Made by a program: the position numbers and the translations under genes. Shown here piece after piece: positions 1 to 64,000 of a stretch of DNA of 64,000 nucleotides. Under the pieces are notes generated by a model. The model worked only from the letters and a program-made list of their open reading frames with translations, did not search any database and was not told the origin of the DNA. How positions within the stretch are numbered: position 1 is the first letter of the stretch; each line of letters opens with the position of its first letter. Where the stretch lies: contig OZ035999.1 in NCBI GenBank assembly GCA_964035015.1, positions 17,479,179 through 17,543,178 on the forward strand. The letters run 5' to 3'. This DNA is from Corallium rubrum (lineage: Eukaryota; Cnidaria; Anthozoa; Scleralcyonacea; Coralliidae).

Positions 1-689
1 ACCGTTACTTTTTGCGATATCCATTGCCAAGTCGTCATTCAATGTCGTATCCAGGCCCAAATCTTTGTCACACACCACTCATGCAATGCATTCTGGACAA
101 TCTATATGCAAAGCGATATTAATAACATGCATACACCACTGACCTCTAATACACATGCATTTATTCATTCACTCGTCAAAGTGAACGATTACACACATAG
201 TAGTGCATCAAGATGTCTTCGGCACAGCCAGTATCTGAGCTGCAGTTATTTCTGGAAAGCCACAATGAAGAGCTATTTCACTTATCTATATATGCAAGAT
301 GGTTGAAGCTGCGCCGACTTTTCATTGAACTGAACACACCATTGCCTTGTAAGTGCAGCATGTGAAAGGCTAGCTGTTCAGCTGTGGGATTAATTTTCAG
401 ACCACATCGTTGCTCAATGACTGATCGTAATTTTGAAAATTCTCTTCTGGTCAAATTAAACAATAGTTTTGTCTAATTCACATGCATTCTCGATTTGAAT
501 AGTCGAACGAAAGAATAGGTGCAACTTTGTAATTCATATTGTAATTAGTTAAAAAATTTTTAAAGTAACTTTGTAACTGTAACTAGTTACTTTGTTTTAT
601 TGTAACTTGTATCGGTAACTAGTTACTTTTCTGATGATGTAACTGTAACTGTAACTAGTTACAAAAATTATGTAACTATTACAGCACTG
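1..689. mobile_element. hAT-type non-autonomous element, right part only
   Basis: This is the same element as the complete copy at 32994-33729. Shared blocks include TTACTTTTTGCGATATCC near the left edge, repeated GTAACTAGTTAC palindromes and the terminus ending ACAGCACTG at 689. The left end lies outside the window, so the target duplication cannot be checked. The short open frames inside (106-306 and its reverse) are not coding. It lies downstream of gene A. Confidence 0.65.
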
Positions 690-990
690 GGTCTGAGTAT
701 CTTTGATGGCAGTGTTATGCTGGATTTAAAATCTTTTGATCCCCGAGACTATACCAGGCCCAAACGATAAACCAGCCCTAGTTTATAATATTATACTAGT
801 GGAGTTTCCTAGAAAAGGATACGACTTATTTTTAGCATGTGCATCTGCTGCTTTTAAGAAAGCATCCTTTGCCTGATCATACGATTTTCCAACTTTGAAC
901 GAGGTACCTACAGTATATATACAGTATAAAGAAAGTTTTACGCTTTATTAACACAACTTTGTTTCACTCAGTGTTCTCACAGATCCATAA
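690..990. other. Non-coding stretch, no feature seen
   Basis: AT-rich sequence between the hAT-type copy and a fold-back element. I see no open frame, RNA or repeat that I can support here. Confidence 0.4.
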
Positions 991-1171
991 TGGGTCATTC
1001 CAGAAAACATCCACACCTCCCCCATGGAGGAAATGTGAAGTTGACCCCCTCCCCCCTTCGGACGTCCTAGTACATTTTACTATTGTCAGAAGTAGATTTA
1101 CCCCCCTTCCCTCCCCAGATGGCACAAATTTCCTCTGTGGAGGAGGTATGGATCTTTTCTGGAATGACCCA
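991..1171. mobile_element. Small fold-back (inverted-repeat) element
   Basis: The two ends are inverted copies: TGGGTCATTCCAGAAAA on the left against TTTTCTGGAATGACCCA on the right. The inverted homology continues inward through the CCTCC/GGAGG blocks, leaving a short loop. The overlapping open frames on the two strands are mirror images caused by this palindrome. I could not fix a target duplication. Confidence 0.6.
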
Positions 1172-1951
1172 ATCATATCCTACCTGCTTTTGTAAATTTG
1201 TCAGCAGCATTGTCATAATCAGGTTTCCACTTTAACCAGTTGGTCTGAAGACTGTAAATTTACATTTGAAAAAACAAAATATTACTAAAACACATGATGT
1301 GCAGCATGGCCCCCAAAAAACATGTCATGATTTCCACCCAAAACATCAATGAATCTGTCTGCATTCCTAAACCTTTTTGGCTGGAGAATTCAAGGTAACC
1401 CATTACCACGATAAGCCTTATGGTTTCTATCTGGGTTCCCTCACCACGTGTTTATATTCTTGTAATTTCTTACTTTTTTTTTTATTTCAGTCTGTCTTTT
1501 ATGTGAACATTTCATGGCAAAATAATTAAATCAAATCAAATCAAATCAAAAGTGGCAAATGGACCAATTATATTTCAGTGACCTCAAAGGTTAAGGAATG
1601 CGGATGGATTCACCACAGAAAATCGGTTTTAGTATTATTGTTAATAAATAACAGACTAATAACTCAAGAATGGGTTAAGATGTGAAAGGTATGTAAAAGG
1701 CATTTTTCATTATTTTTAAGTGTTCTTCAAAACAGTCATAAAAAACAGTGGTCAATTTTCATGTCATGTGCACTTTTTAATAAAGATACAGTACGTACAG
1801 ACTTAATATTTCTATTTATACAATATCCTGGTTGCTATGCGTGTTTTCATTGGTTGTTGCCCATGATCTATTAGAGGACAGACACATGGATCACGTCAGA
1901 TCACGTCCCAAAATCCAGCAAGAAGTATTGTGTAATTTTTATATTGTATAA

Positions 1952-2138
1952 AACAAATAGATTCCATTTTTTTGTTGTCTGTTCAGTTATAGATGCACAG
2001 AAGACGTCACAATGTGGTAAGAACATCAGTGACTCACTCGACTGCGTCTCCTGGGCCACATTTTTGTTCTTACCACGTTTTTACGTCATCTGTGCATCTA
2101 TAACTGAACAGACAATGCCAAAATGGAATCTATTTGTT
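1952..2138. mobile_element. Fold-back element with about 70-bp arms
   Basis: The left arm starts AACAAATAGATTCCATTTT and the right arm ends AAAATGGAATCTATTTGTT. The inner parts (GTTCAGTTATAGATGCACAG against CTGTGCATCTATAACTGAAC) also pair. The spacer is short. It looks like a MITE without coding capacity. Confidence 0.65.
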
Positions 2139-2282
2139 AAATAATTATTAAACATTTATATCGTTGGAATTATGGCAACGATTAGCTTTAAGAACTAGAT
2201 TTTGTTTAAAATTCTGGATATTTAGATAAAAATTCTCTAGAAACATACTTTACATGTACACATTTAAATTACGTAACAGTGA

Positions 2283-2470
2283 AACAAAAATAGTGTGCTG
2301 CGTAGAGTGATGAAATACAAATCGAAAGGTTTCGAAAGTGCTGCCGAAAATATTGAACGTAGTTTCTAACGAAGGCCCTTCGTATTTCTCTCTGACGAAG
2401 GGCCTTCGCTCGAAACGTTAGACATTACGTTCGGAAATAATTTCGGAAATACTCAAACCTTGCTGATTTA
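2283..2470. repeat. Dispersed palindromic repeat with CGAAGGGCCTTCG core
   Basis: It contains GACGAAGGGCCTTCGCTCG followed by AAACGTTAGAC. The same module recurs at about 17053-17342, 38543-38670 and 58806-58925, usually beside GCAGCACGCTACTTTT or its complement. It is a dispersed non-coding repeat family; its class is unknown. Confidence 0.5.
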
Positions 2471-2799
2471 AATAATGATGGTGAAAATTTCATTTCGATC
2501 AGTAGTTAATTCGTGAAGATGCAAGCAACCTAAGCTTTCCTTCTTTTCAATACCAAAACTATCATTTATTCGTATACTTAAAAATAACTCACCACTTGTC
2601 AGCGTCTTTCAAAAGTAGAAGCCCTTCTCGAATTTTTCTTTCGTTCATGGAAGTCGCCATATTGGAAAAACTGCGTATTTCAATCGCCTGCGATTTTTTG
2701 ATCCAGCGACAACCAAAGCCTGCGATCCTTTTGACCAGCGACAGGCCATAACCGTAATCTTCGTTCCCAGACTCTACTCCACACGGCTATATATATATA

Positions 2800-3228
2800 T
2801 ATATGCGTGTTCTAGGGATTTTGGGTGAAGGAAGAAAATTCGAGTGTAGAATATATACATTGTAAGACCAAACCGGGACCAGTTGCGAAAAATGCAACTA
2901 CACAGGCCTTCCGGCAGGAATTGAACCCACGACCTTGTGATTCTAATGCAATGCTCTGACCCAATATTACTTCTAATAAACCCAATTCTCTCCTGGTATT
3001 ACCACCTTAATGTATACAGAACTCGCGATCAAGCTCTCGGCAACGGCCTCCGTGGCTCAGTGGTCAGAGCATTGCACTAGAATCGCAAGGTCGTGGGTTC
3101 AATTCCTGCCGGAAGGCCTGTGTAGTTGCATTTTTCGCAACTGGTCCCGGTTTGGTCTTACAATGTATATATTCTACACTCGAATTTTCCTTCACCCAAA
3201 ATCCTTAGAACATGCTATGTAATCGAGT
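2800..3228. mobile_element. tRNA-derived inverted element (SINE-like), paired copies
   Basis: On the plus strand, 3048-3120 carries a tRNA-like module: A-box-like TGGCTCAGTGG, B-box-like GGTTCAATTCC, and near-complementary ends GCCTCCG and CGGAAGGC. A partial inverted copy sits at about 2893-2965. Outer flanks (GTGTAGAATATATACATT and its complement) are also inverted, so the whole unit folds back on itself. Related copies occur at 39040-39850. It is a repeat, not a working tRNA gene, because the stems carry mismatches and several copies exist. Confidence 0.6.
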
Positions 3229-3977
3229 GAAATGCCCAATATTACTTATAATATATATATGCGGCTATTTTGACACTTTTTTATTTAAATACACCATCAA
3301 ACACTACACATAAAATACAATATTTTCACTATTATCCTGCAGTAAAATGCATCCAAATCTGAACACTATTCAGGCCACGTTTCGTGTTTTTATACCAGGA
3401 AAACTGTCCTCGGACAAAAACAGACAGAAAAAACGGAAAGTTCCCATATATCATGAAATCCGTCGGGGAGCTCTACGAAGTTTCGCCAAATTTCAAACGA
3501 TGACGTTTCTTGTGATCCCCAGTCCTTTCGCAGCTTTTCTTAGCTTATTAATGTGAGAGCAACTATGCGACTCTCAATATTTTCGCCATTTTTCGGGTCA
3601 CAAACCCCAACAAAAAAATCTGGTAATACCATCCACCAAACAGAATTTTATCACAGCAATAAACTCGCTAGTGGATCAGGTGAGCGTATAAGCTAAGCTG
3701 AGTAAGCACGCTTATGGCTCGGCCCAGAAAATGGCGAAAATATTAAGCCTAACTGGAAAAAGTAGCGAATGGAGTTTTCTAAGTACGAGATTTTTCGATT
3801 TTAAAAAATCCTTGAATTTTCTCATTGGATTTTTTTGACTTTAGGGATTTTTTTTCTAAAGAAATCATTAATTTTCCAAAGATTTTACAAATTGTCCAAG
3901 GCTATTAGTGATTTTCCACGGATTTTATGGATTTTCTAGGGTTTCATTGATTTTTCAAAGATTTTATGGATTTTTTA

Positions 3978-4442
3978 AGTGGTTCTCTTATAAAATATTG
4001 TTGGTAATATTCCTGCATAATATTAAAGATATTATGATAGTTTTTTAATTGAGCAGTTTCATTTCGAAATTCTCAAAATCAAAGTTGTATTTTTCGTGTG
4101 AAGTTTGTATTTTGGAGCGCCGCCATTAAATTGGCCGTGTTTGAGAAGAATGAGTTGAAGAGAACTTATGACGTCATTGACTCAACAAAAACAAAACATC
4201 ATTGTTGTTCTCAACAAAAGGGGCATTGTTGTTATTTAGTCTACGACGTCATAAGCTTCCTCGACTCATTCTTCTCAAGCTTGGCCACTTTAATGGCAGC
4301 GCTTCAAAATACAAACTTCACACGTAAAATATCACCTTTTCTCTAACGAATTTTGAAGTGAAACTTTGCACGATTACTAACTACCATAACATCTTCAGGA
4401 TTATGCAAAAACATTGCCAATAATATTTTCAACAGAACCACT
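3978..4442. mobile_element. Long inverted-repeat element next to the gene A 3' end
   Basis: AAGTGGTTCTCTTATAAAAT on the left pairs with the right end, which finishes ACAGAACCACTT. Arms of roughly 200 bp include GAAGTTTGTATTTTG against CAAAATACAAACTTC, and GACGTCAT palindromes flank the loop. The 4098-4346 open frame lies within the palindrome and is not a gene. The element ends about 150 bp downstream of the gene A stop codon. Confidence 0.6.
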
Positions 4443-4594
4443 TTAGTTAAGGATTGGAATTTTTAAGGATTATTTGGCAAAGTGTACGAGATTTTTGAAG
4501 TGATTTACCCCTCCATTTTAGCGACAACTGTTAACCGTTTTTTGTCCGGACAGACTCCGATCCCAAACGCGAGATGACGTCTCGGAGTGCCAAG

Positions 4595-5742
4595 CTACAC
4601 TCTTTTCAGACAAGCAGCGCAGAAGAAGTTCACTCCGGAGGCTTTAAAAATCTCGAGTGCGATTTTCTCACACCTTTGGTGAAACCATTCCTTGCAGTTC
4701 CCGCACTGTGCCATCAAGTCAGCTTCACTCTTCGGTTTCTCGTACGGCATTCGACAACTGCAAAATAACTCGATGGTGAAGAATTTCCTCCTTGACATTA
4801 CGATATCCCCAGCACCGATCTTCATTTCCGGAAAGGGACTCATCTTTTTCGTCTTCAGACATTCGACGAGATGGGGTCGCATTTTGGCTACGTCAAAACG
4901 CTGCTTCGCGGGGTCTTGGTTAAAAGCCAGCGCAGTCGCGAAAGCGATGGCAAAAACACCGCAGTCAACAGGACTGGTTTGTTGCTGCACCGACTTCAAG
5001 ATCACTTTCATTTCAGAATTTTGGATACACAGAAAGGAGGCGAGTTGTTGTTTAGTGAACTTAGCAACATACCCTTGATTCATGCTGTCGTACATGGCCA
5101 CCGAAGCTGGGTCCTTACTCGCTACAAACGAGATATTTGAAGTGCACACCCAGTGAAGGTTACCGTCGTGTAGGATCTGTATGAAGTCACCGCTGACTGG
5201 TAGGAATGCTTGAACTGCACCGTGGGCGACGTTTTGAAGTCCTTTCAGTTGCGGGAACATTTCGTGTAGAAGGCTTTGAGCCAAATTGATTGAGTCCACA
5301 GTCAACATCTCGTTTCTTTGAACAAGTCTGGCTTCGTGTTTCGGTAGGGTGGACGGAGTCTTCGTATCAGCGATGCCCACGTCGCCATCTTTCTTTTCGT
5401 CCAATTGAGACAGTTCCATGGCCTTGTACAATGTAGACTCCTCTCGGGGTTCGCTCGTTTGACTCGCGTTGACCAGAGCAGGGTCACTTCCGTTCTCCTT
5501 AGATTCCTGGATAACACTCGTAGTCCTCTCAGTGTTCCCCGGTGTCCCTTCCTCGGTACTGGGATTCAGTGAACGGTAATAGTCGATGTTTAAAATCTCC
5601 ATGTGGTTCATCTCTTCCAAGACTGGTTCCTCTATGGTTTCATTGCCTGAGTACGAAGCATTAGCCTGACCACTTGGTGTGCTGTCGACCTTCGCAATTT
5701 TTCGCTGAGGTTCGCCGGCGTCAGGTTCGTCAGTTTGGCATC
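4595..5742 (-). CDS. Gene A last exon: Ulp1/C48-like protease domain and PHD finger
   Basis: This exon enters in phase 1 after the acceptor TTTTGTATAG and runs to TAG at 4597-4595. It encodes a linker, then a cysteine-protease-like fold with HWVC (His), MYDS (Asp), and QQQTSPVDCG (Gln and nucleophile Cys) in the order typical of Ulp1/SENP C48 peptidases. It finishes with a C4HC3 PHD finger (FCSC, CGNCKEWFHQRC, FFCAAC). From about 5100 downward it is about 95% identical in DNA to gene B by eye, much closer than the rest of the gene. Confidence 0.85.
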
Positions 5743-8700
5743 CTATACAAAAGTAGAATTAAAGAATGGAATCTGCTATCTACTCTTGGAGAAGAACTTG
5801 CCTTCGTTCATTCCTGCCTTCCCTCCCTCCCTCCCTCCCTCCCTCCCTCCCTTCCCTCCCTCCCTCCCTCCCTCCCTCCCTCCCATCCTCCCCCCTTCCT
5901 CCTTCCCTACCTTCCTTCCTTCGTTCTCTTCCTTCCTTCCTTCCTTCCTTCCTTCCTTCCTTCCTTCCTTCCCTCCCTCCCTCCCTTCCCTTCCCTCCCT
6001 CCCTCCCTCCCTCCCTCCCTCCCTCCCTCCCTCCCTCCCTCCCTCCCTCCCTCCCTCCATCCCTCCCTCCCTCCCTCCCTCCCTTCCCTGCCTCCCTCAC
6101 TAACCACCCACACGCCCACCTTTTTGCGAACTACTCGATGAACGCTTCGTCTTCTTCGACGGCTTCTCCGGTCCCTTTGGTTTTTCTTCGCTCTTTACAG
6201 GCTTCGACTCGATGACATCCTCCACGATGACCACCTCGTCGTCGACGAAAGCAAGTCTCATGTCGGTGAGCACTTCCTCCAGGGCTGTGTTCAAGCGGTT
6301 GATGACGCCATCGTCGGATAACATGTACGTGAAGTTATTTATATCGTTTAAAAGCTCACGACACAAGCCCGACTTACTCTTCGTACTCAACTTTGGCACC
6401 GTTAACTCTTGGAATTGACTCGAATCAAGCACGCTAATAGTTCCTTGGCTAGTCTCGGGTGATTCCGACGAAGTCGCGTTCACTTCGGGTGCGTTCGGAT
6501 GATCGTCGGATGCGTTCGGATTAACTTCGGGTGCGTTTGGATGATCTTCGGATGCGTTCGGATTAACTTCGGGTGCGTTCGGATTAACTTCGGGTACGTT
6601 CGGATTAACTTCGGGTACGTTCGGATTAACTTCGGGTTTGTTCGGATTTACTTCGGGTGCATTCGGATTCACTTCGCTTAAGTTCGGACTCGCGGTTGGG
6701 TTAAGTGTATTGTCAAGTGTTAAATAGGGCGATGACCGATATGACTCCGGGAATCTCGACCAGTTCCACTCCTTGAAGTCCCGCATGATAGCGACGAAAT
6801 GCTTGCAAGGCAGCATGGTTCGGGACCAGTCCTCGCACTCGCAATGAGGGAACTTCTCGCTGTTTCCAAAATGGAGTTTATATTCGACATCAGAGCGACG
6901 GCAGTTGACTAAAAACTCGCCCTCCTTGTAGCTATGCAAGGTGATGTCATCCGTAGAGATGTCGTAAGATGACGTAATCCTCTCGGTGATGTGGTCGATG
7001 ACCCGACGTGGTCTGTTGCGAAAGAACTCCGGCAGGTTGTTATAGTTAGACGAAGTGCTGTCGAGTTCAGCGTTCTGTTCAAAGTAACTATAGGGGACAA
7101 TAAAAAAAGAAGTCAGAGAGCATTCTTTCAATTCTTACAGAAACAAAATTGTCTTAAAATTGCTCAGCCATAACATATAATAGAAGTTACTAGAGCAAGT
7201 GAAGCGCTGCCTCAAATGGGACAAAAACCTTTAGCCTACTCCACAGGAAAATCTTTCCAGTCTGTGGCCAATGTGACACCCCCCTTTGCCCACTCCACCC
7301 AAGATTGCCCACTCCACCGAAGGTTGCCCACTCCACCCGAGTTTATCCACTCCACCCGAGTTTGCCGACTCCACCCAAGATTGCCCACTGCACCCAAGTT
7401 TTCCCACTCCACTCAAGATTGCCCACTCCACCCAAGATTGCCCACTCCACCCAAGATTGCCCACTCCACCCAAGATTGCCCACTCCACCCAAGTTTGTCC
7501 ACTCCACCCAAGTTTGCCCACTGCACACGAGTTTGCTCACTCCACCCAAGTTTGCCCACTGCACACGAGTTTCGCCACACTCCACCCAAGACTGCCCACT
7601 CCACCCGAGGTTACCCACTACGCGATATGACCCATTTATACGACGTTTTTGAACAATTTGCGGCTTGTGTAAGACACAAACATAAGTTTTTGTACACCTT
7701 TAACAAGTGTTTAGCGTTGTGTAAGTAGCGTCTTACTACTCAAATCAGTAGAGAGGGACATGGGTGATTTTTTTATCGCTTCCGAAGTGTCAGTTTTATT
7801 AACCGCGGATCAATTTCAAAGCAATCACGAGGTGTATTCTTATGTACCACGTGATAAACATCCAATTGTTAACTCGTAAACAAGCTATCACGTGGTACAT
7901 AAGACGACACCTCGTGATTGCTCAACCTCGTACCCAGGGTTTTCTCTCTAGCGAGAGAAAGACCCTGGCAGGAGCTGCTGACGATTTGCTGACGTTGCAC
8001 CGAGCAAAAAATTTAATACGGGAGGGGGGGTTCTTTGTGTGCAATTGTTATCACTTCGGACGTGCCGGCTAATCTAGTTGTTAAAAACTGAAATGTTTCT
8101 ACCTGGTTGTCGATTATCATTGCAAACACTTAATACTGGTCAATAATTACTTATTTAAAAATGGAGACATCAATTGAAGATTACTCATATTGGAGATTTC
8201 ATGCCTAAAACATTGTCTTCGATTTATCGCTTTGGAATATTTAAAAAGCAGGTTAGTTTTCGCACTTTGTTTTTTTTACAGTGGCAGGTCGATATCAAAC
8301 AGTTTGAAGTCTGGGATCTTCATTTGGTACCAAAAAACTTAAGTTATTTACCATTTTTTGCATGCTTGGCCTAACGGAAAAGATTTTCTGACTGAAATAA
8401 TTGATTGAATTGTCTAAAATAATTACTAGGCTACGACTTGTGGTTTTATTTACTTTTTTGTTGTATCATGCAAGGTCGTTCAAAATATCTCTAGGCTAGC
8501 TTGTTGAAGTTTACTGTGAAACAAGATTCTCAGGTAAAAAGTGTTGGCTGTTGAGTATACAGCACAAGATTGTTTACTTTTATATTATCGTTAAAACACA
8601 AGTTCGTTTATATAAGGAAGTTAAGTTTTGTCGAAGAAGTATGCAGAAGAGTTTTTCAGTTCTGTTTTAATAAGCGTTTGTACGCTTCGTTTATAATAAC

Positions 8701-11700
8701 ATTTCTTACAAAATTCAAATATGCTTAAGCCTCAAACGCCAAGATATAGTTACACAGCAAAACTAACTGCTGTTTTGTATAATTTTAATGATATCTGCGA
8801 TTCAAGAAGGGGAGAGCCGGAAACATGAATTAACTAATAAACAGATAGTTTATATTGTGAGTTTCAGGAGTTTTTCATTTTGATGAGTTTCTGTCGATTA
8901 TTGTCGGAAAGGATAGTGGGTTTTACTTTTGTCAAAATCGGTCGCAAAAACATATAAAAACATCAATAATTTAACAAATTAAAAGCTGGCTACCACTCAG
9001 GATATGTTTCATCTGACAGGAACGGATAGAAAAGTTTTTATTGTCTTAAAATCATTAGTTCCGTACGCAAGCTCATAAGACAAAAGAAACTTTCCTATCC
9101 TGTTCCTGCACTGAGAAAAGTTTTCCCGAGTGAAAACCAAAATCTTTTTCAAATGCCGTTGAGGAGTGGAAGTATAAGCTCCATCTTTTAACTCTAGTAA
9201 AAGTGGCTTGGCTTTCAGAAATAACATAATATGTTTTTACATTCAATGAGAAATATTGCGAGTGATAATATTTATAATAAAAGCAGGAAAATTATAACGC
9301 TGACGCCAGCCGACTCGGAACACAATATTATACTTTGCCTCCCCTCTCAGAAAAAAAAAATTGTTACCACCCAGAATCTGGGTGGTGGCGTCAGCAGCTC
9401 CTACCAGGGTCTTTCTCTCGCTAGAGAGAAAACCCTGGGTACGAGGTTGGTGATTGCTTTGAAATTGATCTGCGGTTAATAAAACTGACACTTCGGAAGC
9501 GATAGAAAAATCACCCATGTCTCGCTTTACTGATTTCAGTAGTATCAGCTCTAGTATAACCGGTCTTAATGAAATATATAGTAGCGTAGAAAGAATACTA
9601 ATTACCTGTCTCGTTTGCTCGGGATATAATTTTCTAGCAATAATTTAATCATTTCGCTGAGTGATTTATCCCCAAGATTAAGAAGCTGCTCGTGTTCGAA
9701 ATCTTTCTTCTGACACTCAAATGTGTTGTTTGTCGCAAGAACATTAGTGAAACTCTCCACTTTGAAGAACCAAACCCAACGCTGAAAAATTAACAACGCA
9801 CAAGTAAGAAATAGGCGTTCCTTAAAGTGCCTCTATGGCCTGTGGGATCTTTACACATTTAAATAACTTAGGTTAAAAGAAAATGTTTCCCGAAATTTTT
9901 TCTCAAAAATATTAAATCCCCGCCCATTAACAGCGCTTCAAAGTTGGTACCTCTATAACGGTGACCGTGCATTAGGGACATGGTGCGAGTTTACTGTGTG
10001 ACGTCACGGTCGGAACCGAACTTCTGACTATTTAGTGTGTTTTTGGTATTGCGTCTCTTAAACAAATTTAAGCAATGAATACTTTAGATATATTCATCAA
10101 TATGTTCCAAGATGGTTCGTCTGACTCAGACTCGGCGAAAGAAATTTTGGTGTTCCGACTGTGACGCAAATGTGACGTACATCTATCAATTAGAGCCCAG
10201 GCCCAAGAAAACGGCCTAAGTTTCAAAATGGCGCGACTTGGGCTGATTTGGCCAAATTCGGAGCGCTGTTAATGAGCGAGCATTTAATATTTTTGAGAAA
10301 AAAATTCGGGAAACATTTTCTTTTAACTAAGTTATTTAAATATGTAAAGATCCCACAGGCCATAGAGGCACTTTAAGACATAGACTGCCAAACGTTTGCG
10401 CGTGCGTGAGTTTGCAAAAGTAAACACTGCACGAAATGTGGGAACTAGCCGTGGCAACAACCATGTGAAGACTAAGTAAGACTGGTACAACAACCATGTG
10501 AAGACTAAGTAAGACGTTCAACTATGTGTTCAAAACAAGGGCCATGAAAATTAATATTTAAAATTAAATTAATTGAAAATTAATATTTAAAGTTCTTAAT
10601 AATGCAGCTATCAACAAGTTCAAACTTTAAAATTTCAGTAGTTTTCTTAAAATTTGCAAACTATTTACTTTGAAAACTCATAGATAGATAGATAGATAGA
10701 TAATCTTTATTTAACCACGCTAACACCGTCAGCAGATGCTGGTTTCCACAGTGGGCGTGTTTGAGATACAGGTATTACGCTAAATTACATACAAAATAGA
10801 ATATCTACAAAGATTTACATAAATGTCTGGATTACAAATTTTCAGAACATAGTTAAGTATAATCATGGATAATATAATTAGATAATTTATAAATATAATC
10901 TATTATATGAGGAAAACACAAAGGAAATCAGTACCATGTCCGTGGTTTTATTATGTTATTATTTAATATTAGCCTTGATTTTCTCGGCTTAGATAACGAT
11001 TACTACGCCAATGCAGTAAAGACCTACCTAATTACCAAGTTTTCTGATTGGTTATAAGTAACTAATCATATTGTCGATCATCAATTCGTTCCCATGCTCT
11101 TTACTGATTAGGGTTAGCACAGGGAGCTCATCTTGGCAGCGCGTGGGCACTGTGGCGGACTCGAAAGACGCGCGGGGGACTGTGGCGGGGGGGTTAAAAA
11201 AAAACGGGAAAACGGTTACCGGAAGCGGGGAAAAGGCGGAAAAAAGGGAAAAAACGGGGGAGAATGGGGGGTGGGTGGGGGTGGGAGGTAGAGGAAGAAA
11301 TATAAGGGATGAAACACCAAACGTTCAACATGGAATGTGTTCCGCAAGTAGCCAGGACATCTCGTATCGTCGGGAGCCATCGTTAGAATACTGAAACCTA
11401 CTGAAACTCAGAGTCAGATGAATGTGCAATAAATCAATAATCCTGAGACTTCCCGCTTTATCCGAAAAGCTTATCGTAGGATTTCGTAGTTATCCGAAGT
11501 GTCAACGATGATGTAGTGTCCTAGCTACTTGCGGAACACATCTCCCGAAAATACGATATGTAATGTAGCTGCAAAATCACGGCTAAAAGTTGAGATTTTG
11601 CATCATTTTGATTTATACTTTGATAAATGAATCATTATCACAACTACTTCGCTCAATTGTCTTACAATTTTAATACCTATAGGCGCTTAAAACGATGTTC

Positions 11701-14700
11701 AAAACAAGGAAGAATTCGTGTTTCATCCCTTTATTATTTTCCTAAACACACCACGATCGAGTGTGCCACAGGGTGCCCACGCTCTGCCAAGATGGGCTCC
11801 CTGTGGGGTTAGGGGAAGGTGTTGGGTTAGGTTATGTAAACCAATCAGAAGCCTTCTTAGTATAGGTATATGTGATGACCCCGCCAATGAACTTACCAAA
11901 TGAGTCGTTTTTAAGCTATTCCGAAAAACATTCGTAGAACGTGTTTTATCAGATCTGTAAAGCACTCGCGGCTATCGCCTCATGTTTTAAATCTGACAAA
12001 ACACTGCCGTTCATGTGTTTTAAATACTACTAAATTTCATAGACCATGGTAGTCGAAAATTTCATGTTTTTCAGTACAACTTTTTAGATAAAATTTTTCA
12101 TGATGTCTTACACTGCTAAGTTGTCGCGAGAATATCTCGTGGCTCGTGCACTTAAGTTGGATAGAACTTGCCGCCAATCCCTGTGCGGCTCGATAGCTCA
12201 ACAGGTAGAGCGGCGGACCGAAATCCCGAAGGTGCGAGTTCAAATCCCGCTCGAGTCAGCCGAAATTTTTCGGTTGACTTTAGCAGTGTAAGACATCATG
12301 AAAAAATTTTTAGATAAGCTTCGAACTTTTTGACTAACATAAATTAAAGTTAATATATACCTCTTTAATAGATAACCATGTATTTTCAAACCAGACCCTG
12401 AACACCTTTCCAAAGTTGTCATTCCACAAATCACTTTCCGCCAGCGTGTTCATAACTTCGTCGAATTGTTCTGCAGACGAGGCTTTGGCCAGTCTCTGCA
12501 AGTGGATGATAATAGCTTCCTTGTACGGTATCATACCATTGATAGAATGCGCTAGCCAACGCTCCCACACCTGCTCGCGGTGGAAATCGCTTATAAAAAC
12601 TTTACAGTCTGCAATGGAATGCGGAGAAGAATAATGTATACAGAGTAAATATAATAATACATGGATAATCTTCCCTGTTAAATGTTAGTTCTCCTTTATT
12701 TGTTTTCAAAATTTCCACGCCAAAACTTACCGGTCCGAGAAAAAACGTATTGACCATAGGCTGTTGCGGTATTGAAAAAATACCGATATCGGTTATTGAA
12801 AAAAAAAATACCGATAATATCGATATATCGATATTTTTCCGCGATGGAAATTAACTATATTTTACGCCTAATTTTCACCAGACGCCAGGATATCATAAAA
12901 ATAACGTTTTACAAAAGAAAAAGCACCTTTTTCGAAGTGTGAATCGAGCTTTAATGTAACAAATGATATATTTACAATGATATATATATAATATATTTAC
13001 AAGTTTTCTGCCAGAAACACGAGCATGTTTGCTTGGTCTGGCTTTAGCTGGGCTCTTTGCGAAGTTATAATTTGACCGGCTTTACTGAATAGACTCTCAG
13101 ACGGCGAACTGCTGGCAGGAATTGCCAGATATTTCTGTGCTAGCTGACTAAGTAAAGGAAAGTCGCGAACATGACATTTCCACCAAACAGCGCTTGGCCG
13201 CATTCGAACGTTGATCTTCGCGCGCAAGAATATAAACAAACGAGTCTGGATCGAGATTGTCGATTGAGTCGGCATCTACTGCATCTGTCACAAACGTGTT
13301 CTATTTATTCTAGCGATGACTCTCGCGTGCGAAAAAAATTTCTAAAGACTGCGATGCGTCTATCCTCGACACTGTCGATAGCCCGTGAAATGCCCGGGAA
13401 TTGAAACGCATTCGGTATTCAGGATGAGTCATAGTTTGACAATAGGTGGCGTGATTTGCCGCAAAGAGAGTCCCGAAACTTCCGCAACAGAATGTCTAAT
13501 ACCGATAATATCGTAGATTTCGATATTTTCGGTAAGATTTCGATATTTTCGGTGTATCGATATTTTCAAATTTAAAATACCGAATAACCGATATTTGAAA
13601 AAACCCGATAATTATCGATATATCGATATACCGCAACAGCCTAATTGACCACTCGGTCAATGTCAGGGCGTCAATGCACTGATCTCCATATAAACTGGAT
13701 AGGCCATTCCCTATGGCCAGCAGTCGCGCCAGTCGCCGCCATCTTACGTAGTGGAACATATGACGCATTGCGGCCTTAGAACTTGTTCCCAATCCCAAAG
13801 TTTGACTGGCCTAAGCAATCTTGACGTCAGCACGGTCAGAGTACCCGGGGGTAGGAATATTAAGTACTCCGTGCCGGGGGAGTCGGAAAAGCCGTAAAGC
13901 AAACAACAGATGCCGGTTCGTTTAGTTTTCACTGTTTAACAACAAATACAGTCAAAAGATGGCAAGTACACAACACGAAATATTGTTAAGGCGTTATGAT
14001 TTCTATAAAAGGTACAATTTAAGACTTGGAATTGAATTCTTCGCAGTTTATATTATCGTGAAGTCTCTTCGTTGTCGGCACTGAAGAAAAACAACGAAAT
14101 TTAAATGTTTTATAGCTCAGTAATAGAAACAAATACAAGAAATTAGCGTCTTAAACCTTATTGAGTACTTCTTGTGTCCTTACATTCGTTTAAATTTTCT
14201 TAAAAAACTTTTTTTGTCTGTTTTCAATCTACGAAAGCTTACGAACTTTAGTGGGCGCCATCTTGGGTGAAAACTGCAAATGCCCCATCCAGTTTTATTG
14301 AGATCAATGGGTCCCCGATCGCTCAGCAACCAACAATAAACAATCAGTATTTTGCGCATGGACCGAAACACAAACCCAGCCATATAATAAATACTGTAAT
14401 ACCACGATCGACTCGGATTCTTTTGTTCTTCGAGGCAATGTAGACCTCGTCTTTCCCCCATCGCTCATGCAAGAGGGAAATTTATCCTTTGTCTTCTAAT
14501 TTTCCCGTGCATGTTGATGAGGGAAAATTAGAAGACAAAGAAATCCTTTGTCTGCTTCTAAATTTCCAGCTTGCATATATTTTCCCTCATCAACATGCAC
14601 GGGAAAATTAGATGCAACTTCTCTGACCAACCGTGTAAATTTCCTGTCAGTATGATTCTCAAAGTTTTCCTCGGCGATCATAATATTACAAACTAATAAC

Positions 14701-17700
14701 ATGACTTTTCGGGAAATTAGCGATTAAATTTCTCCTTTGCCTCGCGGGAAGATTTGTAAAAGTCCTCAGGCCTGCAGCCCTCGGGCTTTCACAAATCTTT
14801 CCTCGGCGGCGGGGAAATTTAATCCCTTAATTTCCTTCAAGTCATGTTATTACTTATAATTATTGAAAAAAAGTATTTATACTGTACCTGAGAACACTTC
14901 CTCCAAAGCTAAAATCTCTTCCGTGTCGTTATCCACTATGAAAATCTTGGGCTTCCAATCAGGATTCAATGATTTGAGAAGCTCGAGGGCTTCCTTTGTG
15001 GAATCCTTACTCTCGTCTTGGACGACAAATGTAGCGACGACCTGGTAGTCGACATTTGTTTTCACTGTGAGGAAAAATACCGGCAAGGCGTACTTGGTAG
15101 TTCTGTAGACAGGATCGAGGAAGCAAACGTCGTTTCCGTAACGCTTTAGCAAATTACTCTGAAATTATAAGTATTACGAGTCAGTCAAACATCAACTTAC
15201 TGACCCAGCTCAGATACCTCTTGCAAGCAGACACCATTTCTTAATCTTCTGCTTGTCTGTTTTCCTTCCCTTCTTCATTCCTCCCTTCCCTCCTTCCTTC
15301 CTTCCCTTCTTCCTTCCTTCCCTTCTCTCCTCCTTCCTTCCTCCCCTCCTTCCTTCCTTCGTCTCCCCTCCCTCCCTCCCTCCCTCCTTCACTCCCTCCC
15401 ATCCTTCCTTCCTTTCTTCCTCCTCTCCTTCCTTCCTCCCCTCCTTCCTTCATCCCATCCTTCCTCTCCTCCTTCCTTCCTCCATTCCTTCCCTCCTTCC
15501 TTCCTCCCTCCCTCCTTTCCATCCATCCATCCTTCCTTCGCCTGCCTGCCTGCCTTCCTTCCTGCCTGCCTGCCTGCCTTCCTTCCTTCCTTCCTTCCTT
15601 CCTTCCTTCCTTCCTTCCTTCCTTCCTTCCTTCCTTCCTCCCCTCCTTCCTTCATCCCATCCTTCCTCTCCTCCTTCCTTCCTCCATTCCTTCCCTCCTT
15701 CCCTGCTTTCCTTCCTTCCTTCACCTTCCTTCACCTTCCTTCGCCTCCCTTCGCCTGCCTTCCTTCCTTCCTTCATCCCATCCTTCCTCTCCTCCTTCCT
15801 TCCTCCATTCCTTCCCTCCTTCCTCCCTCCCTGCTTTCCATCCTTCCTTCACCTTCCTTCACCTTCCTTCGCCTGCCTGCCTGCCTGCCTTCCTTCCTTC
15901 CTTCCTTCCTTCCTTCCTTCCTTCCTTCCTTCCTTCCTTCCTTCCTTCCTTCCTTCCTTCCTTCCTCTCCTCCTTCCTTCATCCCATCCTTCCTCTCCTC
16001 CATTCCTTCCCTCCTTCCTCCCTCCCTTCTTTCCATCCTTCCTTCGCTCCTTCTTCCCTTCCTTTACTTAATCCAACCCCCTGGTCTCAAACCCCATAAC
16101 GCCAGCATTACAAGCTATAACAATCCCCCAAGCTTTCACACTTTTTTGACTCACTTAATACGTCTTGTTACCTGAAACGGCGTCTGATGAACAAAGAGAA
16201 TCTGTTGTTTGGCAATATTCTGTCTGATTTTCAGTTCATCTTCGAGTTCTTCCTCCACGGAGATACCAGACATCGCGTGAAGCCGAACTTCATCGATTTC
16301 ATCGTAAGGTCGGAAAAAGATTCGATCCCTCGGATTTTTGGTTTGCCATTCTTTCACGAGATCGACTACGCTGACTTGGTCGATCATAACTAATCGCCTT
16401 TTGATGTATGCGTTGTACATCTTGTTGCGAATAACTCCTTTGGTGGGGTAATAACGGCGGTTAGAGTGGCAAGGTTTCCACAACTCGGGACAGAGTTGGG
16501 TCGTGACGTAGACGTCAAGACGTCGCTTCATTTCTTTGGTCCCCGTAACGCCTTCTGCCACAAGCTCTGTGATTCTGTCTGATACTTTATTGTGCATTCT
16601 CTCGCAAGATTCGCTACCCTAAAAACCCCAAGAAATACGCCCCTTTAACCATTTTATGCGCATTTGTTGTTGTGGAACAAACTTTATCTTTTTACTCTGT
16701 CTAAAGCGCCGCACAGACGACCAAGTTTTCCTTGACAAGTTTTATTTGTCCGTGTGTACGCCACAAATTGACAAGTTTTTCCTTGACAAGGAGCCTTGTT
16801 CAAAAGCTATTCATGCCAGCTTTTGTACAAGGAAAATTGTTCGTGTTATTACGCGATCATTGCCGTCAAGGAAAACTTGTCCAACCGTACACACGAGCAA
16901 TTATAAATTGTCAAGGAAAATGTTTGGGGGGAAAATTGTTCATCGTACACACGAGCAAGGAAAGCTACCAAGGAACTTGTCAATGAGAACTTGGTCGTCT
17001 GTGCGGGGCTTAACGCCAGACAATTTTATTATAAAGAACAATTTAAGTTAAACAACATCTCTTAACTCGAAATATAGTAAGTAAGGTTAATATACTGCCG
17101 AAACAGAGAACGTATAGGAGTCTAACGTTTCGAGCGAAGGCCCTTCGCCCTTCGTAATGGAAAACAGCCTTTATTACTCGTCAGACGGAAATCCCACCGA
17201 TGGGAAAGCGGGAAAGGGTTAAACAGTATATATAATAATCCACGTTTCTCTTGACGAAGGGTCTTCGCTCGAAACGTTAGACTCCTATATACGTTCTCTG
17301 TTTCGGCAGTATATCTAACCTTACCATATTTCGATTGTTGTTTCTACTATACATGCCTATGCAGCGCGCTACTTTTATTTCACTGTGTATAATAATCCTA
17401 CTGCTTCTACACTCAACTGATTTCTTAATCCCTATAGAAAATGTTGATTGTACGGTATATTCCAATTTCTTGTTGTTTGCTTCTATTAGTTATTGTGATG
17501 GCAAAGTTAATACATTTTAAGGACTCACCTCTCCTACAGGATGTCCCACGTGCGCCTTATTGTCTGGTAGACTCAGGTAGATTCTGCGATCGAGATTATC
17601 CAGGTTAATTTGTCCATCCCTCACATGACTTTTCAGAGTCTTTGATCCTTGTTTACGACTGTATTGAGTGTTTGATGCAAGCTTACGGTAGAAATTGGGA

Positions 17701-20700
17701 ATTAATCAATCAATCAACTTACATTACTTTTCTATACAATAATGCATTGTATAATAATATGTAAATTAATGTATAAATCAAAGCTGAATTAACAAACAAT
17801 GGACTTGACAGTCACAGTTGCATTGTATAGAATAAAGTGGTCATGGACCAAGTGACATGCAATCTTTTTTCCCATATTAATAAATAAATAAATAAATGGT
17901 ATGAGTCAAGGCATGAGTAATCAAGAAGTGTTCTAGGGCTTGGGGGGTATACCCCATGAAAAATTTTGAAAAAGAAAATTTCCTGCATTTTGGGATGACT
18001 CATGAAAGAGGTTTTCAGAATTTCAAGCTCTAGAAAACACCATACTCAAAAGATACCATTTTTCAAAACATTGAATATATTCGTATATTTTGAAAAGAGC
18101 GAGATTTCAAGTTTTCATTCATGTAAATTTCGCATTGTTACACTATATTTGACACCTAAACTTCCTAGTGCTGTGCGCCGGAGCGCCGGAAGCCGGAGCT
18201 CTGCCGGAGCTCCGGCGTTTTTTGGTCAGCCGGAGCCGGAGTTCTCCCAGCTCCGGCTGGAATTCAGAATGACAAGAAATGCAGCTCATAAACCACATAA
18301 AGGGTCACTGCGGACAACACTGACTTGTGAGTGAGCGCATGGGGAGTGCAAGTGGAGCTGTTGAACGGCAACCAGGCACCTTAACACCAGTGATACCAGT
18401 CAGATCCCAAGACGGCAAAGTTAATGCTCAGGATTTATTGGATTATTGGTATCGCCACAAAAACGAATGACCTGCTTTGACGCGTCTAGCTCTCTCATAT
18501 CTTTCTTGTTCACCGTTCTGTTACTTCTGAACGAGTCTTTTCGTTGACGGGGAACATCGTCTCAAAGAAGCGTTGCGCATTCCTTCCAGGCAACATTGGT
18601 CGCTTAGCGTTCATTAAAATTTAATTATAAAAAGTTTTAAAAACCCTTGGCAATTTATACTTTGTATTTTATTATTTGTAGTAGTGTAACTTTATTCGGT
18701 TCTATTAAGTTTTCATCATTCCTGACATTGCTAGTTGTCGCATTCCGTTTGCTTGAGTCGCTTGACAGTTTCGCAGCTTTCACCGGGAAAAGACCCTGGG
18801 GACAAAGTTGAGCCGAATAATATCCAGTTGGACTTTATCGCCAGTTGTGAACCAACTTACCAAAGAAGCCGGAGCCGGAGCTGAAAAACCGGAGTTTGCA
18901 CAGCACTAAAACTTCCAATCTGTTCTTATTTCTACCAAATTTTTCCAACAAGTGTTTCCAAAAGTAAACAATTTTCTCTTCAATTTTCTGGGGAAAATGG
19001 GCATGTCACCACAAACTTTAAATACACCACAGGAATCAAGCATTTTATTCATGTGAGCTAGCTAGCCTCAAGTGCCCTTTATTAGTTAGAAGCGCATGAT
19101 TTAGAAGCTGGAAAGAACTAGTCCTACCTTGTATTCAGGAAATAAAACAATTTCAGTGAAGACAACTTGAGCTGGACAGTTGAGTTTTTTCCCTGGTTGA
19201 GTCATATTTCTCTTCCTCTTCTCATTCAACTATGTGGAAAGTTAAAATAAATAATGAACCCTAATTCTTTGTAAGCAGCATTTTTTTAAAGTGTCTAAGA
19301 AATGAAAAATTCGTTGGCATTTTCGTTGTTTTATTGTACAGAGGAGCATGACAGGAGCACCCACTGAAAATTTCATGAGAATCTGATGCGTAGTTTTCGC
19401 GCTATAAACTCTCAAAGTTTGCCGTGGATAGTTTGTTTTGGGGAAATTTGGGCTTCTTGGTAACAATGCCTTATGACGTATGCAGATGGACCATTAATAG
19501 TGAAATCTATTGTTCTTATGCATAGTTGTCCATCTGCGTACATCATAATCATTGTTTCCGAAAGCCCAATTTTTCTCCAAGAACGAACTAGCCATGGCAA
19601 ACTTTGAGAGTTTATAGCGCGAAAATTACGCATCAGATTCTCTTGAAATTTTCAGTGAGTGCTCCTGTCATGCTCCTCTGTACAATAAAACAACAAAAAT
19701 GCCAACATATCTTTCACTTCATAGACACTTTAATCCATTTCTGTCTGTTCATTGGTTGCTCAGGGTTTCTTCTTTGACGGACACAATAATATTTAACCCA
19801 TTCCTGCCTGAGCTAGCAAAAAACAACCCCTTTATTGTTCTCAGCATGTCCCTTAACTGCCAGGGCATTGGGCATTAAGATGATGCCATCATGAAGACTG
19901 GAGACCAAGGATTCTACTTTCATTTTTCAACTACCGATACTGTACTTTTTTAAAATTTTGTGGTCCCAAACCTATTATTAGCAGCTGCGGGTTATCCGAT
20001 GGTGTGGGTAATACACTGATTTATTTTTCCAAAAGTGACATTTTTTGTTGTTGAGCGAGTTATACACCATGCAGGTTATCGCCCAGAAAATATGGTAAAC
20101 TCTACTCACATGGGTTCCAAGCTCGAGAACAGGTTATTCCCAGATGGTCACCCATCCAAGTACTAACCCCATCTAACTGGGCTTAACTATTGGTGAGAGG
20201 CAGCACCCTAAGCCCCTTTGAACAGCACACACCACCTGTACTCTCTCACAACTCTGCCTCCCAGCAGGGGTGGATCAAGCATGAGTGGGGGCCCCTAGCA
20301 CATTAGTGGCTGACTCACATCTGCCCCTCACCCCGAAGTCATAAAGAGACTAAAAAAATCAGGGGAAATTAATAAAAAAATGAGAATAGCAACCCAGCTG
20401 GCAGCTGGGAATAGCTATCTGTTTGGACTTACTCAACGTACATTTCTGGAACTCTGGTTCTCCAAGATATTTACAAACAATGATTTTAAAGTTTTAGATT
20501 GAAGATTATAAACAGATTTACAAGTTTCCTATAGCAAGGTTTTGGAATGATTCTGAAATATTTTTGCTCTTCTTACAAGTTGTAATGTATGATAAAGCGA
20601 TAGTATAAGACTTAAATTAAAACCAAAAGGCCCCCAATATCTGCGGGGCCCTCCGAAAGTGCGGGTTCCCCAGCACTTGCCCAAAGTGCCCTCCCCTTGA

Positions 20701-23059
20701 TCCACCTCCCAGCTCCACTACTCCATCTAAGGGACCGTTCATTATTTATCAGAGGGGGGGAGGATGGGTGAGAAAATGGGGGGACCTGAAATTTTTGCTG
20801 CTTCTTTTGGGGGGACCCTGAAATAATTTATAAGTTCTTAAGGGGGGGCATGAAGTTTTTGTATTAAACAAAGATAAAAATCTTTGATGATCAACATTAT
20901 TATACAAACAAACATTTCTTATTGGGAAAAATCATTCAGAAAAGCCTTTAATTGGAATTATTTTGTGGTGTTTTGTAAAATGTAAAATAAAAGTAAAAGT
21001 AAACCTTAAGGCTCAGGTATTTAGATCCTGGTTGTGACTTACCATCCTTGGTGTATTGTGTTGGTGAATAGTAGTGGAGAATGGTTTATAATTTGAGGTT
21101 TAAGGTGTTAGGGTAATAATTATGATTGAGATTAAGGAGGTTAAGGTGACAATTGGTTTAATGTGCGGGTTGGGTGTGAATTAAGGTTGGGGTTAAGGTT
21201 GTATTTAGGGTTAAGGTTAGGTTTACATGTAGGTTAATGGGGTTGAATTTTGAGGTTTTATAGGTAGGGTGGGTGAGGTTAGTTTTAAGATTAATGTCAG
21301 AATTTGAAGGGTTGGGGGGGGGGGGGGCACGGAAATTATGTCAAATAAAAACAGGGGGGCTACCAAATTTTTGAACTTTGCTTGGGGGGTACCTGAAAAA
21401 AAAAAGAAAGCTTGGCAATTTCTCACACATCCCCCTCCCCCTCCGATAAATAATGAACGGTCCCTAACACCAAATAATTTTACACATCAAAGGAAAAATA
21501 ATTTTACTCATCAAAGGAAAAACCCTCTGATATTCTAGGCAGCAATGGATTATAGATAGAACTAGTTTTTAAGCTTAATATTTAACATCATAATTACTTC
21601 TATACGCCTCTGTTCTGCTCTCTTCTTCATAGCAAGACTGCGGTCTTTGCCATGATGACAGTCAAATATCTTCTTCCCCATCAAGACGAATGGTACCCCA
21701 TCCTCAACTTTCTCCTTCACATTATACTCCAGAGCAAACTCATCCCAGTATACTTTCTTCTTTTTGGTGTCCAAACCTAAAAAATATAAAATTAGTCAGG
21801 TGACAAAATATTTCTAGTATCCTGGCAAACATTCTCAAGAACAAGGTCTTTACATTAAATAGAGTTAAAACTAGACGTTACTATTGCAAGTGAAGTGCTG
21901 CCTCAAATGTAACAACAACCTTTAGCCTACTCCACAGGCAACTCTGTGCACTTTGTGGCTATTATGTAACACCACCTTGCCCACTCCACCCAAGATTGCT
22001 CACTCCACCTGAGATTGCTCACTCCACCCATGATTGCCCACTCCACCCAAAATTGCTCACTCCACCCGAGATTGCTCACTCCACCCAAGATTGCCCACTC
22101 CACCCAAGATTGCCCACTCCACCCATGTTTGCCTACATACATGTAAAATGAAGCTAGTGGTTATTTTTAGCAAATTTCCGGGGGGGGGCAAGTCCCTGTG
22201 GCGCCACACGGATCCACGGCCATCAACCATCAATGAAGAAATGAACTTTTTTCAAATAAATGTGATTTAGAATCTGTATTACTGTATACATAAACACAGA
22301 CCTGCAAAGCGATTCCTGAGTCCTTATTACAAAAGGCCAATTTAACAGACCATACGGTACCCACATGATGGTCCCATTATAAAATTTCGCGGTTTCCCTA
22401 ACATGGCCGTTGACCGCATTGTTGCTTTTCCGCCAAAAATACAACCTTGCCGACAATATGAAAATGAAAAAATCGTCAACAACCAACGCACGATTGCCAA
22501 AAATTAAAATCAGAGAAACCATATAAACAACTTCGTCGAGCTTTCCGTGAATTTTGATTTATATTTATCCCCACGCCCAGTCTATAATTGTCCGACTAAT
22601 TTCAATCGTCGAAGGGTTCTTCGGAAGAGAACCTTCTTTTGAAGTATCTCGCCAAACGTGTTCACCAATATTTGCAAGAGCTGACGGGACAATGAATCTC
22701 TGGTCAGCAACGTTTAGTAGGATCCGTTTTCGTTGAAATATCACCTGGGTTATTCCCTGAGACGGTCTCCGTGGTTTTAAAAGCAACGGGAGTCGTTTGT
22801 AAGAAATTTCAAAACACATGCAGTACAAGGCACTAGAAGCCATACCTGAATGGCCGAAATCCTTGGGACTTCGCCATACACAAAAGCGACTTTTGGTGTT
22901 GTTTTCAAAGCGATGCAGGACTTCATCTGCTTCTTGTAGGGTCCGAACGTAGGCTGGGTACAATGTGTTTGCGGCTGGTGGAGTTGTTTTGCTTTCTTCG
23001 GTCGGGATTTCAACCACCTCAGTGACCTCACTAGATTCGCCTTCCAGCTTCTGCGCCAT
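4595..23059 (-). CDS. Gene A: CaRF-like / MULE transposase / SWIM / Ulp1-C48 / PHD chimeric protein
   Basis: Ten exons on the minus strand, in reading order: 23059-22846, 21776-21598, 19229-19128, 17681-17529, 16618-16172, 15158-14888, 12608-12361, 9781-9606, 7087-6120, 5742-4595. All introns are GT-AG and the phases join to 3906 nt (1301 aa), without a stop. The start ATG lies in AACATGGCG, the same context as gene B. Domains: residues about 30-370 resemble the CaRF/ALS2CR8 family (DCHHGKDR, NCPAQVVF, SNRRYYP). A MULE core has D380, D441, C457/H465 and E560 in TNNTFE. A SWIM finger has C679, C681, C691 and H693. A seven-residue PEVNPNA repeat follows. The C48-like domain has H1116, D1138 and C1180, and a PHD finger starts near C1247. 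It is either a domesticated transposase or a still coding-competent element. What it binds or cleaves is unknown. Confidence 0.85.
5813..6099. repeat. (CCCT)n/(CCTT)n microsatellite filling a gene A intron
   Basis: Almost pure CCCT and CCTT on the plus strand. It occupies most of the intron between donor 6119 and acceptor 5743 of gene A. The transcript of gene A therefore carries the GGGA/AAGG strand here. The proline/serine- or glycine/arginine-rich open frames on both strands are artefacts. Gene B has no intron at this place. Confidence 0.9.
6120..7087 (-). CDS. Gene A exon 9: SWIM zinc finger and seven-residue repeats
   Basis: The exon opens after acceptor CCCCTATAG in phase 2 and closes at AAAAAG/GTGGGC in phase 1. 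It carries the SWIM motif CxCx9CxH (HCECEDW then LPCKHF). It then carries about ten copies of a seven-residue unit (consensus PEVNPNA, with SEDHPNA and SDDHPNA variants) encoded by a 21-bp minisatellite at roughly 6475-6690. A basic, serine-rich stretch ends the exon. SWIM fingers usually follow the MULE core in Mutator-type transposases, which is the order seen here. Confidence 0.85.
7188..7640. repeat. 19-bp minisatellite (CCACTCCACCCAAGATTGC)n
   Basis: Roughly twenty units of a 19-bp repeat with point variants. A leader of about 80 bp (GCCTACTCCACAGG region) also precedes the second array at 21877-22135. Both arrays lie in introns of gene A. Open frames across the array on both strands are artefacts. 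It fits a mobile element that carries an internal minisatellite. Confidence 0.8.
7734..9545. mobile_element. 1.8-kb element with long terminal inverted repeats
   Basis: The left end (TACTACTCAAATCAG, GACATGGGTGATTTTT, ATCGCTTCCGAAGTGTCAG) is matched by its complement at 9440-9545. The arms also share the CAACCTCGTACCCAGGG motif with a nested AGCGAGAGAAAGACCCTGG palindrome (7923-7985 and 9385-9449). The left arm carries a small secondary palindromic insertion at about 7826-7922. I see no transposase frame inside. The right end lies about 60 bp from the gene A exon 8 donor at 9605. Confidence 0.65.
9821..10377. mobile_element. TTAA-bounded fold-back element
   Basis: The left end reads TTAAAGTGCCTCTATGG and the right end reads CCATAGAGGCACTTTAA. 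The arms extend about 120 bp and include AACGCTCC/AGCGCTGTTAA-type pairing. TTAA at both outer ends is what piggyBac-class insertion leaves. It lies in the gene A intron upstream of exon 8 and has no coding capacity. Confidence 0.65.
10378..12080. other. Intronic stretch of gene A without a supported gene
   Basis: This is part of the intron between exons 7 and 8. It holds a short (GATA)n run at about 10680-10704 and a G/A-rich block at 11160-11300. A segment at 11078-11113 recurs inverted at 63903-63940 (GCATGGGAACGAATTGAT). The short open frames show no conserved motif. Confidence 0.4.
12082..12318 (+). mobile_element. tRNA-like core inside a terminal-inverted-repeat element
   Basis: Inner module 12186-12260: acceptor-like GGCTCGA/TCGAGTC, A-box TAGCTCAACAGGTAGAGC and B-box GAGTTCAAATCC. 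The outer ends are inverted copies (CATGATGTCTTACACTGCTAA and TTAGCAGTGTAAGACATCATG). TTTAGATAA occurs immediately outside both ends, giving a target duplication of 9 bp, or up to 11 bp given the T/A-rich ambiguity. It therefore combines features of a SINE and of a DNA MITE. Further copies lie at 44353-44717. Confidence 0.65.
12757..13643 (-). mobile_element. hAT transposon remnant with perfect 8-bp target duplication
   Basis: Termini TAGGCTGTTGCGGTAT and ATACCGCAACAGCCTA are inverted repeats. ATTGACCA flanks both sides (12749-12756 and 13644-13651), the 8-bp duplication expected of hAT. The subterminal regions are rich in CGATAT. At 887 bp the element is a deletion derivative that keeps only the 3' end of the transposase frame. 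It is inserted in the intron between exons 6 and 7 of gene A. Confidence 0.9.
12997..13275 (-). pseudogene. hAT transposase C-terminal dimerisation fragment
   Basis: A 92-codon open frame contains the hAT-C hallmark: WWK, then FPLLSQLAQKYLAIPASS, SPSESLFSKAGQI and LKPDQANMLVFLAEN. Only this domain remains. The BED finger and DDE core are absent, so it cannot transpose on its own. It lies wholly inside the TIR element at 12757-13643. Confidence 0.88.
14470..14830. repeat. Two AT-rich inverted-repeat blocks
   Basis: 14495-14612 pairs internally: TTTCCCGTGCATGTTGATGA against TCATCAACATGCACGGGAAA, with AAGACAAAG/CTTTGTC inside. 14708-14832 forms a second hairpin (GGGAAATTAGCGATTAAATT against AATTTAATCCCTTAATTTCC). 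Neither encodes anything recognisable. They lie just downstream of gene A exon 6. Confidence 0.45.
14888..15158 (-). CDS. Gene A exon 6: MULE transposase core (both Asp)
   Basis: It opens after acceptor TTATAATTTCAG in phase 0 and closes at TTCTCAG/GTACAG in phase 1. It encodes CFLDPVYRT (first catalytic Asp, 380) and FIVDNDTEE (second Asp, 441), the pattern of the MULE DDE domain. The first about 130 nt are about 94% identical to gene B by eye, while the exon before it is much more diverged. Gene B has no intron at the upstream boundary. Confidence 0.87.
15250..16072. repeat. CCTT/CCTG/CCCT-rich compound microsatellite in a gene A intron
   Basis: Pyrimidine-only sequence on the plus strand for about 0.8 kb, with internal higher-order duplication (CATCCCATCCTTCCTCTCC recurs several times) and two pure CCTT cores. 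It fills the intron between gene A exons 5 and 6 (16171-15159). The long proline/serine-rich frame is an artefact. Confidence 0.9.
16172..16618 (-). CDS. Gene A exon 5: CaRF-like region leading into the transposase
   Basis: A phase-0 exon of 149 codons, after acceptor GGTTTTTAG and closing at TTTCAG/GTAACA. It encodes KVSDRITELVAEGVT, EMKRRLDVYV, HSNRRYYP and IRNKMYNAYIKRR. These blocks resemble the conserved part of the CaRF/ALS2CR8 family. It ends in FVHQTPFQ, which aligns with FVHQTSFQ of gene B, where the reading continues without an intron. Confidence 0.85.
16702..17012. mobile_element. Fold-back element, CCGCACAGACGACCAAG termini
   Basis: CGCCGCACAGACGACCAAG at the left faces CTTGGTCGTCTGTGCGGGG at the right. 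Internal direct and inverted copies of CAAGTTTTCCTTGACAAG and CGTGTGTACG make it highly self-complementary. It is non-coding and lies in the gene A intron between exons 4 and 5. Confidence 0.6.
17053..17342. repeat. Inverted copy of the CGAAGGGCCTTCG dispersed repeat
   Basis: ATACTGCCGAAACAGAGAAC and GTTCTCTGTTTCGGCAGTAT form the arms, and each arm is followed inward by AACGTTTCGAGCGAAG or its complement. It is the same family as 2283-2470, 38543-38670 and 58806-58925. It lies in a gene A intron. Confidence 0.6.
18166..18908. mobile_element. hAT-type non-autonomous element, 8-bp target duplication
   Basis: Termini TAGTGCTGTGC and GCACAGCACTA are inverted. AAACTTCC flanks both sides exactly (18158-18165 and 18909-18916). 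The subterminal parts are unusually GC-rich with repeated CCGGAGC and AGCCGGAGC. No transposase frame is left. It sits in the gene A intron between exons 3 and 4. Confidence 0.87.
19286..19734. mobile_element. TTAA-bounded fold-back element
   Basis: The left end TTAAAGTGTCTAAGAAATGA is mirrored by TTCACTTCATAGACACTTTAA. Arms of about 190 bp include GAGGAGCATGACAGGAGCAC against GTGCTCCTGTCATGCTCCTC. TTAA ends suggest piggyBac-type mobilisation. It lies in the gene A intron upstream of exon 3. Confidence 0.65.
20108..20192 (-). pseudogene. 5S rRNA-like fragment
   Basis: On the minus strand the segment reads TTAAGCCCAGTTAGATGGGG, then TTAGTACTTGGATGGGTGAC and CATCTGGGAATA. This matches the 3' half of metazoan 5S rRNA, including the internal-promoter part. 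The 5' half is diverged or missing, so it is a 5S-derived pseudogene or the head of a 5S-type SINE rather than an rRNA gene. It lies in a gene A intron. Confidence 0.7.
20730..21465. mobile_element. TIR element with GGGACCGTTCATTATTTATC ends
   Basis: The left terminus AGGGACCGTTCATTATTTAT is mirrored by ATAAATAATGAACGGTCCCT at 21446-21465. The interior has G-runs and degenerate GGTTAAGGTTAGG-like repeats near 21120-21310. No coding frame is credible. It lies in the gene A intron between exons 2 and 3. Confidence 0.7.
21877..22140. repeat. Second copy of the 19-bp CCACTCCACCCAAGATTGC minisatellite
   Basis: About eight units (21978-22135), preceded by the same leader as the array at 7188-7640 (GCAAGTGAAGTGCTGCCTCA). 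It lies in the gene A intron between exons 1 and 2. Confidence 0.75.
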
Positions 23060-23655
23060 GTTGGCTATGCGAAAACAAGAAGCCTTGATGCTATACGGCT
23101 TTTTTAGGCTACGACCACCAATATCCGGTACGATAAACGAACCTAGGAGCGAACCAACTTTACTTTTAACTGTTTAAATTTTTGTATCTACTGCGCATGC
23201 GCGAGTAGATACATTGCTGTCGTGCGTGTAAGTTAAGTTAACAAAAGAACCCTGGGGACGAGGTTGAACAAAAGAGTGCCTTCGGGCCAAAATTGTAAAC
23301 CAAGTACTTCATGCCAATGGTATGGGAGCATGGAGCAAAATCAGCTAGTTCAAGGAGCGAGAATATTTATTTCAAGAATAGAAGTTTTTACAAGCTTGGT
23401 AAGTATTTTAAGTCTGAATCTTAGTCAATTTTTAAATGTGATGTACTATAGACGTTGTTGGAATGATGATAAGTTTTTGAAAGCCTCTTAATAGTTTCTG
23501 GAGTCAAGGAGCGGGATATTCAGCAAGAGGAAGTTTTTACAAATATTAAACGTTGTTTGTTGGAATAATGATAAAAGTTTTTGAAAGCAAATTAATCGGG
23601 TCGTTGCGTGGATGATTTCATATTCAGAGGAAGCAATTTATAATATGGGCAAATG
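23060..23655. promoter_or_regulatory. Upstream region of gene A
   Basis: This is the sequence directly 5' of the gene A start codon, before the satellite begins. It includes CCCTGGGGACGAGGTTGAAC at about 23250, the terminus motif of a dispersed MITE family. I see no convincing TATA box or other element. The promoter role is inferred only from position. Confidence 0.3.
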
Positions 23656-24474
23656 TAACGTAACGTACCGTAACTACGCACCGTAATTACGCACCGTAAA
23701 TACGTACCGTAATTACGCACCGGAATTACGCACCGTAAATACGCAGCGTAAATACGCACCGTAAATACGCACCGTAAATACGCACCGTAAATACGCACCG
23801 AAGTTACGCACCGTAGTTACGCACCGTAATTACGCACCGTAAATACGCACCGTAATTACCTAATTACGCACCGTAAATACGCACCGTAAATACGCACCGT
23901 AATTACGCACCGTAAATACGCACCGTAATTACGCACCGTAACTACGCAGGCTAATACGCACCGTAAATACGCACCGTAATTACGCACCATAACTACGCAC
24001 CGTAATTACGCACCGTAATTACGCACCGTAATTTCGCACCGTAAGTACGCACCGTAATTACGCACCGTAATTACGCACCGTAATTACGCACCGTAAATAC
24101 GCACCGTAACTACGCAGGCTAATACGCACCGTAAATACGCACCGTAATTACGCACCATAACTACGCACCGTAATTACGCACCGTAATTACGCACCGTAAT
24201 TACGCACCGTAAGTACGCACCGTAATTACGCACCGTAAATACGCACCGTAATTACGCACCGTAAATACGCACCGTAATTACGCACCGTAACTACGCACCG
24301 TAATTACGCACCGTAATTACGCACCGTAAATACGCACCGTAACTACGCAGGCTAATACGCACCGTAAATACGCACCGTAATTACGCACCATAACTACGCA
24401 CCGTAATTACGCACCGTAACTACCCACCGTAACTACGCACCGTAACTACGCAGGCTAATACGCACCGTAAATAC

Positions 24475-24993
24475 CAACCTCGTCCCCAGGGCATTTTGCC
24501 TCCACGTTGGGAGGTCGGCGAAAATGGCCCTGGCATCGGCTGGTCACGTGACACCCAGTATTTTGGGGTGTTTTGGCAAGAAAATTTATGCGGTCTTTGT
24601 GTTTCGTTTTTGTATAATACGTATACATGAATAATAAATGAGAAATATTTAACGCTCTGCCGAATCACTCATGTGAACCTTTATCATAAATGCAACTGGC
24701 TGGCATTATTCATCATGATACTCCCCACGATTATCCAGGATACATTTAAATGTCGGGAAGAAACATATATCTAATGTTGTTCTTGACTTTAACCAAAGCT
24801 ATCGTTACAATTCTTTGGATGAACTTCGCAGAGTGGATTTATTGCAATTCATATTTTGATGAATAAATTACACTGTATCTGAATTAATCAAGTTTTTAAA
24901 CCGGCCAATCCAATTATAGAATCGACCAGCCGATGCCAGGGCCATTTTCGCCGACTCCCAACGTGGAGGCAAAATGCCCTGGGGACGAGGTTG
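24475..24993. mobile_element. TIR element inserted in the satellite, 9-bp duplication
   Basis: Termini CAACCTCGTCCCCAGGGCAT and ATGCCCTGGGGACGAGGTTG are inverted, with arms of about 70 bp (also CCAGCCGATGCCAGGGCCAT). CGTAAATAC occurs on both sides (24466-24474 and 24994-25002), and an undisturbed array would show it only once. The insertion is therefore younger than this part of the array. The same terminus motif occurs near 7923, 9430, 23250 and 56588. Confidence 0.8.
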
Positions 24994-26117
24994 CGTAAAT
25001 ACGCACCGTAATTACGCACCATAACTACGCACCGTAATTACGCACCGTAATTACGCACCGTAATTACGCACCGTAAGTACGCACCGTAATTACGCACCGT
25101 AAATACGCACCGTAATTACGCACCGTAAATACGCACCGTAATTACGCACCGTAACTACGCATCGTAAATACGCACCGTAACTACGCACCGTAATTACGCA
25201 CCGTAACTACGCACCGTAACTACGCAGGCTAATACGCACCGTAAATACGCACCGTAATTACGCACCATAACTACGCACCGTAATTACGCACCGTAACTAC
25301 GCACCGTAACTACGCAGCGTAATTACGCACCGTAAGTACGCACCGTAATTACGCACCGTAACTACGCACCGTAACTACGCACCGTAATTACGCACCGTAA
25401 TTACGCACCGTAATTACGCACCGTAAATACGCACCGTAACTACGCACCGTAATTACGCACCGTAACTACGCACCGTAACTACGCAGGCTAATACGCACCG
25501 TAAATACGCACCGTAATTACGCACCGTAAATACGCACCGTAATTACGCACCGTAAATACGCACCGTAATTACGCACCGTAACTACGCATCGTAAATACGC
25601 ACCGTAACTACGCACCGTAATTACGCACCGTAACTACGCACCGTAACTACGCAGGCTAATACGCACCGTAAATACGCACCGTAATTACGCACCATAACTA
25701 CGCACCGTAATTACGCACCGTAACTACGCACCGTAACTACGCAGCGTAATTACGCACCGTAAGTACGCACCGTAATTACGCACCGTAACTACGCACCGTA
25801 ACTACGCACCGTAATTACGCACCGTAATTACGCACCGTAATTACGCACCGTAAATACGCACCGTAAATACGCACCGTAATTACGCACCGTAACTACGCAT
25901 CGTAAATACGCACCGTAACTACGCACCGTAATTACGCACCGTAAATACGCACCGTAATTACGCACCGTAAATACGCACCGTAATTACGCACCGTAACTAC
26001 GCATCGTAAATACGCACCGTAACTACGCACCGTAATTACGCACCGTAACTACGCATCGTAAATACGCACCGTAACTACGCACCGTAATTACGCACCGTAA
26101 CTACGCACCGTAACTAC

Positions 26118-28000
26118 GCAGGCTAATACGCACCGTAAATACGCACCGTAATTACGCACCATAACTACGCACCGTAATTACGCACCGTAACTACGCACCG
26201 TAACTACGCAGCGTAATTACGCACCGTAAGTACGCACCGTAATTACGCACCGTAACTACGCACCGTAACTACGCACCGTAATTACGCACCGTAATTACGC
26301 ACCGTAATTACGCACCGTAAATACGCACCGTAAATACGCACCGTAATTACGCACCGTAACTACGCATCGTAAATACGCACCGTAACTACGCATCGTAAAT
26401 ACGCACCGTAACTACGCACCGTAATTACGCACCGTAACTACGCACCGTAACTACGCAGGCTAATACGCACCGTAAATACGCACCGTAATTACGCACCGTA
26501 AATACGCACCGTAATTACGCACCGTAAATACGCACCGTAATTACGCACCGTAACTACGCATCGTAAATACGCACCGTAACTACGCACCGTAATTACGCAC
26601 CGTAACTACGCACCGTAACTACGCAGGCTAATACGCACCGTAAATACGCACCGTAATTACGCACCGTAACTACGCACCGTAACTACGCAGGCTAATACGC
26701 ACCGTAAATACGCACCGTAATTACGCACCATAACTACGCACCGTAATTACGCACCGTAACTACGCACCGTAACTACGCAGCGTAATTACGCACCGTAAGT
26801 ACGCACCGTAATTACGGTGCGTACTACGCTGCGTAGTTCGGTGTGTTACGGTACGCACCGTAACTACGCACCGTAACTACGCACCGTAACTACGCAGCGT
26901 AATTACGCACCGTAAGTACGCACCGTAATTACGGTGCGTACTACGGTGCGTAATTACGCTGCGTAGTTACGGTGCGTAGTTACGGTGCGTAGTTACGGTG
27001 CGTAATTACGCACCGTAACTACGCACCGTAACTACGCACCGTAATTACGCACCGTAATTACGCACCGTAATTACGCACCGTAAATACGCACCGTAAATAC
27101 GCACCGTAATTACGCACCGTAACTACGCATCGTAAATACGCACCGTAACTACGCACCGTAATTACGCACCGTAAATACGCACCGTAATTACGCACCGTAA
27201 ATACGCACCGTAATTACGCACCGTAACTACGCATCGTAAATACGCACCGTAACTACGCACCGTAATTACGCACCGTAACTACGCATCGTAAATACGCACC
27301 GTAACTACGCACCGTAAATACGCACCGTAACTACGCACCGTAACTACGCAGGCTAATACGCACCGTAAATACGCACCGTAATTACGCACCATAACTACGC
27401 ACCGTAATTACGCACCGTAACTACGCACCGTAACTACGCAGCGTAATTACGCACCGTAAGTACGCACCGTAATTACGCACCGTAACTACGCACCGTAACT
27501 ACGCACCGTAATTACGCACCGTAATTACGCACCGTAATTACGCACCGTAAATACGCACCGTAAATACGCACCGTAATTACGCACCGTAACTACGCATCGT
27601 AAATACGCACCGTAACTACGCATCGTAAATACGCACCGTAACTACGCACCGTAATTACGCACCGTAACTACGCACCGTAACTACGCAGGCTAATACGCAC
27701 CGTAAATACGCACCGTAATTACGCACCGTAAATACGCACCGTAATTACGCACCGTAAATACGCACCGTAATTACGCACCGTAACTACGCATCGTAAATAC
27801 GCACCGTAACTACGCACCGTAATTACGCACCGTAACTACGCACCGTAACTACGCAGGCTAATACGCACCGTAAATACGCACCGTAATTACGCACCGTAAC
27901 TACGCACCGTAACTACGCAGGCTAATACGCACCGTAAATACGCACCGTAATTACGCACCATAACTACGCACCGTAATTACGCACCGTAACTACGCACCGT
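26118..28000. repeat. 1230-bp higher-order duplication within the satellite
   Basis: The marker variant GCAGGCTAATACG ends at 26123, 26460, 26628 and 26692, and again at 27353, 27690, 27858 and 27922. Each pair is spaced by exactly 1230 bp. A block of about 1.2 kb was therefore duplicated in tandem as a unit. Reverse-oriented units lie inside the first copy near 26810-27005. Confidence 0.8.
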
Positions 28001-28955
28001 AACTACGCAGCGTAATTACGCACCGTAAGTACGCAGCGTAATTACGCACCGTAAGTACGCACCGTAATTACGCACCGTAACTACGCACCGTAACTACGCA
28101 CCGTAATTACGCACCGTAATTACGCACCGTAATTACGCACCGTAAATACGCACCGTAAATACGCACCGTAATTACGCACCGTAACTACGCATCGTAAATA
28201 CGCACCGTAACTACGCACCGTAATTACGCACCGTAAATACGCACCGTAATTACGCACCGTAAATACGCACCGTAATTACGCACCGTAACTACGCATCGTA
28301 AATACGCACCGTAACTACGCACCGTAATTACGCACCGTAAATACGCACCGTAATTACGCACCGTAACTACGCATCGTAAATACGCACCGTAACTACGCAC
28401 CGTAATTACGCACCGTAATTACGCACCGTAACTACGCACCGTAACTACGCAGCGTAATTACGCACCGTAATTACGCACCGTAAGTACGCACCGTAACTAC
28501 GCAGGCTAATACGCACCGTAAATACGCACGGTAATTACGCACCATAACTACGCACCGTAATTACGCACCGTAAGTACGCACCGTAACTACGCAGGCTAAT
28601 ACGCACCGTAAATACGCACCGTAATTACGCACCATAACTACGCACCGTAATTACGCACCGTAACTACGCACCGTAACTACGCAGCGTAATTACGCACCGT
28701 AATTACGCACCGTAAGTACGCACCGTAATTACGCACCGTAACTACGCACCGTAACTACGCACCGTAATTACGCACCGTAATTACGCACCGTAAGTGCGCA
28801 CCGTAATTACGCACCGTAAATACGCACCGTAAATACGCACCGTAAATACGCACCGTAATTACGCACCGTAAATACGCACCGTAATTACGCACCGTAAATA
28901 CGCACCGTAATTACGCACCGTAAATACGCACCGTAAATACACACCGTAGATACGC

Positions 28956-29560
28956 TGTTGGAGATTGGCAGTCTGTAATATATTTAAACGGAAGTTGCGT
29001 AATAGAACACGATCTGACGTAACGAGCTGCTGGTGGTAACCTTGAGACGAGTTGATCAAAACGGTGTTAGAGGGTGTGTGCGGGCTAACGTGATACAATA
29101 GTGAAGTGAAATAAATGTACAAAATATTCAAGTGAAGTGTCGTATTGAAACAAGGGGAGGCTATTTACGACAACGCAACGTAAATACGCACCGTAATTAC
29201 GCACCGTAAATACGCACCGTAATTACGCACCGTAACTTACCGTAACTTACACCGTAACATACACCGTAACTTAGCGTACCTTAGCGTAACAAAATATCCA
29301 AGTGAAGTGTCGTATTGAAACAAGGGGACGCTATTTACGACAACGCAACGTAAATACGCACCGTAATTACGCACCGTAAATACACACCGTAATTACGCAC
29401 CGTAACTTACACCGTAACATACACCGTAACTTAGCGTACCTTAGCGTAACTTAGCGTACCTTAGCGTAACTTAGCGTAACTTAAACTTACCGTAACTTAC
29501 CATAACTTACCGTAACTTAAACTTACTGTAACTTGAACTTACCGTAACTTAAACTTATAC
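28956..29560. repeat. Degenerate satellite edge with 170-bp duplication
   Basis: A 48-bp segment (AAGTGTCGTATTGAAACAAG followed by CTATTTACGACAACG) occurs at about 29132-29172 and again at 29302-29342, each followed by a few 13-bp units. The repeat then decays into CGTAACTTA and TTAGCGTACC units up to 29560. Confidence 0.7.
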
Positions 29561-30840
29561 TGAAGTGATTTTAAACTATAGCATATTTGATGAATTAAAT
29601 GAACTTGCTTTGTTAGTATTTGTGCTGAATGATGTAAAATCCGATCAGAGCGACATGCTGTGCTTTAATATAGTGTGCTGTGAATGTGTTTGCGCTGACT
29701 TGAGCACTGAATGGCGATCAGAAATACAATCAGACAACATGTTGTGTCTATATGGTTTGTTGTGCCATTCCGTGTTTAGTAGCTAGTGTTTCGTCACTTT
29801 AGTGCATTGTAAATAGTTTGTTGTTTGCCTAATCCCTCATCGTAAAATGACAATTTTAGGTAAATTGGGAAAAACAGGAAACGCGGTCGCTAATCGCATT
29901 GTTAAAAGAATGTAGCACTTTCGTGCTAACACGTACATTCATTGATTTGCCTGAACAATGATCAACACGCTTTTGGAATAAGTATTTCATACGCCTACAT
30001 ATAAGTCAAGCAGTGCCAAGTACAGTTGATTTCTGCATATACAAACTTATAGCTAAGACGTCTTGGCCGAGGATCTAACATGTCAACTGTACACTTGAAA
30101 CATTAGTTAAAAGGCTATTCAGATTTCAGAAAGATCTTGATTCGAAGCCAAACAAGCACTCGCTCTGTCTTTTCGTCCATGGAAAGCTTGTCGTTTGAGC
30201 AAGAAAGTCGAGGCGCGTGGTTTTATTTACGCGATGCTGAACTACTAAATTGAGAATGTTGCTACAACTTGTACCGGAGCGCAGTAGATACATGCACGCT
30301 GAGCGTGCCTATTTTTAACTATTAAATTTTTATATTCAACTTTTATCTTTTTATTTTTAACTTTTTATTTTTAACTTTGAACCTTTTTTTTTATATAAAA
30401 ATGAAAAGTTCAAATGTAAAAACGAAAAGTTAAATGTGAAAAATAAAAAGTTAAAAATTAAAAATGAAAAGATAAAACGCAAAAATAATAAGTTGAAACG
30501 CAAACTCTGTCCGGTCTTCTTGTTAAAATGTGCTGTTAATTTATGTATATTCACGAGTTTTAGGTGAGAAGTTACTTTTAATATTTATGTTTTAATGTTT
30601 TTCATATTAATTTTGTATTTTGGGGATCCCGTAATGGAGCCACAAGCTCTGTGGGACTTCCCTGTCATTTTGGCAAAGCTTGTAAATAAAATAAAAAGAA
30701 AAAAGAAAAAGAAAAAGAAAAGAAAAAGAAAAAATTCCGGGATACTGACAAAAACCCGGACAAAAAACCCCCAAAATACTACAAGCGGAAGAAAGTACCC
30801 TACGCTAAAGATACCCATTTGACAACAAAAGAGTTTAAAC
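29561..30840. promoter_or_regulatory. Upstream region of gene B
   Basis: AT-rich sequence 5' of the gene B start codon. It includes a low-complexity TTTTTAACTTT/AAAGTTAAAAA inverted run at 30310-30500 and an AAAAG-rich run at 30690-30735. I see no gene. Promoter function is inferred only from position. Confidence 0.3.
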
Positions 30841-31414
30841 ATGGCGGCAGACCCAGGGGAAATCGCCGATGAGTTTCCCTCAAAACAAACAAACTCTCGT
30901 CTTAATCCTGTTCAGGTCGATGCAAGTCCAATGGAATTTTCTTTAAGTACTGAGAAAAGTTCATTGGGGTCTGAAGAAGTGGCAACAAGGCGAAAGAAGG
31001 GAGGCTTGACCGAATTAGAAGTTTCTGGTGGCCCTTTGAACGATGATGCATCCCAAGATGTTATGGTGCCTATGGAAGTCGATTCGAGTTCTGTAGCTGC
31101 CGAAGGGAATTTAAATGGAGTACCTGTTGATCAGGAATCGTTGGATTTTTCAACAGATTCTGTACCGCAAGATAGTTCAAGTTTAAATGAAGAAAAGTCA
31201 TCACCAACATGTCAGCCTGTGAGTTCTTGTCCAACTCGAGTCGAAGTTACTGAAAACTCGACAAACATTGATTTGAACGAGTCTTCGACAAATGCTGCTT
31301 ATCCAGTGTATGTGAAAAGCCTTCAAGAGGCTGAAGAAGTGTTGCATCGTTTTGAAAATAATACCAAGACTCGGTTTTGCGTGTGGAGATGTCCCAAGGA
31401 CTTTGGTGCTTGCA
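30841..31414 (+). CDS. Gene B exon 1: acidic N-terminus and start of the CaRF-like region
   Basis: ATG lies in AACATGGCG, the same context as gene A. About 150 acidic/serine residues of low complexity precede AYPVYVKSLQEAEEVLHRFE and TRFCVWRCPKDFG, which align with YPAYVRTLQEADEVLHRFEN of gene A. The donor is TGCA/GTAAGT in phase 1. Gene A exon 1 is much shorter (71 codons), so this tail is specific to gene B or has been lost in gene A. Confidence 0.82.
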
Positions 31415-34400
31415 GTAAGTGTAGATGTAGATCTGTATAGTCAGTGAGTCTGCCTCAGACTCACGTTGCCCTATTTGGAAACTCAACTGAACTCAAGTCT
31501 TATATGGAAAATAACTTGATTCGGTGAGCCCAAATGACAGAGGCAAGAGATACATGCAGCTATATTCTGTTACATTGCATCAAACTTGTAAATGTACCAC
31601 ATACATATTTGTAAAGTACCACCACATTCTGTTACATTGCACCAAGCTTGCAAATGTACCACATACATAAAATTATATACAGTACCACTAAAGGTAAATG
31701 TACAGTACCACAAACCATTTTGCTCATAAAGTGATTGGAGAGAGTACAACGACAAGCAACTAAGTTTATTCTCATCTTACCATATCACTGCGCTACCACC
31801 TATCCAGAAAGATTAATTGAAATTAACCTGCTTCCAATTTGTTACTGCACTTGCAAATGTACCACATGCATATATACCATTATATTCTGTTACATTATAT
31901 CATACTTATAAATGTACCACATACATATTTACCAAGCTTGCAAATATACTACATGTACAGTACCATTATATTCTATTCTATTACATTACATCAAACTTGT
32001 AAATGTACCACATCCATATATACAGTACCACTCCATTCTGTTTCTTACACCCCGCCCCCCCACCCCGCCCCGTCGACAACATTTGAAATTTTGGTGGTCT
32101 CAAAATGCTTATTGCAGATTGATTCGGTTGAAGAATGTGGAAACACATATTGTACACCAACAGTACTACAAAGTGCGAAGTGATTAGCGCCTTTCATCAG
32201 ACATGCAATCTGGCTTTGGGGGAATATCGTATTTCACCGAATCACCAGTAACTAATATTGTGCACATTGTAGTGCTGAATTTCATCTAATAATATTGTTT
32301 AAATAAAAAAATTTGCCAAAGATAAAACATACAAAATTATATTTATAAAATATATATTAAAAATACAACATTGGGGTTTTCGTATTGCATATTTGATACT
32401 TTTCGAGTGCCGGGTGGCACTGCTGAGTGCTGGGCACTACCGCCCACCGCCGCCCACCGTGGACAGAACCCTGGTATATTTACAGTACCACTACATTCTG
32501 TTACATTGCACCATGCATGGAAATGTACCAGATGCATATGTACCACTATGTTCTGTTACATTGCTCCAAGCTCGCAAATATACCACATGCATAGATACAT
32601 GTACAACCTGTAAATGTACCACTCTGCACTTGGCAAACATCAATGTTAATGTATGTTAGAATAGACAGCTCAGTCACTTGTTAACAGTGTGAATTTTAAT
32701 TCTGTAGAGATTGACATGAAAGGTAAGAGAATCTATTGGCATGAGTTTGCCATAGAGGATAGATTGACAGTGAGGTCAGATGGCATTCCTTTTATAATGA
32801 TGGGAAGAAAAGTCTATGATTGTCATCATGGTAGAGATAGGAACTCTGCATTGAAACAAAGAGCAAAACGTAAAAGAGAAGAGGTAATGTTTTACTCTCA
32901 TGTTATATTCTACATGTACTATAGTTTCAGAGTTTGATATCACTTTGATGTCATCACAGAATAGGAGAATCAAGAGAAGACCACTACTATTACCAGTGCT
33001 GTGAGTAACTTCATTACAAGTAACTAGTTACATGTAATCGTTACTTTTTTGAGTAACTTTACCGGTAACTAGTTACTTTTTTCAGAAGGTAACTGTAACT
33101 AGTTACAAAAAATAGGAATAAAAAGTAATGATAACTAGTTACATCTGCTGTCTTGAGTGCTGTTACTTTTTGCGATATCCATAATACCCCAACCTCGCCG
33201 AGTCGTCTTTTAACGTCGTATTTAGGCTTGAACTTTCATCACACGCCGCTGCAATGCATTCTGGACAATCTATATGCAAATGCGATATTAATACACATGC
33301 ATACATTTATTCATTCATTCATCGACCGGAGCGACTACACACGTAGTAGCACATCAAGATGTCTTCAGCACAGCCAGTATCAAATCCATGGCTGCGCTTG
33401 GAAATGATGTTCCAGTTCAAATCAGTAGCGGGACAAACTGTAAGGCTAACTTGTTCACTTTGTTCACCGAAAGTTAAAGCCTATCATCATTGTTGAATTT
33501 GCGTAAACACATCCAGCTTAGTTTACATGCTTTCTCGATTTTAATAGCCAAATGAAATAATAGGTGTAACTTTGTAATTATAATTGTAACTAGTTACAAA
33601 ATTTTTAAAGTAACTTTGTAACTGTAACTAGTTACTTTTTTTTCATTGTAACTTGTATCGGTAACTAGTTACTTTTCTGATGATGTAACTGTAACTAGTT
33701 ACAAAAATTATGTAACTATTACAGCACTGACTATTACTACTGATTTATAATGAGATTCTTACAGATCTTCCGGTTCTCCATAGCATACACATACAGGCAT
33801 TTTTTTCCAGGGGGGGTGGTGAACCATTTGCCCAAAAAATTTAAAGTCTTGCAAGTTGCCCAAATTTTTATGAAACAATAAAAAACAAACAATAGTCATG
33901 CGATGCACTAACATAAGAAACATAGAAAAATAACAGAAAATAATCTTACATTTGAATCTAAGGTGAAAATATTTTTACATATGAATTTATCATATAGATC
34001 ACATTACAAGTGGAAACCTTTTAAAAACCCTTTGCCCAAATTTCTCTTGCTGACCAAAAAAATTTGTAGCTGAAATTACTTCTCAATTACAGAGAGGAAA
34101 TTTAGACACACACACACACACTGACCTGAATGTTGACTTTTTGAAATTTCTGTACAGTTTTTTGAAAAATGGAAAATACAAGTTTGAGAGTCCAAAACAC
34201 GTGCATAAACAATTCGGAAAAAGAATAAAACTAAATGTTATGCATAGTTAAACAGTCTGACAATCAAAAAGTTTTACCCAATAAATAGCAACAGTTGTTG
34301 CTATGGCAACAATGACGTTTCAAAATGGCTGCCAATTATCTTTCAAACTAGTTTAATTCGAAAAAAAACCCAATTTTATTTTTTGTACTTTTCTTGAAGT

Positions 34401-37400
34401 ATGAATAATCGATAGGCCGATTTAAAAAAAATTATGTAGATCCAGATTTTTTAAAACTTAACAAACATGATTTTTTTCCAGGGAAACAATTATTCGTTCT
34501 ACAGAATTTTTTTTAAATTGGCCTATTGATTACTCATACTTCAAGAAAAGTTTTAATGAAAAAAAATGGGGATCACCAAAGTGTTTTTCGAATTAAATTA
34601 GTTTGAATGGTAATTGGCAGCCATTTTGAAACGTCATTGTTGCCATAGCAACAACTGTTGCTATTTATTTGGTAACAGTTTTTGATTGTCAGACTTTTTA
34701 ACTATGCATATCATTTAGTTTTGTTCTTTTTTCGAATTATTTATGCACGTGTTTTGAACCCTCAAACTTGTATTATCCATTTTACAAGAAACTGTGTGGA
34801 GCCACCTTAAGCCTTTCATTCCCATCGGTTTTATTTGGGGTTAAAGTGTTAAGAGGTGTACTCCAAGATGACAAAAGGTCTACTACGTTTGAGTAATCTG
34901 GTCTAATTCATAAAAAATAAATGTTGAAATCAACTTTTGTTTACAGAATGATGTAAAGAAAAGGAATGTCACTGCACCTTCGAAAAAAGTGGATTGTCCA
35001 GCAAGGATAGTCTTTTGTGAGATAATTTACTTTCCAGAATACAAGGTATATACTGTATTCCCACACCTCCCAGGCTAATCCAGTGTTAAACACTTAAACC
35101 AACTAGTGAGTATATGTAATAATCTCATCAACAGATCAACTCATTGTTCTTTTTTCTAAAAAGCTCGTCAGTGATACAAAACACCACCGGACAGTGATAG
35201 CGAAGACCATTAAACAACATTTTACAGATGGAAAAGTGAACTTCGATAACATTGAGCAACGCATCTACCTTTCCTTTCCGTCGGATAAAGATCACAAAGG
35301 ACATCCAACTGGAAAGGTACTTTATCTTTACGGCACTGAATGCATGAGAGAGGGGTATCTATACTTGCCGGTGGCTGAATTGCGAAGAACGCAGTCAACG
35401 TGGCTGAGTCGAAGGCGCTCCTGGCATTCACTGTGACACATGTCAGACCAGGAAGCGCTGCTGATATCCGAGTGTTGATTTTACGGAGGGAGGAAAACTA
35501 GAGAAAACACGCCACTCACGCTACCCAAACACGCCACTCACGCTACCCAAAACACTACGCTAACACTTTCACTGGCACTCACACCAACACCAACACTAAC
35601 ACTGACATCAACACAAACACCAACACCAAAATACATGCAAACCGACACGAACACACACCACCATCAACACGAACACCGACATCAACATGAACACCGACAT
35701 CAACACCGACATCAACACGAACACCGACATCAAGGCAAACATCGACATCAATACGAAGACCGACATCAACGCAAACACCGACATCAACACAAACACAAAC
35801 ACAAACGCAAACGCAAACGCAAACGCAAACGCAAACGCAAACGCAAACGCAAACGCAAACGCAAACGCAAACGCAAACACAAACACAAACACAAACACAA
35901 ACACAAACACAAACACAAACACAAACATCAACACAAACACAAACATCAACACAAACACCGACATAAATGACGTTAACACAATCACCGACACCAACACAGT
36001 CATGAACACTAACACAATCACCAACACGAACATCGACACAAACACCGACATCAACACCGACACTAACACAATCACCGACACCAACGTCAACATCAACACA
36101 AACACCGACAACAACACCGACACCAACACAATCACCGACACCGACATCAACACAAATACCGACATCAACACCGACACTAACACAATCACAAACACCAACA
36201 TCAACACAAACACCGACACCAACACCGACACTAACACAATCACCGACACCAACACGAACATCAACACAAACACCGACAACACCGACATCAACACCACATT
36301 AACACTAGTACTTACAACGATACTAAATTCAAAATTAACTTTGCCATTGTTTTCTAATTCCGACTTGACTAGAAAAATCACTGACTCCCCACGTCAATAA
36401 TATCCATCCATTTTCTTTCTTTCCTGTACATTCCACAGGGTGGCAAGTTATCTCAAAGAGTAGACGCGAAAGTATCGAGCAAGATTTCGCAACTTGTGGG
36501 AATTGGCAACACAAACGAAAAAGATGTAAAACAGCATTTGGACGAATACGTCAACAGAGAACTGTTTCCCGGGCGAGCGAAACCATTCCACTCGAACCGG
36601 CGCTACTACCCGAGCAGAAGCGTCATTCGCATTAAGATGTACAACGCATACATCATGAAACGTCTCTCGATTATTGATCTTGAGAACATCGAAGAAGCTG
36701 TGGCGCAATGGAAAAGCAGCAACCCTAACGACAAATTTTATTTTCGACGTCACGCAGACGTGAACGAAGTGTTACTGAACGGAACAATTTCTGGCATCTC
36801 TGTGGAGGATGAGAACGAAGATGATATTCGAATCAGACAGAGTTTTTCCAAACAACAGTTCCTGTTTGTCCATCAGACATCATTCCAAAATCATTTACTA
36901 AAGCGTTACGGAAACCACGTTTGCTTCCTCGATCCTGTGTACAGAACTGCGAAGTACGCCTTGCCGGTATTTTTCCTCACAGTGAAAACAAACGTCGATT
37001 ATCAGGTCGTCGCCACATTTGTCGTCCAAGACGAGACCAGGGATTCCATTAAGGAAGGACTCGAGTTTCTGAAATCGTGGAATCCCGATTGGAAACCCAA
37101 GATCTTCATGGTGGATATTGATTCGGAGGAGATAAGCACGATTGAAGAATGTTTTCCAGGTTTGTTTTTCAAAGTGTTTGGTGTGAGTCGTGGGTTGGGG
37201 GAATAAGCATGTAAGCAAATAATCAACCTACCAAGTTCACTCCGTCCGTCCGTCCGTCATTCCTTTCCTCTTCCCTGTCTGTCTTCCTCCTTTCGTTCCG
37301 TCACTTCCTTCCTTCCTTCCTTCCTTCCTTCCTTCCTTCCTTCCTTCCTTCCTTCCTTCCTTCCTTCCTTCCTTCCTTCCTTCCTTCCTTCCTTCCTTCC

Positions 37401-40400
37401 TTCCTTCCTTCCTTCCTTCCTTCCTTCCTTCCTTCCTTCCTTCCTTCCTTCCTTCCTTCCGTCCTTCCTTCCTTCCTTCCTTCCTTCCTTCCTTCCTTCC
37501 TTTTCCTTCCTTCCTTCCTTCCTTCCTTCCTTCCTTCCTTCCTTCCTTCCTTCCTTCCTTCCTTCCTTCCTTCCTTCCTTCCTTCCCTCTCCTTCCCTCT
37601 TTCTTTGCCTCCTTCTTTGCCTCCTTCCTTTCCTCCTTCCTTTCCTCCTTCCTTTCCTCCTTCCCTCCCTCCTTCCCTCCCTCCCTTCTTCCCTCCCTCC
37701 CTTCCTTCCTTCTTTCTTCCCTCCCTCCCTCCCTCCCTCCCTCCCTCCCTCCCTCCCTCCCTCCCTCCCTTCCTTCCATCCTTCCTTCCTTCCTTCTTTC
37801 CCTCACTCCCTTCTTTCCCTTCTTTTCCCCCATTCTCCCTCCCTCCCTTCTGTCCTTCCTTCTTCCCCTCCCTCCCTTCTTCCTCCATTCCTTGCATCCT
37901 TCCCTACCTCTCTTCTTTCCGTTCCTCCTCCCCCTTCCTTCCTTGCAATATACAGATACATAGCTTATTTGTATATTACTTCATAGATTGTGAGGTGTTG
38001 TTCAGTGATTTCCACCGTGAACAAGCCTGGGAACGCTGGCTATCTCAACCAGCTAATGGCACCCCGCCACACAAGGACGCCATTCTCGTGCACCTGCGCA
38101 GTCTAGCACAAGCTGCTTCGACTGACGAATTCGAGAAAGTTCTCGAGACCCTCAAGCAGAGTGACACGTGGAAGTGCAACTATGGAAAAACGTTTCGAAA
38201 CTGGTTTGAAAACACCTGGTTAAGCGACAAAGAGGTAACTCGACTCCATCCTATTCTTGAGTATAACGAAAATGATGAACGACTGTATTCAGAACAATCG
38301 AATAGGCGAGTTTCAGGGTGTTGCGTGCGCATCGTTTTGCAAAGGAATTGGCGGGCTCCCCACAAAGTAAGCAATGGCAAACATACTTGCTAGTGAGCCA
38401 ACAGCAGCGGAATAACAATGTTTTATATCCAGAAACTGTATCTACACTTTGTTTATTTTAAACAATATGTTTACTTTGATGGAGCTTGCCAGTTTTTTTG
38501 AAAAATGATGCGCGCGCAACACCCTGAAACTCGCCTATTGATATATTGCTGAAACAGAGAACGTAGGAGTCTTCGCTCGAAACGTTAGACTCCTACGTTC
38601 TCTGTTTCGGCAATATATCAGACTTTACTATATTTCGATTGTTCTTTCAACACTGCCTACGCAGCACGCTACTTTTGTGAGTCTCACAAACAAGACATTC
38701 GAAGATAATTACATGAAGTACTCAGCTAAGTGTAAACTGTTCGGAGCAACATTGCGGAAAACCAAGCGATTCGGCGAGGATATCTCTTCGAATTGCTTCT
38801 ATTTCCGCTAAAAATGTTTCGTTTCAAGTACAAGTAATGAAGAGGAAGCATGAAAAGCTTACAATCTTGAATAAGGTATCAGAATATTTTTTTGTAAACA
38901 GAGGTATGAACATTAGTTTCGTACATGCGCAGTGCGAACTGTTATTCACCTTTAACAACTGTCCTGGCTTGTGCAGCAAGAACTGCATAAAAACATTTCA
39001 CTAACTTCAAGCTAAACACCCTATACTACATTAGCGTGTTCTAAGGATTTTTGGTGAAGGAAAATACGAGTGTAGAATATATACATTTTAAGACCAAACC
39101 GGGACCAGTTGCGAAAAATGCAACTACACAGGCCTTCCGGCAGGAATTGAACCCACGACCTTGCGATTCTAGTGCATTGCTCTGACCACTGGGCCACAGA
39201 GGGCGTTGCCGAGAGCTTGATCGCGAGTTCTGTATATATAATAAGGTGGTAATGCCAGGAGAGAATTGGGTATATTATAAGTGATATTGGGCATATTCTA
39301 CACTCGAATTTTCCTTCACTCGGTATAAACATTAGTTTCGTACATGCGCAGTGCGAACTGTTATTCACCTTTAACAACTGTCCTGGCTTGTGCAGCAAGA
39401 ACTGCATAAAAAAAAATTCACTAACTTCAAGCTAAACACCCTATACTACATTAGAAGTAATATTGGGCATTTCACTCGATTACATAGCATGTTCTAGGGA
39501 TTTTAGGTGAAGGAAAATTTGAGTGTAGAATATATACATTCCTTCACCTAAAATCCCTATAACATGCTATGTAATCGAGTGAAATGCCTAATATTACTTC
39601 TAATAAACCCAATTCTCTCCTGGCATTACCACCTTAATGTATACAGAACTCGCGATCAAGCTCTCAGCAACGGCCTCCGTGGCTCAGTGGTCAGAGCATT
39701 GCACTAGAATCGCAAGGTCGTGGGTTCAATTCCTGCCGGAAGGCCTGTGTAGTTGCATTTTTCGCAACTGGTCCCGGTTTGGTCTTAAAATGTATATATT
39801 CTACACTCGAATTTTCCTTCACCTAAAATCCCTAGAACATGCTATACTACATTAGTTTTCTTGTTGACACATTTTCATCACTCTTTCAGCGTTGGGTATG
39901 GTGTTACAAGGTAGACGCCCTGGGGAGTGTTCTCGCGACGAACAACACTTTTGAATCCCAGAGTAAAGGATTTACTCACGAACAACTGGTTGGCCACGGA
40001 GAAACGAAATTGAGTGATCTACTGAAAATATTGATGAACACCATCCTACCAGCAAAACGTGACGCGTAAGTTAAATACTGATCTCAAAATAAAAGCCTGA
40101 TTTCTCCAATCCTAAAAAATCCCTAAATCATCCAAACAAGACTAGAGCTCTGTTCTCCTTTCTTTTTCTTTTCTTCTCTTATGCCACTTTTGTCCTTTCT
40201 CTTCTTTTTCATTTCTTCTCTTATTCCACTTCTCCTTTTTCTTCTTTTCCTTTTTTCTTATTCCACTCTTTTCCTTTCTTTTATTTTCCTTTTTTCTCTT
40301 ATTCCACTTTTTTCCTTTCTTTTATTTTCCTTTTTTCTCTTATTCCACTTTTTCCCTTTCTTTTATTTTCCTTTTTTCTCTTATTCCACTCTTTTCCTTT

Positions 40401-42883
40401 TTATTTTCCTTTTTTCTCTTATTCCACTTTTTTCCTTTTTTCTCTTATTCCACTTTTTTCCTTTCTTTTATTTTCCTTTTTTCTCTTATTCCACTTTTTC
40501 CCTTTCTTTTATTTTCCTTTTTTCTCTTATTCCACTTTTTTCCTTTCTTTTATTTTCCTTTTTTCTCTTATTGCACTTTTTCCTTTCTTTTATTTTCCAT
40601 TTTTCTCTTATTCCACTTTTTTCCTTTCTTTTATTTTCCTTTTTCTTCTCTTATTCCATTTCCCCCTTTTCTTTCTATTCCTTCCCCTTATTTGCCTTTA
40701 AAAAATTTCACTTGGTATGTGTACATAATAATGTGCCTAAATTGACTGCCATGGATCTCATTTCTTATTTCAGTTATTTCGAACTGAATAGCCAATTCTC
40801 CGTTACGTCGACCAAATCCACCAATTTACCTTCGTTTTTCCACAACCGACCACGTGACCTTGCTGATCGGATTGCAGAATGCATGACATCATCACACGAT
40901 ATCACCCCTGACGACATCGTCATGGATGGTACTAGAGTAGGAGAGTTTCTGGTGAAAAATACCGACTCGGATGTTGCACACAAAGTATATTTTGGAAGTG
41001 ACGAGTGTTTACCTTATTGCGAGTGTGTAGACTGGCTGAAAACCATGCTGCCTTGCAAGCATTTTGTCGCCGTCATGCGAGATTTCAAGGAATGGAATTG
41101 GTCGAAGTTTCCGGAATCGTACGCGTCGTCTCCGTATGTAACACTCGACGAGACCGTGAATCCGAGAGCAACCGAAGTACATCCGAGAGTAACCGAAGTG
41201 AATCCGAGAATAACCGAAGTGAGTTCGAGAGTAACCGAAGTGAGTCCGAACACGACCGAAGTTAATCCGAGGGAAACCGAAGCGGATCCGATCGCGACCG
41301 AAGTCAATCCGAGTGTTACCGAAGTGAATCAGAGAGTAACCGAAGTGGATCCAAACGTTAATCAATGGGATACACCAGAGGGCGATGAAAGCAATATGTT
41401 AGCACTAAGTTTGAGTCAAGTGTCCGAGGTGCTGGTACAGAGACCAGGAGAGAAGAGCAAGGCGTCGACTTGCCGTGATGTCTTGAATGAGATCAATAGC
41501 ATAACTTACTCAACTCACGACAGGAAAGCCATTATTTGTTTATATAACACATTGAACGAAGCCCTCACCAAGTTAAAACGGTCCGCTGTGGATGACGATC
41601 TCGTGGTGTCGGATACGATCGAGGCGTATCCGAAACCTGTGAAATCCGAAGACAGGAAGGACGAAAAGACAGCCCGACCCGCGGGCACGCCTGTGAAGCG
41701 CGGGAAACGCCCGAGCGAGTCAGGCGGCCCGGGTTTCCCCGGCGTGGGTATAGCGAACAAGGCTGCGAAACTGGACCACAATGCGGGTCAGACGAACCTT
41801 CCTTCCGCGAGTCAGACGAACCTTCCTTGCGCGGGCAACGAGCTCATCGCGGAACATGTTCTAGAAGAGATGAACCATATGGACATCTTGAATATCGATT
41901 ATTACCGACCGTTGAACTCCACTGCCAATGGAGGGACGCCTGTGAACACGAGTGGTATGCCGGGATCGAACGAGAACGTAAGCTCGATGCTTTTTAATAC
42001 AAGTCAATCGAACGACCCACAAACGGACACTACAGTGTACAAGGCGATGGAGTTTCACTCAGCGTCGCACCTAAGTGAAAAAAGGCACAACGATGTTGCC
42101 GTTACTTATGCAAGCACACCTGGTACTCTATCGAAACACGAGGAAACTCTCGCGTTGAGGAATGAGATGATCACGTGTGAATCCATCAACTTGGCCCAGG
42201 CTCTTCTACGTGAAACATGCCCGCAGCGGAAAGGGTTTCAGAACGTGGCCCGCGGTGCGGTTCAAACATTCGAGGCGGTCAGCGGTGATTTCACCCAGAT
42301 TCTACACGACGGCGACCAGCACTGGGTGTGCACGTCGAGTACTACGTACGGAGCCAGTAAAGATCCAGCTTCGGTGGCTATGTACGACAGCATGAACCAA
42401 GGGTATGTTGCTAAGTTCGTCAAACAACAGCTCGCCTCCTTTCTGTGTATCCAAAATTCTGAAATGAAAGTGATCTTGAAGTCGGTCCAGCAACAAACCA
42501 GTCCTGTCGACTGCGGTGTCTTTGCCATCGCTTTCGCGACTGCGCTGGCTTTCGGCCAAGACCCCGCGAAGCAGCGTTTTGACGTATCCAAAATGCGACC
42601 CCATCTCGTCGAATGTCTGAAGACGAAGAAGATGAGTCCCTTTCCGGAGATGAAGGTTGGCGTTGAAGATATCGTGTTGTCGGAGAGGAAATTCTTCACC
42701 ATCGAGTTATTTTGTAGTTGTCGAATGCCGTACGAGAAACCGAAGAGCGAAGCTGACTTGATGGCGCAGTGCGGGAACTGCAAGGAATGGTTTCACCAAA
42801 GGTGTGAGAAAATCGCGCTCGAGGTTTTTAAAGCGTCCGCCGGAGTGAACTTCTTCTGTAGTTCCTGTTTGAAAAAAGCTTAG
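30841..42883 (+). CDS. Gene B: CaRF-like / MULE transposase / SWIM / Ulp1-C48 / PHD chimeric protein
   Basis: Eight exons: 30841-31414, 32708-32883, 34947-35045, 35164-35316, 36439-37159, 37987-38234, 39890-40065, 40774-42883. All introns are GT-AG, and phases join to 4257 nt (1418 aa) with no stop. The first about 150 residues are acidic, serine-rich and unlike gene A. Residues about 150-490 are CaRF/ALS2CR8-like (DCHHGRDR, DCPARIVF, HSNRRYYP). The MULE core has D499, D560, C576/H584 and E679 in TNNTFES. The SWIM finger is C798, C800, C810, H812. Nine TEVNPRV-type repeats span about 849-911. C48-like catalytic residues are H1232, D1254, Q1290 and C1296. A PHD finger occupies 1363-1414. A role in nuclear DNA binding with SUMO/ubiquitin-like processing is plausible but unproven. 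Confidence 0.87.
31560..32645. repeat. Imperfect minisatellite (ACATTGCACCAAGCTTGCAAATGTACC-like units)
   Basis: A block of roughly 60 bp (TTCTGTTACATTGCACCA, CAAATGTACCACATGCATA) repeats with heavy variation at 31560-32045 and again at 32480-32640. The whole lies in gene B intron 1. The short open frames are not coding. Confidence 0.6.
32994..33729. mobile_element. Complete hAT-type non-autonomous element, 8-bp target duplication
   Basis: Termini CAGTGCTGT and ACAGCACTG are inverted. ACTATTAC flanks both sides (32986-32993 and 33730-33737). The subterminal parts are dense in GTAACTAGTTAC palindromes. It is the same family as the copy at 1-689. No transposase frame is present. It is inserted in gene B intron 2. 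Confidence 0.9.
34144..34812. mobile_element. Fold-back element, GGTGGCTCC family, copy 1
   Basis: Long arms contain GGCAACAATGACGTTTCAAA against TTTGAAACGTCATTGTTGCC, and CAATAGGCC palindromes near the centre. The right end reads GGAGCCACCTTAA; the left end is altered and lacks a clean terminus. It is the same family as 49432-50118. It lies in gene B intron 2. Confidence 0.65.
35540..36310. repeat. Hexanucleotide-based minisatellite (AACACC / ACAAAC / ATCAAC)
   Basis: About 0.75 kb built of CACAAACACCGACATCAACA-type units with an internal pure (GCAAAC)n run at 35816-35876. It lies in gene B intron 4 between 35317 and 36438. Long open frames on both strands (Asn/Thr- and Val/Phe-rich) are artefacts. 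Confidence 0.9.
36439..37159 (+). CDS. Gene B exon 5: CaRF-like C-terminal part and MULE core
   Basis: It opens after acceptor ACATTCCACAG with GGT and closes at TTTTCCAG/GTTTGT in phase 1. In one uninterrupted exon it covers what gene A splits into two (boundary at FVHQTSFQ). It contains HSNRRYYPSRSVIRIKMYNA, CFLDPVYRTAKYALP with D499, and FMVDIDSEE with D560. Confidence 0.87.
37240..37945. repeat. (CCTT)n and (CCCT)n microsatellite in gene B intron 5
   Basis: Nearly pure CCTT at 37296-37590, then CCCT/CCTT mixtures to about 37945. It fills the intron 37160-37986. The mRNA-sense strand is the pyrimidine strand here, opposite to gene A. Long proline/serine and glycine/lysine frames are artefacts. 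Confidence 0.92.
38543..38670. repeat. Copy of the CGAAACGTTAGACTCC dispersed palindrome
   Basis: GCTGAAACAGAGAACGTAGGAGTC and its complement surround CGCTCGAAACGTT, followed by GCAGCACGCTACTTTT. It is in gene B intron 6 and is related to 2283-2470, 17053-17342 and 58806-58925. Confidence 0.55.
39035..39845. mobile_element. Cluster of tRNA-derived inverted elements
   Basis: Two tRNA-like modules of the family at 3048-3120 lie in opposite orientation: about 39126-39205 on the minus strand and 39676-39748 on the plus strand (TGGCTCAGTGGTCAGAGC, GGTTCAATTCCTGCCGGAAG). The flank GAACATGCTAT/ATAGCATGTTC and the GTGTAGAATATATACATT motif recur. A segment of about 110 bp (39325-39440) also repeats 38915-39030. 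All of this lies in gene B intron 6. Confidence 0.6.
40150..40680. repeat. Pyrimidine-rich minisatellite (TTTTCCTTTTTTCTCTTATTCCACT)
   Basis: Tandem units of about 30 bp within gene B intron 7, directly upstream of the long last exon. The open frame continues through it, but the splice acceptor TTATTTCAG at 40773 and the match to gene A show that coding starts at 40774. Confidence 0.85.
40774..42883 (+). CDS. Gene B exon 8: SWIM finger, seven-residue repeats, Ulp1/C48-like domain, PHD finger
   Basis: This single exon covers what gene A divides into two. The SWIM motif YCECVDWLKTMLPCKH is followed by nine 21-bp repeats (41171-41359) encoding TEVxPxx. A lysine-rich linker follows. The protease-like domain shows HWVC, MYDSMNQG and QQQTSPVDCGVFA. 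The PHD finger shows FCSCRMPY, CGNCKEWFHQRC and FFCSSC. It ends KKA then TAG. No catalytic residue is missing, so activity is possible. Confidence 0.88.
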
Positions 42884-43315
42884 TTGAACCCAGCCTGTAG
42901 CTGAGAAGATCGTAAGACTTTGTGGAGGCGGAGGTCAACAGTGAACTGTTTATACGTCCCCATAAAAAAGGAGTGTGCTGTGTGGGCATTGTCGAAGTAC
43001 AAACGTTCAAAGGTTTTTGTGTCGCAGAAATGCTCATGAAAGAGGTGTAAGGGTGTTCATCAGGGAGGAGCAAGTAATTTAAGTGCCTGTCCCACCTGTG
43101 GGCGTTTTACATATTCGTAATCGTTGGGTTCTCCTGGGCAAAATGGCAGTATATCTCGTTCCAAAAATTTCATTTTCACGGACTTTTTCGCTGTCAAGGT
43201 TGAACTATTCGCGGAGTCGCGGGAAGTGACGTCGAAAAAGTTATGAGCTTTTGGAAAGAAACAGTGTTTACAACACTGTGTATTTATTTCGCACTTAATT
43301 CTCTTCCCACAGCAC
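42884..43315. other. Gene B 3' flank, no feature seen
   Basis: This is presumably the 3' untranslated region of gene B and spacer. I see no canonical AATAAA close to the stop and no other gene. Confidence 0.35.
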
Positions 43316-43317
43316 CA

Positions 43318-43590
43318 CCCACGAACAACACCCACCTCCCCGACAACACCCACCTCCCCGACAACACCCACCGCCCCGACAACACCCACCTCCCCGACAA
43401 CACCCACCTCCCCGGCAACACCCACCTCCCCGACAACACCCACCTCCCCGACAACACCCACCTCCCCGACAACACCCACCTCCCCGACAACACCCACCTC
43501 CCCGACAACACCCACCTCCCCGACAACACCCACCTCCCCGACAACACCCACCTCCCCGACAACACCCACCTCCCCGACAACACCCACCAC
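43318..43590. repeat. 18-bp minisatellite (ACAACACCCACCTCCCCG)n
   Basis: About fifteen near-perfect 18-bp units with rare variants (CCGCCC, CCCCGG). Because 18 is a multiple of three, all frames stay open on both strands. The resulting Asn-Thr-His, Gly-Cys or Val-Gly proteins are artefacts. It is not a CRISPR array, because there are no unique spacers. Confidence 0.92.
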
Positions 43591-44352
43591 AGATTCCACA
43601 CATACCGCAATCGTGACATCATGAACCGGACACATATAGGCAAACCTGACAGACATGGCCGTAGAGAAGGGGGCTTACGTCTATTTGACGTAAGAAAACA
43701 GGAGACCCAGAAAGCGTAAAGATCAGTATACGTAACATTAACTTTATTTTTAGCCAACCCTGGGGACCAGTTGAGAACACGTAGACACGACTTTATAACG
43801 TGTGATGTCATCAGCCCCCCTAACCGAGCCATGTGACGTCATCAGCGCCCCCAAATCGATAATTTGCACCAGGCTCCACAATTTCCCTCGGCGGCCCTGA
43901 TGACAGAAACCTTTCACTCAAGACTACTTGAACCTAGACGAGCAACTTTCTCAAACATGTTAATTCTCTTCGTTATTGCGTATAAAATGCAAGAAATAAC
44001 GAGAAAAACGTGGTACTCTATTGTAAAAACGCTTTCTAGAAGCTCTTTCTTTTTCAACGTCACTTTCGGTAAGTAGTTACCAGCTTTGACAGCGAAAATG
44101 TCCATGAAGATGAAATTTTGGAGCGATAAGATACAGTATATTGCAATGTTGCTGAGGAGAAGTCAAAGATTTCGCCACAAGTGAAATAGCAGCTGAGCCC
44201 ACAGTAAAAAACCTTGTCCACCAACCAGTGCACCGTACAGAATTTGTGGGAAGAATTAGGTCAGCGGGCTCTGCCATAAAAAGGTAGACAAGCACCACCC
44301 ATGGAACAGGCCTGACTCTGGACAGGACTCACTATCCAATTATACTGTATAT

Positions 44353-44717
44353 AACAGAATCATCCTCAGAAACATGAGAAAATTTTTCATGATGTCTTAC
44401 ACTGCTAAAGTCAACCGAAAAATTTCGGCTGACTCGAGCGGGATTAGAACTCGCACCTTCGGGATTCCGGTCCGCCGCTCTACCTGTTGAGCTGTCGAGC
44501 CGCACAGGGATTGGAGGCAAGTTCTATCCAACTTAAGTGCACGAGATATTCTCGCGACAACTTAACGCTTATCCGTGAGGACGTGCAGTGTTTCAACAGG
44601 CTCGACAGCTCAACAGGTAGAGCGGCGGACCGGAATCCCGAAGGTGCGAGTTCAAATCCCGCTCGAGTCAGCCGAAATTTTTCGGTTGACTTTAGCAGTG
44701 TAAGACATCATGAAAAA
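44353..44717. mobile_element. Palindromic element with two tRNA-like cores
   Basis: A minus-strand copy (44396-44510) and a plus-strand copy (44600-44705) of the tRNA-like module at 12186-12260 face each other. Outer ends are CATGATGTCTTACACTGCTAA and its complement. ATACTGTATATA lies outside both ends (about 44341-44352 and 44718-44729), consistent with a 9-12-bp target duplication. The sequence between the left repeat and the left end is extra, so nesting is possible. Confidence 0.6.
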
Positions 44718-45429
44718 TACTGTATATAGATCCAGAACTGACCGTGTGAGGTTGGTTTGTCAGTGGCTAAGTAATGTATCAGTTTTCCTCTTCCACCAAA
44801 GATTCTCTGTTGGAGTAGTCTGTTGAAAACAGGATTTATTGTAGGTCATGAGGTTATCTACTCTGGGGCGGGTTCCAAGTTGGGATGGTATATCAGGACA
44901 CGCCTTTGTCTCATTGTAAAAAGACCATGAAATCAGAAAAAAATGAGCATAAAATTAAACGAACTGAAGTGTTTTAGCAGCCACCGTCTACGTATACTAC
45001 AGAAAACGTAATTTTTAGTCGCAAGATCTAGAAACAGGTGTCTTTGCTTGCACGAAAAGAGACCGCTCTCTATTCGGGCCTATTTTTATAGTTGAATTAA
45101 TTTATAGTTGTAAAAAGGTAGCGTGCTGTGTCCTTTTCACTTTCAATCTGAAACACTGCCTGGTAAACTGCCGAGAATATTTTTATAACGAGGTACTGAC
45201 GTTTCAAGCCGGACTCTTTAATTTTATTCTGACGAAGGGCTCAGAAACTAATCTCGTGTTGGCAGTTACTACCTTACTTCGCTGTAATAATTTATACTTG
45301 GATTTCTTCTGGAACCCATCATGTTACGCCTACAACTGCGAGTTTAGTCTTTTACATCACACGGACTCAAAGACAGCCTTTTGTAGCCAAAGTTCTTTTA
45401 CAGTAATTCTAAATACCGTATTTTGAGCT

Positions 45430-46503
45430 GGGTTAGGTTAAAACGCGGATACGGACGGACGGATATGAGGGTAAAATGTGGACGGACGGGAATTGCACGA
45501 GGAGGGGGGTTATCTTTTGATAAAACAATCAAGACACGCACTATATACAAGATATATTAAGAAAAAAGACTTTTCTCAATCACCATGTTCGATTCAACAG
45601 TTTGGGATACACCATCTGGCGAGCTTTTAAAAACACTTTTATTGCTTTGAAATGAAATGACAGTGAAGCTTGTCAGTTGGTGCGTCAGGTAAACGTTAGA
45701 AAGTTTGACGTCGGCGTAGCTGTTATGGTTGAGCCATTTCACACTATTCCATGCCGCAACAAAAACCTATCCGGAAATGACAAAAAAATACCTGACATTG
45801 AAATGAAATTGACGTCAAAGGGTGAAAGTTACATATTCTACACTTATTAAAGGGCATATGACTCGAAAATTAAGTTTGTCTTATTGAAAAGAACATTTAA
45901 AATAATAAAATAACATCTGTTGCAGTTTTTGGTTTCCTTGCTTCGTTTTTGAGATATTCCAGATTGTTTGATATGCAAATGCAGAACTTTTTACGTCACA
46001 TGTGCTAATGAGTTATCAGAAAAGGTTACGTATCTTTGCTATTATGAAAACATGGGCTTAACTCAAAGGAAGCATGTGCGTGTTTCCACCCACAACACCA
46101 AACATGTAGAATTCCAAGTGATTTCGTTTCACAATAGCAAAGATATGTAACCTTCTCTCGGCAACTCATAATACTCATTATGCACGTGTGACGTAAAAAG
46201 TTGTGTCATTTGCATATCAAACAAACTAGAATATCTCAAAAACTAAGCAAGGAAACCAAAAACTACAAAAGATGTTATTTTATCATTTTAAATGTTCTTT
46301 TCAATAAGACAAACTTAATTTTCGAGTCATATGCCCTTTAAAAGGGTCTATTAGTTACTACATTCTACGTTATACTATTTATAAATACTTTAAATAAATC
46401 TATCCGCGTTTTACCCTCATATCCGTCCGTCTGTCCGTCCGTCCGCGTTTTACCCTCATATCCGTCCGTCCGTCCGTCCGTATCCGCGTTTTAACCTAAC
46501 CCC
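45430..46503. mobile_element. 1.07-kb TIR element with 10-bp duplication
   Basis: The left end GGGTTAGGTTAAAACGCGGA is mirrored by TCCGCGTTTTAACCTAACCC. Subterminal CCGTCCGT repeats are present on both sides. ATTTTGAGCT lies on both sides (45420-45429 and 46504-46513). A 9-10-bp duplication with long TIRs is the pattern of Mutator-class elements. It carries a nested TTAA element and ends about 170 bp upstream of the TPPP start codon. Confidence 0.75.
45845..46343. mobile_element. TTAA-bounded fold-back element nested in the 1.07-kb TIR element
   Basis: TTAAAGGGCATATGACTCGA on the left, TCGAGTCATATGCCCTTTAA on the right, with arms of about 190 bp (TTTTGAGATATTC, GCATATCAAAC, CGTCACA). A partial relative lies at about 58600-58810. 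Confidence 0.7.
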
Positions 46504-46670
46504 ATTTTGAGCTATCCAATTTGCTTCCCACCGGAAGCGAAGTTACCGGAGGTGAAAATGTAATTATGTAAATAAGTTTCGGCTTTGGATTAACCTCAAA
46601 AATAGAAGTCAATATCTGTTTACATTGTTGTGGAAATTTGTCTTTCGACGGTTTCCACCGGAGTCACAAC

Positions 46671-49357
46671 ATGGACGAGCAGTTACAAACAGTCTTCAAC
46701 AGCTTCTGTGCCTTTGGGGCGGGCGCCAAAGGCGCTGCTCCGACCATGGACAATACGAAATTCGCAAAGCTCTTCAGGGACTTGAAGATTCTGGACAAGA
46801 AACTGACTGCAACAGACATTGATATCATTTTCAACAGACCAGAAGTGAAAGCGTAAGTGATATTTACCAAATAAAGCATAGCTACAAAATTATGCATCTC
46901 AGTTCGAACAGTTACGATTTCTGTTGTGCTCAGACTTATCAAACAAATTTGTTACATTTGTGTTTTGTTTGCAGAAAAACCGAACGGAGACTAACCTATG
47001 AGCAATTCGTGAAAGCCCTGAAACTTATTGCGGAGAAAAAGTATCCCGGAGACGACGATGGAGAAGAGAAATTGAAAAAGAAGATTGTCAGCGGGAAAGG
47101 ACCGGGGACCTCGGGAGTTACGGTAAGTGAAAACTGCAAGGAATCGGCACAAATAGAAATCCAAAACGGAAAGTTTCCAACCCGCGCCACACCCGGGCTG
47201 GAAGATTGGAGTTGATTATTAAATACTGCAAATCTATAAAACCCAAAAGATAATTGGGCACAAGGAAGCCAAAGAGAGAGCTATAAAAATATATAAAGTT
47301 GCCTTTCCGATTTTTGTACAATTGTACATTAAAAATTAAATTTAACTTGCAAGTGAGAGGTATCTGAAATACAGTAAATATTTTGAGGTCGATCGCGAGG
47401 GAAAATTTTCTTCAATATTTACCTATTTGGTCATTTTAGCGTGGCGGTTGCTAGGGACGAAAGAAACCACGGGATTTGAAAGTGAATTCTTTTAATACGG
47501 TTGAAACTATGTTGCACTTTGCGGACAGCTTTGGTATTGTAGTAAAGAGAGTTTTCAAGGAGTCCACTGTGTTCAAATCACTCATTTTCTGGTGTATAGT
47601 TCTATATTTTTGGCGTGCAAAGCGTTGATTTAATTCAAGGGTTTTAAATATTAATTGTTTTTGGCGTACCCCCTGCATTTTAGCGTCTTTAATTTATATA
47701 TTTTTTCTGGCAAATGCGCCACTGAATATTTAATTAGTATATACTGGACAGTCAGGTAAGATAAGAATGCTTTGAAGTGGAAGAATTTAACATAATTATT
47801 TAGATGCCTTTGTTGAGAAAAATAAGACGATTTGAGTAAAATATTTGTTCGAATCCACTCATTGAACAATTTGTTAACTTAATTTAAATTTTTAATATTA
47901 TTTCAATAAAAGTGAAGGAGACCTGATGCTGACTTTTATGATTGACTTTGTACATTGTTAGCTGACAGGGGTGGGTGGGTTAATTTCTCATAAAAAACTA
48001 AAACCAAACTAACCTTATTTATACTGGATAACTCTATCAGTTATATCTAAACTGTTATCCTCAGAGGTTCAGTAAGGGCCCACCCTCATTGGTCCAGTGT
48101 TACTACAGGAGGAAACCGGAGTACCCGCAGGAAACCTGTGCTGTTTGGTAGATGTAGAGTCAAACTGGAAGCAGTCTTCTCACATGTGGCCAAGGTGAAT
48201 TTTTTCAATCAGATAACTGCAACCCTGCAGGAATCGAACCCCACTCGCAGAGGTGAAAGGCACGTCCACTAACCACTGTGCTACCAACACCCCAGGATAA
48301 ATGGGTTTATAAAGTCTTGTATAAATATTTGTGTTCATAAAGTACAGTACCATAAACTTCAAATACATCCACCCCTCCACCCCAATTTTTTTTAACTAAA
48401 TTGAGGATACTTTCACAACTTAGTTCACAATCACCTCAGTTTTCTTTGATGTACTGCAGTTGTTTATTTATAATAGTTACTCCCAGCCATGCATAAATCA
48501 AGTTAATAGACCTTTCCGCATGGAATGAATGGATCAAGTTATCTTTCTTTTTGACAAATCTGATTGGCTAATACAGTATCCAATGTTTGTCCGAAGTTTT
48601 GAATGTCCAAAGTTTTGTGAGAGCCAATCAAGTCTCTCAACGCTGATATATATTAGCCCGGGGCAATTTACTTGATTTATGCGTGGTTGGCAAAATAAGC
48701 TTTACTCAATGGTCACAAAATTAATGTGATGAAGGATTTATCATCACGACCAAAGTGTTTTTTAGACAACCTCTGTGATAACAAACTCAGTATCTCAGTT
48801 TTCTTAGGCAACCTCTGTGATCGTGAACTAAGTACAGTAGGTTAGTTACCTCAACCTCATGGTACCTATTAAAGATCACAACTCAACTGTTAATTTTCAT
48901 CAATAACAAAAGCCAAACAAGTTCATTGATATTATTTATTGATAATTTTTCTTAAATTGTTTGCTTTTTTATTCTTTCACACCATGATGTTTACAAACCC
49001 AGTAATTTTAACATACATGTACAATGCACAAACAATGAAACAATTTTTTGTGAAATGTCCTTAAGTTTTATTTTCCAGTTTGTGTGTCAAGAAAACTAGT
49101 ATATATTATATATTTTTACTGTCATGTTACATTACATTTTTACAGAATATATATTTTTATTCTGATAGAAAGCTACAAAAGCTGGTGCAGTTGATCGACT
49201 TACTGATACCTCCAGGTACACAGGTTCACACAAAGAACGTTTTGATGAAACTGGCAAAGGAAAAGGACTTACTGGTCGGAAGGACTTTGATGACAAAGCA
49301 GCTGAAGGCTATGTTGGAGGCTACAAGGGCAAAGATACTTACAACAAAACCCATTGA
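46671..49357 (+). CDS. TPPP: Tubulin polymerization-promoting protein (TPPP/p25-alpha family)
   Basis: Three exons, 46671-46852, 46975-47122 and 49169-49357, with GT-AG introns in phases 2 and 0, join to 519 nt (172 aa, the usual size of short TPPP proteins). TPPP proteins bind and bundle microtubules and are common in ciliated animals. Seen here: an N-terminal p25-alpha segment ([40 protein letters not shown]), the second-exon block [20 protein letters not shown], and the C-terminal [29 protein letters not shown] and [13 protein letters not shown] before TGA. The start ATG has in-frame context ACAACATGG. An AATAAA at 50314-50319 could be the poly(A) signal. It is convergent with the CEP72-type gene. 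Confidence 0.95.
48100..48295 (-). mobile_element. tRNA-Glu-derived SINE
   Basis: On the minus strand, 48292-48222 shows a tRNA-like head: TAGCACAGTGGTTAGTGG (A box), anticodon-loop-like CTTTCACC typical of tRNA-Glu(UUC), and GGTTCGATTCC (B box). The adjoining part, on the plus strand, contains GGAGGAAACCGGAGTACCCG, a segment often found in invertebrate SINE bodies. It lies in TPPP intron 2. Confidence 0.65.
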
Positions 49358-49431
49358 AGTAACATTTTTACTGACAGATATACCTATGTCACACAACAAA
49401 TTTTAGTTGTGAACTTTTTGTTGTCAGTAAA

Positions 49432-50118
49432 GCTTAAGGTGGCTCCATACAGTTTCTTGAAAAATGGAAAATTACAAGTTTCAGAGTCCAAAACACGTAC
49501 ATAAACAATTTGGAAAAAGAATAAAACTAAATGTTATGCATAATTAAACAGTCTGACAATCAAAAACTGTTACCAAATAAATACCAACAGTTGTTGCTAT
49601 GGCAACAATGACGTTTCAAAATGGCTGCCAATTACCCTTCAAACTAATTTAATTCGAAAAAAACTTTGGTGACTCCCAATTCTTTTTTCATTAAAACTTT
49701 TCTTGAAGTATGAGTAATCAATAGGCCGATTTTAAACAAATTCTGTAGAACGAATAATTTTTTTTCTCGGAAAAATCATGTTTGTTAATTTTTAAAAACT
49801 TTCGTTCTACAGAATGTTTTTAAAATCGGCCTATTGATTGCTCATACTTCAAGGAAAGTTTTAATGAAAAAAAATTGGGGGTCACCAAAGCTTTTTTCGA
49901 ATTAAACTAGTTTGAAGGGTAATTGGCAGCCATTTTGAAATGTCATTGTTGCCATAGCAACAACTGTTGGTATTTATTTGGCAGCAGCTTCTGATTGTGA
50001 GAATGTTTAACTATGCCTAACATTTAGTTTTATTCTTTTTCCGAATTGTTTAATCACATGTTTTGGACTCTCAAACTTGTATTTTTCATTTTTCAAGAAA
50101 GTGTATGGAACCACCTTA
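49432..50118. mobile_element. TTAA-bounded fold-back element, GGTGGCTCC family, copy 2
   Basis: TTAAGGTGGCTCCATACAG on the left and TATGGAACCACCTTAA on the right, with arms over 250 bp containing GGCAACAATGACGTTTCAAA and its near-complement. It is the same family as 34144-34812. It lies just downstream of the TPPP stop codon, so it may be part of the TPPP 3' untranslated region. Confidence 0.75.
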
Positions 50119-51090
50119 ACTCTCCTTAGGATTTTAACTTTACAATTTTATTAGGCAAATTTGTCTTTAGATGACATTTTTATAATAGTTTAAGTAGACT
50201 GTCTAATATATATGATACTGGTAATGGTTTTAAAATGGCATACTTTAGAGGCTCAAGTGTCAAATGTCAATGCAATTGTAAACTAATGCTTATCTCACAT
50301 GTTAAAATGTAGAAATAAAAGTTAAAGCCTGATATTTGACAGTTTACATTGTTTTTTAATCATTACTTAACCCTTTGAAAAACTGGCCCCTTTGTTATCA
50401 ATTTACTCAGTCTAATACAAGAGGATTTTACTCATCAAGTTAACCTTCTGACTCGCAGAGTGAGACTGGACAAAACAAGCCCCTTTGATAATAATTTCAC
50501 TCTGTCTCGATCATGCCAGATTATTTTACTTGTCATGTGAGAACCTCTAGTAGCTTAAAGCACTCACTGAGAATCAATCTCTCACAGCTGCTAGAGAAGT
50601 GTTGTGACTTAAAATGGTATTACCAAAAAATGGGGGGGCAGAATATGTTAACATTGATTGGTCTAAAATAGTTTGGCTACATTCTGACAATCAAAAATTT
50701 TTGAACAAAGAAAAAGTGGTCCTGAAAATAATTGGGAAGTGGTGTTCCCCCTTTCCAGCTGTGTTTGTACAATTTTATTGCTGGCTAATTTTATAGATAG
50801 GTAATTGTTTATATAGTACCTAGTTACACACTACAACTTTACAGGTTTTTTTTGTTGGTTTTTATACATGAGTGACTAAGTAGTGAAAATAAAGTATAAA
50901 AATAAGAAATATAAATTTTTGTCTTTATGTGGTTGGCCACACCCCTAAGATCCATGTCTCACCCAGGGAATGAAAACACTCCAGTTTGGACCAGCTGCAG
51001 CCCCACCAACCTTACAGTGAGCCATGTTGCATACATACATACATCATACATACATACATACATACATACATACATACATACATACATACA

Positions 51091-51155
<65 letters not shown>

Positions 51156-51634
51156 TCAACAAAGACAAATAGTTTTGCTGTCACTACTCTGAGTTTCACG
51201 CACTTCGGCGATCGTCAGGCAACTGACAGATTATGTTTAATTATTCATGTATATACATTTACAGGGGGTTTTAAGTTACATGGCGGCATGAGCTTGCTTG
51301 GGTTTGTTTAATGATTCCCCATTTGATGGTAAATTCTCTCTTGTTGTCTCTCAATCGCCAGACGTGTTTGGATAGCTCGGTTTCGTTTTGGTATCGTCGG
51401 TTGTTTAGTGATTTACAGTGGTTCCTGTACCGTGTTTTAAAGGCGTTTGCTCATACATTGTTTTGTTGTGCCTTGACATACATACATAGCTGTATACTCG
51501 TATAGTGTGTCTGTTAAATAATTTGTGCATTATATATATATTGTATAGTCGTTACGTTACTAAGGTTGTACCATATACGTTCCGTGTTCTGTTGCGTCGT
51601 GGGTCATCGTTGGTGTTCACGTGTGTGTAGATTG

Positions 51635-51726
<92 letters not shown>

Positions 51727-51853
51727 CTGTATGCATGAAACAAGGATATATAGAAATGTGGAAATAATTCTACAGCTATAAATAATATAAGTCGTATAAA
51801 TACTAAATTGTAATTACATATAATATATTTGTATTAATATATAGATTGTTCAC
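50119..51853. other. TPPP to CEP72 intergenic region with TA and CATA microsatellites
   Basis: This is the tail-to-tail spacer. It holds (CATA)n at 51029-51118 running into (TA)n to 51150, and a pure (AT)n of about 85 bp at 51638-51722. I see no gene. Short Tyr/Ile/His-rich frames are repeat artefacts. Confidence 0.7.
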
Positions 51854-54800
51854 TTAGCTATGAGTCTTGTGATGTCCCTTGTCCGCACTTGGTATCCAAT
51901 CAATTGACTTTTTTAGTTGCTTAAAACTCCAGTGAAGTTGATTCACTTCACTTTGGTGTCGGTCTTTCTCCTCAGCCAGTTCAAGCAGTAAGTGGTCATT
52001 TGTGGCTACCAAAGATCTAGGTGAAGAATATTGGTCATTTAAATTTAAGAACGTGGCTTGAAGGTCAAAAATATGTATTTGGTAAGTTCACTGGTGTAGT
52101 AATTTTGAAAAACAACGTTGTCTAAGCCGAGAAAATCAAAGCTAAAGTTTATGTAAATCAGGAGGATTTTTTATCAGAACCACCGACATGGTACTGATTT
52201 CTTGTGTTTTCTTCATGAATTATTAATGATTTTGAAGAGAAATGAAATGTTAATCACCCGTTTAGCGATTAACTGAAAGATTTTGAGTTGTTCGTTCGAA
52301 CTATGACAGTAAAGTTCAAAGAAAAGAGTGTATACCTGTGGCTTTCTTGCAGCATATTAGTCAACTCGTTTAATTGATAAAGATTTGCCCTTTGTTGTTC
52401 TAGTTGTTGTCTGAGCGTTTGGTTTTCTTGTTGAACAGTTTGGTGGCTTATTATCGCTTCGTCTAGGAAAAATCATACTTTGACATTGGTCACGGTTAAA
52501 GGTTAAAATTTAAAGGTAAGTTAAAAGTTAAAGTCAAAGGTTAAAGTCAAAGATTAAAGTCAAAGGTTAAAGTTAAAGGTTAAAGTTAAAGGTTAAAGTC
52601 AAAGATTAATGTCAAAGGTTAAAGTTAAAGTTAAAGGTTAAAGTTAAAGGTTAAAGTTAAAATTAAAGGTTAAAGTTAAAGGTTAAAATTAAAGGTTAAA
52701 GTTAAAGGTTAAAGTTAAAATTAAAGGTTAAAGTTAAAGGTTAAAGTTAAAGGTTAAAAGTTAAAGTTAAAGTTAAAATTAAAGGTTAGAGTTAAAGGTT
52801 AAAGTTAAAGGTTAAGGTTAAAGTCAAAGGTTAAAATTAAAGGTTAAAGTTAAAGGTTAAAGTTAAAGGTTAAAGTTAAAGGTTAAAGTTAAAGGTTAAA
52901 GTTAAAGGTTAAAGTTAAAGGTTAAAGTTAAAGGTTAAAGGTTAAAGGTTAAAGGTTAAAGGTTAAAGTTAAAGGTTAAAGTCAAAGGTTAAAGTTTAAA
53001 AGTTAAAGGTTAAAAGTTAAAGTTAAAGGTTAAAAGTTAAAGGTTAAAGTTAAAGGTTAAGGGTAAAGTTAAAGTTAAAGGTTAAAGTTAAAGGTTAAAG
53101 TTAAAGGTTAAAGTTAAAGGTTAAAGGTTAAGGTTAAAGTTAAAGGTTAAAGTTAAAGGTTAAAGTTAAAGGTTAAGTTAAAGGTTAAAGGTTAAAGTTA
53201 AAGGTTAAAGTTAAAGGTTAAAGTCAAAGGTTAAAGTCAAAGGTTAAAGTTTAAAAGTTAAAGGTTAAAAGTTAAAGTTAAAGGTTAAAAGTTAAAGGTT
53301 AAAAGTTAAAGGTTAAGGTTAAAGTCAAAGGTTAACGTCAAAGGTTAAAGTCAAAGGTTAAAGTCAAAGGTTAAAATTAATAGTTAAAGTTAAAGGTTAA
53401 AAATTAAGAAGCTATCTCAACTAAACAATTTTTTCTTTCCTATTTATAACCTCACCGGATTGTCTTTGTCTTTTATTAACTGCGCTTTTCTGTGATTCCA
53501 CTGTGGTCTTCAGCGTCTTGTTTTCTTCCTGAACCTTTTTGAATCTAGCATGGAGGGTTTTCTGAGAAAAGTTAGCCACAAATTAATTTTATAAAGACAG
53601 CGTGCGTAAAACGAAGGTCGTAAATTGAACTAAATCTATATCTGCTTAGAGGAACCCTTAAATACATGAATTATTGCAGAATGAAACGGCCGGGAGAAAA
53701 TAGTAGTAAACCAAGGCCAACCGTGTTTGTTTACCAGCTTTGTAAACCAGAATATGCGTTTCTGATAATGATAATGGAATGGCAAATACCATATTTTCAC
53801 GGTATTTTCATGGTTACAACTTGTCATCCACCTGTATCAGAATGTATTCGCATGCATTCGTATCAGAAAGCCATTAACTACACATAAACCTTTATAAAAA
53901 CTATTTACTTAAATCACATCGACTCCCAACCCCAAATCCCTGCTGATGAGACCACCATAGAAGGTCGAAACGCATCCAGGGTTGTGTCCTAAGATCCTGA
54001 TTGCACTATACTATACGTTACAAATCCTTAATTATTTTTCTGTGCTTTTTCATGACTCTTAAACAGTATTTTTATACCGCATGTCGAACAGCGTGTTCCG
54101 TGTCGCCTTTCATACGCAACATAGCCGGAGGCTAATTGCGCCGTTCATTCAAATTCTCCCTCGTTCTACAACAATAAGCGACTAAAACTCCAATGTGGTT
54201 CCCATTAACTACACATAAACCTTTATAAAAATAGGTTATAAGTACTAGCAATTCGGCAAAATACTAACCAATTCTTCGTTTGTCGCTTCGAATTCCCGTT
54301 GTCTGTCTTTCTCTTTTTCAAATTCACTCCGTATCGCCATACACTCTTCTTGCTGCTGGGCAAACTGTTCCGATAGTCGAGTGAGTTCTTGTTCTTTTAC
54401 TAACATCTCCTGTCGTAGTTGTTTTACGGTTTTGTCTTGTTCAGGCTGTTCGTAGGTCGGTTGATAAGATTTCAAGAGATCTAGAGCCAGTTCTATAGTG
54501 AGATAATAGGATAATTATAGTCAGTCCATGTTCATTATTTATCGCCAGAGTACATATAGTACGGAACTTATATATACATAAGTAACTTTTAACAGCTCGT
54601 TGTAACACGATCTATTTTGATGACACAAATTCAAGGACTTTTCCATGACTTTCAAGAACTTTCTAAAATACATTCAAGGACCCATTTTGTTTGAAATCAG
54701 GTATTTTAGCATGGTTAAATTCTCAGAAAAAGAACAGGAGAAAAATTCCAGGACTTTCAAGGACGTCTATTAATTTTCAAGGACTTTCCAGGATTTTCAA

Positions 54801-57800
54801 AGATCGTGGGAACCCAGCTTAAAACGTCAGCAATTCGTTCTCTAAAATTTTTTTTAAAAGTTCACCATCTTATAATTAACTGTAGTACCTTTAAATTTGC
54901 TGTGATTGTGTAAAGATCTCGACCCGTTCCAGTATTTGTCAACTAAATCTACCAGCTTATGAAGAAGACGAAACTCCCTGCTGTCGTTGTTGGCAACTTC
55001 TGTGTGGTATATTTCTGGCTGTAATATAAAAACAACTTTACGTAAGCCATATATGAAAACTACACCTAAGAATTTTCAAGATTTATAGTAAATAGTGAGA
55101 ATTGCATAGTCCTGCAGTCAATTGATTAAGATTTTAAAAGTTTTATTGACATTTTTACTTAATATTAATAATATGATTAATAATAAGATAATTTTTCAAC
55201 GTTTTTTTAAAATTAAAGCCGAGTCGGATTTCTTTGTTCTCTATATGTTCGATATAATCTCCATGAAGAACAAAGGAGTTGGATTAGTTTTTGTTTTTTT
55301 TATTTAATAACTTTCCAGGCAAAGAAAGGACTCGAAGTCCAGTCAAGCTAAGCCCCGCACATATTACAAGACAAAATACACTTATATAAACTAGATAATT
55401 ATTACAGGATTAGATAAAATAAATAATCATATATACTAGAAAGTTAAATTCAGCGGCAACAAACTGCCTTGATATTTGTCGAACGACATTTCGAACAAAA
55501 TAGTCTTAAATGTTCTTATCCGATCACTATCAAATGTAGATTGTAAAAGTTCGTAGTTGTACTGTAAACATCCCTGGTTCAGTGTACTGAGTGTAGTAGG
55601 GATCAGTACGCTGGTAGTACCCCCAATCACATAAGCCTCTGTACTACAGAATCTGAAGCTCCGTCGCACAACTACTTGGTTAAATCAAGAATTTGTTACA
55701 GTTTGCCTTAGAACATAAAATGTGGGACTAATATTGACTCAATGTGCATGCTCACACACCATAGTCATAGTTGATATCTTTCTCACAAATCTTCCCTCAA
55801 CTACGGTCCTTGAGACGTAATAAAATTAACTCCAAATAATGCAATTTTAATAAAAACCTTCAAAAAATGTTTGACTAAAAAATTCCAATCCGAAGGGCTT
55901 TAAAGGAGAATCTCTCAATTGACGTTTCTCAGTCTCGCTACCCCCCTCCCCCTCCAGAGCACTTCCTGACTATTGTACCTTTCCACCCAGTTTTGAGTGA
56001 CCACGTTTCACCAAATCCTCACCGTCCGGCGACCTGTTCAAGCGTTCTTCTCCCAAGCTAAAAGCTGGACGTTGTTCGCCATCCACGGTAATGTCCTTAG
56101 ACCCGAAGCTACTAGAAGACGATTCCCTGAACTCACGACCCTTAATCGAGCCATTTGGTCCCACTGCCCCACCATAATCATCGCTGTCGTGTTCTGGCGC
56201 TTCGTAGAAAGCTGATGGTCTCGGGGTCGGCGTGAAGTTGCCCTGGGCAGTGTATGGTGCGTACGAAGGATCGATGACAGCCCCTTTCTTGGATCTTGAC
56301 GTGGCGCTAGCTGGGGCTGGTGGTTTTGTGTTGTTCAAAAGGTAGCCAGAGCCAGAGGGAGGTTCGTTTGCAGCTCGACCTGTGTGATACCGACCAGAGG
56401 CGGTAGTTGGTTCTTCAGTCCTCGCCCGTTCTTCGTTCCCTGCATGCATGTCCCACAATTCTGTATTTAAAGTGATGCGCATATTAAATAATATATATAT
56501 AAAATATTCCTTTCAGAATATTTAACAAGGGGGCAGGCAATACTTGCTAAGTGGGGGGGGGGGGGGGGGCAGGAAAGCGCCGAAGCAACCTCGTACCCAT
56601 GGTCTTATCGGGGAAGCGGAGATAAGACCCTGGGTACGAGGTTGACGCCGAAGACGCGACAAACTTCTAGGGGGGTCCAGGGCATGCTCCCCCGTAAAAT
56701 TTTGAATTTTAGAGTCTCTGAAATAGCATATCATGCTTCTTTTCTTTTTTTTTTTGCGGGGGGGGTAGGGGGTGGTATGGGGGTTGAAGGATATAAATAC
56801 CAAACAAAATACTCAAATATATGAATACACCATACCATACAAGGCATATATATGGGGATGTGTTATAAGTTTTATGTTCCAAAATTACTATATATTCAGA
56901 TTTCAGATTGAGATTGTATAAATACTAATCACACTATAACAGTATATTGTATACAGTATGTCTTAGAAGTATGTCTCTATAATCTTGATTCTAACTGTTT
57001 TAAAAATGGGGGTTCCAAATTTACAGGGGGGGGGAGATTTCTCAAGGGGGGAATCCCCCTTGCTCCTCTATCGGAAGAAACCCCAGCATACAATATGAGC
57101 AGCAGAGCTGTATGGGCATTTATATACATTTATTTATGAGGCTGAAGATTGTTCTCCGAGTGAACGAAACCATTCCGGGGGCAAGCAGAAACGGCGTTAC
57201 TTGACCACGGCTGAACACCGCTGCCAAACGTTTTGCGCATGTGCGACGTCCGAGCTCGTCCTCGGAAAAAGAGCGGGAAAACACTGAAATATTTGGCCTG
57301 GTCGGAGAGTCCGACACAAAAGTTAAAATTATAAGCATACTACCAAAAAGATAAGGTAGGTAATCTGTGCATGGCTTCCTTGTCAATATTGTAACATATT
57401 CTGAATTTACCCCTTGGTAATTTTCTTTACCCTTTTTTCAAAACAAAAATGAATAGTCGAGTCTTACTTCAGTAGTCTTCACTGTCTGGTTGTTGTCGCC
57501 ACGGCTAGTTCCCACTTCTCTTGCAATGTTTACTCAGCGAATTCACGCATGCGCAAACGTTTGGCAGCGGTGTTCCACGGCTGGGATTCGAATCCGCGAC
57601 CTTCGGTCCGAGGCTCTACCAACTGAGCTACACGGTCAAGGTCGGAGAAGGCCGAGGGAAGCTTTAAAGTGCTTGTATCACTTGTGGGGTTTTAACGTAT
57701 TTAAATAGAGCAGAAAAAATCATTTAATAAGTTATTTTGCCGTTTTTTATTTAGTCAAATAGTTCCTGACATATTGGCTTCTGAACATGCCAATTCTCAA

Positions 57801-60800
57801 AAATGTCCGTCGTTCATTTTAACACATTGGAGACCTGGGAATCAGGAAAGAGTCAATCTAAAACAACTACGTTTCGGCTTATTGATTCACAAAAATACAT
57901 ATATTTGACTGAAAAATCGAAATGTCGAGCTCACAAGTACGCACGAGAGTTCCAATTAAGATGTCCGATGTCGTCGTGAAGACCACGGAAGAAGACGGTT
58001 GGCTTAGGTTCCTAAGTCCCAGGCTATGGTGCCAGGCCCCGTGCTTAAAAATGAACGACGGAAATTTTTGGCGAAAAGCCGAAATTGGCATGTTTAAAGG
58101 CTTATATGTCAGGAACTATTTGACTAAATCAAAAACGGCAAAATAACTTATTAACTAACTTTTTATGCTCTATTCAAATACGTTAAAACCCCACAAGTGA
58201 TATAAGCACTTTAATAAATTTACTTGAGACCGAAAATCCCAGCCGTGGTCAAGTAACTTTTCTGCTTGCCCGGAATAGTTTCGTTCACTCAGAGAACAAC
58301 CTTCTAATCCTCATTCATCACCCAAGTGACAATACCCACAACACATTTATTTATGTATATTAATAAACTACCTTGTTTGTGATAATCTTGGACATCTGGA
58401 AATTTGTTTGAAGAACCAGTAATAAAATCAGGTCTGGAAAGGTCGCCATCTTTTTTAGCCATGGTATCAAGTAGTAGTATATCGTCGTTATCTAGAACTG
58501 GAAACATTCAGTATTTTCAAATTTAACTCATGAAATTTTTTTGTCATCCGTAGAATGTGTTTAATCTGAAGATGGTCTTTTTTGGCATCACATGTTTTGT
58601 TTCCTTTCACGCTTCCTTCGAATTAACTTGGTTTCGGCATTTGATAATAGCAACGATATCATATAACCTTCTTTGATAACTCATGCATGCGTGACGTCAA
58701 AATGTTTAAGTTGCATATGGCAAACAACTTGAAATATCTCAAGAACGGAGCAAGAAAATGAAAAACTGCAAAAATGTTACTTTGTCGTTTTAAGTGTTCT
58801 TTCAAAGGCCCTGACGAAGGGCCTTCGCTCGAAACGTTAGACTCCTACATTCTGTTTCGGCAGTATATCTAACCTTACTATATTTCGATTGTTGTTTCTA
58901 CACTGCCTACGCAGCACGCTACTTTTATTAAACTTACTAATTTTGTTTCATATAAGCACTAAGTATTTCACTCTGGCTGACACCAAACAATTTAACTCGT
59001 TAAGGGACAAGCTTACCGACGGAAGGGAATTATTAAGCTAAATACTGTTCATTTTAGTTATAAGGAACAGTATACCTGTTCTTGGACCAAGATTTCTGAC
59101 CAGTTCTGCGCGCGGGACACTTAACCTACATTGCAAAATAAGGAAAGTTAGATGAGTAACAAAAACATATATCAGTGATGTACCGTAAACTTTTTATGAT
59201 AACTACTGTAAGAAAAATTTAAAAACTAATTACCAATTTGATAAGCAGGACCGCTCAGCGATATATCAGGGAGTTCTCCACCGGAAACTTTGAAGTGACT
59301 TAAATGGGTTTTTTTGTACAAAAAATATAGCCCTATTGGTTCCGCGGTCCAACTTTTAACGTGAAAAGCTGGGCGGTAAACTGCAGAGTCGGACTGGCCC
59401 TACGTACCATTGTGCCAATGGCACATGCGCCCCCTTAGGATGCCGTTACTGCGCCCCTTTCCCGTTGTATAATATTATATTTGATATGTAGTGCAATTCC
59501 TATTTAAAAACCCGATTTTGGATTTATAGTCGTTTTACGTTTTAATCAGTATGGTACAGCTAATAGTATATTAATTCTTTGAACGTTTTCATGGCGATAA
59601 AGTAATATAAATAAGTTTAATAAGTTTACGTAAGCTTAGCAAAGAAATAGTTTACGTGGTGTTTCCACAAAACTTATTTATATTAATAGTATATTACTTG
59701 CCCCACACGTCCTTATTAAATATTCTGAAAGAAACCCTGGCGGCGCCCCAATACGAAGCCAGTCCGACTCTGGTAAACTGCTAAGAATAGTTTTGATAAC
59801 GAAATACTGATATATTGCTTTTTGACTCACGAAATAGGTCATGCACCTAAAGTTCACTTTGCTATTAAAAACACTCCTATGCATCACTCTACTTTTTTCA
59901 ATTTTCATACTTATCACTTGACTTGTGGTTCTGATCTTCTAATCTGTCATCAGTAAACTCAGTGGACTAAAGCAAAAGAAAATGTACAATACAGTAAAAA
60001 ATGTACAGTTCAATACAATTGTTTTGAAAGGAAATATTTCAGGTTCAAATACTTCGTACTTGGTCAGTGTCAAAATGCATCAATGCCGCTTTCCTTTCGC
60101 TATCCCTCACTGATCTATCATCTACACAAAATGAAAAAGTACAAAGGAAATGCAAAGACAAAAGTATTTTTTTTTATTAAAACAGTGAAAAAATTGACAA
60201 CCACATCTTTCTTTCTTTCTTTCTTTCTTCGCTGGCTTCCTTCCTTTCTCCCTTCCTTCCTTTTTTCCTTCCTTCCTTCCTTCCTTCCTTCCTTCTTTCC
60301 TTCCTTCCCTCCTTCCTTCCCTCACTCCCTCCTTCCTTCATTCCTTCCCTCCCTCTTCCTTCCTTCCCTCCTTCCCTCCCCCCTCCCTCCCTGCATTCCC
60401 TCCCTCCCTCTTCCTTCCTTCCTTCCCTTCCTCCCTCCCTTCCTTCCTTCCTTCCTTCCTTCCTTCCTTCCTTCCTTCCTTCCTTCCTTCCTTCCTTCCT
60501 TCCTTCCTTCCCTCCCTCCCTCCCCCCTCCATATCTGCAGATTTGACTAAAATTAATCAATTGTACATACCAAGCTTTTTAAGATTTGGCAACATGTGGA
60601 CCAAAAACAATCTGTGATCAGGCTCATTCTTTGTGACAGGATTCAACCTGATGTCAAGTTCCTAAAGAAAAAAATTGTAGGCCTGTAAACTATGGCTAGC
60701 TCAATTTGTAAAATTGAAGTCATGGTTTAAGCAGCTACACAAAAAACTGTCAGGCAATGAAGCTTTTAATTGGCTTGACAATTAAATAAAAAAGTCAGTG

Positions 60801-62970
60801 CTTGAATAGAAGTACCAGTAATGCTTTTATTCTTTTGGATATACATGTAAACATGACAGTTCAAACAAGCCACTGAAGTAATATTAGCTATTTAGAAGGC
60901 TAACAGACTTTATATTTTCTAGAGAAGGAATTATAGAGTCAGAATACTGTACCTTAAGATTGACCAATGTCCTCAGCTGATAAAGATCCTTCAAAGTGGA
61001 GATATTGTTGTAATATCTAATTTAAGTTAAGGTAGTGTATTGCTAAATGGCAAAGCTGGTGTATTTCAAAAAAGTTAAATATGTAAGGTAGAACACCCTA
61101 CATAGTTAATGGTTGAGGATTAAAATTTCTAAGTGGTACCCTATATATAAACTTATAATATACCATTTCTGAAACCAAGGTGAATGGTTGTGTACTACTT
61201 CTGACTACCAGGACTTGCTCGAAATGTTGACATCCCCAACCTTGTATTCCATATTTCAATAGCACACCAATCTTTCAGTGGTTGAAATAACTAGGTTTGG
61301 GTACACTGGCACCCCACCTCCCACCACATAGTTAGTGGGAGGATCCCACTGGCATCTGTCTAGAAGGCTACATTGGTCCATAATGTTTCCATCTCTCTAA
61401 ATTATAGCATGACATTTTCAAACTAGCAGCGTAATGTCTCACAGATAATCATTATATTATGCTTCAACATATAATATCACATCATTTTTCTGATATCTTG
61501 ATAGCCTTCTTCACAGCTGTGTTCACGCTAGAGGTAAAAGGGGGACTGAACACAGAACACAACTGCTCATTCTTGGTTAATAATCCCTTTTAGGGGAGGT
61601 TATCAATTGGGATGTTTTTCCTGTTCCCCCCCTGTTGCGTATCAGTCCTATTTATGTATGTATTAATTAATCAATGTATGTATTTATATGTATGTATTTA
61701 TGTTTTTGTGTATGTAATGTACTTGTGATGAATTTTATTAAACTAAACTAAACTTATTATTGGATACAAATTTAAAGTTTCGAGCATCTGCAAGTGACCA
61801 ATGCCCTGAAAGTGAATGAAAACTAAATATATAAGACAGTATTAATTTCAAATTTTGTGTCTTTTTTTATCAAAAAATATGATTTACCAGTACCTCTAAA
61901 TTACATATTGAATTTCGTGAAAGATCCAAATGTTTCAGCCTTGTAAAACTGTGAAGTGCTGTTCCAAGGTGTGAAATCTTCTCATGATATGAGCCAGGCA
62001 AAGACAGAGATTTTACATCATCTTTAAATAAGGAAAATGGTAGCTTGTGTAGAGCGTGAATACAGTGTACACCCTGTAGTTCAGTCTGTGAAAATTCCTA
62101 CGAAGTTTCTCAGACCTGAGAAGTAGATTCTGATTGGTCAAATGTGCATATGATTCAAAGGTTTATTTCACTGGATTACTTAATCTCACAAGGCTTGCCC
62201 GAGAACCAATCATAATTGCCATAAGACAGGGCAAAGCAAATGTGATTTGGTCAATCAGAATCTATTACCGTACTTTTCAGATCTAAAAAGCACCACATGG
62301 CTTCGAGAAGCTACCATGTGACTTTTCACGGAATTATGGTATTACAGAGTGTATATTCAGGCTGTAGACAGGGGCATAACAAGAAATACATACATTTAAA
62401 GAATATAATATAATAAACAAAAATTTGGGAATTGTTCATCAATAATTAAAATCAATCATTTTATATCGATTGTTTATTTGTTTTAATATTGATTTCTGTC
62501 AATTGCATAGGCCAAGTAACCAGGTTACATGGATGAAAGTAATATTAAGCTTATTTTAATAGTACTAACATTATTTATTTATAATTTATTATTTTAATAA
62601 TTTATTAAACTTTGCCACAAAACAAGTATTAAAATACTACACAAAGTGTCAGCAATACTCAGTACTCGTAGCAGGGAAATCGCAACAACATTTAGGCCAA
62701 TTACTGCGACTATTAACGTCTGACTTTAAAATCAGTAATAGTGAAACACTGAAAAACAATATTTTTAATTACACTCAATGAAGCCAAGGTCTAGTAATTT
62801 AGCACGCGATATATAAAGAATCTAGGAAATTTAAGCCTAAGATCTACTGATAGAAATACGTTGGAATAGTTTGTTAAACACTCAGCACACGGTGAAAATA
62901 TCTTACCTAAGTTATCGTGTTTTAAATGAACTCTTTGCCTTACCCACTTCTCGTCAATCTTTAGCGCCAT
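51854..62970 (-). CDS. CEP72: Centrosomal leucine-rich-repeat protein, CEP72/LRRC36 family
   Basis: Fifteen minus-strand exons: 62970-62907, 62021-61894, 61805-61768, 61016-60953, 60661-60571, 60121-60060, 59966-59911, 59119-59076, 58497-58372, 56460-55979, 55018-54889, 54492-54269, 53561-53456, 52462-52336, 52016-51854. All introns are GT-AG, with joined phases giving 1905 nt (634 aa; human CEP72 is 647). Leucine-rich repeats occupy residues about 22-128 (SLSLPGSYHEKISHLGTALH, LKHLDLSRNSICNLEGI, LETLNLYYNNISTL, ELDIRLNPVTKNEPDHRLF). An LRR cap follows (DDRSVRDSERKAALMHF). A long polar middle is followed by LLHKLVDLVDKYWNGSRSL (about 398-416) and a Gln/Glu-rich coiled coil (429-610). Family members sit at centriolar satellites and the centrosome and help microtubule organisation. 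LRRC36 is the alternative name; the length and C-terminal part favour CEP72. Confidence 0.92.
52490..53402. repeat. GGTTAAAGTTAAA minisatellite in a CEP72 intron
   Basis: About 0.9 kb of GTTAAA-based hexamer and 13-bp units (AAAGGTTAAAGTT, AAAGTCAAAGGTT). It fills the intron between exons 13 and 14 (53455-52463). It contains no usable open frame. Confidence 0.92.
56586..56645. repeat. Minimal palindrome of the CAACCTCGTACCCAGGG family
   Basis: CAACCTCGTACCCATGGTCT and AGACCCTGGGTACGAGGTTG face each other across a spacer of about 20 bp. It is the same terminus motif as the elements at 7734-9545 and 24475-24993. It lies in a CEP72 intron beside a G-run (56554-56569). Confidence 0.6.
57110..58320. 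mobile_element. Nested inverted-repeat elements with a tRNA-like segment
   Basis: The outer arms at about 57125-57215 and 58235-58310 are inverted (GAACGAAACCATTCCGGG against CCCGGAATAGTTTCGTTC). Inside, 57663-58216 is a TTAA-bounded fold-back (TTTAAAGTGCTTGTATCAC against its complement). A tRNA-like block lies on the minus strand at 57576-57642 (TAGCTCAGTTGGTAGAGC, GATTCGAATCC) but lacks a pairing acceptor stem. A segment at about 57505-57575 repeats at 63829-63900. All of it is inside a CEP72 intron. Confidence 0.6.
58806..58925. repeat. Copy of the CGAAGGGCCTTCG dispersed repeat
   Basis: GACGAAGGGCCTTCGCTCG, ACGTTAGACTCCTAC and TTTCGGCAGTATATC are followed by CTACGCAGCACGCTACTTTT. It lies in a CEP72 intron. 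Family members are at 2283, 17053 and 38543. Confidence 0.6.
59384..59772. mobile_element. hAT-type MITE with perfect 8-bp duplication
   Basis: Termini CAGAGTCGGACTGGC and GCCAGTCCGACTCTG are perfect inverted repeats. GTAAACTG flanks both (59376-59383 and 59773-59780). The 389-bp interior is non-coding. It is inserted in the CEP72 intron between exons 7 and 8. Confidence 0.92.
60205..60533. repeat. CTTT/CCTT/CCCT microsatellite in a CEP72 intron
   Basis: Pyrimidine-only on the plus strand, with a pure CCTT core at 60436-60505. It lies between CEP72 exons 5 and 6. The serine/proline frame on the plus strand and its reverse are artefacts. Confidence 0.9.
62098..62345. repeat. Imperfect inverted repeat in CEP72 intron 1
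   Basis: GTAGATTCTGATTGGTCAAA is mirrored by TTTGGTCAATCAGAATCTATT, with outer CTGAGAAG/CTTTTCAG pairing. It is a small MITE-like fold-back. The rest of intron 1 (62345-62906) holds nothing that I recognise. Confidence 0.5.
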
Positions 62971-63828
62971 TTTCAAACTTCAAAAGTAGAAAAGAACACT
63001 CTAGTTCCCAGGAAATTATCCTTATGTCCGCGCTGTAAAGTTTGATCTGTTGCTATAGTTACAAAATGACGTCAAGATGTCTTGGAACTAGCCTGTGCAC
63101 AGCCTGAAATACCCCTTTTCATAAGATTTTTTTTCATAAAAATTTTGAGATTTTTTTGAAACGTCTAGATTTCGTAAAATATCTGGAGACTTCCAAGATT
63201 TTTAGGAAATTTTCTAGAAATTTTTAATAAAATAGGATTTTTATGGGATTTTCTGAATTTTTAATTAAGATTTCGGGAATCCCTAATTCTTGACGCCGAC
63301 ATTTATCCCAACTCATTCGAGGACACACGAACACCAAACGATTAGGGGTAGAGTTAGGATTAGGGTATTTCATTTGAAACATGGACCAACACGAAACATT
63401 CACAAACACTTCGACAGTTAGACCTGCCAACCCGAGCCCTCCATGCCACCCACAATCCTGGTCAAAATATTGACGACACTTACAATTATTTCATATTTAT
63501 GAGAATCGTAACTAAATTAAAGAACCCCCCCTTCCCCCCCCCGGACAATGTTGAATGGTGTCCCATAACAGGTTTAAAACATTTAGCATAAACTCAACAT
63601 TGTTTTGGGGGCGAGGGGGGTCATTGGATATGAAAACGTAGACGTTTTATAATTAGGAACGTCAAAGGCGACAAATTTATTAAAGTGTAGTCAATGGTTT
63701 TGGCCAGGATTGCAGTTGCTCGCGCACCTTCGCCTCTCCAAGAGCTTAAACCAGCAGTCTCTCGTTCCGTATGATATATAATCATATATGATGCATTTCA
63801 TCATACATGTGCATGTATGGGGGGTTTC
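62971..63828. other. CEP72 upstream region, no gene seen
   Basis: AT-rich sequence with a C-run near 63525-63542 and G-runs near 63606-63620. It is presumably the CEP72 promoter side. No motif is strong enough to call. Confidence 0.35.
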
Positions 63829-63990
63829 GGCTAGTTCCCACTTCTCTTGCAATGTTTACTCAGCGCATTCACGCATGCGCAAACGTTTGGCAGTGGTGTT
63901 CCCCTAACCCTAATCAGTAAGGAGCATGGGAACGAATTGATATTCAACAATGATTGGTTACTTATAGCCAATCAAAAAAACTCGTTCATT
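63829..63990. repeat. Dispersed repeat shared with 57505-57575 and 11040-11115
   Basis: GGCTAGTTCCCACTTCTCTT through GCGCAAACGTTTGGCAG matches 57505-57575. The following AATCAGTAAGGAGCATGGGA and ATTGGTTACTTATAGCCAAT match 11040-11115 in inverted orientation. It is therefore a join of two repeat fragments or one longer family. Confidence 0.6.
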
Positions 63991-64000
63991 ATAGTAGGTA

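Follow-up and report, generated by a model that had tools for sequence, protein, structure and literature searches.

Two predicted genes, A on the minus strand and B on the plus strand, are head-to-head (divergent) neighbours in the window, the 64-kb stretch of DNA analysed here. Their features are collected in Table 1. The exons assembled from the window join into coding sequences of 3906 nt for A and 4257 nt for B, stop codon included, and neither contains an internal stop. All 16 predicted introns, nine in A and seven in B, are bounded by GT...AG and keep the phase. Exon joins and splicing are deduced from the sequence, and the joining upholds the earlier note, which had described two stop-free paralogues of 10 and 8 in-phase GT-AG exons.

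Table 1. Features of the A/B locus, in positions of the window.
Feature	Position	Strand	Details
Gene A	4595..23059	minus	10 exons, 1301 aa; CaRF-MULE-SWIM-Ulp1-PHD; exon join and Pfam
Exons of A	23059-22846, 21776-21598, 19229-19128, 17681-17529, 16618-16172, 15158-14888, 12608-12361, 9781-9606, 7087-6120, 5742-4595	minus	
Gene B	30841..42883	plus	8 exons, 1418 aa; CaRF-MULE-SWIM-Ulp1-PHD; exon join and Pfam
Exons of B	30841-31414, 32708-32883, 34947-35045, 35164-35316, 36439-37159, 37987-38234, 39890-40065, 40774-42883	plus	
CaRF/ALS2CR8 domain, A exons 2-5	16172..21776	minus	aa 95-286; Pfam E 7e-33
CaRF/ALS2CR8 domain, B exons 2-5	32708..37159	plus	aa 198-401; Pfam E 6e-38
RNase-H/MULE core, A exons 6-7	12361..15158	minus	both D in exon 6, E in exon 8 (9781-9606)
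RNase-H/MULE core, B exons 5-7	36865..40065	plus	both D in exon 5, E in exon 7
SWIM finger (CxC...CxH), A	6784..6861	minus	Pfam just below cut-off, E 0.0036
SWIM finger, B	41000..41077	plus	Pfam below cut-off, E 0.026
Ulp1/C48 protease domain, A	4871..5113	minus	H, D, Q, C present (our alignment reading)
Ulp1/C48 protease domain, B	42359..42604	plus	H, D, Q, C present (our alignment reading)
PHD finger (C4HC3), A	4610..4759	minus	Pfam 25.4 bits, cut-off 24
PHD finger (C4HC3), B	42716..42868	plus	Pfam 26.6 bits, cut-off 24
Putative conversion tract 1, A	4622..5110	minus	codons 1131-1293; B partner about 42365-42854
Putative conversion tract 2, A	14982..15146	minus	codons 370-424; B partner about 36901-37065
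A-only intron	15159..16171	minus	largely GGAA repeat; single frame across the point in B and most relatives
A-only intron	5743..6119	minus	largely GGGA repeat; single frame across the point in B, C22 element and L055
Coding 21-bp minisatellite, A linker	6482..6676	minus	heptapeptide repeats, 9.3 copies
Coding 21-bp minisatellite, B counterpart	41156-41352		heptapeptide repeats, 9.4 copies
13-bp satellite between 5' ends of A and B	23663..28948		
Inserted repeat, A intron	12755..13645	minus	hAT-like (our reading); full-length copy at most 93%, one half-length copy 98%
Inserted repeat, A intron	20727..21465	minus	MITE-like (our reading); full-length copies at most 93%, one 647-bp copy 95%

Pfam finds all five domains in both proteins in the order CaRF-MULE-SWIM-Ulp1-PHD given earlier, with the PF10551 MULE and SWIM models below their curated cut-offs. 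The CaRF/ALS2CR8 model PF15299 scores 114.9 bits in A and 131.4 bits in B against a cut-off of 28.9. Both proteins exceed the cut-off of PF21056, while PF10551 reaches 25.1 bits in A (E 2.5e-5) and 23.9 bits in B (E 5.7e-5), below its cut-off of 27.6. The D, D and E residues of A and B align with those of a transposon protein on C8, itself scoring 47.7 bits for PF10551. The CxC...CxH pattern of the SWIM fingers was seen by eye and aligns with the SWIM finger of the C8 transposon; the MULE/SWIM origin claimed for both genes is supported. The predicted C48 protease scores 23.8 bits in A and 24.0 bits in B (cut-off 20.7), and the Ulp1 region of B weakly matches an Ulp1-like SUMO protease in the PDB (E 0.051). 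The PHD finger of B matches, by sequence, the PHD chains of SHL, EBS and PHF2 in the PDB. A PDB search with exon 5 of B gave a best E of only 0.74, and NCBIfam returned no match above cut-off for P0001 and P0002. An AlphaFold prediction for exon 5 of B and the two matching exons of A, from a three-row alignment, has a mean pLDDT of 52.4 and a pTM of 0.42.

A and B are 60% identical in amino acids over 1277 aligned codons, and their likeness is a mosaic. Identity in the CaRF domain is 43-53% in 60-codon windows, and two strongly similar tracts lie one within the RNase-H core and the other within Ulp1-PHD. The N-terminal halves had been described as about half identical; the unevenness stands, and its pattern is this mosaic. 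DNA likeness is confined to exons and to short repeats at non-corresponding places, and the introns do not align. Over the whole length dN is 0.288 and dS is 1.41, which is saturated. Codons for the same amino acid differ at 17 of 145 sites in tract 1 and at 5 of 49 in tract 2, compared with 279 of 543 outside both tracts, and none of 200 permutations was as strong in either case. In the two tracts, where dS is unsaturated, dN/dS is 0.13 (bootstrap 0.05-0.29) and 0.16 (0.05-0.36). This comparison of the pair supports purifying selection on A and B, as the earlier note had proposed. Simulated neutral change at 0.12 substitutions per site introduced a mean of 17 stops into the 1301 codons of A and left 0 of 100 runs stop-free; together with the divergence of the pair, the simulation excludes chance as the cause of the open frames. 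The silent sites suggest that the low-dS tracts arose when the two inverted genes exchanged sequence locally by gene conversion. If conversion occurred at this locus, selection inside the tracts that it reset indicates constraint since A and B became neighbours. Because the overall dS is saturated, the older constraint may go back to a time when the lineage was still mobile.

The A/B-type transposase is also that of young Mutator-type transposons in the host genome. Terminal inverted repeats (TIRs) of 59-126 bp are present in all four related families examined in this genome, and exact target site duplications (TSDs) in two of them. One family is a 10-kb element: its TIRs measure at least 89 bp (98.9% alike in the copy on C8), and each of the two copies with ends read is flanked by exact 9-bp TSDs. 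An element of 6.8-7.2 kb has TIRs of about 100 bp and exact 10-bp TSDs in two of two copies, and shares the exon boundaries of B where checked; these boundaries recur in relatives where checked. A family of two copies that are 97% alike (C1:86.23M and C13:16.69M) carries the same five domains as A and B and is unbroken in neither, with exon 5 split between frames on C1 and the last exon split on C13. No TSDs were found in this family or in the remaining TIR family. At C1:96.03M, the 5' arm of an inverted repeat starts several kb before the CaRF exons. In the phylogenetic tree, A and B (WIN_A and WIN_B) are sisters (100/100) inside a clade with the 6.8-7.2-kb element; six of the 25 loci (C46 CaRF, C73, C12:11.0M, C200, C37:14.7M and C121) were left out because their matched stretch was broken or short. 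Several young relatives also carry open frames, so that open frames by themselves do not set A and B apart.

The pair itself looks immobile. When exon 5 of B was compared with the genome, no locus but A exceeded 47% over the greater part of the exon, with up to 64% in short pieces, and a genome search with Ulp1-PHD gave A at 87%, the next locus at 38% and short pieces at up to 54%. The earlier note had named, as the sign of an active transposon, near-identical copies in the hundreds that bear clear TIRs and TSDs; only the two neighbouring loci were found. Relatives of exon 5 of B were absent from viral contigs. Searches of the window flanks of A and B found no TIR-like pair, and in a control, planted 100-bp TIRs were recovered in 20 of 20 cases at 15% decay per arm and in 14 of 20 at 25%. 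The missing TIRs may reflect decay, masking by the satellite, as the low-complexity filter was on, or ends beyond the searched stretch. An outer inverted match (2278-2383 and 58814-58934, in two pieces, best E 0.003) was dismissed as a TIR because it is a short piece of sequence surrounding an imperfect palindrome and three of four other stretches of the window gave far stronger inverted matches to the same downstream region.

We consider A and B to be old, immobile head-to-head genes that stem from an intron-bearing MULE with a CaRF-type DNA-binding domain and were probably domesticated. They descend from this family, retain intact frames and the DDE, Ulp1 and PHD residues, are constrained, and have neither detectable ends nor close copies. 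One mark of a domesticated transposase gene is an intact frame, under purifying selection and free of transposon ends, a combination that the pair presents with its predicted frames. The earlier note had offered domesticated genes or a long-lived coding element family; the latter is right for the relatives, given their TIRs and TSDs, and the pair itself probably belongs to the former.

The main alternative, to which we give roughly half that weight, holds that A and B were never domesticated and are long-settled members of a MULE lineage that still codes. Their intactness would then reflect past selection for transposition together with conversion, and short non-autonomous elements would perhaps still be mobilised. 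The DDE acids, which are intact in both A and B, as a working transposase would need, count against domestication, and the mobility of related elements in this genome is clear. A two-copy element with all five domains exists, neither copy being unbroken, and Ulp1 on Mutator transposases has been published, with both Ulp1 and PHD in a figure legend in the accessible part of PMC2836005. However, the A/B lineage is without a detectable TIR and without close copy, and selection is evident within the conversion-reset tracts. It is unlikely that silent-site selection, or recombination between elements before their insertion, produced the low-dS tracts in place of conversion at the locus. Two sequences cannot separate these possibilities, with the closest outgroup at only 47%, but the shift at silent sites is abrupt in both tracts, and inverted neighbours are natural conversion partners.

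Both A-only introns are tetranucleotide repeats that are absent from B and from the exons of the compared relatives, and their splicing is predicted; that one or both genes are decaying, with these introns as insertions that broke A into a pseudogene of still intact-looking fragments, is nevertheless very improbable, given GT-AG ends exactly in phase, open exons on either side and constrained conversion tracts downstream. The two other insertions in introns of A do not prove long residence, because they are only about 7% from their nearest full-length copies, with partial copies 95-98% alike. The earlier note had suggested that the divergent arrangement around the satellite between the 5' ends may give shared regulation. 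The 13-bp repeat of this satellite is dispersed in the genome (445 exact 37-mer matches, overlapping ones counted), and a role as a shared regulator special to the pair is not supported.

A and B share the RNase-H DDE core and the SWIM finger with the Mutator/MULE superfamily, and their relatives have its TIRs, with 9- or 10-bp TSDs in two of four families, where MULE transposons are expected to show 8-11 bp. Unlike the superfamily, the pair has a CaRF DNA-binding domain and no detectable ends. A table of MULE groups lists FLYWCH, FAR1, SWIM, C2H2, CCHC and PHD types, and CaRF does not occur in the accessible text (PMC6446971). Mutator and Ginger1 transposases of animal DNA transposons can also carry a C-terminal Ulp1, sometimes followed by PHD, and Ulp1-bearing Mutator elements were reported from hydra and lancelet; CaRF is unmentioned in the accessible part of that source, and Ginger1 has a Gypsy-type integrase and no MULE core (PMC2836005). 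In plants, Kaonashi/KIU MULEs likewise carry an Ulp1 domain, but they are non-TIR elements with Ulp1 on a separate gene, and the accessible text mentions neither CaRF nor PHD (PMC13317346). The Pfam RNase-H-like model of ZSWIM1-3 is above cut-off in A (E 5e-13) and B (E 5e-14), recalling vertebrate ZSWIM1/ZSWIM3. The CaRF, Ulp1 and PHD regions belong to A and B; ZSWIM1/ZSWIM3 are not known to carry them.

A transposase family of this genome uses CaRF as its DNA-binding domain, a point that, like the gene conversion, is absent from the earlier note. On C46 lies a CaRF (calcium-response factor, ALS2CR8) gene that has no MULE match; unlike at A and B, no RNase-H-like frame was found in the 17 kb around it. 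Its CaRF domain, recognized by the same Pfam model, resembles those of A/B-type transposases, and direct comparison shows clear likeness in the helical end. The conserved C...C...HxxH residues of the CaRF domain may bind zinc in a WRKY-GCM1-like fold. PF15299 was found in none of 14 control genomes. A profile of the segment lying between the CaRF domain and RNase-H matches canonical CaRF (E 4e-20) and does not match L001, L007 and L008, which are MULE loci without a CaRF match, L007 and L008 being near-identical; in these loci the RNase-H part is all that matches. Since L001 is incomplete and an upstream exon was possibly missed, this comparison is weak on the direction between CaRF and transposon. 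The loose ChIP motif RRARYGAGGC, restricted to the positions found important in the accessible part of PMC2877716, occurs in one of four TIR families; with p 0.089 against shuffles this is not significant and was dropped as evidence. CaRF was reported to lack similarity to other transcription factor families and to be present as one gene per species (PMC2877716, accessible part). Our literature search found no publication tying the CaRF domain to these transposases. The results suggest that the animal regulator CaRF may be kin to, or derived from, a transposon. We lean slightly towards the view that CaRF came from such an element and that, with A and B, an element of this kind was domesticated a second time and more completely.

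The A and B proteins would be nuclear, brought to specific DNA sites by the CaRF domain, whose target in the related transposons is presumably the terminal repeats. The PHD finger may read or hold histone tails, the predicted Ulp1 activity would strip SUMO from nearby proteins, and the RNase-H core might have been retained as a scaffold that is catalytic or binds DNA. Most likely A and B would act as a chromatin or transcription regulator, perhaps on related CaRF-MULE copies. Through conversion, a portion of the RNase-H core and of Ulp1-PHD would stay alike in the two genes as their CaRF domains grow apart, and for this reason A and B may differ in their DNA targets and be alike at the effector end.

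In this pair an animal host may have kept a transposase almost whole, with DNA binding, DDE core, SUMO protease and histone reader, and gene conversion may have homogenised it. If the CaRF domain belongs to a group of transposons with young, TIR-flanked copies, one can test where CaRF came from and by what logic it recognizes DNA, as the TIR of each transposon family should be bound by the transposase of that family.

The exon joins that the earlier note had proposed for genes A and B, a head-to-head pair of paralogues, are borne out by the gene models, in which each of the 16 introns has GT-AG ends and preserves the phase. Pfam recognizes the same domain order in both proteins: ALS2CR8/CaRF (E 7e-33 in A, 6e-38 in B), a ZSWIM1-3 RNase-H-like domain (5e-13, 5e-14), the Mutator-type transposase domain MULE (2.5e-5, 5.7e-5), SWIM (0.0036, 0.026), Ulp1 peptidase C48 and PHD. 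The MULE and SWIM matches lie below the curated score in both proteins, and the Ulp1 and PHD matches above the cut-off. The two proteins are 60% identical across 1277 aligned codons and both keep the DDE residues. Two introns of A that consist largely of GGAA/GGGA repeats are absent from B and from the relatives compared, and look like intron gains from tetranucleotide repeats, if splicing holds. The linker 3' of the SWIM finger, poorly conserved otherwise, carries a coding minisatellite in both genes.

Features of genes A and B and of the repeats around them (window positions)
Feature	Position	Strand	Description
Gene A	23059-4595	minus	10 exons joined, 1301 codons
Gene B	30841-42883	plus	8 exons joined, 1418 codons
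A-only introns	15159-16171; 5743-6119		GGAA/GGGA repeats
Coding minisatellite	6482-6676 (A); 41156-41352 (B)		21 bp, about 9 copies
Repeat pair	12188-12310 (A intron); about 44378-44499 (downstream of B)		123 bp, 96.7% alike
Satellite	23663-28948		13 bp, ACGCACCGTAATT, about 407 copies
Tandem repeat	43325-43588		18 bp, 14.7 copies, 98% alike; just downstream of B

Exact 37-mers of the 13-bp satellite match the genome 445 times, overlapping matches included, and many of these matches fall in an array near C12:4.0M, on the contig of the window. More than one frame stays open through the 18-bp repeat, and one of these frames reads TTPTSP repeats.

The comparison of A with B gives a dN of 0.288 and a dS of 1.41 (NG86), and silent sites are thus near saturation. 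Among codons encoding the same amino acid (Met and Trp excluded), 301 of 737 differ silently, with two tracts of low difference: A codons 1131-1293, the Ulp1-PHD end (17/145), and A codons 370-424, part of the RNase-H core (5/49). Outside both tracts the count is 279/543, and none of 200 permutations was as strong for either tract. The natural reading of this pattern would be gene conversion between A and B. Inside the tracts silent sites are unsaturated, and dN/dS is 0.13 (0.05-0.29) for codons 1131-1293 and 0.16 (0.05-0.36) for codons 370-424. With neutral change simulated at 0.12 per gene, a value equal to one half of the dS in codons 1131-1293 (0.24), about 17 stops are expected in 1301 codons, and none is observed. 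These values uphold the earlier claim of purifying selection on both copies. The DNA likeness of A and B is confined to the exons and to short repeats at non-corresponding positions. Two insertions in introns of A are 93% identical to their nearest full-length copies (partial copies 95-98%), a divergence that sets a weak bound on residence time.

The 474-Mb host assembly (G000) was searched for further copies of the pair; match counts for large families are lower bounds. B exon 5 yields at least 75 matches. The two pieces of A match it at 80% and 50%, and among the matches listed, no other locus spanning the greater part of the exon exceeds 47% identity, with short pieces up to 64%. For the Ulp1-PHD end (at least 57 matches), A is 87% identical, the next locus 38%, and short pieces up to 54%, among the matches listed. 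With no close match beyond A and B, the lineage is, as read from the assembly, one of two copies only, which adjoin each other. A tree of 21 rows (25 loci, minus six with broken or short matches, plus A and B) places A and B as sisters with 100/100 support, 0.60 changes per column apart and at least 1.35 from the closest other rows. The pair falls within the 14-row side of a 100/100 split, together with the C22 element described below; the opposite side holds a 771-aa element and its kin. Loci on the A/B side have exon-5-like frames of 241-266 aa; that of B is 273 aa, and that of A is cut in two by the extra intron.

The relatives include elements that are clearly mobile. The CaRF and MULE models each give at least 98 exon-level matches in the genome (150/151 and 150/223 candidates scored, respectively), and several CaRF matches sit immediately upstream of MULE matches. 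Loci on C39, C82, C8 and C1:83.2M are 98-99.8% alike across their common parts. The C82 and C8 copies hold CaRF (from model position 42), the MULE core and SWIM in a single 771-aa frame, all above the Pfam cut-off in C8 (1e-32, 2e-12 and 7e-6). Extension of both copies reveals a 10-kb element. Its terminal inverted repeats measure 89 bp or more (98.9% alike in C8), its target-site duplications are exact and 9 bp long (TTCCCACAT and TGTGTGGAC), and it has a downstream frame whose QRDGYNCGV motif we read as Ulp1-like. A second pair, C22:14.65M and C8:43.1M (6.8 and 7.2 kb, 98.8% alike), has inverted repeats of about 100 bp, with arms 96% (C22) and 92% (C8) alike, and exact 10-bp target-site duplications (ATTCCACGAC and GTCCTAAAAG). 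Introns of the C22 element occupy B positions at the start and end of exon 5, the end of exon 6 and the start of exon 8 (boundaries checked). The last exon of this element spans SWIM to Ulp1, and no PHD was seen in that frame. Inverted repeats also flank C1:96.03M (59 bp, perfect) and the C1:86.23M/C13:16.69M family (95 and 126 bp, 97%), with no target-site duplication found at either. Altogether, 4/4 CaRF-MULE families examined have inverted repeats and 2/4 exact target-site duplications. The C1:86.23M copy joins SWIM, Ulp1 and PHD in one frame (PHD below cut-off), and CaRF and MULE exons lie upstream of this frame in its family; the five-domain order of the window therefore also occurs in a recently duplicated element. 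Neither five-domain copy is unbroken, exon 5 being split between frames in C1:86.23M and the last exon likewise in C13:16.69M. Four further loci, L057-L060 (C8:14.87M, C13:4.31M, C28:6.86M and C15:13.35M), share equal or near-equal Ulp1-PHD scores and have no CaRF match nearby among those listed. The L057 and L058 frames run through long APSTAAPSQ-type repeats into Ulp1 and PHD. These loci are probably another mobile family with a similar tail.

A CaRF domain also occurs on contig C46, over three exons (model positions 120-232, 28-123 and 1-36), with no MULE match among those listed for the MULE model or B exon 5. In the surrounding 17 kb (8268500-8285500) the transposase profile finds one exon (E 1e-16) at profile positions 4-71 only, the helical segment preceding the RNase-H core; no RNase-H-like frame was found in this interval, the next best match having an E of 0.32. 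This exon is 39.6% identical to the 771-aa transposase over 106 aa (E 1e-15) and 27-28% identical to A and B (E 2e-5 and 1e-6). The first half of the C46 CaRF domain is recognized by Pfam, and its direct comparison with A and B is weak (E 0.15 and 0.042). We infer that C46 holds the ordinary CaRF gene. Close to its exons, on the opposite strand, lies a 335-aa frame (L022 positions 3-1007) that appears to resemble the C-terminal region of hAT-type transposases. Further CaRF fragments lacking a MULE match are present among the CaRF model matches.

Passages of PMC2877716 describe CaRF as a single gene per species that resembles no known family of transcription factors; beyond its DNA-binding domain they place another conserved region, whose function is given as unknown. 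Mutator transposons of hydra and lancelet have already been reported to carry Ulp1 (PMC2836005), and one figure legend of that paper refers to Ulp1 and PHD domains in transposases of the Ginger1 and Mutator groups. Text searches found no literature linking ALS2CR8 with transposase or 'calcium response factor' with transposon, and a search on CaRF, transposon and DNA-binding domain returned, in titles and abstract openings, nothing on animal CaRF. 'CaRF' is absent from the main texts of a Mutator group survey (PMC6446971) and of a catalogue of animal transcription factors that derive from transposons (PMC10027918). The CaRF-transposase link is new to the sources searched, absence from which is no proof of absence in print. 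The data are compatible with either direction, from transposon to CaRF or from CaRF to transposon.

Within the window, comparison of the two flanks of A, the two flanks of B and those of the pair revealed no inverted repeat resembling transposon ends. An outer inverted match (2278-2383 / 58814-58934, two collinear pieces, E 0.003) was rejected, because three of four other window stretches give far stronger inverted matches to the same region. Planted 100-bp repeats in the flanks of A were recovered in 20/20, 16/20, 14/20 and 4/20 trials at 15, 20, 25 and 30% decay per arm, indicating that a young element would be detected and a very old one might be missed. It is possible that ends lie beyond the window or within the masked satellite. 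The hundreds of near-identical copies with inverted repeats and target-site duplications that, according to the earlier note, would mark an active transposon are not found for A and B; relatives bearing such ends do exist. That the pair is itself an old coding element seems rather unlikely: the retained DDE residues and the mobile cousins in the same genome speak for it, but A and B have neither detectable ends nor close copies, and their frames are intact under ongoing constraint. These same features favour a host gene pair, and we consider it fairly probable that A and B are domesticated genes of the coral.
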